40,944 nt of DNA. Origin: Oscillospiraceae bacterium (lineage in GTDB: Bacteria; Bacillota; Clostridia; Oscillospirales; Acutalibacteraceae). The DNA lies in assembly GCA_015065785.1 (NCBI GenBank), contig SVPR01000020.1, forward strand, positions 1 to 40,944. Reading direction: 5' to 3'. The notes beneath the pieces are model-generated. The model saw only the letters and a program-made list of their open reading frames with translations. It made no database searches and had not been told where the DNA came from. The first letter of the stretch is position 1; each line of letters begins with the position of its first letter. The translations under genes and the position numbers were made by a program. Positions 1 to 40,944 of the stretch are shown here, one piece after another.

Positions 1-307
1 AAAAGTTAAAAATGAAAAATTAAAAATTTCGGAACTGCGTTGGCAATTATAATTAAATAACAAAAAGTTAAGTTCTATCATTTAAAGTTTTTTGTAAACC
101 CCAAATGATAGAACTTTTTCTGTTCACCGATTCCTATTTCCTGTTTCCTGACCACTGGTATAAATGATAGAACTTGTTGTTTTTATTGAATAATAATTAT
201 AATTAAGTCCGCAGGACTTCCTTAATTCAGCACTCAGCACTCAGCATTCAGCACTTTTCTGTTTCCTGCTTTCTGCTTTCTGTTTCCTTAAATTATTTTG
301 TAATAAT
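1..307. repeat. Intergenic region with period-7 tandem repeats and a mini-hairpin
   Basis: No gene is visible here. Positions 1-28 are four heptamers of the AAAAATT type. Positions 131-151 are three TTCCTRW-like heptamers. Positions 205-219 form a hairpin (AAGTCC, loop GCA, GGACTT), followed by CCTTAATT at 220-227. Next come four YTCAGCA heptamers at 226-253 and five TTYCTGY-like heptamers at 256-290. The order hairpin, CCTTAATT, heptamers recurs at 21442-21491 and 22271-22319 with different heptamer sequences, so this looks like one copy of a dispersed intergenic element. Function is unknown. Confidence 0.7.
70..175. repeat. 14-bp inverted repeat with a third direct copy
   Basis: AAGTTCTATCATTT at 70-83 is perfectly inverted as AAATGATAGAACTT at 103-116, with a 19-nt loop and TTTT after the second arm. 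The second-arm sequence occurs again at 162-175 in the same orientation. The first two arms could form a terminator for a gene upstream of the window. The third copy is not explained by that and may be a remnant of a duplicated element. Confidence 0.6.
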
Positions 308-309
308 CA

Positions 310-338
310 TTGAAAAATATAATATTTTATGCTACAAT
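310..338 (+). promoter_or_regulatory. Promoter of the GH109/kinase/GH4 operon
   Basis: TTGAAA (310-315), a 17-nt spacer and TACAAT (333-338), with TG one base before the -10 box (extended -10). It lies 29 nt before the ATG at 368 and fits a sigma-A promoter. Confidence 0.65.
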
Positions 339-367
339 AAATCCAAATGTGTTAGTAGGTGATTTTT

Positions 368-1630
368 ATGGCAAACAAAGTACAAAGAATTGGTTTTATT
401 GGTATCAGCGGCAGAGGCTCAAGCATGCTCGACTTACTTCTTCAGGTTGAGGGAGTAGTAGTTCCTGCTGTTTGTGACCTTATCGTTGAGAGAGCAGAAA
501 AGGGTATTGAAATTGTTGAAAACAGAAACAATAAAGAGTATCCTGTAACTGCTTACCTTGATTATAAAGAAATGTTCCAGAATGAAGAGCTTGACGCAGT
601 TTTAATTGCAACAACCTGGATTACACACTCACGCATTGCAGTTGATGCAATGAAAGCAGGTCTTCATGTTGCTATGGAGGTTGGCGGTGCGGCGTCAATT
701 GAAGAGTGCTGGCAGTTAGTCAGAACAAGTGAAGAAACAGGCAAAATTTGTATGCTTCTTGAAAACTGCTGTTATGACAGAAACGAAATGGCTGTTTTCA
801 ATATGGTAAGTAAAGGTCTTTTAGGCGAAATTATTCACCTTGAGGGTGGCTACCGTCACGATTTAAGAGATGAAATCGTTTTAGGCAGAGAAAATATCCA
901 CGGCAGACTCTTTAACTTTATGATGCGTAACGGTGAGCTTTATCCTACTCACCAATTAGGCCCAATCGCAAAGCTCATCGGTATTAACCGTGGTAACCGC
1001 TTTGTTTCGCTTTCATCTGTTTCAAGCAAATCAAAGGGTCTTAATGTGTGGATTAAAGAAAATAAGGGCGAAGATTACGACCTTTATGGCACAGACTTTA
1101 ACTGCGGTGATGTTACAACAACAATCATCAAATGTGCTAACGGTGAAACAATCACATTAAATCACGACTGTTGCTTACCAAGACCATATTCAAGAGATTA
1201 TATGGTACAGGGTACAAAGGGTATCTATGAAGAAGCACCAGACGGTTACGGCAGAATTTACATAGAAGGTCAATCAGAAAAGCAACACGAGTGGGATAGC
1301 TTTAAAACCTGGAGAGAAAAATATGAGCATCCTCTCTGGCAGGCTTATGAAAATGACGGTATTAAAGCAGGTCACGGCGGTATGGACTTCTTAGTTCTTT
1401 CAGCTTATGTTGATAGCTTAAATCACGGCAGTTCACCTATTGATGTTTATGACACTGCTGCCTGGATGGCAGTTACTTGCCTTTCTGAGCAATCTGTTGC
1501 GTTAGGTGGTGCACCTGTTGCATTCCCTGACTTTACAAATGGTAAATGGATTGACAGAGAGCCATACAGAAAAGGTACATATTGCTTAAACGAAGTTTGT
1601 GAAGTAAGTGAAGAGCATAAGGAGAAATAA
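368..1630 (+). CDS. Gfo/Idh/MocA-fold glycosidase, GH109-like (alpha-N-acetylgalactosaminidase type)
   Basis: Probable NAD-dependent glycosidase of 420 aa. An N-terminal Rossmann fold (IGFIGISGRG, residues about 8-17) belongs to the Gfo/Idh/MocA superfamily. The dehydrogenase EKP signature is replaced by EVGGA (about residue 103). The downstream motifs PTHQLGP (about 195) and GHGGMDF (about 336) are those I associate with GH109. GH109 enzymes use bound NAD+ in a transient oxidation mechanism to cleave alpha-GalNAc. No signal or Tat peptide is seen, so it is probably cytoplasmic. The start is the ATG at 368, because AGGTGAT lies just upstream; a GTG at 359 is in frame but overlaps that ribosome site. 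It is the first gene of an operon with a sugar kinase and a GH4 enzyme. Substrate is inferred; other GH109-like activities are possible. Confidence 0.8.
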   Translation: MANKVQRIGFIGISGRGSSMLDLLLQVEGVVVPAVCDLIVERAEKGIEIVENRNNKEYPVTAYLDYKEMFQNEELDAVLIATTWITHSRIAVDAMKAGLHVAMEVGGAASIEECWQLVRTSEETGKICMLLENCCYDRNEMAVFNMVSKGLLGEIIHLEGGYRHDLRDEIVLGRENIHGRLFNFMMRNGELYPTHQLGPIAKLIGINRGNRFVSLSSVSSKSKGLNVWIKENKGEDYDLYGTDFNCGDVTTTIIKCANGETITLNHDCCLPRPYSRDYMVQGTKGIYEEAPDGYGRIYIEGQSEKQHEWDSFKTWREKYEHPLWQAYENDGIKAGHGGMDFLVLSAYVDSLNHGSSPIDVYDTAAWMAVTCLSEQSVALGGAPVAFPDFTNGKWIDREPYRKGTYCLNEVCEVSEEHKEK

Positions 1631-1632
1631 TT

Positions 1633-2568
1633 ATGAAATTTTATATTGGTGTTGACGGTGGCGGAACAAAAACCGCATTTGCACTTTTTGATGAAAATAA
1701 AAATATGTTAGAGCTTCACGAGGGTCCTGCTTCTAACCACGAGAATATGGAAGGCTCATTCCCACAGGCTGCTGATATTATTACTGCCGGTGTTGACGAG
1801 CTTCTTAAAAAGACAGGTAAAACCCGTGATGATATTACTGAAATGCTTATGGGTCTTGCAGGTATTGACCACCCATATCAGCACGATGCAATGTGCGAGG
1901 AATTAACAAAACGCGGTCTTAAAAATTTCAGAATTTATAATGACGGCTTCATTGTTATAAAAGCAGGTGGCAAGGCTGGTGCCGGTATTGGCTACAACTG
2001 CGGTACAGGCACTTGCTGTAACTCAATTGATAGTCGCGGTGAAATGCTCCAGATTGGTGGCTTTGACCGTCTTTCAGGCGATAAGGGTAACGGTCACTGG
2101 GTTGCAAATGAAACATTCAGAATTGTTTATGACGATGTTTGCTTAGGTAAGCGAGAAAGCAAAATTACAAAAATGCTTACTGAAAAGCTTGGCATTAAAG
2201 ACAGAGAAACTTTACTTGATTCAATTCAGATTATTGAAGACGAAGAAAAGAGCGAAGCATTTATTCGTGTTCTTATTGGTAGCTTCTTTGAGGCTGCAAA
2301 CCAAGGTGATGAAGCAGCACTTGAGGTTATTGAAGAAATGGCACAGCGTGGTGCAGACTTCATTGCCGGTCACATTAAAAAGATGCAGTTCGACGAAGAA
2401 ACAGTAAATGTTGTTCTTTCAGGCTCAATGCACACTAAGCTCCCATCTGACATTTACATTAACAGAATGGGCGAATTACTTCTTGAAAAAACAGATAAAA
2501 AATATAATTTTATTAAGCTTTCAGCAGCACCTGTAACAGGTTGCATTAACTGGATGTTAGAAGACTGA
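1633..2568 (+). CDS. BadF/BadG/BcrA/BcrD-family sugar kinase (N-acetylglucosamine kinase-like)
   Basis: ASKHA-fold kinase of 311 aa, close to the usual length of NagK-like N-acetylhexosamine kinases. The phosphate-1 loop GVDGGGTKTAF is at residues 6-16 and a second glycine-rich loop (GYNCGTGTC) is near 118-126. GGFDRLSGDKGNGHW near 138-152 is the conserved BadF/NagK segment. By family it would phosphorylate an amino sugar with ATP in the cytoplasm. It begins 2 nt after the preceding stop with AAGGAG as ribosome site, so the genes are co-transcribed. Between two glycosidases, its likely job is to phosphorylate a released or imported N-acetylhexosamine. The exact sugar cannot be read from sequence. 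Confidence 0.8.
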   Translation: MKFYIGVDGGGTKTAFALFDENKNMLELHEGPASNHENMEGSFPQAADIITAGVDELLKKTGKTRDDITEMLMGLAGIDHPYQHDAMCEELTKRGLKNFRIYNDGFIVIKAGGKAGAGIGYNCGTGTCCNSIDSRGEMLQIGGFDRLSGDKGNGHWVANETFRIVYDDVCLGKRESKITKMLTEKLGIKDRETLLDSIQIIEDEEKSEAFIRVLIGSFFEAANQGDEAALEVIEEMAQRGADFIAGHIKKMQFDEETVNVVLSGSMHTKLPSDIYINRMGELLLEKTDKKYNFIKLSAAPVTGCINWMLED

Positions 2569-2604
2569 TTTTGAATTAAAATTACTTTTAAAGGACTGAT
2601 ATAA

Positions 2605-3888
2605 ATGAAAGAAATCAATGTTACAGTTATCGGTTCAGGTAGTACATATTGCCCTGAGCTTATCTATGGCTTTATTGAAGCAAAGGATTCATTAAAGCTT
2701 AAAAGAGTTGCTTTTATGGATATTGATGAAAGAAAAAGAGAAATCGTAGGCTCTCTTTGTGTTCGTATGCTTAAAAGTGCAGGAATTGACTGCGAGGTTG
2801 TAATGACAGATGACCTTGATTTAGCTTTACAGGGTGCAGATTTCGTTGTTACTCAGATTCGTGTTGGTAAGCTTCCTTGCCGTCATATTGATGAGTCAAT
2901 CCCGCTTAAGCACGACCTTATCGGTCAGGAAACAACAGGTATCGGCGGTTTCTTCAAAGCACTCAGAACTATTCCTGTTATGGCTCACATTGCAGAAAGA
3001 ATTGAAGCAATTTGCCCGAATGCTTGGCTTATTAACTTCACTAACCCATCAGGTATTATTTCTGAATTCCTTATTAACCACACAAATGTAAAAACAATGG
3101 GTCTTTGCAATGTTCCGATTGCTATGATTGATGATGTTAAAGCGGCAGTTGGTGAGGATGCAAAAATTACATATTTAGGTCTTAACCACTTAAGCTGGAT
3201 TACTTCTGTTAAAGTGAATGGTGTTGAAAACATCGACAAAATCTTTGACGATGATTTTGCACCAACAGTTATGAAAAATATTCACGATGATGGCTTCGAT
3301 ATGGAATGTCTTAACGCTTGTAAGGGCTTCCCGTCATCATATCTTCAATATTACTACAGCCGTCAGGCAAAATTACAGCACTTAAAGGCTGGCTCAAAAA
3401 GCAGAGCACAAGTTTGTATGGAAATTGAAGAACAGCTTCTCGAATTATACAGCGATAACGAGCTTGTAATTAAACCTGCACTTCTTGAAGAACGCGGTGG
3501 CTACAAATATTCACTTGCAGCAGTTTCACTTATTGATGCTATTGCAAATGACAAGCAAGAGGTTCATGTTGTTAATATCAAAAACAACGGTACTCTTAAA
3601 TTTATGGACGATGACGATATTGTTGAAATTGCAGCAGTTATTGGTGCAGATGGTGCAAAACCGGTAGAAATTGAAGAATTCAATAACCGTCACATTATAA
3701 GCTTAATGAGAACAGTTAAATCTTATGAGAAATACACAGTTGAGGCAGCAATGAAAGGCTCTGACGAGGATGCTCTCAATGCACTTATGCTTCACCCACT
3801 TTGCGGTGACTTTGCTCAGGCAAAGGCTTGCTATGAAGAAATGAAAGCGGCTCATAAGGCATATCTTCCACAATTCTTTAAAGACTGA
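2605..3888 (+). CDS. Glycoside hydrolase family 4 (6-phospho-alpha/beta-glycosidase type)
   Basis: 427 aa, normal GH4 length. It has an N-terminal NAD-binding segment (VTVIGSGSTYCPEL, residues about 6-19), GQETTG near 107 and FTNPSG near 145. CNVP near 168 supplies the metal-ligand cysteine and GLNHLSW near 191 supplies the metal-ligand histidine. GH4 enzymes use NAD+ and a divalent metal (often Mn2+) for redox-assisted cleavage, usually of 6-phosphorylated glycosides in the cytoplasm. Being third in an operon after a sugar kinase agrees with a phosphorylated substrate. Family assignment is firm; anomeric preference is not determined. Confidence 0.88.
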   Translation: MKEINVTVIGSGSTYCPELIYGFIEAKDSLKLKRVAFMDIDERKREIVGSLCVRMLKSAGIDCEVVMTDDLDLALQGADFVVTQIRVGKLPCRHIDESIPLKHDLIGQETTGIGGFFKALRTIPVMAHIAERIEAICPNAWLINFTNPSGIISEFLINHTNVKTMGLCNVPIAMIDDVKAAVGEDAKITYLGLNHLSWITSVKVNGVENIDKIFDDDFAPTVMKNIHDDGFDMECLNACKGFPSSYLQYYYSRQAKLQHLKAGSKSRAQVCMEIEEQLLELYSDNELVIKPALLEERGGYKYSLAAVSLIDAIANDKQEVHVVNIKNNGTLKFMDDDDIVEIAAVIGADGAKPVEIEEFNNRHIISLMRTVKSYEKYTVEAAMKGSDEDALNALMLHPLCGDFAQAKACYEEMKAAHKAYLPQFFKD

Positions 3889-3903
3889 TAAACGGAGAAT
3901 ATT

Positions 3904-4521
3904 ATGGCAGAAAATAAAAAGAAAAAATCAAATGTAGCGGACGCTGCTTTTAAAAAAAAGGTAACAATAATAAACGGTTGCATTCTTTTAGCGTTTATTA
4001 TTGCACTTGTTTCATTTTTGATTTATACAGTTGCAAATGAAGAAACCTACCAGGAACGCTTTGAAGCTCAGGTTGAGTCGGCAAAGCAGGCGGCAAAGGT
4101 TACTGATAGTGACAAAAGTGTAATTGATATTGATGTTACTGACGAAATGTTTGTCGATTGGCTTGTTGAAATTGATGAATCATATCATCATCACAGCCAC
4201 GGTGACGAAGATGCCGAAGAGCGTAGCGAAAACGCAGAAACAGCTTGTTTTGAGGGTAACACAATTCATTTGCAGGGCGTTTTTGAGATTGTTCCGACAG
4301 GTCAGACGACTGAAGAATATTGGGTTTACCGCAAATACATAGATGTAGAGGGCGGCGAAAACAAAGTGCCTATTGAGGTGCAGTTTGAGGGCGAAATACC
4401 CGAAAACGGTGCCTGGGTAGATGTTGTTGGTATAATAGGCTCTGATAACGGACTTTCTTGCATAAAAGATGCAAAAATTACTGTTTTAGACAGTGAAGAA
4501 ATGCGTGAATTTGTAAAGTGA
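3904..4521 (+). CDS. Single-pass membrane protein with a DUF1980/TIGR03943-like C-terminal domain
   Basis: 205 aa. A Lys-rich N-terminus is followed by one hydrophobic segment (about residues 20-42), then an acidic extracytoplasmic part. A His/Asp-rich patch (YHHHSHGDED) lies near residues 97-106. The C-terminal 90 residues contain GVFEIVPTG and GAWVDVVGIIG. By eye these resemble the C-terminal domain of TIGR03943/YcgQ-like proteins, but without its cysteines; this match is tentative. It starts 15 nt after the GH4 gene with CGGAG as ribosome site and ends before a strong terminator, so it is the last gene of the sugar operon. Function unknown; the His patch could bind metal. Confidence 0.6.
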   Translation: MAENKKKKSNVADAAFKKKVTIINGCILLAFIIALVSFLIYTVANEETYQERFEAQVESAKQAAKVTDSDKSVIDIDVTDEMFVDWLVEIDESYHHHSHGDEDAEERSENAETACFEGNTIHLQGVFEIVPTGQTTEEYWVYRKYIDVEGGENKVPIEVQFEGEIPENGAWVDVVGIIGSDNGLSCIKDAKITVLDSEEMREFVK

Positions 4522-4534
4522 TTTTTTATAAAAA

Positions 4535-4569
4535 GGTGTATGAAATAACAATTTTCATACACCTTTTTT
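4535..4569 (+). terminator. Rho-independent terminator of the sugar operon
   Basis: An 11-bp perfect stem (GGTGTATGAAA at 4535-4545, TTTCATACACC at 4553-4563) is followed by TTTTTT, 13 nt after the stop codon of the membrane-protein gene. Confidence 0.9.
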
Positions 4570-4580
4570 CTTTAGTTTTT

Positions 4581-4609
4581 TTGTTTTCGTAGAATAATAT
4601 TATTATAGA
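4581..4609 (+). promoter_or_regulatory. Probable promoter of the glycerophosphotransferase-SGNH gene
   Basis: TTGTTT (4581-4586), a 17-nt spacer and TATAGA (4604-4609), about 28 nt before the TTG start at 4637. The match to consensus is moderate. Confidence 0.45.
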
Positions 4610-4636
4610 CTACTTTTATATTCTGAGGTGTTAATT

Positions 4637-7291
4637 TTGAGATTTTCTGTTTATAAATCAATGCTCGATATGTGCAATACATTAAAAGAAGCAGTTTCTT
4701 ATATGTATGAAAATAATAGTACCGATTTAGTCACTGGTTGCCTTGATATGCTTGTGTCAATCAGCTCTACAATATCTGAATATAATATAACTGATATTGA
4801 ATCAATACTCGTTCTTTCAGATGAACTTAATTCTCAAAATCTGAACTTACCTGAAATATATAATAAAATTGCTGATTTGGAAAATGAAATAAAAGCGAAG
4901 GCAAAATATAAATTACATATACTTTTTGTAGCAGAGCTTGCCGGTAAATGGGATTCTATGGCAAGTGTTTATGAGGCTATGAAAAAGCGCGATGATTGCG
5001 AGGTTGAAGTCGTAATACAACCTATTTTCAGAGCAGTAAAAATGCCTGATGGCAGTGTTAAGAGTGATGTTATTTTAAACGATTACTTAACACCTATGGG
5101 TATTTCTAATATTCCGTATGACCAGTATGATTTTTCTCAGAAGTTGCCTGATATTACATTCTTCAGTCAGCCTTACGAAAGTTGTACAATAGAAAAATTC
5201 TGGCCTGAAAATATGGCACAATTTACAAGAGTTGTTTATTTGCCGTATTACACTGCGAGAACGGTTAATAAAAACCTCAGTAGTGCTACATATCACTCTT
5301 TTTTTAAATCAAATACAGAAAAATTCTCGTGGAAAATAGCGGCGCAATCTGCGAAAATGCAGATGCATTATAAAAATATAGGTTCCCAAAAAGGTGAAAA
5401 TGTTATAGTTACAGGTTTGCCTAAATGGGATTCCCCGTTGCATATTGTAAAAGAAAACACACCTTGTCCTGAAGATTGGAAATCAAAAATAGAGGGTAGA
5501 AAAGTTTTCCTCTGGAATACGCACTTTAATCTGGAATTGGATGTAAAATTATATGTTGAAAGATGCAATGAAATTATTTCTATATTCAAAAAGAATAAAA
5601 AAATTGCACTTATATGGCGTCCGCATCCGATGACCGAAACCATTGTTAAATTATATCACCCTGAATTTAAAAAGGATTTTGAAGCTTTGAAAAATTCTGT
5701 GATTAATGCAGAAAATATGATGATGGATACAAATCCGACTTATGATGCAGGTTTTGTTTATTCAGATGCTTTGATTTCTAACTACAGTTCTTTAGCTGAC
5801 CAGTATATTTTGTTAGATAAACCGGTTTTAATAACTACTTTTCAACCAATTGCAGAAGCTCGTGAATATTACGCAACAACTGATGGGCTGTACGATATGG
5901 GGTTGTTACCTCTTGCTTACGCAAAGAACGATAAAAAAGACTTTATTGATAAAATAGCAAACGGTATTGATGAATGGGCTGCTAAGAGAAAAGAGTTTTT
6001 AAATGAGTACTTCGCTCTGGCGGATGGTAATTGTGGTGAAAGAGTTGCGAAGAAAATTTTAGATGACTTTAGAGAAGAAAATGAAGATAAAGAGATTGAA
6101 ATAAACCCTGCAAAAACAGTGTTGATTGTTGGTAATATTAAAGACAGTGAACTTTGTGTTAAACAGTTACAGAAAAATGGTGTTGCCGTTACTTTTGCAA
6201 AAGAATTTTTATATAGTGAAGAATGTCAGTACGAAACTGTGTCACTTTTTAGCGTTACAGAAAATCAGTTTGATTTATTTGTAGTAACCGACAGAAGTTC
6301 AAATCTCGTAATAGATATGCTTAAAACCGAGATAGGTATTAAAAATGAAAAAATAATATCTTTCTGGCAGCTTTACAAAGCATCTTTGCCGACAAGAGTT
6401 TGTGACAGAATTATGCTCAACCCGTCTCACAGTACTTATGATGGTGTAATTTTGGGGTTTAGCAATGTAGAGGTTGGTATAATTCCATCGCAGTTGAAAG
6501 CGGATTTCTGCAATCTCGCTATTTCTTCACAGGATATTTTTTATAATCTTAAAACGCTTGAATATTGTTATGAAAACTATTACGAGAAACTCAAAAATTT
6601 AAAATATGCAATAGTTGATTTACATGACTATAACTATTTTAATTTTGACACCTCAAAGTCTGTGTCGGCAGTTAAATATTTGGGCTTTGGCGGATATGAT
6701 CTCGACGAGCATAATTTTGCAAAGAATAAAAATTATGATGGTGAATATTCAGCGTATGTTGAAAGAATTGAAAATTTAAAATTTGATGGTTTAAATGAAG
6801 TTAATGTTGCTCAATGGTCGGTGAATTTCCCTGATGTTCACGAGCTTGACAATTTTGCAGGCTTTTGCTCAATGTTTGGTGATTTGAGTATAAGAAAGAG
6901 CATTGTTACTGACCAGCATATTGAAAGTTATGGCTATGACAGAGCAAGTGCGGTTAAAGTTTTTGAAGAAACCGTCAAAGAAAATGTGGGCTATTTAGAG
7001 AACCTGTTACAGTTATTATTAAAAATCAATCCTGAAATGAAGATTTACTTAACTGTTTTACCAAAATTTGTAGAGGTTGAAACGCGTGACGCCCAGCATA
7101 TATTAAAGCATAAAAATTTGTTCTATGAGATAATTGAAAAGCTTGGTCAGAAATTTGATTTTGAATTTTTAGATTTCAAAAAGATTTCTGATATAATGTA
7201 TAACAGAAATTATTTCTTTGATGCAAATCATCTTAATTACTATGGGGCTATGCGGTTAACCGAAGAATTAAATAATATAATATTTAATTAA
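4637..7291 (+). CDS. CDP-glycerol-type glycerophosphotransferase fused to a C-terminal SGNH-like domain
   Basis: About 884 aa. After a helical N-terminus, residues about 90-490 look like the TagB/TagF glycerophosphotransferase fold. Support comes from IWRPHPM and SDALISNYSSLADQYILLDK, the family's nucleotide and acceptor signatures. A second segment from about residue 490 begins with TVLIVGNIKDSE. It then shows GVILGFSNVEVGI (about 603), a Ser-containing block like SGNH block I, and near the C-terminus FFDANHLNYYGA (about 862), the Asp-His block of SGNH hydrolases and acyltransferases. No signal peptide is seen. The start chosen is TTG 4637, because GAGGTG lies 6 nt upstream; a GTG at 4628 is in frame. 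It faces the convergent polymer genes. Inferred role: polymerising or attaching phosphodiester-linked alditol units, with the SGNH part possibly handling an acyl substituent. Confidence 0.75.
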   Translation: MRFSVYKSMLDMCNTLKEAVSYMYENNSTDLVTGCLDMLVSISSTISEYNITDIESILVLSDELNSQNLNLPEIYNKIADLENEIKAKAKYKLHILFVAELAGKWDSMASVYEAMKKRDDCEVEVVIQPIFRAVKMPDGSVKSDVILNDYLTPMGISNIPYDQYDFSQKLPDITFFSQPYESCTIEKFWPENMAQFTRVVYLPYYTARTVNKNLSSATYHSFFKSNTEKFSWKIAAQSAKMQMHYKNIGSQKGENVIVTGLPKWDSPLHIVKENTPCPEDWKSKIEGRKVFLWNTHFNLELDVKLYVERCNEIISIFKKNKKIALIWRPHPMTETIVKLYHPEFKKDFEALKNSVINAENMMMDTNPTYDAGFVYSDALISNYSSLADQYILLDKPVLITTFQPIAEAREYYATTDGLYDMGLLPLAYAKNDKKDFIDKIANGIDEWAAKRKEFLNEYFALADGNCGERVAKKILDDFREENEDKEIEINPAKTVLIVGNIKDSELCVKQLQKNGVAVTFAKEFLYSEECQYETVSLFSVTENQFDLFVVTDRSSNLVIDMLKTEIGIKNEKIISFWQLYKASLPTRVCDRIMLNPSHSTYDGVILGFSNVEVGIIPSQLKADFCNLAISSQDIFYNLKTLEYCYENYYEKLKNLKYAIVDLHDYNYFNFDTSKSVSAVKYLGFGGYDLDEHNFAKNKNYDGEYSAYVERIENLKFDGLNEVNVAQWSVNFPDVHELDNFAGFCSMFGDLSIRKSIVTDQHIESYGYDRASAVKVFEETVKENVGYLENLLQLLLKINPEMKIYLTVLPKFVEVETRDAQHILKHKNLFYEIIEKLGQKFDFEFLDFKKISDIMYNRNYFFDANHLNYYGAMRLTEELNNIIFN

Positions 7292-7318
7292 GTTGTAAAA
7301 TTGAATGAATTTTATTAT

Positions 7319-7357
7319 AAAAATAAAGCAACCACTTATTGAGGTTGCTTTATTTTT
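7319..7357. terminator. Bidirectional terminator between convergent genes
   Basis: AAATAAAGCAACC (7321-7333) and its complement GGTTGCTTTATTT (7343-7355) form a 13-bp stem with T or A runs on both sides. It serves the gene ending at 7291 and the minus-strand gene ending at 7356. Confidence 0.88.
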
Positions 7358-8474
7358 ATACCATGTTGTATCTTATAAGTCCGTTTCCTTCGGTAAACCG
7401 GAAGTTTTTTATGTTTTCTTCTCTTATTTTATGAATGTTTTCCGGAAGCCATGTACCAGTGTGAAGATGAGCAAAATATGTTTTTTCTGTCACTCGCATT
7501 AGACATACTGAAGTGCAGGTTGCCTGTAATATCATGGGATATATATTCATACCACAAACATTTTGTAATGTGTCATTTAATTTATAGTCATATTTTTTTA
7601 GTACGGCATAAGTGTGCATCATACACGATGTATCATCAACAGTACCATCTGCTTTGAAAAAAGAAATGTTGTCATAATAGTCACGCATTTCTTTTATTAC
7701 TTCGCAACCCGGTCTGGCACCAAGTCCTGCACCTGCAGCCATCATCAATGTACAGTCGAAAGTGCTAAAACAATCCTGATATAATAAATCATCAGGCCTT
7801 TTTATCATATCTACATCGGTATCTAAATAAATTCCACCGTGGTTATAAATAATATCAAGTCTTGCGTAATCTGGGACAAAACCCCAAATTCCTTTTTCAT
7901 AGGCTTGTTTCATATATTCATTTTTTGTAACATCATAATTACTTTCATTCCACTCAATTATTTCATAATCAGGGCAAAGCTTTTTCCATTTTTCAATGTT
8001 GCGTTTAATTAAATCGGGCTTCTCACCTTTACCAAACCAGCAATAGTGTATCTTTTTAGGAATAACAGGCTCGTCATATTGCTTAATTACAGCAGGGTAA
8101 TCTGACACGGTTAATTGTTGTAGTGCTACATCTATTAAAGAAACACAACTAATATTTTTTAATTCTTCATATTCCTCTAATTGTTTTGTAACCTTTATAA
8201 AGTCAAGACAGGTGATTACTATTACAAAATTTTCATTTATAATATTTAATGCTTCGTCAATAGAAAACACTGGAATAGAAAAACCTTCATATTCAAAAGT
8301 TTTACCCCATTTTTCAGGGCTATTATCAATAAAACCAACTAAATCATTAAGCTTTTCATAGTTGTGCATAATGTCAAGCATTCTTCTACCATGCTTACCT
8401 GCACCAAAGCATATAATTTTTTTGTCATTTATGTAATTTTGAAATTCTTTTACATTTAACGATAATTTTTTCAT
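7356..8474 (-). CDS. Rossmann-type domain fused to a DXD sugar glycosyltransferase (GT32-like)
   Basis: 372 aa. The N-terminal 130 residues carry a nucleotide-binding-like segment (IICFGAGKHGRRM, about 20-32) as in WbmP/SDR-like regions of polysaccharide enzymes. The rest begins with PKKIHYCWFG and contains DYARLDIIYNHGGIYLDTDV (about 202-221). That is the substrate-binding and DXD region of the Gly_transf_sug (OCH1/capsular) family, which uses a nucleotide sugar and Mn2+. The ATG at 8474 is preferred, since GAGAG lies 9 nt upstream and it starts 6 nt after the preceding stop. A GTG at 8504 would overlap the upstream gene. Last gene of the minus-strand polymer operon. Likely adds a sugar to the polymer; sugar unknown. 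Confidence 0.78.
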   Translation of the reverse strand: MKKLSLNVKEFQNYINDKKIICFGAGKHGRRMLDIMHNYEKLNDLVGFIDNSPEKWGKTFEYEGFSIPVFSIDEALNIINENFVIVITCLDFIKVTKQLEEYEELKNISCVSLIDVALQQLTVSDYPAVIKQYDEPVIPKKIHYCWFGKGEKPDLIKRNIEKWKKLCPDYEIIEWNESNYDVTKNEYMKQAYEKGIWGFVPDYARLDIIYNHGGIYLDTDVDMIKRPDDLLYQDCFSTFDCTLMMAAGAGLGARPGCEVIKEMRDYYDNISFFKADGTVDDTSCMMHTYAVLKKYDYKLNDTLQNVCGMNIYPMILQATCTSVCLMRVTEKTYFAHLHTGTWLPENIHKIREENIKNFRFTEGNGLIRYNMV

Positions 8475-8479
8475 GGGTT

Positions 8480-10081
8480 TTAATCTCTCGTTTCTTCTAT
8501 CCACTTTTTCGCAATTTCGATTAGTTCCAAATCGAGATATGTTTCGTCTGGCAATTCATTTTCAAAAACACTGTTATAGGTGCAGAATGCCATATCAATT
8601 ATAAACATCTGAACAAGGCGTTTTTTATCTACAAATTTTGAGAAATAATGCACTAAAAGGTCAAACCTTGCTTCGTAGCCAAATGTCGGGTGATTACGAA
8701 CATCGTTACGGATAAAACGGACACATTCTAATTCTAATGGTGCTACCATTCCGTTAGGGTCAATACCCCAGAATCGATTGCCATCATCTAAAATATTTAA
8801 CTCGTGTAAATCACCGTGAACAATATATTTTTCTGAATCTTGAAACTCTTTTTCATAAAGATTTATAGCATACTCTAATTGGGGAACAATTTCCTCTTTA
8901 CAATATGGCATAAGGTCGGCATTTTCTAATTTGCCTTTTAATTCTTCAAAATAATCAGGAATGTATTGTAATGTAATATCACTCGTATATTTTACAGCAT
9001 CATTTATTACTTTCTCAAATAAATCTGTGAGTTTAAGGTTTTCTTCAAAACTTGCGTATTTTGCAGGCTTTACTTCTTTTAAAAGCATCACACGCTTTTC
9101 TTGGTCTGCATCACAAAGTGGGCACATATAAGATTTCGGCAATAAGCGTAAAGCCTCAAGCTCTCTTTCAAATCGTCCTACAAATTTGGGAATAAACTTT
9201 ATAATTACATCCCCGTATTTTTGTGATTTTGCCTGTAAAACCAAACCATAGCGAGAAATCTGATTCGGCACAAAGGAAGTTATTTGCCATTTTGCAATAA
9301 GTTCAGGCATGGCAGCATAAATCTCATCAATCCATTTGTTTGTTTTTTCTGGTTCTTCACGAAGCAGATAAGATTTTATACCCTCGGTTATAAGAACTTC
9401 CTTATCAAAATAAGCCACATTGGTTTTTCTTGTAAGCTTGCCAAGATTACCTAACATATATTCAGCATAGGTAAGTTCAAAATCGTAGGTAAGCTTCAGG
9501 TTGTTTTTAAATTCATAATTATAATATCTTGTAGAGTGGTCAGGTAACATACCCGCCATTTCCTGATAAGGAAATTCTAAATCAAAATTATTCCATAGTA
9601 ATTCAAACTTAAAGCCTTCAGGAGACTGGGTGATAATGTAATTTTCTCTGTCTAATCTTGAGTTATTTACATCTGTAAAACCACCGGTGATTTTCTGTGC
9701 AGTAATTACTGCATCGAAAGACTCCAATTTTTCAAAGTATTCATCAATAAGTTCGCCATATAAAAATGGTGCAACCGCATCTACAATAAGTACTTTATTA
9801 CAAACATACTTGTCTTTAATAAGTTTTAATCCGTTATATAGTGATTCAATTCTGGTTTCACCATTAACCGTAAAATCAAAATCAGAGTTTTTTAAGACTT
9901 CTGAATAACCTTTCCATTGTGGGTCCATTACCACTACAACTTTGTCGGTGAGTCTGGATTCTTTAACCGCATCAACAACATAATCAATAACCGGTCTGCC
10001 CGCTATTAAATTATATTGTTTTGGAATTACCGCACCAAATCTCTGACCAACGCCACCTGACATAATAATTACAATATTCAT
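8480..10081 (-). CDS. Fusion: IspD/TarI-like cytidylyltransferase + APH/choline-kinase-like domain
   Basis: 533 aa. Residues 1 to about 225 match the IspD/TarI cytidylyltransferase fold: GGVGQRFGAVIPKQY (9-23) is the CTP-binding loop, VDAVAPF (about 100) corresponds to the usual DAARP region, and SPEGFKF is the later TPQ-like block. From about residue 275 the protein resembles APH/choline/LicA-type kinases, with the catalytic loop VHGDLHELNIL (about 420) and the metal-binding IDPNG. One chain could therefore phosphorylate an alcohol and then make its CDP derivative, as LicA plus LicC do for choline or as ribitol activation does. The substrate is unknown. The start ATG shares its A with the stop of the upstream gene (TAATG), implying translational coupling. 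Confidence 0.82.
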   Translation of the reverse strand: MNIVIIMSGGVGQRFGAVIPKQYNLIAGRPVIDYVVDAVKESRLTDKVVVVMDPQWKGYSEVLKNSDFDFTVNGETRIESLYNGLKLIKDKYVCNKVLIVDAVAPFLYGELIDEYFEKLESFDAVITAQKITGGFTDVNNSRLDRENYIITQSPEGFKFELLWNNFDLEFPYQEMAGMLPDHSTRYYNYEFKNNLKLTYDFELTYAEYMLGNLGKLTRKTNVAYFDKEVLITEGIKSYLLREEPEKTNKWIDEIYAAMPELIAKWQITSFVPNQISRYGLVLQAKSQKYGDVIIKFIPKFVGRFERELEALRLLPKSYMCPLCDADQEKRVMLLKEVKPAKYASFEENLKLTDLFEKVINDAVKYTSDITLQYIPDYFEELKGKLENADLMPYCKEEIVPQLEYAINLYEKEFQDSEKYIVHGDLHELNILDDGNRFWGIDPNGMVAPLELECVRFIRNDVRNHPTFGYEARFDLLVHYFSKFVDKKRLVQMFIIDMAFCTYNSVFENELPDETYLDLELIEIAKKWIEETRD

Positions 10082-11337
10082 TATCTGTTTATATACTCCT
10101 CTACGCGATCAGCCGCACGCTGACTTGCTTTTCCATCAAAAACCAGTTGTACTTCCTTTTGAAACGCATCTAATTTATTCAGATATTCTTCTTCATCAAA
10201 AGAAAGTACTTTTCTTTCAAATTCATCATTGTCTTTTGAAATAAGGAATGGAAGTACTACATCTAAATTAGGCGTCATTTCTTTCTTATTAGTTACTACA
10301 GCATCTGTATCTGTAGAAATGTTCCAGATCATACCGCCTCGGTCTTTTAAGTAACTTTCTATATCATCTGCATATAAGAAAACAGGCACACGCATTAAAC
10401 TTGCATCCATTGAGGTTGTTGAGTAATCTGTAACACAAGCATCCATAGCGGCAAGAATTTCATATAAATCAATTGCTTTACTTGAATCCACTACTTTATC
10501 GCCTAAGGTAGGGTGCTTATATTCTCCGGCTTTTTCAGCTAATTGCGGATGTAATCTTACACATAAATACCATTCGCCACCGAAACGCTTCTCGAAATTT
10601 TTGAGCATTCTTTCAAAGTCAAGAGACCATTCGTGTGAGTAAACAAAACGTTTTCCGTTTGTTGAACCCTCTCTGAAGGTTGGTGCAAACATAACTATTT
10701 TTGCGTCCATTGGAATGTTATGCTCTTTTCTGAATTTTTCTCTATAAAAAGTTTTATCACCGTGAAGAATATCTACTCTTGGTGCGCCTGTTCTGAGGTA
10801 ACTGCCGTAATAAATCATACCATCAGGACACATTTCAGCGCACCATTCAGAGTCGATTAACATATCGTCTATCATATCGGAATCGTTTTTGCTCACAATG
10901 TAAGCCATTTCAGAAAATGCATCACCACGCCACAGACCAATGGATTTATATCCAATCATTCCGTGTGTAGTATTCATATAATACTGACCTTTTCGTTTAA
11001 CTGTTCCGTATGGTTTACGGTAATTATCAATCCAGACTTTAGAGGTTGACAACCAATATGCTCTGCTCCAGATTGAATTTTTCTTTTCTTTTATGTAATC
11101 TGGGAATTCTTTGCCGGTTTCATTTACAAGCCATATAAATTCATAATCAGGGTTTCTTTTATGAAGCTCTTTAACAATATATTTAGGGTTACAGTTAAAT
11201 CCGCTTCTGCCTTCAAATGAACATACCGCTATTCTGTTTTTCTTGATAGGGAAAACCCTACACATATAAAAGCATAAACTGTTTGTGAATGCTTTTGCTT
11301 TTCGGTAAAATATGTAACTTTTCTTTTTTATGTTCAT
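10081..11337 (-). CDS. CDP-glycerol:glycerophosphotransferase family protein (TagB/TagF-like)
   Basis: About 418 aa. Landmarks of the Glyphos_transf family are KNRIAVCSFEG near the N-terminus, NTTHGMIGYKSIG (about 123), MFAPTFREG (about 212), RLHPQL (about 264) and DYSTTSMDASLMRVPVFLY (about 304). These enzymes transfer glycerol- or ribitol-phosphate from CDP-alditols onto a lipid-linked or growing wall polymer at the cytoplasmic membrane face. No transmembrane segment is clear. The start ATG at 11337 has AAGGTG 6 nt upstream, overlapping the previous gene's stop; a GTG at 11346 is a poorer alternative. It sits between two genes that make CDP-activated substrates. Confidence 0.87.
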   Translation of the reverse strand: MNIKKKSYIFYRKAKAFTNSLCFYMCRVFPIKKNRIAVCSFEGRSGFNCNPKYIVKELHKRNPDYEFIWLVNETGKEFPDYIKEKKNSIWSRAYWLSTSKVWIDNYRKPYGTVKRKGQYYMNTTHGMIGYKSIGLWRGDAFSEMAYIVSKNDSDMIDDMLIDSEWCAEMCPDGMIYYGSYLRTGAPRVDILHGDKTFYREKFRKEHNIPMDAKIVMFAPTFREGSTNGKRFVYSHEWSLDFERMLKNFEKRFGGEWYLCVRLHPQLAEKAGEYKHPTLGDKVVDSSKAIDLYEILAAMDACVTDYSTTSMDASLMRVPVFLYADDIESYLKDRGGMIWNISTDTDAVVTNKKEMTPNLDVVLPFLISKDNDEFERKVLSFDEEEYLNKLDAFQKEVQLVFDGKASQRAADRVEEYINR

Positions 11338-11348
11338 AAATGACACCT

Positions 11349-12689
11349 TTATTTTCGTTCTTCTAAAAAGCGTTCCATTATTTCAGCAATTGCAATAGAT
11401 TCTTCTTTTGTTAAACGGAACATCTTTTTGCCATAGCCATTAATCGCTGCTACAAAATCACTCAACTCATATCTGAGCCCATATCCGAAGAATTTACAAT
11501 AAGTTCTGTCGTAAGCATCAACATTTTCAAAGCGAAGTTCAAATGATTTTGTTTTCCACCAGGGTGCTTCTACAACGCAATATCCTTTTGTGCCTGAAAT
11601 AATAAGCTCACCCTCAGATTTTACACCAAGACCTGTTTTTGAAGTCGATATAGCATCATCGTATTTTATATACGCTTTTGTGTAAATATCAATATTTTTA
11701 TCGTTCTTGAAGCTTTCAAAACGTATTTCTTTATAATCCATTCCTAATATTTTGATAATAGGAAGAAGTGTGTAGCTTGCTAGTTCTGTGAAGCATCCGC
11801 CATATTCGGTGTCGGTTAATTCTCTGTTTTTGGGGTTTTCGAGTTTCGTAAACGCTGCTTCTACATCTTTAACTTCACCTATAACACCACTTTTTATGGT
11901 GTTTATAAGCTGAATGAAGCCCGGGCAATATGCTGTTTTGATAGCTTCCATAAGAACACAGTTGTTTTCTTTTGCAATTTTAAATAATTCTCTTGCTTCA
12001 TCACCACGCAACACCATAGGCTTTTCACAAAGCACGTGTTTTTTATGCTCTAACGCTTTCTTTGCGTATTCGTAATGTGTTTCGTGAGGAGAGGCAATAT
12101 ACACCGCATCTACATTGTTTAAGAAGCTTTCTAAATCATCGAAATAACTGTTTAATTTGTTCTTTTCTGCAAAGCTTCTGGCACTTTCTATATGAGGGTT
12201 ATACACAGACTCAATATTCACACCGCTTACATATTTAGCTTCAGGTATAAAACGATTTGCAATTCGTCCTGTTCCGATTATGCCTAATTTTAAAAGATTA
12301 AAATTGGAACGAAGCTCTGAGCTTGAAATGCCTTTTGTTCTTTCTAAATAAACTACCTCACAGTATTCTTTGAAGTGGTCGAATGCACCAGTCCAGTCAG
12401 AACCAACAGTGAAAATATCAATGTCATATTTAATTATGTCTTCAATTTTCTGACCAACATGGTCTTCTATGATGATTTCGTCGGCAAAGCCTGTCTTTTT
12501 TACATTCTCAATTCTCTCCATAATGGAGTTTACAACGTTCATTTTTCCACGGGATTCGTCATAATGTTCTGTTGTTACTCCGACTATTAAGTAATCACCA
12601 AGAGCCTTTGCGCGTTCTAAAAGCTTATAATGCCCCTCGTGAAATAAATCAAAAGAGCCGTATGTAATAACTTTTTTCATTTTCATCAT
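11349..12689 (-). CDS. Fusion: TagD-like glycerol-3-phosphate cytidylyltransferase + Gfo/Idh/MocA dehydrogenase
   Basis: 446 aa. Residues 1 to about 130 are a nucleotidyltransferase of the TagD/GCT type: TYGSFDLFHEGHYKLLERA with the HxGH signature at 17-20, and RTKGISSSELR near 120, the second conserved motif. Residues about 134-446 are a complete Gfo/Idh/MocA oxidoreductase: LGIIGTGRIANRF (NAD(P)-binding loop), SPHETHYEYA and LCEKPM (about 221, catalytic-region EKP). TagD makes CDP-glycerol from CTP and glycerol-3-phosphate. The dehydrogenase could produce or modify the alditol, but no precedent is assumed. It is first in the polymer operon. Several ATGs (12689, 12686, 12680) are possible starts. 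Confidence 0.84.
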   Translation of the reverse strand: MMKMKKVITYGSFDLFHEGHYKLLERAKALGDYLIVGVTTEHYDESRGKMNVVNSIMERIENVKKTGFADEIIIEDHVGQKIEDIIKYDIDIFTVGSDWTGAFDHFKEYCEVVYLERTKGISSSELRSNFNLLKLGIIGTGRIANRFIPEAKYVSGVNIESVYNPHIESARSFAEKNKLNSYFDDLESFLNNVDAVYIASPHETHYEYAKKALEHKKHVLCEKPMVLRGDEARELFKIAKENNCVLMEAIKTAYCPGFIQLINTIKSGVIGEVKDVEAAFTKLENPKNRELTDTEYGGCFTELASYTLLPIIKILGMDYKEIRFESFKNDKNIDIYTKAYIKYDDAISTSKTGLGVKSEGELIISGTKGYCVVEAPWWKTKSFELRFENVDAYDRTYCKFFGYGLRYELSDFVAAINGYGKKMFRLTKEESIAIAEIMERFLEERK

Positions 12690-12727
12690 CCCACTTTAAA
12701 GATTTAGAGTAGTAACAAGTATATATG

Positions 12728-12757
12728 ATTATAATAACATAAATAGCCTGAAAAATC
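12728..12757 (-). promoter_or_regulatory. Possible promoter of the minus-strand polymer operon
   Basis: On the minus strand a perfect TATAAT (plus-strand ATTATA at 12728-12733) lies 39 nt before the cytidylyltransferase-dehydrogenase start. No good -35 lies at 17 nt; a TTGATT lies 20 nt away. Plausible but weak. Confidence 0.35.
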
Positions 12758-12784
12758 AATTGCACTTTGTGATAGGTGTTGCTT

Positions 12785-14134
12785 TTAAAATACCTTCACC
12801 CAATCCATCTTAACCACATCTCTTGCAGAGGTTATCTGTACTTTGATTTCGTCTGTTGTGACATTTTCTAAAGCTACGATTTTTCTACTGCCTATTGTAG
12901 TTCCGTGTTCTTCAAAATTCCAGAGATTATCGTCATTTTTAGAATAAATTTTAAATGACTCAACCTTTTGACCTTCGGCAATTGCTTCTGCAAGCTCAAT
13001 ATATTTAAGTGGTTGCTTTTCTTTGAGTTTAACAATGAATTCTGTCTGGTAAGAGTTTTCCTTTTTGTTTTCGGTAATCTCAGCATCTTCTGCTAAATTT
13101 GTGCCGAGCTCAGAGTTTATTTTGTCGCCTAACTCTTTAAGCCTTTTAATGTCTTTCTCATTGAATTTGCCATTCTTCATTGGCGGAATGTTTAAATTAA
13201 ATGTAGTGTTACCGCCAACTGTTCTTAAATATGTATTAAAGAGTCTGTCTAAAGAATTTGGCTCTTCGTCTTCGTGGTAAAACCAGCCCGGTCTTATGGA
13301 CATATCTGTTTCGGCAGGGCAGAAGGTGAGTGCCTTTGAATACATAATATTCCCGATTGAACCTAAAGAGGTGTCACTGTTCATTATCCCGTCAAGACTA
13401 CCTTCCATTAAAGGCTCAACTTCTGTTTTGTGCTCTGCTATTGAGCATAATTCATACGGTACAACACACCATTGTGCGTGTGCGGCAGCACCTGCCTCGT
13501 TACCGCACCAACGCATACCACCTTTATCATTAAAGAATGTTGCGTTTGGCTGATATTTTCTTATAGTCTTTATGTAACGGTCAAAGTCATAAACCTGCTT
13601 TTTGCCGTTAGGACCCTCACCGCAGGCGTTGTCAAACCACACGTGAAAAATCTCGCCATAATTTGTGAGTAGCTCTGTTAATTGATTTACATAGTAATCG
13701 TTGTATTCGTCTGTACCATAGAGAGCAGAATTTCTGTCCCACGGTGAAAGATAAAAGCCGAATTTTATGCCGTGCTTTTTACAGGCGTCTGCACATTCTT
13801 TTACAATGTCACCCTTACCATTTTTATATGGTGAATTTTTCATAGAATGCTCAGTGTATTTTGTTTGCCACAAACAAAACCCGTCGTGGTGCTTTGCAGT
13901 GAGAATAAGCCCTTTCATTCCTGCTGACTTAATTGCTTTAACCCATTGCTCACAGTCAAGCTCTGTAGGGTTAAAAATTGCAGGGTCCTCTGTGCCATCT
14001 CCCCATTCTAAATTTGTGTATGTGTTAGGGGAAAAGTGTACAAACGCATAAAACGGTGTTTCTCTTAATCTTTCTAATTGTGGCTTGTCGGGCTTAACAT
14101 TTGCCGCAATTTTTAAAAACTCTTTTAACTCCAT
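12785..14134 (-). CDS. Alpha-L-fucosidase, glycoside hydrolase family 29
   Basis: 449 aa. GH29 features include FYAFVHFSPNTYTNLEWGDG near residue 28, AKHHDGFCLW near 80, FGFYLSPWDRN near 126 and VWFDNACGEG near 164. The Asp of WFDNA is the expected catalytic nucleophile. GH29 enzymes remove terminal alpha-L-fucose with retention. The C-terminal 100 residues look like a beta-rich accessory domain. There is no signal peptide, so the enzyme is probably intracellular and acts on imported fucosides. It starts 9 nt after the patatin-like gene and is the last gene of a three-gene operon. Confidence 0.9.
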   Translation of the reverse strand: MELKEFLKIAANVKPDKPQLERLRETPFYAFVHFSPNTYTNLEWGDGTEDPAIFNPTELDCEQWVKAIKSAGMKGLILTAKHHDGFCLWQTKYTEHSMKNSPYKNGKGDIVKECADACKKHGIKFGFYLSPWDRNSALYGTDEYNDYYVNQLTELLTNYGEIFHVWFDNACGEGPNGKKQVYDFDRYIKTIRKYQPNATFFNDKGGMRWCGNEAGAAAHAQWCVVPYELCSIAEHKTEVEPLMEGSLDGIMNSDTSLGSIGNIMYSKALTFCPAETDMSIRPGWFYHEDEEPNSLDRLFNTYLRTVGGNTTFNLNIPPMKNGKFNEKDIKRLKELGDKINSELGTNLAEDAEITENKKENSYQTEFIVKLKEKQPLKYIELAEAIAEGQKVESFKIYSKNDDNLWNFEEHGTTIGSRKIVALENVTTDEIKVQITSARDVVKMDWVKVF

Positions 14135-14143
14135 AAAGTCACC

Positions 14144-14995
14144 TTATTTGGTTACAAATTCTCTTATTTCTTCTAACTGCGCTAATGCAGCTTTACGCCC
14201 GATTTCGTAAGCCTCCTGCAATTTTTCTGCTTTATGCTCAACTCTGCCAACAGGTAATTTTTCAGGCGGTCTTATTACTAATGCATTGCCGTTCTTTTCT
14301 GCTTCTTCAATTTTTTCGATTGTATTATTGTAATCGTTGTGACGATTAGCCATTGTTTTATATACATTCGGGTATTTTTTGAGTGAAGCCTTAATAAGCG
14401 GTAACGCTTTGCTTTTTTCTTTAATATAACCCTTTGGTTGGGTTAAAATAACAACATTTTTGTCGTAACCGATGCTCTCAAAATATTCAAGAGGAATTGA
14501 GTCAGAAATACCACCATCAAGAAGCTTTACGCCATCAGCTTCAACAACTCTTGAAGCAATAGGCATTGATGCAGATGCTCTTATCCAGGTCAAATCTTCA
14601 TCACGGCCTGTTATACATTTTCTGTAAAGTGGCTTGCCTGTTTCAACATCGGTACAAACCACATAAAACTCCATAGGATTTTTTAAATATGCATCACAAT
14701 CAAAAAGGTCTAATTCATAGGGGATAGTGATATAACAGAATTCTGCACCGTATAAATCGCCTGTTTTAATAAGTGAACGAATACTGCAAAACCGAGGGTC
14801 CTTGCAGTATTTTTTATTATAGCGGATAACTCTGCCCGGTTGATTTGATTTTATGTTGCAACCGAAAGCCGCACCTGCTGAAACGCCTATAGCACCATCA
14901 AAGTGAATTTCGTTTTCCATTAAAACATCCATTACACCGGCGGTGAACATTCCGCGCATTGCGCCGCCTTCCATTATTAAACCGTATTTGCTCAT
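14144..14995 (-). CDS. Patatin-like phospholipase family protein (RssA/YjjU type)
   Basis: 283 aa. It has the glycine-rich oxyanion segment LIMEGGAMRGMFTAGV (6-21), the nucleophile elbow GVSAG (Ser near residue 40) and the catalytic-Asp motif LLDGGISDSIP (about 157-167). These form the Ser-Asp dyad of patatin-type lipid acyl hydrolases. No signal peptide is seen, so it is cytoplasmic or peripheral at the membrane. It lies in an operon between an EEP-family gene (24 nt upstream) and the fucosidase gene. Substrate unknown. Confidence 0.88.
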   Translation of the reverse strand: MSKYGLIMEGGAMRGMFTAGVMDVLMENEIHFDGAIGVSAGAAFGCNIKSNQPGRVIRYNKKYCKDPRFCSIRSLIKTGDLYGAEFCYITIPYELDLFDCDAYLKNPMEFYVVCTDVETGKPLYRKCITGRDEDLTWIRASASMPIASRVVEADGVKLLDGGISDSIPLEYFESIGYDKNVVILTQPKGYIKEKSKALPLIKASLKKYPNVYKTMANRHNDYNNTIEKIEEAEKNGNALVIRPPEKLPVGRVEHKAEKLQEAYEIGRKAALAQLEEIREFVTK

Positions 14996-15019
14996 TTCTA
15001 ATATACCTTCAATTTACAA

Positions 15020-15895
15020 TTATTTTATGTAGAGGTCTGCATAAATAGGGAAGTGGTCAGAAACATATTTTCCGTCTATACCTGCAGTTACTACTCTATA
15101 AGTATCGGCAGAAAATTTGTTGTTAATCATAACATAATCAATAATTGATTTTTCTTGCTCAGATGGGTGTACATCGTGATATGTAAGGTAATTTACTGTG
15201 TTTGGCGCTTTATATTTAGTGTCATACATAAGGCCTGAATTTACAAATTGAAGATAATTCTCTTCACCCTCTAAAATATTCATATCTGCTGTGAATACTG
15301 CAGGAATATTTTCATATTCTTTAAGCTTATTGAGCATTATTTCTACACCGTTTCTACGAGCTAAAACACCAATATGGTCAAGGTGAGTATTAACATGTAC
15401 ATATTTTTCGTTAGTTTCTTTATTCCTTAAAACTGCCCAGGTGCAAATTCTGGTACAAGCTGCGTCCCAGCCTTTAGATTCCTTGTGAGGAGTTTCTGAG
15501 AGCCAGAAGTTTCCGCTTTCTTCCACCTCATATTTATCTTTTTTATAAAAGATTGAAGAATATTCGCCTTCGTCTTCACGAGGGATTCCGACATAGTCAT
15601 ATTTATCACCGAGTGCATCCTTTAAATAGTCCATCCATTCGGGTGTTGCTTCCTGAAGCCCGACAGAATCAGGGTCGCCTTTTAAAATTGTTTCACTTAC
15701 AAGCGGGTAGCGTGATTCAGCAGTCTGAACACCTACACCTGAACAGCGAATGTTAAAAGACATTATTCTGATTACATCATCTTTTTTAGGAAGAAAATCA
15801 AAAATTTTATCTTCAGGAACTAATTCAATTTCGCCACTTTCAATATTGGCTTTAATAAGCTCGTCAATTTGTTGCATCTCTTTTTCAGTTAACAT
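15020..15895 (-). CDS. Endonuclease/exonuclease/phosphatase-family hydrolase
   Basis: About 291 aa. The EEP fold is shown in order by IMSFNIRCSG (Asn), GLQEATPEW (metal-ligand Glu), NTHLDHIG, TADMN and the C-terminal SDHFPIYADL (catalytic His). Small cytoplasmic members act as phosphodiesterases or phosphatases on nucleic acids or lipid and sugar phosphates; the substrate cannot be chosen here. The ATG at 15895 (MLTEKEMQQ) is preferred; extending to 15943 would add a poorly conserved leader over the promoter. First gene of the operon with the patatin and fucosidase genes. Confidence 0.85.
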   Translation of the reverse strand: MLTEKEMQQIDELIKANIESGEIELVPEDKIFDFLPKKDDVIRIMSFNIRCSGVGVQTAESRYPLVSETILKGDPDSVGLQEATPEWMDYLKDALGDKYDYVGIPREDEGEYSSIFYKKDKYEVEESGNFWLSETPHKESKGWDAACTRICTWAVLRNKETNEKYVHVNTHLDHIGVLARRNGVEIMLNKLKEYENIPAVFTADMNILEGEENYLQFVNSGLMYDTKYKAPNTVNYLTYHDVHPSEQEKSIIDYVMINNKFSADTYRVVTAGIDGKYVSDHFPIYADLYIK

Positions 15896-15931
15896 CACAT
15901 TCACACTCTTTTTAATAAATTTATATGGGAA

Positions 15932-15960
15932 ATTATAGCACAATTTTAATTGATAGTAAA
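15932..15960 (-). promoter_or_regulatory. Promoter of the EEP-patatin-fucosidase operon
   Basis: Minus strand: TTTACT (15955-15960), a 17-nt spacer and TATAAT (15932-15937), with TG one base before the -10 box (extended -10). It lies 36 nt before the ATG at 15895, supporting the shorter start. Confidence 0.7.
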
Positions 15961-15996
15961 GAGCAATAAAAGTGCTTTAAAAGATATAAATTTATA

Positions 15997-16025
15997 TTGA
16001 CTTTGAAGTCATATATCAGTAAAAT
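15997..16025 (+). promoter_or_regulatory. ABC exporter promoter with an overlapping palindrome
   Basis: TTGACT (15997-16002), a 17-nt spacer and TAAAAT (16020-16025). The inverted repeat TGACTT-TG-AAGTCA (15998-16011) overlaps the -35 box, and the octamer ATATATCA occurs at 16011-16018 and 16033-16040. The palindrome is placed like a repressor operator; that role is inferred. Confidence 0.6.
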
Positions 16026-16060
16026 AGTAGCAATATATCAGAGATTTACGGAGAGAAAAA

Positions 16061-17896
16061 ATGCAAGAAGCAAAAGAAAAAAAGGCGCGTGAGAAAGCGT
16101 ATATAATAAAAAATACGGCTTTTATGCTGAAAAGTGCTTTCAAATGTGCGCCAATATCACTTTTTATAATATATTTTTCTTACATTGCAGAAAATGTTTA
16201 TTATGCAGTTGTAATAAATGTAATGTTTCTTGAAACAGCACTTTCTATTATAGAGGGCAACGGCACATTTCAGGAATTTGTAATAAGAATCGGTATTATT
16301 GTTTTAGGTAAAATTCTCGTTGACCTTATAGGCTACATAGATGTTTACACCGTAAGAATTAAATTTGAAATCAAGTGTGAAAGCTATCTTAATTCGCTCA
16401 TATTCAAAAAAGCACAAGAGGTTGAGCTGGGCTGTTACGAAAACCCCGAATTTTTTGACAAGTATAACCGTGCAACCTGGGTAATAGACAGAGGTGGCTT
16501 CAAGAGAATTATCGAGGGCTCTGCCTGGACCTTGGGCTCTGTTGTAAGCTTAGTGCTTCTTGTGAGCTATCTTATTTCGATTGACCCTGTTTTAATTGTA
16601 TTTGTATTGTGTCCTGTTGCAGTTGTTGCTTTCAGAGTATTAAAAAATAATTTAGAGCTTCAAAAAGAAAAGGATATGACACCTTACGAAAGACAGAAGG
16701 ATTATGTAAGACGAACAATTCTTCTTAAAGATTTTGCTAAGGAAATTAAAACTACAAATATATTTGTGGTTATGGAAAAACGCTTTCGTCAGGCAATAGA
16801 AAAGAATATTGGCGTAATAAAAAAATACGGGTGGAAAATTGCATTACTTGAGATTTTTTCTGACTACTTTGCAGAAATTATTCCTGTCACAGGTGGCTTT
16901 ATTTACGGCTGCTACAGACTTATAGTTGTGCAGGATATTCCTGTTTCAGAATTTTCCGTGCTGGTGTCTGCCATAACAACCTGCAGAAATAAAATAAATC
17001 AATTAGCCTATTATTTCGCAATGCAACAAAAGCATTGCTTATGGGTGCAGAATTTAAGAGAGTTTTTAGAGTATGAAACACAAATTCAAAGCGGTGACAA
17101 AATCCCGGATGAGTTTGAAAGCCTTGAATTTAAAAATGTTTCTTTTAAATATAAAGAGGATATGGATTACATTTTAAAAAATGTATCCTTTACAATTGAA
17201 AAAGGAGAAACCATTGCAGTCGTTGGACACAATGGTGCGGGTAAAACTACACTTTCAAAGCTTCTTATGCGTTTTTATGATGTTTCTGAGGGTGAAATTC
17301 TTTATAACGGAATAAACATAAAAGAATATGATTTAATTAAATATCGTGAAAAATTTGCTTCAGTTTTTCAGGATTATAAAGTGTTTGCAATGACTGTTTC
17401 TGAAAATGTTTTGACAGAAGAGGTTACAGCTGAAAACAAAGAAATAGCTGTGAATGCTCTTAAAATGGCTGGTGCTTATAAAAAAATAGGCAAGCTTCCC
17501 GAAAAGGAAAACTCACTTCTTACTAAAGAATTTGACAAAGATGGTGTTCTGCTTTCCGGTGGCGAAACACAAAAGGTTACAATTGCCCGTCTTTTTGCAA
17601 GAGATTTTTCTGTTGCGGTTCTTGATGAGCCATCTTCAGCACTTGACCCTGTTGCAGAAAGCAAAATGTACGACGCTCTTATTGAGGGTACAAAGGGTAA
17701 AACTGTTATTTATATTTCTCACCGCCTTTCAAGCGCTACTAATTCAGATAAAATTCTTGTCTTTAATAACGGTGAGTTAGTAGAGCAGGGTAATCACTCA
17801 GAGCTTATGGAAAAGGGTGGAGAATACAGCGAGATGTTCACACTTCAGGCATCAGGTTACACTCAGAATGAGGAGGTGTGTGAAGATGAAGAATAA
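16061..17896 (+). CDS. ABC transporter, fused membrane and ATPase domains (half 1)
   Basis: 611 aa type I exporter half-transporter. The first ~320 residues hold several hydrophobic segments (permease), followed by an ATPase domain: Walker A GHNGAGKTT (about 388-396), signature LSGGE (about 497), Walker B VAVLDEPSSALD (about 518) and H-loop ISHRLSS (about 553). All catalytic motifs are intact. The next gene overlaps by 11 nt and encodes a second half, so they probably form a heterodimer. The substrate (peptide, lipid or drug) is not evident. The start ATG at 16061 has GGAGAG upstream. Confidence 0.9.
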   Translation: MQEAKEKKAREKAYIIKNTAFMLKSAFKCAPISLFIIYFSYIAENVYYAVVINVMFLETALSIIEGNGTFQEFVIRIGIIVLGKILVDLIGYIDVYTVRIKFEIKCESYLNSLIFKKAQEVELGCYENPEFFDKYNRATWVIDRGGFKRIIEGSAWTLGSVVSLVLLVSYLISIDPVLIVFVLCPVAVVAFRVLKNNLELQKEKDMTPYERQKDYVRRTILLKDFAKEIKTTNIFVVMEKRFRQAIEKNIGVIKKYGWKIALLEIFSDYFAEIIPVTGGFIYGCYRLIVVQDIPVSEFSVLVSAITTCRNKINQLAYYFAMQQKHCLWVQNLREFLEYETQIQSGDKIPDEFESLEFKNVSFKYKEDMDYILKNVSFTIEKGETIAVVGHNGAGKTTLSKLLMRFYDVSEGEILYNGINIKEYDLIKYREKFASVFQDYKVFAMTVSENVLTEEVTAENKEIAVNALKMAGAYKKIGKLPEKENSLLTKEFDKDGVLLSGGETQKVTIARLFARDFSVAVLDEPSSALDPVAESKMYDALIEGTKGKTVIYISHRLSSATNSDKILVFNNGELVEQGNHSELMEKGGEYSEMFTLQASGYTQNEEVCEDEE

Positions 17897-19676
17897 AGCA
17901 GGAGAAAAAATCAGTTCATTTAAAAACTATGTTTATATGCTTAAGTTCATAAGCAAACACACACCACTTTTAGTTGTCGGGTATTTGCTTATAGATGTTC
18001 TCGCCAATCTTCCGTGGACACTTTCTAATGTTGTTTTGCTTAAATATATATTAGATGTAGTAGCAGAAGGCACAGGTTATGAAAGAATTGTTTTTGCACT
18101 TTTGTTTTTTGTGGTGTTTGTTGTTATAACAAATCTTTTCACAACATTGTTTTACGAGATTTCTATGCCGAAGCAAAAAGAAAAATTGTACTTTGCAATT
18201 TATAAAACAATTTATGAAAAAGCCGCAAAGATGGATTACGAAGCTTATGACAATCCGGAATATTACAATGACCTTGTTCTTGCGATGAATTCTATGAATG
18301 AAAGAGCGTATGCAGTTCTTTCAAATACGCAGGATATTTTCACTCATATAATAGGAATTGCAACCATAGGTGCAGTTATTATTTCAATTGACCCTATTTG
18401 CCTTTTATTTGTGGCATTGTGCGTTGCGTTTATGATTCCGGTAGGCAGAGTAATTGCAAAAATCAATGTTAAAAGAACCGAAGCAATGATTCCGCTTGAC
18501 AGAAAGAATTTATATTTCAGTCGCGTGTTTTATCTTCAGGATTACGCAAAGGAATTGCGTCTTTCAGGTGCTGGTGAAATGATTGAAAGAAGATATAATA
18601 AAAATATCTTTGACAGAATTGAAACTATTTCACCTTACCTTGCAAAGCAATGGAAGCTGTATTTTTGTCAGGAAGCATTACCAATGACACTGCTTATTTA
18701 TCTTGGTATAGCTTTGCTTATGGGTTACAAAGCAATTGTTACTGACGAAATAGGTCTTGGTGATTTTGCCGCAACATTTAATGGTGCAACATCTATAAGT
18801 AACAGTGTTTTTGCAATAACAAGTCAGTTTGCAATCCATATAAGAGAAAACGGACTTTATGTAGAAAAGTTCCGTAAGTTTATGAATGCAAAAGAAAAAA
18901 TGATTTCAGGTACAAAAACTACTGTTTACGAAAAGCCTGTAACAATTAAATTTGAAAATGTTTCTTTTAAATATCCGGGAACAGAAAAATATGTTCTTAA
19001 AAATGTAAACTTAGAAATCTCACCATATAAAAAGGTGGCTCTTGTGGGCTACAATGGTGCTGGTAAAACTACTCTTACAAATCTGCTTTTACGCCTTTAT
19101 GATGTAACCGAGGGTGCTATAACTATAAACGGCGTTGACATTAAAGAGTGGGATATAAGTGAATATCACAAAAACTTTGCCGCAGTATTTCAGGATTTTT
19201 CACTTTTCGGTGCAACAGTTGGTGAAAATATTTCTATGAACGATACACCGGATAAAGAACAGGCAGAGAAAGCGTTGGAGGCTGCAAACTTTGACAGAGA
19301 TTTGCCAAACGGAATGGACAGTATTCTTTTGAGAGAATTTGACGACGAGGGCGTTTCTGTTTCAGGTGGCGAAGCGCAGAAAATAGCAATTGCCAGAGCA
19401 TTTTATAAGGATTGCCCTTTTGCAATTCTTGACGAGCCGAGTGCTAACCTTGACCCGGTTGCAGAATATGCACTTAACCAGTCTATGACAAAAGCTGCAG
19501 ACCACAAAACAGTTATTTTTATTTCGCACAGACTTTCAACAACTGTTATGGCGGATGAAATTTATATGCTCGAAAAGGGCGAAATAATTGAACACGGCTC
19601 ACACGAGGAGCTGATGTCACTCGACGGGAAATATGCATATATGTTCCGTTTACAAGCGGAGAAGTATAAGAAGTGA
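17886..19676 (+). CDS. ABC transporter, fused membrane and ATPase domains (half 2)
   Basis: About 596 aa. The ATG at 17886 is chosen because AGGAGGTG at 17871-17878 is ideally spaced; an in-frame upstream start at 17817 would run back through that site. Permease segments occupy the first half. The ATPase part has Walker A GYNGAGKTT (about 387), signature VSGGEAQ (about 493), Walker B FAILDEPSANLD (about 512) and H-loop ISHRLST. The gene overlaps its partner and ends just before a strong terminator. Both ATP sites look catalytically competent, unlike many heterodimers with one degenerate site. Confidence 0.9.
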   Translation: MKNKAGEKISSFKNYVYMLKFISKHTPLLVVGYLLIDVLANLPWTLSNVVLLKYILDVVAEGTGYERIVFALLFFVVFVVITNLFTTLFYEISMPKQKEKLYFAIYKTIYEKAAKMDYEAYDNPEYYNDLVLAMNSMNERAYAVLSNTQDIFTHIIGIATIGAVIISIDPICLLFVALCVAFMIPVGRVIAKINVKRTEAMIPLDRKNLYFSRVFYLQDYAKELRLSGAGEMIERRYNKNIFDRIETISPYLAKQWKLYFCQEALPMTLLIYLGIALLMGYKAIVTDEIGLGDFAATFNGATSISNSVFAITSQFAIHIRENGLYVEKFRKFMNAKEKMISGTKTTVYEKPVTIKFENVSFKYPGTEKYVLKNVNLEISPYKKVALVGYNGAGKTTLTNLLLRLYDVTEGAITINGVDIKEWDISEYHKNFAAVFQDFSLFGATVGENISMNDTPDKEQAEKALEAANFDRDLPNGMDSILLREFDDEGVSVSGGEAQKIAIARAFYKDCPFAILDEPSANLDPVAEYALNQSMTKAADHKTVIFISHRLSTTVMADEIYMLEKGEIIEHGSHEELMSLDGKYAYMFRLQAEKYKK

Positions 19677-19683
19677 TTAAAGA

Positions 19684-19712
19684 AAAACCACTTGCAAAGG
19701 CAAGTGGTTTTT
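19684..19712. terminator. Bidirectional terminator between the ABC exporter and the Imm26-like gene
   Basis: CCACTTGC (19688-19695), loop AAAG, GCAAGTGG (19700-19707), with flanking A and T runs. It lies 8 nt after the ABC stop and just beyond the convergent gene's stop. Confidence 0.9.
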
Positions 19713-19715
19713 GTA

Positions 19716-20789
19716 TTATAAGCCGAACTGTTTTTTGATTTGCAGTAATTTGTCTTTGTGTTTCGGGTTGCGTAAATCTCCGTTTAACCAATGATAGTAG
19801 TATAAATCCCAATAAGGTTTGTTGGATTTTTCTTCAACGCATTTTTGTAAGACTTCAATGGTAAAATTCAGACAAAAAGAAACACCGTTGCGCCTAAAGC
19901 CACCGTATATTTCTGTTTCGTTGTCAATTTTTCTGAATACCTTGCCACATTGATAGCATACCGCTTTTTCACCAAAATGGATGCTGTTGCCATACATTAC
20001 GGGATAGTCCTCATTTTCGGTAACCGGCAGATTCCCTATAATTTCATATTCGCCATAAAACAACGAATTATCAGCGATAATTGTTGAAGGTAGTGAGCCA
20101 AGACGCTGCAACTCGTCAAGTGAAACATCGTCCCGATCCGTAACAATATGATATACGCTGCAAACCAAAGGTTTACTCATAAGAATATCCCAGAAAGGCT
20201 CGTTCAATTTTCTCATTTTATCATAATCAAGCAAAATTCTTCCGTAGCCATATTGTCGGCGACCTATTTTAAAACGAAATACATCGCCCTCGTTATATTT
20301 TATGTGTCTGCGTTTTTGCTGGGATAAAAGAGAAAACTCTTGTTTGTCAGCATCTGTGGTTTCGTTGCACCACTTCTCAACCCATTCAGAAAACTGATTT
20401 ATGTTATGAACTGTTTCGTTGAGATAAGCATTGGAGTAATAACAGGAGTTTAATTTGTCATTGTACAATGATATGTTTTTATAGCCATAGTAAAGAGACA
20501 TTCCTATACCAGTTCTTTTGCTTAATGTTGAAGTTGATAAAATAACAGGCTTACCTTTTTCTGTTTTTGGAAGTAAATATTTTTTGTCTGGCGAAACTTT
20601 TTCAGAAAGTTCATATTCATAATAATACGACTCTCCTGACATAATGCACTTTACAATTACATTATTATCAATATAAACATATGTTTCAAAATTGTCGTTA
20701 GCATTTTTTGGCAACTGAAGACATTCCAAGTGTTTAGGAATTTTTTTGAGCCCAAAACATTCTCTTTGGTCATTCGTTAACATAAACAT
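19716..20789 (-). CDS. Protein with an Imm26-like domain (possible polymorphic-toxin immunity)
   Basis: 357 aa, no signal peptide or membrane segment. Residues about 163-280, starting with EGDVFRFKIGRRQYGYGRIL, resemble by eye the Imm26 immunity-protein family, including GEYEIIGNLP. A CYQCGK pair lies near residue 275 and a Trp/Tyr-rich C-terminus (WDLYYYHWLNGDLRNP) follows. The N-terminal 160 residues are not recognised. Imm26 members are predicted immunity proteins in toxin loci, but no toxin gene is adjacent. GGTGG lies about 8-12 nt before the ATG at 20789. Alternatively it is a stand-alone protein of unknown function using the same fold. Confidence 0.6.
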   Translation of the reverse strand: MFMLTNDQRECFGLKKIPKHLECLQLPKNANDNFETYVYIDNNVIVKCIMSGESYYYEYELSEKVSPDKKYLLPKTEKGKPVILSTSTLSKRTGIGMSLYYGYKNISLYNDKLNSCYYSNAYLNETVHNINQFSEWVEKWCNETTDADKQEFSLLSQQKRRHIKYNEGDVFRFKIGRRQYGYGRILLDYDKMRKLNEPFWDILMSKPLVCSVYHIVTDRDDVSLDELQRLGSLPSTIIADNSLFYGEYEIIGNLPVTENEDYPVMYGNSIHFGEKAVCYQCGKVFRKIDNETEIYGGFRRNGVSFCLNFTIEVLQKCVEEKSNKPYWDLYYYHWLNGDLRNPKHKDKLLQIKKQFGL

Positions 20790-20863
20790 ACTTATTCACC
20801 ACCAATGGTAAGTTTATCATAAGATAGGAGAGAATGCAAATACAATTGATTTGTCGGTCACAA

Positions 20864-21038
20864 ATGAAATATTTGCCTTATGCAAATATGAAATAATTTA
20901 CTTCGTAAATTGTGAAATTTTCTGCTAAAGCAGAAAGTGAAATAAAATTCGCCTTTTACATTTGCGAAGCAAATATTTCATAGCGAAGCTATTTCACATT
21001 ACGAAGTAATATTTCACTCGCCGCAAGGCGAATTTCAT
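20864..21038. repeat. Array of seven small palindromes separated by 7-nt RTGAAAT/ATTTCAY linkers
   Basis: The left half has linkers ATGAAAT (20864, 20888) and GTGAAAT (20912, 20937) around stems ATTTGC/GCAAAT (20871-20887), AATTTAC/GTAAATT (20895-20911) and TTTCTGC/GCAGAAA (20919-20936). The right half has stems ATTTGC/GCAAAT (20960-20974), ATAGC/GCTAT (20980-20992), ATTAC/GTAAT (20998-21010) and TCGCC/GGCGA (21018-21031). These are each followed by ATTTCAT or ATTTCAC (20975, 20991, 21011, 21032). Most loops are GAA or TTC. The linkers are reversed between halves, so the whole array is itself symmetric. No coding potential is seen. Confidence 0.85.
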
Positions 21039-21040
21039 TG

Positions 21041-21070
21041 AAAAAAGCACTTCTTACGAAGTGCTTTTTT
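21041..21070 (-). terminator. Terminator of tmRNA
   Basis: AAAAAAGCACTTC and GAAGTGCTTTTTT form a near-perfect stem around a short loop, starting 2 nt beyond the tmRNA CCA end on the minus strand. The flanking A and T runs would also make it work on the plus strand. Confidence 0.88.
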
Positions 21071-21071
21071 C

Positions 21072-21422
21072 TGGTGGAGATGGCGAGATTCGAACTCGCG
21101 TCCGAAGACCTATTCCCCAAACCTTCTACGAGCGTAGTTTATCTTTTAAGCTTCCCCTTTAAAATCGCCGATAAACAGGCTAAATTAAAGGGTAGCCCTT
21201 TAAGTCCGTACAAGCTACAAGGCTCTCACTTGTGCCGGTGCACCGCTAAGATGACACCCTTAACTGAATCGCGGTAGTTTCAGTCAGGATGAGCCGCCAT
21301 TAAGCAGCAGCTAAAACTGTTTTATTATTGTCAGTTATTTTTAAGTTGTGACTTTTATAGTGGTGCCACTCCACTGCTCGCTTATCTGGGTTCAAAATCC
21401 CCGTCGAAATCCTTTCATCCCC
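21072..21422 (-). ncRNA. ssrA: tmRNA (transfer-messenger RNA)
   Basis: 351 nt. The 5' end GGGGATG pairs with CATCTCC before the encoded ACCA at the 3' end. The T-arm GTTCGAATC is intact. The internal reading frame ends ...DNNKTVLAAA with stop TAA at 21302-21300, giving the degradation tag an LAAA end. Reading back, codons ACT, ATA and AAA precede GAC, but the resume codon is not certain. tmRNA rescues stalled ribosomes with SmpB, which is encoded about 0.9 kb upstream on the same strand. No clear promoter is visible; a period-7 repeat element starts about 20 nt upstream of the 5' end. Confidence 0.95.
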
Positions 21423-21441
21423 ATATTTCGCTTTCGCTCAA

Positions 21442-21491
21442 GTGAAGAGTGAAAAGTGAATAGTGAAGAATTAAGGGGACGCTGTGCGTCC
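21442..21491 (-). repeat. Heptamer-CCTTAATT-hairpin element upstream of tmRNA
   Basis: Plus strand: four exact GTGAANA heptamers (21442-21469), AATTAAGG (the complement of CCTTAATT), then hairpin GGACGC-TGT-GCGTCC (21477-21491). Read on the minus strand the order is hairpin, CCTTAATT, heptamers, as at 205-253 and 22271-22319. CGCTTCGCG at about 21501-21509 adds a further small palindrome. Confidence 0.75.
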
Positions 21492-21516
21492 GATTGTATT
21501 CGCTTCGCGTTTGATT

Positions 21517-22095
21517 TTATTCTATGGTAATAGAAACAGTAGTGTTATCGTCACTGACAACATTGAGTATTTCTCCGGTTGCTCCGTTTTCGACAAGAGT
21601 AAGTATTTCGTCAAACTTAATATTGTCAATAGCACCATTGCCTATTATACCTGAAATACCATTACCTATTTTAGCAAACTTTTTAATCATTGACAAGGGG
21701 AGGGAAACATTTACCGGATTTTGATTTTGCCTTATAACATTGATATTTATTTTCAGGTTTGAAGTATCAACATTATTGTGTTTTTCTTTTTGAGCCTTAT
21801 CTTTTTTGCCTGTGAGAAGTTCATCGGTTGTCATATCAAGTATTTCTGCAATTTTAGGTAAAAGCTGAATATCAGGACAAGAAATATCATTTTCCCATTT
21901 TGAAACTGCTTGTGCAGTTACATCAAGCAGTTGTGAAAATTGTTCTTGCGTATAGCCTTTAGATTTTCTTGCTTGTGAAATTCTTGAGCCAATTGTTTTT
22001 GTAGCATCTTGCTGTTCAGTAGTTTCACTTGTTTCATTTTTGTTTTGTTTTTCATCATACTCATTTGAAATAAAGTTTTTGAAAAAAATTGCCAT
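21517..22095 (-). CDS. XRE-family transcriptional regulator with a C-terminal SHOCT-like/YvlB-like domain
   Basis: 192 aa. A low-complexity N-terminal segment (about 1-34) precedes a Cro/C1-type helix-turn-helix (IGSRISQARKSKGYTQEQFS to DMTTDELLTGKK, about 35-97). The C-terminal part (NVSLPLSMIKKFAKIG, then FDEILTLVENGATGEILNV and VSITIE) resembles the regulatory domain of YvlB/LiaX-like and SHOCT-like proteins linked to envelope stress; this match is by eye. GGAGA precedes the ATG. The palindrome GGTAC-GAT-GTACC (22112-22124) lies 16 nt before the start, in a position suited to autoregulation. It is on the tmRNA strand, between ssrA and smpB. Confidence 0.8.
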   Translation of the reverse strand: MAIFFKNFISNEYDEKQNKNETSETTEQQDATKTIGSRISQARKSKGYTQEQFSQLLDVTAQAVSKWENDISCPDIQLLPKIAEILDMTTDELLTGKKDKAQKEKHNNVDTSNLKININVIRQNQNPVNVSLPLSMIKKFAKIGNGISGIIGNGAIDNIKFDEILTLVENGATGEILNVVSDDNTTVSITIE

Positions 22096-22111
22096 TGTTC
22101 ATTCTCCTTTT

Positions 22112-22124
22112 GGTACGATGTACC
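22112..22124. promoter_or_regulatory. Possible operator for the XRE regulator
   Basis: Perfect inverted repeat GGTAC-GAT-GTACC in the 5' leader of the XRE gene, next to its ribosome binding site. Binding by the XRE protein is an inference from position. Confidence 0.4.
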
Positions 22125-22270
22125 GTTTTTTGTAACTTCATTTTAACGCCAAATGAAAAAATAATGAAGATAACAAAGGTTGAAACAAGTAAAATTCATT
22201 AAACTATTGGTTGATTTTTCCGTTAAATTAACTTAACTGATGGTTTAATAGTCTGATTTCGCTAAATAAT

Positions 22271-22319
22271 AGCGTCGCAGACCCTTAATTTTCAATTTTC
22301 AATTTTAAATTTTTAATTC
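22271..22319 (-). repeat. Hairpin-CCTTAATT-heptamer element abutting smpB
   Basis: GTC-GCA-GAC (22274-22282), CCTTAATT (22283-22290) and five heptamers (TTAATTT, TCAATTT twice, TAAATTT, TTAATTC) to 22319. The repeat runs into the 3' end of smpB, whose stop codon (22313-22315) lies inside the last heptamer. The rest of 22125-22270 holds no recognisable gene. Confidence 0.7.
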
Positions 22320-22777
22320 TTTTCGCGCATTGAACGCTCTATATCTCTCTGGGCTGATTTTTTTGCCGCGTCTTCTCGTTTATCGTAAAGCTTTTTACCT
22401 TTACAAAGACCAATTTGCATTTTTGCTCTGCCTTGAGAATTAAAGTATATCGAAAGTGGAATTAAAGCACAGCCTTGTTGTTTTACTTCGCCCATAAGAC
22501 GCATAATTTCTTTTTTATGCATTAAAAGTCGTTTTGGTCTCATTGGGTCACGATTAAATCTGTTACCGTGGTCGTAAGGAGAAATGTGTACACCATTTGC
22601 AAGCATTTCGCCATCAACAACATTGCACCAGGAATCCTTTAAATTAACCTTGCCAAGTCTTAAAGACTTAACCTCTGTACCGTGAAGCTCAATTCCTGCT
22701 TCATAGGTTTCAAAGATGAAATAATCGTGATACGCTTTTTTGTTTTGTGCAACTGTTTTGCTTTCTGCCTTTGGCAT
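22313..22777 (-). CDS. smpB: SsrA-binding protein SmpB
   Basis: 154 aa, typical length. It has the conserved core NKKAYHDYFIFETYEAGIEL, GTEVKSLR, NLKDSWC and PYDHGNRFNRDPMRPKRLL, plus the basic C-terminal tail (GKKLYDKRED, then AQRDIERSMREKN) that enters the ribosomal decoding centre. SmpB delivers alanyl-tmRNA to stalled ribosomes. It sits close to ssrA with only the XRE gene between. The final codons overlap a period-7 repeat. Confidence 0.97.
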   Translation of the reverse strand: MPKAESKTVAQNKKAYHDYFIFETYEAGIELHGTEVKSLRLGKVNLKDSWCNVVDGEMLANGVHISPYDHGNRFNRDPMRPKRLLMHKKEIMRLMGEVKQQGCALIPLSIYFNSQGRAKMQIGLCKGKKLYDKREDAAKKSAQRDIERSMREKN

Positions 22778-22814
22778 TATTATCTCATCCTTTCCTGAAA
22801 ATAATCAGTAAAAT

Positions 22815-23417
22815 TTATAATTCCCGTCTGCCTTCAAGTGCACGAAGAAGAGTAACATCGTCAGCGTACTCAATGTCAGCACCTACAGGAATACCATAAG
22901 CAAGTCTTGTAACCTTAACTTCAAAAGGCTTTAAGAGCTTGCCTATGTACATTGCAGTTGTGTCACCCTCTAAGGTAGGGTTAGTTGCCATAATAACTTC
23001 TTTTATTTCGCCCTTTGCAACTCTTTCTACAAGTGACTTTATAGTGAGCTGGTCAGGTCCTACACCGTTCATTGGTGAAATTGTACCGTGTAACACATGA
23101 TACACACCAGAAAATTCCCTTGTTCTTTCAAGTGCTGGTACATCTCGTGGGTCTTCTACAACACAAAGAAGTGAATGGTCACGGGTTACGCTTTCACAAA
23201 TAGGGCACAGCTCGTTTTCAGTTAAATTATGACACAAAGCACAGTGGTGTATTTTTGTGTGTGCTTCCATTATTGCATCGGCAAATTCCTTTGCTTCTGA
23301 GTCTGGCAAATCAAGAACATGAAAAGCCATTCTCTGAGCAGTTTTTCTGCCGATTGATGGTATTTTTTGAAATTGCTCTACTAATTTTTCGAGAGCTGCT
23401 ACATCATAAGCTGCCAT
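22815..23417 (-). CDS. recR: Recombination mediator protein RecR
   Basis: 200 aa, standard length. N-terminal helix-hairpin-helix (IPSIGRKTAQRMAFHVL), four-cysteine zinc finger (CALCHNLTENELCPIC, about 56-71), Toprim start (LLCVVEDPRDVPALER) and C-terminal Walker-like region (YGIPVGADIEYAD). RecR with RecO/RecF loads RecA at gaps. It follows ybaB by 3 nt, in the common dnaX-ybaB-recR order. Confidence 0.97.
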   Translation of the reverse strand: MAAYDVAALEKLVEQFQKIPSIGRKTAQRMAFHVLDLPDSEAKEFADAIMEAHTKIHHCALCHNLTENELCPICESVTRDHSLLCVVEDPRDVPALERTREFSGVYHVLHGTISPMNGVGPDQLTIKSLVERVAKGEIKEVIMATNPTLEGDTTAMYIGKLLKPFEVKVTRLAYGIPVGADIEYADDVTLLRALEGRREL

Positions 23418-23420
23418 AGA

Positions 23421-23765
23421 TTAAAAACCAAGACCTGCAGGGAGTCCGAGACCGCTTGTTATGCCACCCATTTTTTGCTCCATTGTTTCAGATGCTTTTC
23501 TTAAAGCTTCGTTTGTAGCTGCAACAATCATATCTGAAAGAATTTCTACATCATCAGGGTCAACTACTTCCGGCTTAATGTTAACTGCGAGAATTTCGTG
23601 CTTGCCGTTTACTTTTACTTCAACAGCACCGCCACCTGAACAAGCTTCAAATTCGCTTTCTTCAACCTCTTGCTGAACACGAGCCATTTCGTTTTGCATA
23701 TCCTGAATTTTTTTCATCATATTTGCTTGTGAGTTACCGCCTTGGTTTGGAATTCTTGCTTTCAT
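23421..23765 (-). CDS. ybaB: YbaB/EbfC-family nucleoid-associated protein
   Basis: 114 aa. It has the family coiled-coil N-terminus (MMKKIQDMQNEMARVQQEVE), the GGGAVEVKVNGKHEIL core and IVAATNEALRKASE. These small dimers bind DNA and are usually encoded between dnaX and recR, as here. A glycine-rich tail ends the protein. Confidence 0.93.
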   Translation of the reverse strand: MKARIPNQGGNSQANMMKKIQDMQNEMARVQQEVEESEFEACSGGGAVEVKVNGKHEILAVNIKPEVVDPDDVEILSDMIVAATNEALRKASETMEQKMGGITSGLGLPAGLGF

Positions 23766-23791
23766 TTTATTGTACCGTCCTTTTTAAAAAT

Positions 23792-25537
23792 TTATTCTTC
23801 AACTATAAAATCAATTTGCATTTTATTAAGCTTTGTTATTAAAACATCAACCGGCTCAGCACCCTCATTCGCAGTAGGTGATTCACCATCAGTATAAATA
23901 GCAGGTCTTAATTTTTCACCCGTTGCTCTTATAATAGCTTCCTGAATTGCATCAAAATTCATTTTCACCTTAAACATACCGGGGAAAGCCATATTCTTTG
24001 CTTTAATGAAAATTGTGTTGCCTGCTCTGAAAGCTTGTGAGCCTGCTAAAACAGGGTGGAGTGGCTTGCTTATTTTAGAAAGCTGCTCTAAAACATTATC
24101 CCAAGCTGTAAAGGGCATTGCCTTGTCACTCTCGGTTACCAGTGTCATATCAACCGGTGCTTTAGGGGTGATTGGCTCTTCAATTACCGGTGCCGAAACA
24201 GGTGGTTCCGGTGGTAATGGTGGCTCTTCATCCCTTGTGTACTGCGTGGTTTCGCTCTGTAAAGGTGTTTCGCTTAACACCTCTTTTGCTTCTGCAACCG
24301 GAATGGTTTTTTCTTCAGTCAGAGCTTCTTTGATTACTTCAGCTTCCGGTGGTTGTGGAGTGACAGGTGTTGCAGAAATATTACCTGCTTTCAGCATCAT
24401 AATCTGCGCCTGTAATTCATCAATTCTTGCAATCAATGCAGAATTATCAGTTGAAAGCTTAGGTGAACAAAGTCTTATAAGCATTGTTTCAACCTTTGCT
24501 CGTTGGTGAGCGCTATATTTAAGCTGTGCTGATTCCGTGCAAAGAGTTTCCATTATATAAAGAATTGTTCCGTAAGTTAAAGATGAAGCAAATTCTTTAT
24601 AACGATTCAACTCATCAGGTGTGCAAACTACAAATTCTTCGGGATTTTTAGTTGTTTTAGTAATCATAATGTTTCTGAAATGATTAACTAATTCACTGAC
24701 GAGTCTTTCCATATCACACGAAGAAGCATGGAGTCTGTCAATTATATCTAAAACAGCAGAGCTGTTCTGATTTTTAATTGCTTCAGAAATTTCAAACAAA
24801 TAATCCTTGCCTAAAAGACCTGCGGCTCTGCTTACAGTAGTTATGGTAATATCCTCATTAAAGCTTGCACATTGGTCAAGAATTGAAAGCGCATCTCTTA
24901 AAGCTCCGTCAGAAATTCTTGCAATGAGCATTGCGGCATCTTCCGCTAAAGAAAAGCCTTCGGTTTCTGCAACAAGTAAAAGTCTTTTGGCAATATCTTC
25001 AGGAGGAATTCTTCTGAAATCAAAGCGCTGACATCTTGAAAGAATAGTTGCAGGAAGCATGTGCACTTCTGTTGTTGCAAGTATGAAAAGCACATGACTT
25101 GGTGGCTCCTCAAGTGTTTTTAAAAGTGCGTTAAAAGCACCGGTTGAGAGCATGTGTACCTCGTCTATGATGTAAACCCTGTACTTTGCAACTGCGGGAG
25201 TAAAGTTTGCTTCTTCTCTCAAATCACGGATATTGTCAACACCGTTGTTACTTGCAGCGTCAATCTCGGTAACATCTAAAATTGAGCCATCGTCTATTCC
25301 GCGACAAACCTCACATTCATTACAGGGGTTACCATTTTGCGGGTTAAGACAGTTAACTGCTTTAGAGAGTATTTTTGCACAAGTTGTTTTACCTGTACCG
25401 CGAGAGCCTGTAAAAAGGTACGCGTGAGAAAGTCTGTTAGCTTCCACCTCGTGCATTAATGTTTCGGTTATGTGTGATTGACCCGAAACATCACTGAAAA
25501 CCTGCGGACGCCATTTTCTATAAAGAGCCTTATGCAA
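23792..25537 (-). CDS. dnaX: DNA polymerase III subunit gamma/tau
   Basis: 581 aa. P-loop GSRGTGKTTCA (about 43-53), zinc-binding cysteines in the CLNPQNGNPCNECEVC segment, Walker B IIDEVHML and sensor motif LATTEVHMLPATILSRCQRF identify the clamp-loader ATPase. A Pro/Glu-rich linker and C-terminal tau-like domain follow. The TTG at 25537 (giving MHKALYRKWRP) is chosen because GAGGTGAG lies 5 nt upstream and homologues start at this point; a GTG at 25546 would sit inside that ribosome site. It is preceded by the SRP RNA gene, a common arrangement in Firmicutes. Confidence 0.96.
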   Translation of the reverse strand: MHKALYRKWRPQVFSDVSGQSHITETLMHEVEANRLSHAYLFTGSRGTGKTTCAKILSKAVNCLNPQNGNPCNECEVCRGIDDGSILDVTEIDAASNNGVDNIRDLREEANFTPAVAKYRVYIIDEVHMLSTGAFNALLKTLEEPPSHVLFILATTEVHMLPATILSRCQRFDFRRIPPEDIAKRLLLVAETEGFSLAEDAAMLIARISDGALRDALSILDQCASFNEDITITTVSRAAGLLGKDYLFEISEAIKNQNSSAVLDIIDRLHASSCDMERLVSELVNHFRNIMITKTTKNPEEFVVCTPDELNRYKEFASSLTYGTILYIMETLCTESAQLKYSAHQRAKVETMLIRLCSPKLSTDNSALIARIDELQAQIMMLKAGNISATPVTPQPPEAEVIKEALTEEKTIPVAEAKEVLSETPLQSETTQYTRDEEPPLPPEPPVSAPVIEEPITPKAPVDMTLVTESDKAMPFTAWDNVLEQLSKISKPLHPVLAGSQAFRAGNTIFIKAKNMAFPGMFKVKMNFDAIQEAIIRATGEKLRPAIYTDGESPTANEGAEPVDVLITKLNKMQIDFIVEE

Positions 25538-25572
25538 ATTACTCACCTCTCAAATTAAAATATGATAAAAAA

Positions 25573-25714
25573 TACACTCAACTCGGTCATACGACGAATA
25601 GGCGGACTGTGGCGCACAGAACTATCCGCTTAATGCTGCTCGGTTCCCCGCCTGACATGGTTCACGGTGCCCCGTCGCACAGGACCCACTCGTCGCATGA
25701 CGGAGCTGAGTGTA
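25573..25714 (-). ncRNA. ffs: Signal recognition particle RNA, small bacterial type
   Basis: About 142 nt on the minus strand. The conserved S-domain loop is present as ACCATGTCAGG ... GGAACCGAGCAGC, matching 4.5S/scRNA. The ends (TACACTCAGCTC and GAGTTGAGTGTA) pair, forming one long rod, and no Alu domain is evident. TTTTTT follows the 3' end (plus-strand A run 25567-25572), acting as a terminator. It binds Ffh for co-translational membrane targeting. The exact 5' end is estimated from pairing and may begin up to about 10 nt further upstream. Confidence 0.92.
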
Positions 25715-25732
25715 ATAACTGCGCTAGGAAAT

Positions 25733-25761
25733 ATTATAACTTATTCTTACTCAAAAATCAA
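25733..25761 (-). promoter_or_regulatory. Promoter of SRP RNA
   Basis: Minus strand: TTGATT (25756-25761), 17-nt spacer, TATAAT (25733-25738), about 20 nt before the mature 5' end of the SRP RNA. Confidence 0.75.
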
Positions 25762-25789
25762 TAGAAATTACACGAAATTCAGCTGAAAA

Positions 25790-26533
25790 TCAACCTTCGT
25801 ATTCGTCCTCGTTTTCCCAGTTGTGCCAAACTGCCTGAATGTCATCATTATCTTCAAACATTTCTAACATTCTGCTCATTTGCTTCATCTGGTCCTGGTC
25901 CTCAAGACGAGAGTAGGTTTGAGGAATATAAGCAACCTCAGCAGATACGAATTTGTAGCCTTTTGCTTCAAGGTCGCCACTTACAGCACCTAAATCGTTA
26001 GGCTCTGTACGGATTTCAAAGATTTCTTCATCATCAGTAAGGAAGTCTGTTGCACCACATTCAATAGCATCTTCCATAAGCTTTTCTTCATCAACGCCGT
26101 CTTTTTCTACAATGATAACACCGAAACGGTCAAACATAAACATAACGCAACCGGAAGTACCCATATTGCCACCGAATTTGTCGAAGTAGTGACGAACATC
26201 ACCTGCAGTACGGTTACGGTTATCTGTAAGCGCTTCAACAACTACTGCAATACCTGCAGGGCCGTAGCCCTCGTAAACGATATTTTCATAGTTTTCTGTT
26301 GAGCTGTCGCCGGCAGCTTTTTTAATGATTCTTTCAATATTTTCGTTAGGAACATTATTTGCCTTTGCTTTTGCAATAACATCCTTTAATTTTGAGTTAC
26401 CTGCAGGGTCCGGACCGCCCTCACGAACTGCAACAGCAATTTCTCTGCCGATTTTTGTAAAGACCTTAGCTCTTGCGCCGTCTGTTTTTTCTTTCTTTCT
26501 TTTAATTGTACTCCATTTTGAATGTCCTGACAT
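25790..26533 (-). CDS. yebC: YebC/PmpR-family protein (TACO1 family)
   Basis: 247 aa, family length. It has the invariant start MSGHSKWSTIKRKKEKTD, then IGREI, GGPDPAGNSKL, NVPNENIERII and GYGPAGIAVVVEALTDNRNR. Family members act as DNA-binding regulators and/or aid translation of proline stretches. Single gene with its own consensus promoter and a good GGAG site before the ATG. Confidence 0.95.
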   Translation of the reverse strand: MSGHSKWSTIKRKKEKTDGARAKVFTKIGREIAVAVREGGPDPAGNSKLKDVIAKAKANNVPNENIERIIKKAAGDSSTENYENIVYEGYGPAGIAVVVEALTDNRNRTAGDVRHYFDKFGGNMGTSGCVMFMFDRFGVIIVEKDGVDEEKLMEDAIECGATDFLTDDEEIFEIRTEPNDLGAVSGDLEAKGYKFVSAEVAYIPQTYSRLEDQDQMKQMSRMLEMFEDNDDIQAVWHNWENEDEYEG

Positions 26534-26581
26534 CTATAAAACTCCTTTAAAAAGAAATATATAATGTAATTTAACTGCAAT

Positions 26582-26610
26582 ATATTAGCACATACTTATC
26601 GTTTTGTCAA
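26582..26610 (-). promoter_or_regulatory. Promoter of yebC
   Basis: Minus strand: consensus TTGACA (26605-26610), 17-nt spacer, TAATAT (26582-26587), about 50 nt before the yebC ATG. Confidence 0.75.
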
Positions 26611-26723
26611 TCAAAACACCCGTATATATATTGTAAAAATTGGCAATAATAAAGGCGAAAAATAATGTATGGGGATATTTGTATGAAAAATAGTAAAAAA
26701 CTATGGAAATATTTAGTGAAATG

Positions 26724-26732
26724 TGGTAAAAT
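26724..26732 (+). promoter_or_regulatory. Possible extended -10 promoter of the M16 peptidase operon
   Basis: TGG-TAAAAT (26724-26732) is an extended -10 element 28 nt before the TTG start at 26761. The -35 region (TGGAAA) is weak. Its position supports the shorter gene start. Confidence 0.35.
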
Positions 26733-26760
26733 ACTTCCTATTAACCTTAGGAGTGATTCT

Positions 26761-28053
26761 TTGAAATACACATTTGACTTTCAACAAATTGGTGAGGCTA
26801 CTGAATTCTGTACTGTTAAGGCAGAGGGCTTCAAAACTGCGTGTGCATCTGTAAGCTTTATGATTCCGCTTTCAGACGATGCATCTGTTTATGCGTTAGT
26901 TCCTAATATTCTCACTCGTTCATCAGAAAAATACCCGACTGTAACCTTACTTGAAAAAAAGCTGGCAGCTCTTTATGGTGCAGAAATTGCCGCAGATGTT
27001 TCTAAAATCGGTGAAAACCAGGTTTTGAAATTGGCTGTTGCGTCTATTGATGACCGCTTTGCACTTCACAATGAAAGCATTGTAACAGAATGCTGTCGTG
27101 TTCTTTTTGAGCTTATCTACAATCCTAAATTTGTAAACGGCGTTTTTGATGCTGATGAGGTTGAGAGCGAAAAGCGTCTTTTAGCAGAGCAGTTAGGTGC
27201 TGAAATGAGCGATAAAAGAACTTATGCTAAAAATCGTTTAGAGGAAATAATGTGCGCGGATGAGCTTTATGGCATCAACAGATTGGGTACCGTTGAGGCT
27301 ATAAATGCAGTTACTCCTGAAGCCCTTACAGAAGGCTATAAAAAGCTTTTAAAGAATGCGAAGGTTCTTGTTTCTGTCAGTGCTAACGGCAATATTGAAA
27401 CGGAAAGCATTAAAGCACTTTTCTCAGAATATGCAAATGGTTTTGAAAGAGCTCCAATAAAGAATGAAACACTTTATGTTGAAAAAGCAGAGGATGTTAC
27501 TTATGTAAAAGAAACTGCACCCGTAAAGCAGGGTAAATTAGTTATGGGCTTCAGATTAGGTATGAAAGACCGTAATGATAATTACGCCGCAAGAAGAATT
27601 ATGACAGATGTTTTCGGCGGTAACCCTAATTCAAAGCTTTTCAAGGAAGTAAGGGAAGAAATGAGTCTTTGCTATTACTGCTCTGCAAGAATGATAAGAG
27701 CAAAGGGAATAATGTTTGTTCAGAGCGGTATTGAAAGCTTTAATGAAGAAAAGGCTAAAACTGCTATTTTAGACCAGCTTGAAGAAATTAAAAAGGGTAA
27801 TTTTACAGAGGAAGATTTAGAAGCTTCTAAAAAAGCACTTGAAGATGCTTTCAAGAGTGTCAGCGATAGTCCCGAAGCACTCGATTCGTGGTTTACTACA
27901 CAGCTTGAGCATAGTGAATATTTATACCCCGAGGATTATATAAATATGTTTAAAAAGGTTACTAAGGAAGAGGTTGTTGAAGCCGCTAAGGAAGTAACAC
28001 TTGACACTGTATTTATGTTGGAAGGTACTGAAGAAGAGGGGGAAGATGAATAA
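26761..28053 (+). CDS. M16 (insulinase-family) peptidase homologue, YmfF-like, probably inactive subunit
   Basis: About 430 aa. It has the M16 fold (LVPNILTRSSEKYPTVTLLEKKLAALYGAEI; later GGNPNSKLFKEVREEMSLCYYCSAR) but no HXXEH zinc motif, as in YmfF. The TTG at 26761 with TAGGAGTGA just upstream is preferred over an ATG at 26665, which would add 32 Lys-rich residues across a likely promoter. It overlaps the next gene as TAATG. Likely pairs with the following zinc-bearing homologue, as in other two-subunit M16 systems. Confidence 0.85.
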   Translation: MKYTFDFQQIGEATEFCTVKAEGFKTACASVSFMIPLSDDASVYALVPNILTRSSEKYPTVTLLEKKLAALYGAEIAADVSKIGENQVLKLAVASIDDRFALHNESIVTECCRVLFELIYNPKFVNGVFDADEVESEKRLLAEQLGAEMSDKRTYAKNRLEEIMCADELYGINRLGTVEAINAVTPEALTEGYKKLLKNAKVLVSVSANGNIETESIKALFSEYANGFERAPIKNETLYVEKAEDVTYVKETAPVKQGKLVMGFRLGMKDRNDNYAARRIMTDVFGGNPNSKLFKEVREEMSLCYYCSARMIRAKGIMFVQSGIESFNEEKAKTAILDQLEEIKKGNFTEEDLEASKKALEDAFKSVSDSPEALDSWFTTQLEHSEYLYPEDYINMFKKVTKEEVVEAAKEVTLDTVFMLEGTEEEGEDE

Positions 28054-29327
28054 TGGAATATATTAAAAATGATATTTTAGGTGAAGGCTATTATTCAATA
28101 GACCACAAGTCAGGACTTAAAATTTTTGTGTATCCTAAAAAGGATTATGCATCTACCTACGCTGTGTTCGGTACAAAATACGGCTCAATTGACACTCGCT
28201 TTAAAAGAAGTGACAGAGCAGATTTTATCGAAATTCCTGAGGGTACTGCACACTTTCTTGAGCATAAGCTTTTCGAGAGCGAAGAATTAGATGCTTTCCA
28301 GAGGTATGCAAAAACAGGTGCATCTGCCAATGCTTACACAAGCTTCGACAGAACCTGCTATCTTTTCACTTGCACAGGTCATTTTAAAGAGAATTTTGAA
28401 ATTTTGCTTGATTTTGTAAGACACCCTTATTTTACTGAAGAAACAGTTAAAAAAGAACAGGGGATTATCGGTCAGGAAATTGATATGTATAAAGATTTGC
28501 CTGATTGGGTTTGTCTTTTTAATATGCTTTCGGGTATGTATCATAACCACCCTGTAAAAATTGATATTGCAGGTACAAAGCAGTCTATTTCCGAAATTAC
28601 TGCGGAGATGCTTTTTTCTTGCTACGACACCTTTTACAATCTTTCAAATATGGCACTTGCAGTTGCAGGTAATGTTACACCTGAAGAGGTAATTGAAATT
28701 GCTGACAGACTTTTAGAAAAAGACGAGCCTGTTACAGTTGAAAGAGCTTTTAAAGAGGAGCCTGAAACAATTGTAAAGCAATATGTTGAAGAAAAGCTTG
28801 CACTCGTTACACCTGTATTTTGCTTAGGTTACAAAGAAAGTCACGAAACACCTGAAAGAACAATTAAAGAAACTATTGGCAAATCTTTGCTTTTAGATAT
28901 GATTGCAGGGCAAAGCTCTGATTTATATAAAGAGCTTCTTGACTCGGGTCTTATAAATGATACTTTCTCAACAGAATATTTCAACGGACACGGTTATGCA
29001 ACACCTATGTTTTCGGGTGAATCACTTGAACCTGAAAAGGTTGCTGCACATATCCACGAAAAAATTACTGAGTTTAAAGAAAAAGGCTTTTCAGATGAAG
29101 AGTTTGAAATTGTCAGAAAGAAGCATTACGGTAAAACAGTAAGAGCATTTACTGATGTTGATACCATTGCGAATGGTCTTGTGGTTTCTCATTTTGAAAA
29201 CGATGACCTTTTCTCTGAATTTAAAGTATTACAAGAAATAACTGCAGATTACTGCTACGAATTATTGAAAAATTCATTCGATAGCGACAAAGCGGTGCTT
29301 TCTGTAGTTAATCCCAAGGAGATATAG
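28053..29327 (+). CDS. M16 (insulinase-family) zinc peptidase, YmfH-like
   Basis: 424 aa. The inverted zinc motif HFLEH (about 67-71, within EGTAHFLEHKLFES) is intact, and EQGIIGQEIDMYKDLP (about 134) gives the downstream Glu region. Cytoplasmic by lack of a signal. Paired and translationally coupled with the YmfF-like gene. The role may be peptide maturation or degradation; no peptide precursor gene is seen nearby. Confidence 0.9.
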   Translation: MEYIKNDILGEGYYSIDHKSGLKIFVYPKKDYASTYAVFGTKYGSIDTRFKRSDRADFIEIPEGTAHFLEHKLFESEELDAFQRYAKTGASANAYTSFDRTCYLFTCTGHFKENFEILLDFVRHPYFTEETVKKEQGIIGQEIDMYKDLPDWVCLFNMLSGMYHNHPVKIDIAGTKQSISEITAEMLFSCYDTFYNLSNMALAVAGNVTPEEVIEIADRLLEKDEPVTVERAFKEEPETIVKQYVEEKLALVTPVFCLGYKESHETPERTIKETIGKSLLLDMIAGQSSDLYKELLDSGLINDTFSTEYFNGHGYATPMFSGESLEPEKVAAHIHEKITEFKEKGFSDEEFEIVRKKHYGKTVRAFTDVDTIANGLVVSHFENDDLFSEFKVLQEITADYCYELLKNSFDSDKAVLSVVNPKEI

Positions 29328-29329
29328 AA

Positions 29330-30364
29330 ATGATTGAATGGTTTGCAGATTTCGCGAGAGTTTCTTTTGGCGGAATTGAGAATATTTTTGATGTTTCATC
29401 TGTTTTTTGTGAATTCACAATAAACGGTCAGCTGTATTCAATTAAATGGTACGGCGTGATTATTGCTTTCGGCTTGATATTAGCCGCACTTTTCGGCGGT
29501 AGAATTGCTTACACCTGGAAAATGGATTTAAGCAAAATGGTTGATGTTTTAATTTATGGTATGTTCGGCGGAATTATTTGTGCAAGAGCATATTATGTAA
29601 TTTTCGAGTGGGATTATTACAGTATGCATCCTGCAGAAATTTTCCAGATCTGGCGTGGCGGACTTGCAATTTACGGCGGTATTATAGGTGGCTTGATTGC
29701 GGCTTTTATTACCTGTAAATTAGAAAAGCTTAATTTTTATAATTTGCTCGACTGTGCAGGTATGTCGCTTTTAATCGGGCAGGGTATCGGCAGATGGGGT
29801 AACTATGCTAATCAAGAGGCTTTTGGTGTGTTCACTAACGGCAATTACGGAATGATGAGTGATAAAGTCATTTCGTACATAGAAAGACATCCTGAGCTTT
29901 ATGGATTAGAGGGTGTTGCTGATATACCGGCATATATTGAAGAAAATAATCTTTTTGTTCACCCTACATTCTTTTATGAATTCGCGTGGTGTATGTTAGG
30001 CGTGTTAGTCCTTTACATCATTACCCGAAAATTCAGAAAATTCAGCGGTCAGACCTTCCTTTGCTACGGCATCTGGTATGGACTTGAAAGAGCAGTTGTC
30101 GAGGGCTTGAGAACAGATAGCCTTTATATCGGTAATACAGGCTTAAGAGTTTCACAGGTTTTATCAATAGCAATTGTTGTTGTGTGCGCATTGATTCTTG
30201 TTGTTAAGCTTATTAAAGTAAGAAAAAATCCTGTTCTCATTGAGGGTGTTGATTACTTCCCGACTGATGAAAAACAGGCTGTAAAATCTGAAAAGAATAA
30301 ACCTGAAAACGAAGAAAAAGAAAATAAAGACTTCGCAAATGAAGATAAAAAGGAAGAGGAATAA
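29330..30364 (+). CDS. lgt: Prolipoprotein diacylglyceryl transferase
   Basis: 344 aa. Several membrane helices and the Lgt signature GRWGNYANQEAFG (about 153-165). Also IKWYGVIIAFGL, RGGLAIYGGIIGG and the C-terminal region YGLERAVVEGLRTDSLY with conserved charged residues. Lgt transfers diacylglycerol from phosphatidylglycerol to the lipobox cysteine of prelipoproteins in the membrane. A Lys/Glu-rich cytoplasmic tail of about 50 residues extends beyond the usual end. It starts 2 nt after the M16 gene and overlaps folD as TAATG. Confidence 0.96.
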   Translation: MIEWFADFARVSFGGIENIFDVSSVFCEFTINGQLYSIKWYGVIIAFGLILAALFGGRIAYTWKMDLSKMVDVLIYGMFGGIICARAYYVIFEWDYYSMHPAEIFQIWRGGLAIYGGIIGGLIAAFITCKLEKLNFYNLLDCAGMSLLIGQGIGRWGNYANQEAFGVFTNGNYGMMSDKVISYIERHPELYGLEGVADIPAYIEENNLFVHPTFFYEFAWCMLGVLVLYIITRKFRKFSGQTFLCYGIWYGLERAVVEGLRTDSLYIGNTGLRVSQVLSIAIVVVCALILVVKLIKVRKNPVLIEGVDYFPTDEKQAVKSEKNKPENEEKENKDFANEDKKEEE

Positions 30365-31203
30365 TGGCAGTAATTATTGACGGTAAAGAGGTTGCCCGTG
30401 AAAAACGAGAGCAAATAAAAGCTCGTGTTGAAGAACTGAAAAAACAAGGCAAATCAGTAGGTCTTGCAGTTATTATAGTTGGTGAAAATCCTGCTTCAAG
30501 AGTTTATGTGAATAATAAGAAAAAAGGCTGTCTTGAGGTAGGAATTGAGTCTTTTGAATATGCTTTGCCCGAAAGCACAACAGAAGAAGAGCTAAAAGCA
30601 CTCGTGGAAAAACTCAATAATGATGACAGAGTAAACGGAATTTTATGCCAATTACCTTTGCCGAAGCATATAAATGAAGACGCAGTTATAAATACAATTT
30701 CACCTGAAAAGGATGTTGACGCTTTCCACCCTCAGAATGTTGGGCACATTATGATAGGTGACTACACATTTTTGCCTTGCACACCTGCAGGTATTATGGA
30801 AATGCTTAAATTCTATAACATTTCTGTCTCCGGTAAAAAGTGTGTTGTAATCGGCAGAAGCAACATTGTCGGCAAGCCAATGGCAATGCTCCTTTTAAAA
30901 GAAAACGGAACAGTTGAAATCTGCCATTCAAGGACAGAAAATTTAAAGAATGAAACACTTTCTGCTGATATTTTAGTTGCGGCTGTCGGCAAAACAAAAT
31001 TCGTAACAGAAGATATGGTAAAGCAGGGGGCAGTTGTTATTGATGTTGGTATGAATCGTGATGAAGACGGAAAGCTTTGCGGTGATGTCGATTTTATAAA
31101 TGTTGAAAAAAAGGCTTCATATATCACCCCTGTTCCGGGTGGCGTAGGCCCGATGACAATAACAATGCTTCTTGAAAATACTGTAAGAGCAGTAGAAAAA
31201 TAA
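30364..31203 (+). CDS. folD: Bifunctional methylenetetrahydrofolate dehydrogenase / methenyl-THF cyclohydrolase
   Basis: 279 aa, usual length. YVNNKKKGCLEVGIESF holds the catalytic Lys, GILCQLPLPKHI and DVDAFHPQNVG line the active site, GRSNIVGKPMAMLL is the NADP loop and PVPGGVGPMT closes the protein. FolD interconverts one-carbon folates in the cytoplasm. Translationally coupled to lgt. Confidence 0.97.
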   Translation: MAVIIDGKEVAREKREQIKARVEELKKQGKSVGLAVIIVGENPASRVYVNNKKKGCLEVGIESFEYALPESTTEEELKALVEKLNNDDRVNGILCQLPLPKHINEDAVINTISPEKDVDAFHPQNVGHIMIGDYTFLPCTPAGIMEMLKFYNISVSGKKCVVIGRSNIVGKPMAMLLLKENGTVEICHSRTENLKNETLSADILVAAVGKTKFVTEDMVKQGAVVIDVGMNRDEDGKLCGDVDFINVEKKASYITPVPGGVGPMTITMLLENTVRAVEK

Positions 31204-31225
31204 ATCCTTGACAGTTTGTTTTATA

Positions 31226-31238
31226 GTGTAACTTACAC
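31226..31238. promoter_or_regulatory. Perfect palindrome after folD
   Basis: GTGTAA-C-TTACAC, a perfect 6+1+6 inverted repeat, 22 nt after the folD stop and 12 nt after a TTGACA (31208-31213) that lacks a well-placed -10. It is too short and has no T-run, so it is not a terminator. It could be an operator; the regulator is unknown. Confidence 0.35.
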
Positions 31239-31279
31239 ATAAATCCAAGTTAAATTTTGGTTAATTTTAAACCCTGAAA

Positions 31280-31333
31280 CCCCGTTTAGTTATCGGCTGA
31301 TTGCTTGACAACTGAACGGGGTTATTGTATAAT
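31280..31333 (+). promoter_or_regulatory. Consensus promoter inside an inverted repeat, upstream of the LRR protein
   Basis: TTGACA (31305-31310), a 17-nt spacer and TATAAT (31328-31333) form a near-perfect sigma-A promoter. The spacer holds AACTGAACGGGG, which pairs with CCCCGTTTAGTT at about 31280-31291, a 12-bp stem with one G-T pair. The leader to the ATG at 31405 is about 65 nt. The stem may end folD transcription or serve as an operator. Confidence 0.75.
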
Positions 31334-31404
31334 ATTACAGTATGTAAACTAGTATAAATATAGTTTGTATTATGCAGAATTTTTAGTGAAGGGATGCGTG
31401 TTAT

Positions 31405-34400
31405 ATGACAGCATTGAAAAAACCTTTGAGTGGCATCTTGGCGTTTATTTTAGTATTCGCTTTTGTGGCTGTTACTCCAATCGTAGCTTTTGCAGAGGGT
31501 GAGGATGTTACCGAATTCTCTAAAGAAGAAATCGAACTCAATAAAAAAGTTGATGATGGTTTTGAGTATGTAAGAACTGCTGACGGCTCCGCAGCTATTT
31601 TAGTAGGCTATGTGGGTACTGAAACAGAAGTTAAAATTCCATCTTCAATAAACAACTTAAAAGTTATTGAAATTGCTGACGAAGCTTTTATGAATAACAC
31701 AAAAATCACAGAAGTGACAGCAAGCAATAATGTTACAATAATTGGTGACAGAGCTTTTATGGGTTGTACTTCTCTTAAAACTGTTAAGTCAATTAAGTCA
31801 GTGACATCTTTCGGTGAATCAATCTTTGAAGGCTGTACTTCTCTTACAGATGTTACAATTCCGGACACAGTAGTTAATATTCCTGCCCGTGCTTTTTATG
31901 GTTGTTCTTCTCTCTTAGAGCTTGATGCACACAAAAACTTAAAGAGCGTGGCACTTGATGCATTGACAGGCTCTGCTTTTGAACAAAGTAAGGATAATGG
32001 TGCTTTGGCATTCGGCAGAATTTGCTACGGCTATAAAGGTGATATAACAAATCTCGTGATTCCGGAGGGCGTTTCAATTATTGAGCCTTATGCATTCCTT
32101 GGTTGCGAGCAAATTAAAACAGTTGAATTTGGTCCTGATGTTGAAGAAATTGGTCTTTACGCTTTCCAGAACTGTGTAAATCTTGAAAAAATGATTTGCA
32201 GTTCAGCTGTTTCTATTATTAAAGCGGGTGCATTCAAAGGCTGTGCTTCACTTAAAGAAGCAGATTTTTCAGATTGCACAATTTCAACAATCGGTTATGA
32301 AAGTTTTTCAGGCTGTACTTCACTCACAAGTGTTAAGCTTCACGAAACACTCAGTGAAATTGGTGTAAGAGCTTTCGAGGGTACAGCAATTAAAACTATT
32401 GAATTAGGTAAAAATGTAAATTCAATTGGTAAAGATGCTTTCCTTAATAATAAGGTTTTTGAAGGCTTCAGCATTGTAGAGAAAAACAAAGAATATTCTT
32501 CAGCAGATGGTGTTCTTTATAATAAAGATGGTAATAGCCTTATTATGTATCCGGCAGCAAAAGCAGGTGCTTTTGAGCTTCCTCAGAATGTTTCTGAAAT
32601 TCGTGAGGGTGCATTTAAAAATGCTGCGATTACAGAAATTAAAATCCCACAAGATTCTGCACTTGATACAATTAGAAATAATGCATTTGAGGGTTCAAAG
32701 CTTACTGCTATTTCACTCCCTGAAAATGTTACAGAAATCAACGCTGAAACATTCAAAAATGCTGAAAATCTTAAAGCAGTTGAATTCGGTTCAAATGTTA
32801 CAAAAATCGGTAAATCAGCATTTGAGGGCACAGCAGCATTAACTGAAATCAGTCTTCCTGATACACTTCGTGATATTTCTGCTTCTGCTTTCAAAAACAC
32901 AGGACTTGTTACTGCTAATATCGGTAATGGTGTTGTAAGAATCGGCACAGAAGCTTTTGCAGATAACAAATCACTTAAAGAGGTTGTTTTAGGCGAAAAT
33001 CTCGAAAAACTTGGTGAGGGTTCATTTATGAACTGCGTTTCACTTGCTAAAATCAATCTTCCTGAAAATGTAAATGATTTTGATATGACTGCTTTTAAAG
33101 GCTGTAAGGCTCTTAAAAAGCTTGCTGTATCAAATGACAATGCAAATTATAAAGTAGCTGCTGGTGCTGTTTATTCAGCAGATGGTAAGACTCTTGTTGC
33201 GATTGCAAACAATGCTCTTACAGCTCTTAAGATTGCTGATGGCACAGAAATTATTGCTGCAAATGCTTTCGATTTAGCAACAGGTATCAATGAAATTACA
33301 TTCCCTGCATCACTTGTAAATGTTAAGGCTGGTGCTCTTGATGTTACAAGCTGGTTCAAAGCACAAAAAGCTGGTGCTGTTTATGCAGGTACAGTTCTTT
33401 ATAAGGTAACAGGTGATGTTGCAGACCTTAAAATTGCAGATAAAACAACATCAATCGCAGACAATGCAGTAAACAATAAAACAGTTAAGGCTGTTACAAT
33501 TCCTGCAACTGTTAAATATATCGGCGCTTACGCTTTCGCAGAATCAGGAATCGCAGAGGTTGTAATTCCTAATTCAGTAACTGTAATCGGAAACAATGCA
33601 TTCCAGGGTGCAGCTTTACTTAAAAAGGTTACTCTTTCAAATGCACTTGAAACAATGGGCAAAGCAATGTTTAAAGATTGCGTAGCACTTGCTTCAATCA
33701 AAATCCCTGCAACAGTTAAGAATATTCCTGTTGATGCATTTTTAAATTGTAAATCACTTGCAAAGGTTGATTTAGGTTCTGTTGAAACAATTGCTAAATA
33801 TGCATTTGCAAATTGTGAAAAGCTTATTGTTATTGACCTCCCTGCAACTCTTACAGAGCTTGACCCAATGAGCTTCTACGGTTGTAAGGCTCTTGAAGCA
33901 GTTAATGTAAAAGATGGTAATGCAAAGTTTAAATCAGTAGAGGGTGTTGTAATTGCTGCTGATGAGAATAATGAGTTTAATACTCTTGCATTATATCCTG
34001 CAGGTAAACAAGGTAGCTACGCAGTAGCAGGAGATATTAAATTTATTGCAGACAGAGCATTCTATGATTGTGATAATCTTACAGAAGTAACATTCTCAGA
34101 TTCAATTGAAAGAATTGGCACTGAAAGTTTCTTTGATTGTGATGCACTTCTTACAATTGCACTTCCTGAGGGTGCAAGAAATGTAGGCGATTATGCATTT
34201 GCTTCTTGCGACGAGCTTCGTGAGTTCGTTGTAAACAGCAACCTTACAGAGTATTCTGACAATGTGTTTGATGGTTGTTATTACTTCAATTTAGAGTTAG
34301 TTACAATCAATGTTACAGAAAGCTCAGCAGTATTTATTATAATTATTGCTTTAATATTTGTTGTAATTGGTGTTATCTGGTATTTCAAATATCAGAAGAA

Positions 34401-34503
34401 GCAAGTTAAATTAGAACAAGAAATCAAAGTACAGATTGCTGAAAGAGAGCTTCTTGAAAAAGCGAAAAAGATTAAAGAAGAACAAGAAGCTACAAAAGAA
34501 TAA
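31405..34503 (+). CDS. BspA-type leucine-rich-repeat surface protein with signal peptide and C-terminal membrane anchor
   Basis: 1,032 aa. The signal peptide (KK, hydrophobic core, cleavage after VAFA at residue 30) is clear. Residues about 60-965 are LRR_5/BspA repeats with recurring patterns such as IxxxAFxGCxSLxxVxIPxxV, and two less regular segments (YSSADGVLYNKDG and FKSVEGVVIAADE types). Residues about 975-997 form a membrane helix (VFIIIIALIFVVIGVIWYF). A basic then Glu/Lys-rich, coiled-coil-like cytoplasmic tail follows. No LPXTG motif. Such proteins are typically exposed adhesins or binding proteins. It stands alone behind a strong promoter and before a strong terminator, so it is probably highly expressed. 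Confidence 0.88.
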   Translation: MTALKKPLSGILAFILVFAFVAVTPIVAFAEGEDVTEFSKEEIELNKKVDDGFEYVRTADGSAAILVGYVGTETEVKIPSSINNLKVIEIADEAFMNNTKITEVTASNNVTIIGDRAFMGCTSLKTVKSIKSVTSFGESIFEGCTSLTDVTIPDTVVNIPARAFYGCSSLLELDAHKNLKSVALDALTGSAFEQSKDNGALAFGRICYGYKGDITNLVIPEGVSIIEPYAFLGCEQIKTVEFGPDVEEIGLYAFQNCVNLEKMICSSAVSIIKAGAFKGCASLKEADFSDCTISTIGYESFSGCTSLTSVKLHETLSEIGVRAFEGTAIKTIELGKNVNSIGKDAFLNNKVFEGFSIVEKNKEYSSADGVLYNKDGNSLIMYPAAKAGAFELPQNVSEIREGAFKNAAITEIKIPQDSALDTIRNNAFEGSKLTAISLPENVTEINAETFKNAENLKAVEFGSNVTKIGKSAFEGTAALTEISLPDTLRDISASAFKNTGLVTANIGNGVVRIGTEAFADNKSLKEVVLGENLEKLGEGSFMNCVSLAKINLPENVNDFDMTAFKGCKALKKLAVSNDNANYKVAAGAVYSADGKTLVAIANNALTALKIADGTEIIAANAFDLATGINEITFPASLVNVKAGALDVTSWFKAQKAGAVYAGTVLYKVTGDVADLKIADKTTSIADNAVNNKTVKAVTIPATVKYIGAYAFAESGIAEVVIPNSVTVIGNNAFQGAALLKKVTLSNALETMGKAMFKDCVALASIKIPATVKNIPVDAFLNCKSLAKVDLGSVETIAKYAFANCEKLIVIDLPATLTELDPMSFYGCKALEAVNVKDGNAKFKSVEGVVIAADENNEFNTLALYPAGKQGSYAVAGDIKFIADRAFYDCDNLTEVTFSDSIERIGTESFFDCDALLTIALPEGARNVGDYAFASCDELREFVVNSNLTEYSDNVFDGCYYFNLELVTINVTESSAVFIIIIALIFVVIGVIWYFKYQKKQVKLEQEIKVQIAERELLEKAKKIKEEQEATKE

Positions 34504-34509
34504 AAATGT

Positions 34510-34550
34510 GAACCCGATTGATAAGTGATTATCAATCGGGTTCATTTGCT
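34510..34550. terminator. Terminator between the LRR protein and the convergent pseudouridine synthase gene
   Basis: A 15-bp perfect stem GAACCCGATTGATAA (34510-34524) / TTATCAATCGGGTTC (34529-34543) with loop GTGA. The T-run is better on the minus strand (CATTTTTA), so it may serve both directions. Confidence 0.85.
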
Positions 34551-35516
34551 TTATAATTCGCCATTTAAAAATGCTTCTTTAAACCAGACATCTTCGACAG
34601 TGAATTCTTTATGATTTAAATAATTTAATATACCTGCATCGGTGGTGAAATCAAAAACCAACTTGTATGAATACAAGAATTGCTTTTTGTATCCACCAAA
34701 TTTTTTGTTTTGTTCGTTTGTACCATATTTTCCGTCACCTAAAAGAGGGTGGCCGAATGAACTCATATGTGCTCTTATCTGGTGCGTTCTGCCTGTGAGT
34801 AATTCAATTTCAACAAGTGAAAGTCCGTTTTTTGATGCTAACACCTTGTATTTAGTAGAAATCTCTTTGCTATCGGCAGATTTTTTGCTTGAAACATAAA
34901 CCTTGTTTTGCTTTTCGTTCTTTTGCAGATAATCTTTTAAAAGACCTTGCTTTTCTTTTGGAGTGCCGATAACAACACACAAATAAAGCTTATGTAGCTC
35001 TCGTTGCTTTAACTTTTCGTTGAGAATTCGCAGGGACTCTGCATTCTTTGCGGCAATTATAATACCACTTGTGTTTCTGTCAATTCTGTTGACAAGTGCA
35101 GGTGTAAAGCTCATTTCGTTATCTGGCAGATATTCTTTCTTTTCGTAAAGATACCTTTTAATTCTCGAAATTGCTGTGTCGTTATATTCGCCCTCATTCG
35201 GGTGAGAAAGTAGCCCTTGTGGTTTATCGCAAAGCAAAATATTTTCATCTTCATATACTATTTTAAGTGATTTGCCTGCGCTTAAAAAGTCATATTTTGG
35301 CTCTTTGCTACCAAAGAATTCGTCGTTAATATAAAGGCTTATAACATCATTTTCCTGTAGCTTGTAGCTTATTTCACCGCGTTTGCCGTTCACCTTGATG
35401 CGTTTGCTTCTTATGTATTTATACATAAGCGATTGCGGTAAAAGCGGAAAGGATTTTGTAAGATATTTGTCGAGTCTTTGACCTGCGTCATTCTTTTTTA
35501 TTGTGAATTCTTTCAT
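34551..35516 (-). CDS. RluA-family pseudouridine synthase with an N-terminal S4 domain
   Basis: 321 aa. S4-type RNA-binding segment (GQRLDKYLTKSFPLLPQSLM, about 12-31), catalytic loop VNRIDRNTSGIII (Asp near residue 146) and GRTHQIRAHM near 240. These enzymes isomerise uridines in rRNA or tRNA. Closest by layout to the RluC/RluD group, but the target cannot be assigned. It overlaps whiA by 4 nt (ATGA). Confidence 0.92.
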   Translation of the reverse strand: MKEFTIKKNDAGQRLDKYLTKSFPLLPQSLMYKYIRSKRIKVNGKRGEISYKLQENDVISLYINDEFFGSKEPKYDFLSAGKSLKIVYEDENILLCDKPQGLLSHPNEGEYNDTAISRIKRYLYEKKEYLPDNEMSFTPALVNRIDRNTSGIIIAAKNAESLRILNEKLKQRELHKLYLCVVIGTPKEKQGLLKDYLQKNEKQNKVYVSSKKSADSKEISTKYKVLASKNGLSLVEIELLTGRTHQIRAHMSSFGHPLLGDGKYGTNEQNKKFGGYKKQFLYSYKLVFDFTTDAGILNYLNHKEFTVEDVWFKEAFLNGEL

Positions 35517-36427
35517 CGTTTATCAATTTCCTCTTTAATATCCTTTAATTTTTTAAAACGACGACTGACAGCAGAGCGGGAAAGGGGAGTTGACATCATT
35601 TTGCCAAGCTCGTCAATTGACGCTTCAGGATTTTCGAGTCTGAGTGTGCAAAGCTCTGCTAAATCTTCGGTCATAGCTGTTAGTTTTATTTTAGATAAAA
35701 TATATTCTATCAGTTCAATCTGAGCCATACCTGCTTCAATTGTACGGCTTAAATTTGCGGCTTCAAAATTGGTGCGACGGTTAATTTTGTTTTTAACCTG
35801 CTTCATTGCTTTTGTTTCCATTAAGAAAAAGAATGATTTTGTAGCACCTATTTTACCTAAACAATCCTCAATAGTTTCAGATTCCTTACAATAAATAAGC
35901 TGTGTGCTGTTTCTTGTAAGAGTTTTCATATTGAGGTTTATTTCGTTTAAAACAGATAAGAATTCTGAAGCTAATTTTCTTCTTGATATATTAAACTCAA
36001 GGTGATATTCCTTTTCGGGATTTGTAATGTTACCACACACTAAAAATGCACCGCGTAAAAAAGCAGAGTAACAACAGTTTTCGTCTTCGTCAATATTTTC
36101 AAAATTAGAAAAGTTAATTGAAAGCGAGAGCTCTTTACCTGTATATCCGAAAAACTCAAGAACCTTTTTTCGTTCATCTTTAGTGTCAATTCTTACTTTA
36201 TGATTTCCAGCCTTAGAGTAAGCAATAACGGGTGTTACACCGGTTAACTCATAAATTAAATTACAATACCTTATAGCAACGCAGTTAAGCTCTGTCATAA
36301 AGGATATTTCACTTAATGAAAAAGCTCTTCCGAAAACAAGCATACCTAAAGCCTCTGCCTTTTTACAACAGGCAGAGGCAGGTTGCAATTCACATATTTC
36401 TTCTTTAATATCAGTTGAGAAAGACAT
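35513..36427 (-). CDS. whiA: DNA-binding protein WhiA
   Basis: 304 aa. The N-terminal LAGLIDADG-like part begins with FSTDIKEEICEL and includes GMLVFGRAF. The C-terminal helix-turn-helix has ELGKMMSTPLSRSAVSRRFK, a variant of the usual GKSGVNHR segment. WhiA influences cell division and chromosome segregation in Firmicutes and sporulation in actinomycetes. It is commonly preceded by rapZ and yvcK; here the upstream neighbour is murB with a 3-nt gap, and neither of those genes is present. GAGGTAATTT precedes the ATG. Confidence 0.93.
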   Translation of the reverse strand: MSFSTDIKEEICELQPASACCKKAEALGMLVFGRAFSLSEISFMTELNCVAIRYCNLIYELTGVTPVIAYSKAGNHKVRIDTKDERKKVLEFFGYTGKELSLSINFSNFENIDEDENCCYSAFLRGAFLVCGNITNPEKEYHLEFNISRRKLASEFLSVLNEINLNMKTLTRNSTQLIYCKESETIEDCLGKIGATKSFFFLMETKAMKQVKNKINRRTNFEAANLSRTIEAGMAQIELIEYILSKIKLTAMTEDLAELCTLRLENPEASIDELGKMMSTPLSRSAVSRRFKKLKDIKEEIDKR

Positions 36428-36430
36428 AAA

Positions 36431-37345
36431 TTACCTCAAAATTCTAACTTCCGGTGTAAGAGTAACACCTTTTTCTCTTTTTACTGTATCCACAATAAAA
36501 TCCATAAGTGATAAAATATCACTTGTTGTGGCGTTATCATAGTTTATAACAAATCCTGCGTGCTTTTCACTGACTCTTGCACCACCGATTTGTTTACCCT
36601 TTAAGCCACATTCTTCAATAAGAGCCCCGGCAAAATAACCTTCAGGACGCTTAAAGGTGCTTCCTGCACTCGGGTATTCAAGCGGTTGTTTATCTTTTCT
36701 TCTGCCTAAAAGGTCGTTCATTTTTTCTTTGATTTCTGAATTTTCACCCTTTTGAAGCTCAATTTCTACACCTGTAATAATAAAACCGTTGCTTTCATAA
36801 GCGGATGTGCGATAGCCGAAAGCTAAATTATCTCGGATTAAACAGCCCTCGTTACCATCTTTATCAATATGATACACTTTGGTAACAACATCTTTCATTT
36901 CGCCACCGTAAGCGCCTGCATTCATAAAGATTGCGCCACCTACAGAGCCGGGAATTCCAAAAGCAAATTCGAGTCCTGTAAGTGAATTTTCTAATGCGAA
37001 GTTGCAAAGAGTTCCAAGCTTTACACCTGCTTCACAGTAAATAGTGGTTTCATCTGAAAGCTTTATTTTGTTCAATCCATCAGCAATATGAATTACAACG
37101 CCCTCTAATCCGTCGTCACTTACTAAAACATTACTGCCATTACCTAAAACTGTGTAGGGTGTATCTGTTTTATTACATTCTTTTATTATCTCGCTTAATG
37201 CACCGGCTGAATTCGGCGAAATAAGAAGCTGGCAGTTACCACCGGTTTTAAAAGTGGTGTAATCTTTCATAGAAACATTTTCTTTTACTTCACAACCAAG
37301 TCCGAGTGCTTTGTTTTTAAGATTAGTAATGTTAATCACCATCAT
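36431..37345 (-). CDS. murB: UDP-N-acetylenolpyruvoylglucosamine reductase
   Basis: 304 aa, type II MurB length. FAD-binding motifs YTTFKTGG and VLGNGSNVLVSDDGLEG, active-site segment IPGSVGGAIFMNAGAYGGE, catalytic Ser region SAGSTFKRPEGYFAG and the C-terminal Glu region. It reduces enolpyruvyl-UDP-GlcNAc to UDP-MurNAc in the cytoplasm. The start overlaps the ROK kinase stop (ATGA). Confidence 0.97.
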   Translation of the reverse strand: MMVINITNLKNKALGLGCEVKENVSMKDYTTFKTGGNCQLLISPNSAGALSEIIKECNKTDTPYTVLGNGSNVLVSDDGLEGVVIHIADGLNKIKLSDETTIYCEAGVKLGTLCNFALENSLTGLEFAFGIPGSVGGAIFMNAGAYGGEMKDVVTKVYHIDKDGNEGCLIRDNLAFGYRTSAYESNGFIITGVEIELQKGENSEIKEKMNDLLGRRKDKQPLEYPSAGSTFKRPEGYFAGALIEECGLKGKQIGGARVSEKHAGFVINYDNATTSDILSLMDFIVDTVKREKGVTLTPEVRILR

Positions 37346-38289
37346 TCATCAAGAAGTGCGGCACCAATGATACCGGCATCGTTGCCTAATTGAGCAGGGA
37401 GAATAATTGTCTGTTTGTTTGAGTGAACGCTGTAGCGTTCTTCTGTTACGAAGCCTCTGATAGGACGGAGGATTTTTTCGCCCTGACCACTTATGCCACC
37501 ACCAACGCAGATAATTTCAGGCTGGAGTGCATTTATAATGTTAGCAATACCTACTGATACATAGTAGAGGTATCTGTCAACAACTTTTTTAGCGGTAGCG
37601 TCACCTAAATCGAGTGCTTCAAAGATTGTTTTGCCTTCAACTTTGTTAAGGTCGCCATCACAGGTTTTCCAGAGAAGGCTTGTTTTGTTATTTTGCATTG
37701 CTTCAACTGCCTGTGAAACAAGAGCAGTAGCAGAAGCATATTTTTCCCAGCAACCTTTTCTGCCACAGTTACATTGAATACCATCAACATTTATAACCAT
37801 ATGACCCATTTCACCACCACAGTAGTTAGAGCCACGGATGATTTTACCGTCAATAATAATACCGCTACCAACACCAGTACCGAGTGTTACAGCAACGAAA
37901 TCTTTAACACCGTTACCGCAGCCTGCAACTGCTTCACCTAATGCAGCACAGTTAGCGTCGTTTTCAAGATAAACAGGCTTTTTAAGTCTTGCTTCAAGCA
38001 TTTCTTTAGCAGGAACATTGTTGAATTGAAGATTGTTAGAAAATTCAATTTCGCCTGTTGCTTTGTTAACAGAGCCTGGAGTACCAATACCGATAGAGAG
38101 AACATCGTCAATAGAAATACCAGCATCTTTAATAGCCATTTCTACTGATTCTTTAATTGAGTCAAAAATTTCAGGAGCAGGACGAGGAGCTCTTGTTTTT
38201 ACTTTACCTCTGCCCACGATTTCATTGTTTTCGTTAAGTACACCAGTAGCGATATTTGTACCGCCAAGGTCAACACCTATTCTATACAT
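37342..38289 (-). CDS. glcK: ROK-family glucokinase
   Basis: 315 aa. ATP-binding loop GVDLGGTNIATGV (4-16), LENDANCAALGE with the catalytic Asp, TLGTGVGSGIIIDG, GEMGHMVI and the ROK zinc motif CNCGRKGCWEKYAS (about 169-182). By family it makes glucose-6-phosphate; another hexose is possible. A strong GGAGG site precedes the ATG. Lying between hprK and murB, it connects sugar phosphorylation with carbon control. Confidence 0.88.
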   Translation of the reverse strand: MYRIGVDLGGTNIATGVLNENNEIVGRGKVKTRAPRPAPEIFDSIKESVEMAIKDAGISIDDVLSIGIGTPGSVNKATGEIEFSNNLQFNNVPAKEMLEARLKKPVYLENDANCAALGEAVAGCGNGVKDFVAVTLGTGVGSGIIIDGKIIRGSNYCGGEMGHMVINVDGIQCNCGRKGCWEKYASATALVSQAVEAMQNNKTSLLWKTCDGDLNKVEGKTIFEALDLGDATAKKVVDRYLYYVSVGIANIINALQPEIICVGGGISGQGEKILRPIRGFVTEERYSVHSNKQTIILPAQLGNDAGIIGAALLDE

Positions 38290-38346
38290 AATTATATACC
38301 TCCGAATTGTATTTATTACAATTTAATTTATTATACTATTATAAAA

Positions 38347-39309
38347 TCAGAACCAAAGCTCAAGCTCTGTTGGTGGCAAGTCAAAGTCCTCCATACCAAC
38401 TCTTTGCAAGAATTCCTTTGCAGCATTGTAGCCCATCTTCTTCTGACGATTATTCATAGCCGCGATTTCAATAATAATTGAAAGGTTTCTACCAGGCTTT
38501 ACAGGGACAACTGTTGCAGGAACTTTAATTCCTAAAATAGTAGCATACACATCCTCAGTTCCGAGAGTATCGTAAGTTTTTGTGGAATCCCACTGCTCCA
38601 TCTGGATAACCATATCGATTTTTTCAGTTTGCTTTACTGCACCCATACCAAAAATATTTCTTGCATCAATAATACCGATACCGCGTAATGCTACAAAGTG
38701 ACGGCTGTTGTCAGGTGCAGAGCCTACAAGTGATTTTGAAGAAACTCTTTTGATTTCAACCTCATCATCGGCAATAAGACGGTGACCGCGTTTTATCAGT
38801 TCAACTGCAGTTTCACTCTTACCGACTGCACTGTCACCAACTATTAAAATACCTTCACCGTAAACTTCAACAAGTACACCGTGGCGGGATATTCTTTCAG
38901 CTAATTCAACACCTAAGTAAGAAATAATAGTTGACATTATCTCAGATGTTGTTTCGTTACTTTTTAAAAGCGGAACCTCGTATTGCTTTGCGAGCTGTAA
39001 AAAAAGTTCGGGTATTTCTATACCTCGTGTAACTACAACTGCAGGGGGACGAAGTCCGAAAAATGTATGAAGACGCTTTTCGGCAGTTTCATCATCCAAT
39101 TCTTTTAAATAGTCCATTTCACCAAGTCCCAAAAACTCAAGCCTTTCAGGGTCAAAGTGCTTTTCATAACCTGCGAACATAAGACCGGGGCGGTTAACAT
39201 CCTGTGAACGAATAAGAAGCTCATTCTGAGGCTTATCCGGCATAAAAACAATTTCAAGGCCGTTGTCATTAATAAGCTTTGATAATTCAACAGTGTATTT
39301 TCCTGCCAT
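38347..39309 (-). CDS. hprK: HPr kinase/phosphorylase
   Basis: 320 aa. P-loop GDSAVGKSETA (about 155), RLIADDEV with the Asp pair, and the HprK signature LRGIGIIDARNIFGMGAVK (about 203-221). It phosphorylates HPr on Ser for CcpA-dependent catabolite repression, and reverses it. The ATG at 39309 (MAGKYTVELSKL) follows AGGAGTGAG; the longer in-frame start at 39351 lacks such a site. Confidence 0.96.
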   Translation of the reverse strand: MAGKYTVELSKLINDNGLEIVFMPDKPQNELLIRSQDVNRPGLMFAGYEKHFDPERLEFLGLGEMDYLKELDDETAEKRLHTFFGLRPPAVVVTRGIEIPELFLQLAKQYEVPLLKSNETTSEIMSTIISYLGVELAERISRHGVLVEVYGEGILIVGDSAVGKSETAVELIKRGHRLIADDEVEIKRVSSKSLVGSAPDNSRHFVALRGIGIIDARNIFGMGAVKQTEKIDMVIQMEQWDSTKTYDTLGTEDVYATILGIKVPATVVPVKPGRNLSIIIEIAAMNNRQKKMGYNAAKEFLQRVGMEDFDLPPTELELWF

Positions 39310-39374
39310 TTTTCTCACTCCTAATAGAGTAGTTGTATTATATAAATACACATACTTATAATAATATCTATACT

Positions 39375-39403
39375 ATTATAATATATCTTTGCGATAATTC
39401 CAA
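39375..39403 (-). promoter_or_regulatory. Promoter of hprK
   Basis: Minus strand: TTGGAA (39398-39403), 17-nt spacer, TATAAT (39375-39380), about 65 nt before the hprK ATG. It probably drives hprK-glcK-murB-whiA-pseudouridine synthase. Confidence 0.65.
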
Positions 39404-39500
39404 TACCTAATTTTAATTTTGTGAAAAATAGTATATAGATGCATTTTTTGTGGCAAAAAGTGCCGTGATTTATTCAAAATGACATATTTTAAGAAAATGC

Positions 39501-39529
39501 TTGACTAATAAAAATCCTTGTGCTATACT
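39501..39529 (+). promoter_or_regulatory. Promoter of the rpmG-secE-nusG operon
   Basis: TTGACT (39501-39506), 17-nt spacer, TATACT (39524-39529), with TG before the -10 box. Transcription would start near 39536, just before the leader hairpin. Confidence 0.78.
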
Positions 39530-39535
39530 CATTAC

Positions 39536-39583
39536 ACCTCTCGGAGGGTTCTTTTTTTGTGCCCTAATTTTTGAGAGGGAGGC
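39536..39583 (+). promoter_or_regulatory. Structured leader before rpmG, possible attenuator
   Basis: CCTC-TCG-GAGG (39537-39547) followed by a T-run (39552-39558) resembles a weak terminator. CCTCTC (39537-39542) can instead pair with GAGAGG (39573-39578), and CCCT (39562-39565) with AGGG (39576-39579). These pairings are mutually exclusive, as in attenuators. The effector is unknown. Confidence 0.45.
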
Positions 39584-39608
39584 TAATCAGAAAATGGAGG
39601 TGCCGTTC

Positions 39609-39758
39609 GTGAGAGTTAAAATTACACTTTCCTGCACAGAATGTAAACAACGCAATTACAACACTATGAAGGAAAAGAAAAACAACCCGGATAGGTTGGA
39701 GATGAAGAAGTATTGCAGATTCTGCAAGAAACACACTCTCCACAGGGAAACAAAGTAA
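39609..39758 (+). CDS. rpmG: 50S ribosomal protein L33
   Basis: 49 aa, typical L33 size. Start GTG at 39609 with GGAGG 8 nt upstream, giving [13 protein letters not shown]. Two CXXC pairs (CTEC and CRFC) form the zinc-ribbon type, and the [15 protein letters not shown] core is conserved. It directly precedes secE, as in most Firmicutes. No tRNA-Trp gene lies between them. Confidence 0.96.
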
Positions 39759-39769
39759 GGAGGTAACTT

Positions 39770-40180
39770 ATGGCTGACGAGAAAAAAGTAACAGATGCCG
39801 AGGTTGCCGCTAAAAAGGCAAAAAAGACTGAGAAGAAAGCTAAAAAAGCTCCTTCTAAATTCAGTCCTAAAAATGTCGGTAAAGGAATCGCTCGTTTCTT
39901 TAAAGACCTCAGGGGTGAAACAAAGAAGATTGTTTGGCCGGGTCCAAAAATGATTGTAAAAAGTACAGGTGTTGTACTTGCATCAATTCTTGTTCTCGGT
40001 GCAGTTGTCTGGATAATCGACTTTGCTGTTTCAGGTGGCATTGGTGCCCTTAACAGTGCAGCAAATGAGGTTACTACTGAAGTTGTAACAGAAGATGCTT
40101 CTGGCGAAACAGATGAACATGATCATGAACACGATCATTCTGAAGATGAAACAGAAGAAGATACAACTGCTGCAAACTAA
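39770..40180 (+). CDS. secE: Preprotein translocase subunit SecE with extended, His/Asp-rich tail
   Basis: 136 aa, longer than the usual 60-80 aa Gram-positive SecE. A Lys/Ala-rich N-terminus is followed by the SecE core FFKDLRGETKKIVWPGPK (about 43-60) and one membrane helix (about 68-86). The last 35 residues are an acidic tail with alternating His and Asp/Glu (DEHDHEHDH). SecE stabilises SecY. The tail lies beyond the helix, outside the membrane by SecE topology. AAGGAGGT precedes the ATG. Confidence 0.9.
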   Translation: MADEKKVTDAEVAAKKAKKTEKKAKKAPSKFSPKNVGKGIARFFKDLRGETKKIVWPGPKMIVKSTGVVLASILVLGAVVWIIDFAVSGGIGALNSAANEVTTEVVTEDASGETDEHDHEHDHSEDETEEDTTAAN

Positions 40181-40207
40181 TTCTTAGGTTTTATTCGGAG
40201 GTGTATT

Positions 40208-40762
40208 ATGGCTGGCGATGCAAGATGGTATGTAATTCATACTTATTCAGGCTACGAAAATAAGGTAGCAGGTAATATCGCAAAAATTGTTGAAAACCGT
40301 AAAATGCAAGACAAAATTCTTGATGTTTGCATTCCTCTCGAAAAGGTTGTTGAAGTTAAAGATGACAAAACAGTCGAAGTTGAGAGAATGGTATTCCCAA
40401 GTTATGTTGTTGTTAAACTTGCGGTTGAATACGATGATGATAACCAACCACAGGTTCCAAATGAAACCTGGCACGCTATCAGATACACTCGTGGAGTAAC
40501 AGGCTTTGTTGGTCCTGAAAGTAAACCTGTACCACTTACAGATGCTGAAGTTGAAAAACTTGGCATTGAAAATAAAATCGTTGAAGTTACTTATGGCATC
40601 GGCGATATGGTTACAGTTACAGATGGTCCTTTCGAAGGCTTCTCAGGTGTAGTTGAAGCGATTGATACCGAAAAGAATATGGTTAGAGTAACTATTTCTA
40701 TGTTCGGTAGAGAAACACTTGTTGAGTTTGAACTTAATCAAGTGCAGAGTGCAGTAGAATAA
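40208..40762 (+). CDS. nusG: Transcription termination/antitermination protein NusG
   Basis: 184 aa. NGN domain with WYVIHTYSGYENKVAGNI and FPSYVVVKL, then TRGVTGFVG and a C-terminal KOW domain (VTVTDGPFEGFSGVVEAID, about 138-156). It links RNA polymerase to Rho or ribosomes. In operon with secE (27-nt gap, GGAGGTG site). Confidence 0.96.
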   Translation: MAGDARWYVIHTYSGYENKVAGNIAKIVENRKMQDKILDVCIPLEKVVEVKDDKTVEVERMVFPSYVVVKLAVEYDDDNQPQVPNETWHAIRYTRGVTGFVGPESKPVPLTDAEVEKLGIENKIVEVTYGIGDMVTVTDGPFEGFSGVVEAIDTEKNMVRVTISMFGRETLVEFELNQVQSAVE

Positions 40763-40786
40763 TACTGCTAGTAAATTTGGTAACAA

Positions 40787-40867
40787 GCGTTAAATGACGC
40801 TGTTATATGCGACAGTGTTTGTCGCGTGTGGGAGGAGCAAGGCGAGCTTCTTGTTCCGCCATACCAC
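40787..40867 (+). promoter_or_regulatory. Structured leader of rplK, possible ribosomal-protein autoregulatory site
   Basis: Three hairpins in the 125-nt gap before rplK: GCGT/ACGC (40787-40800), GCGACA-GTGTT-TGTCGC (40809-40825), and a longer one closed by GTGG (40828-40831) and CCAC (40864-40867) with an inner GGAGCAAG/CTTGTTCC stem. No T-run follows, so it is not a terminator. It may be the L1/L11 operon autoregulation site; inferred from position. Confidence 0.5.
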
Positions 40868-40887
40868 GAATTTTGGAGGTGCAAAAC

Positions 40888-40944
40888 ATGGCTCAAAAAG
40901 TTGTAGGTCTTATTAAATTACAGATTCCCGCTGGTAAAGCAACT
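40888..40944 (+). CDS. rplK: 50S ribosomal protein L11, N-terminal fragment (runs off the window)
   Basis: Only 19 codons are present, starting MAQKVVGLIKLQIPAGKA, the conserved L11 N-terminus with the IPAGKA loop. GGAGGT lies 8 nt before the ATG. The expected nusG-rplK order supports the call. Truncated by the window edge, not by mutation. Confidence 0.95.
   Translation, partial: MAQKVVGLIKLQIPAGKAT

Follow-up and report, generated by a model that had tools for sequence, protein, structure and literature searches.

Gene-less heptamer arrays of an Oscillospiraceae bacterium as probable members of a mobile element family with PF05635 genes

The described systems closest to the arrays analysed here are the intervening sequences of 23S rRNA, which carry an S23/IVP gene of the same protein family (PF05635, TIGR02436) and have inverted terminal repeats. 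Tandem heptamers have also been reported in the Coxiella element (PMC4990558). In contrast to the 23S intervening sequences, the copies studied here are intergenic and many are gene-less, and in the literature searched neither a five-unit rule nor element-specific heptamers were found described for the former. The elements were not filed as classical intervening sequences because all insertions examined lie outside rRNA, between protein genes or beside tmRNA; no rRNA match was found in L158, L184, L125, L192 and L182, the 5 of 80 named loci that were searched. Apart from the Coxiella remark, the literature searched, which left out most subscription journals, gave no link between PF05635 and heptamer ends.

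A second group is formed by the heptamers repeated in cyanobacteria and other organisms (trnL class I/II, GGGGA(C/T)T, GGGAATC, TAACTGA, GTGATTA, and STRR). They likewise have a period of 7 and are mostly intergenic and dispersed; the literature searched does not connect them with any gene family, inverted partner or number of units. REPIN and BIME elements with RAYT resemble the present elements in that they are small, dispersed and palindromic, occur as inverted pairs and belong with one autonomous gene family, whereas the arrays here have another gene and tandem heptamer arms. By fold comparison, the best relatives of the PF05635 protein are 2GSC, 2RLD and Avd of diversity-generating retroelements, other helical bundles being lower; yet the host genome (83.6% complete) has no reverse transcriptase match (PF00078), and a diversity-generating retroelement was rejected for this reason. 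The trp RNA-binding attenuation protein, TRAP, is a ring of 11 subunits with one (G/U)AG triplet per subunit and spacers of 2-3 nt. It serves as an analogy only, being a ring that reads as many triplets as it has subunits, and the protein is unrelated. The initial annotation knew of no named family with the design described below, which holds for the joined design in the literature searched but not for its pieces, named as S23 or intervening-sequence proteins and as cyanobacterial and Beggiatoaceae heptamers.

The window, that is, the whole stretch of 40,944 nucleotides that was analysed from this gut bacterium, contains the following features.

1..28, plus strand: left arm of composite element 1, cut by the contig end and showing four ART units
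33..41, minus strand: mini-hairpin with GCA loop on the minus strand
70..116, unstranded: core hairpin of the gene-less composite form, arms 70-90 and 96-116
131..150, minus strand: short period-7 run of class CAGGAAA within the core
162..175, unstranded: right half of the core hairpin, second copy, from sequence and alignment
205..219, plus strand: mini-hairpin AAGTCC-GCA-GGACTT
220..227, plus strand: junction CCTTAATT of site 1, its AATT being part of the fifth unit
225..255, minus strand: right arm of class AGTGCTG/AATGCTG with five ART units; L382 is the resident gene partner
255..288, minus strand: second array, of class CAGGAAA; L091 and L387 are the resident gene partners
21441..21471, plus strand: tmRNA solo arm of class AGTGAA with five ART units; no partner was found among the resident genes
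21469..21476, minus strand: junction CCTTAATT of site 2
21477..21491, minus strand: mini-hairpin GGACGC-ACA-GCGTCC of site 2, the ACA loop being an exception to GNA
22274..22282, plus strand: mini-hairpin GTC-GCA-GAC of site 3
22283..22290, plus strand: junction CCTTAATT of site 3
22287..22318, unstranded: solo arm of class AATTGAA before smpB with five AAT units; L380 and L381 are the resident gene partners

The pattern of the core hairpin was derived from copies observed beside arrays. In the smpB-side solo arm, the AATT can be read on either strand. Known RNA families gave no match at the window elements or at L048, L110, L225 and L381.

As seen in the list, the order of hairpin, CCTTAATT and period-7 array first noted at three loci is real (205-256, 21441-21491 on the minus strand, and 22274-22321), as are the further period-7 runs at 1-28 and 131-150, to which another at 256-286 can be added. 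The host genome was sampled over 441 kb, comprising the window and 400 kb more. In this sample, 78 period-7 arrays were counted, greatly exceeding chance, compared to 0-7 for each of the periods 4-6 and 8-13; period 14, the double of 7, gave 54. The commonest design consists of exactly five ARTNNNN units (43 of the 78 arrays), followed by a junction and by a small hairpin with a GNA loop on one of its strands. After both-strand counts had been merged, AATT arrays being liable to count twice, 50 five-unit chains were reduced to 44 distinct places. Their junctions are AATTTCGG at 22 places, AATTGTGG at 8 and AATTAAGG (equal to CCTTAATT) at 4. A GNA-loop hairpin (TNC on the strand read) stands on the junction side at 38 of the 44, the better strand being used for the five places that read as five on both; of the three window sites, two have a GCA loop and the remaining one has ACA. 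The initial annotation had regarded CCTTAATT as a conserved marker of the family, and in this role it was rejected: its count in the window is that expected (3 observed, 3.05 expected), its 143 genome-wide occurrences fall below the 194 of the reversed control, and it is a minority junction. The proposed genome search for CCTTAATT beside arrays gave the same answer, as only 2 of the 16 matches inspected in context (those on the plus strand, out of 30 loci) have an array. CCTTAATT is one junction variant, whose AATT forms the fifth repeat unit.

Arms of similar design are found around genes of the PF05635 family. The host has 11 matches to this family, one truncated by a contig end, and the family was found in 20 of 22 genomes of the genus as against 0 of 14 control genomes; L091, L108, L381 and L117 score above the TIGR02436 cut-off. 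In total 117 PF05635 loci were compiled, excluding L114-L116, which are the same records as L106, L089 and L086. Four had short flanks, leaving 113 for the survey of two-sided arms, in which ten congeners were included. Inward-facing chains on both sides were present at 63 of these genes, from many phyla, compared to 1 of 912 control ORFs, and were not seen at the other 50. At 20 of the 117 loci no chain of four was present, and 4 of the 11 host genes are without an array. The left and right arms of one gene have the same heptamer, which differs from locus to locus. Units are mostly 7 nt and sometimes 8 nt long, the AG chains have their mode at five units, and AG holds a fixed phase in 37 of 46 strong arms. 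Two subfamilies can be distinguished. Arms of subfamily A, the majority of loci examined, are marked by AG; those of subfamily B, the kind behind most host arrays, are marked by A[A/G]T, the data on chains of this class coming from 16 loci, of which 8 have an ART chain.

The gene-less arrays can be related to these genes by their heptamers. Three large solo-array classes account for 68 of the 78 arrays, and for each of them the host itself has a gene whose heptamer is nearly identical. In the window, the arrays at 225-255, 255-288 and 22287-22318 share heptamers with coding elements of the same genome; the tmRNA-side array at 21441 does not, its class having no partner among the host's PF05635 genes. 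Modules of junction and GNA hairpin like those of the window stand beside the genes L380, L381, L382 and L110. Heptamers also track protein relatedness, none of 999 permutations giving as low a value (107 loci, 61 with an array). Across 14 genomes, the relation of array density to gene density is only suggestive (Spearman 0.53, p 0.052), and G003 runs counter to it. The window arrays probably belong, as forms without a gene, to a family of small mobile elements, of which the coding form is a PF05635 gene between inverted arms.

Comparison with relatives agrees with mobility. Among relatives, sites were found in gene-bearing and gene-less form as well as empty; the gene-bearing and gene-less pairs come from sites other than the window's own, namely the cmk site in G020 and G017 and the traM site in Nostoc edaphicum and Nostoc ATCC 53789. 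The smpB-side solo arm is missing from four genomes (G020, G007, G006 and G011), and empty orthologous sites, one of the checks originally suggested, were found. Positions 1-227 have a near-identical second copy elsewhere in the host genome, with a different heptamer in its right arm. Together with the coding form, which has the same arms and hairpins, these alleles and this copy bear out the suggestion of a mobile element with site-specific repeats. No target-site duplication was recognisable at three congener sites, including L110 and L108/L085 (the tmRNA-smpB site, inspected by eye, was set aside), or at three plasmid sites, and no fixed target was seen at the sites compared in relatives. 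At the cas6-cas4 plasmid site in Dolichospermum, unrelated sequence was present and no clean empty site.

The single gene of the coding form encodes a four-helix-bundle protein of the S23, or 23S rRNA intervening-sequence, family (PF05635, TIGR02436) and has an inverted arm on each side, most often of five units whose non-marker letters are common to both arms and specific to the element. For such a family the following mechanism may be proposed. The mode of five in the AG chains, taken with the five chains present in the entry of each of two solved relatives, led us to propose a pentamer reading five units; the chain count is suggestive only, as in a crystal it is no proof of the state in solution. 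On each arm, every subunit of the pentamer would bind a single unit, which may mark the element for copying or insertion, and the GNA hairpins could bound the arms or expose them in the single-stranded state. Units and arms would be kept alike by slippage inside each arm and by fold-back copying from one arm to the other, so that the heptamer may drift as a block.

The arms could instead work as RNA, forming a transcript stem comparable to the RNase III-cut 23S intervening sequences, or terminators or translation regulators, with selection on the RNA keeping the arms alike. Classical intervening sequences are reported to be excised as RNA (PMC4990558), the cyanobacterial plasmid copies sit within operons in the operon sense, and Avd, the structural relative, occurs in ribonucleoproteins. 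Differences between arms at 82 loci, however, comprise 83 G-U compatible and 113 incompatible transitions, a trend that is the reverse of the expected one if anything (p 0.04). Selection for an RNA stem between the arms was rejected, as G-U compatible differences are not in excess, and the RNA reading as a whole is rather unlikely.

It is unlikely, too, that the PF05635 gene is a passenger which merely profits while another enzyme moves the arms. Such a role would suit a family without known insertion chemistry, and most host arrays are indeed gene-less, none of the 78 sampled adjoining a PF05635 match; G003 even has arrays while no PF05635 gene was found in its 81% complete assembly. A passenger would not account for the resident gene of near-identical heptamer in every large solo class, nor for heptamers that follow protein relatedness.

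Replication slippage alone, preferably in steps of 7 at hotspots marked by hairpins and on arrays that no protein reads, is quite improbable. The sharp mode at five units, the shared heptamer of inverted partner arms, the fixed AG phase and the strong tie to the single family PF05635 all speak against it. Slippage as a secondary process fits the unit number of the tmRNA-side array, which differs between congeners, and the initial idea of a slippage hotspot survives to this extent, without its CCTTAATT seed. Very long arrays, of up to 32.5 units beside a PF05635 gene, also favour slippage, and a polymerase footprint has been proposed for the heptamer excess (PMC4692102). Mobilisation of REP/BIME-like elements by a host RAYT transposase can hardly be credited: the host has one Y1 transposase gene and the small hairpins have a strand-specific loop, but that gene is flanked by its own GGGGACGG-type repeats, not by GNA hairpins and heptamers, and RAYT was rejected as the mover.

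Returning to the mobile family with PF05635 genes, a wider proposal can be put forward tentatively, with the balance lying slightly against it. PF05635 proteins would be the mobility factors of bacteria-wide mini elements without a known transposase, a pentameric ring reading, at either inverted end, five AG or ART units 7 (or 8) nt long, and the heptamer dialect of each element co-evolving with its protein. These elements and their gene-less remnants would then be the source of the heptamers in cyanobacteria, Xanthomonas and Beggiatoaceae, on which reports go back to 1990, and of those within 23S rRNA intervening sequences. Why bacterial genomes have an excess of heptamers and what the S23 four-helix-bundle proteins do are two open questions, treated apart in the literature found; the link would give the repeats a candidate protein and the protein a candidate substrate. 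It offers a simple rule (five units, an AG or A[A/G]T phase, an inverted partner) and would account for the change of repeat from site to site within one architecture. If true, it implies that DNA can be moved by no more than a small helical ring protein together with host enzymes. Among eight published heptamers (TAACTGA, GGGAATC, GGGGATT, GGGGACT, GTGATTA, TDNGATT, NNTGAGT and GACAGAT), counted by hand and on one strand, seven contain A[A/G]T, for which about 36% would be expected, and the eighth contains AG.

Period 7 is a genome-wide feature of the host, a draft assembly of 2.24 Mb (83.6% complete) whose near relatives among named records are gut Clostridia and Oscillospiraceae assemblies. 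The window starts contig C14 of this genome and covers its first 40,944 bases. A simple detector was run over 441 kb of this DNA, comprising the window and 20 stretches of 20 kb each, and found 78 arrays of period 7 and 54 of period 14, the double; other periods from 4 to 13 gave at most 7 arrays each. Chains of A[A/G]T at a spacing of 7 had four units at 13 places, five units at 44 and six units at 4, and the spacings 5, 6, 8, 9 and 10 together yielded a single five-unit place. Exactly five units were counted in 43 of the 78 arrays, including those of the three loci listed below, where the order of hairpin, CCTTAATT and heptamers is present as the initial annotation described.

1-28: period-7 array, chain of four, truncated by the contig end
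205-256: hairpin, CCTTAATT and heptamers
255-288: period-7 array, chain of three
20970-21040, minus strand: Gut-1 RNA (RF01706), immediately downstream of the tmRNA gene
21441-21491, minus strand: site 2, hairpin, CCTTAATT and heptamers at tmRNA
22274-22321: site 3, hairpin, CCTTAATT and heptamers before smpB

That annotation also raised CCTTAATT as a possible conserved seed, and the counts give it no enrichment: 3 copies in the window where 3.05 are expected, and 143 genome-wide compared with 194 for its reversed control. Its AATT doubles as the fifth unit of the array, which accounts for the fixed register between the supposed seed and the repeats. Site 3 is absent from the four congeners that have its neighbour genes (G020, G007, G006 and G011).

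In the host clusters a heptamer arm is joined by a junction (on the A-rich strand TTCGG, TGTGG or TAAGG) to a small hairpin followed by AATTATAATT, and this set often occurs twice, in opposite orientations, with a core hairpin (CTATCATTT...AAATGATAG) between. Each of the 22 core hairpins detected lay within 105 nt of an array, the search pattern being drawn from copies beside arrays. Loops of the C(GNA)G type form unusually stable DNA mini-hairpins. A GNA-loop hairpin, with its loop on the T-rich strand, stands at the junction side of 38 of the 44 five-unit places; on the far side such a hairpin is seen in 14 of 44, frequently a neighbouring module's own. A sister copy of window positions 1-227 is present on host contig C11. 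Its first 127 bases match without a difference, and the two copies part at the right arm, which has another heptamer; therefore, the arms are exchangeable or rewritable with the remainder kept.

Comparison of the tmRNA-smpB junction in 14 congeners revealed a coding form. A gene lies between two inverted arrays in G005, G016, G017 and G008 (broken in the last), solo arrays occupy the junction in other congeners, and merely ~33 bp are found in G014 and G003. The gene belongs to PF05635 (23S_rRNA_IVP), a family present in 20 of 22 genomes of the genus, with 11 matches in the host, and in none of 14 control genomes. Arrays occurred on both sides at 14 of 30 fetched loci, and in 12 of these 14 the best match of the left array was its own right array (mean score 20.0, versus 5.2 for swapped pairs).

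Such arms also occur outside the genus. Among named genomes, a scan confirmed at least 575 relatives; the best 80, picked on protein similarity alone, span Clostridia, Bacteroidota, Proteobacteria, Acidobacteria, Planctomycetes, Verrucomicrobia, Spirochaetes, candidate phyla and others. An inverted-arm score of at least 18 was reached at 42 of these 80 loci; swapped pairs reached it in 3 of 400 cases, and controls placed elsewhere in those loci in 2 of 138. Strong flank arrays had a best period of 7 or 8 with one exception. Six of 10 plasmid loci (nine cyanobacterial, one Riemerella) also scored 18 or more. Under a single stricter criterion, a chain of four or more at both sides of the gene, 63 of 113 PF05635 genes passed; here as elsewhere, loci are counted irrespective of shared ancestry. 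Control ORFs passed in 0 of 70 cases from those named loci, 0 of 692 cases from 52 stretches of ten congeners and 1 of 150 cases from 400 kb of host DNA. No chain of four was present at 20 of 117 gene loci. Statements on subfamily B, of A[A/G]T (ART) phase, are drawn from 16 loci. Phage records searched with one PF05635 query gave no match, and array density correlates weakly with PF05635 gene density between genomes.

Several variants were also observed. Period-8 arms (AG plus six) occur in several phyla (L140, L151, L164, L168 and L181; L088 and L104 by eye), and period-8 AG chains of at least four units likewise have a mode of five. By eye, the gene flanks of L094, L102, L112, L384 and L386 have no tandem heptamers; a short word (e.g., GTGATAT or GATATCATCA) alternates with small hairpins, and would become tandem again once these were folded out. 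On cyanobacterial plasmids, PF05635 genes lie in operon sense within CRISPR cas operons, twice at cas6/cas4 and once at cas10/cmr3 (L227:683-1051, L228:689-1048 and L230:680-1036). Anabaena sp. 90 has a very long left array mixing AGGTGAC and AGGGAAC irregularly (L227:318-620), and a KSB1 assembly has two Acido-Lenti-1 RNA matches near a PF05635 gene (L158:2474-2519 and 3047-3092).

Single sites were found filled, gene-less and empty. At cmk, G020 holds a gene with AGTGAGG arms, G017 gene-less arms of the same class, G008 a different array and G013 a short remnant; among the 19 genomes compared, the other 16 hold 2-25 bp. The L108 site has a subfamily A (AG phase) element in G015, genes of the other kind in G000 and G005, a gene-less AGTGCTG arm pair in G009 and no element in G014. 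At the traM plasmid site, two Nostoc carry the gene, Nostoc ATCC 53789 is gene-less with the same class of arms (flanks 96.9% identical), and Nostoc C057 has no element. At cas10-cmr3, Picosynechococcus PCC 7003 carries the element and PCC 7002 lacks it (flanks 95.6%), and at cas6-cas4 a Dolichospermum has unrelated sequence in place of the element. No target-site duplication was seen at the compared alleles.

The 78 host arrays form five classes, with 30, 22, 16, 4 and 2 members, plus four singletons, and none adjoins a PF05635 match (contigs C9, C11, C14 and C17 have no matches). The first two resident elements come within one mismatch of 16 and 13 arrays; elements taken from other genomes, 17 in all, match zero or one array in 14 cases and 13, 6 and 4 arrays in the remaining three. 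The nine further resident matches split into five with arrays (heptamers AGAGTGC/AATGCAG, AAATTAA, AATTGAA, AATGCTG and GCAGAAA) and four genes without any of this kind; therefore, each of the three large solo classes has a resident gene. The class of site 2 has none among the host's PF05635 matches. Locus L381 bears hairpin modules seen in solo copies.

Three features, namely the matching of the arms, their fixed AG or ART phase and the preference for five units, suggest that the element's own protein recognises both ends. The simplest explanation for arms alike within an element and unlike between elements would be slippage inside each arm combined with fold-back copying from one arm to the other, which would keep one element's arms alike as elements come to differ. 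Insertion itself may be carried out by host replication or repair enzymes. RNA pairing as a selective force on the arms was unsupported, since G-U compatible transitions numbered 83 versus 113 incompatible across 82 loci.

Parts of this picture appear in earlier work. In Coxiella, the 23S intervening sequence carries three GACAGAT heptamers in tandem ahead of its gene, together with a terminal inverted repeat of 28 bp (PMC4990558), an excess of heptamers was noted with its cause left unsettled (PMC4692102), MacGregor considered the mobile element as possibly a TAACTGA-binding protein (PMC4679880), and trnL repeats were classed as TDNGATT and NNTGAGT (PMC4476775). Among the papers searched, none joined these. 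As a separate repeat system, the host's sole Y1 (RAYT-like) transposase gene (L034:14619-15377) is ringed, by eye, by GGGGACGG/CCGTCCCC repeats and followed by about three copies of a ~220-base tandem unit (L034:15380-16000).
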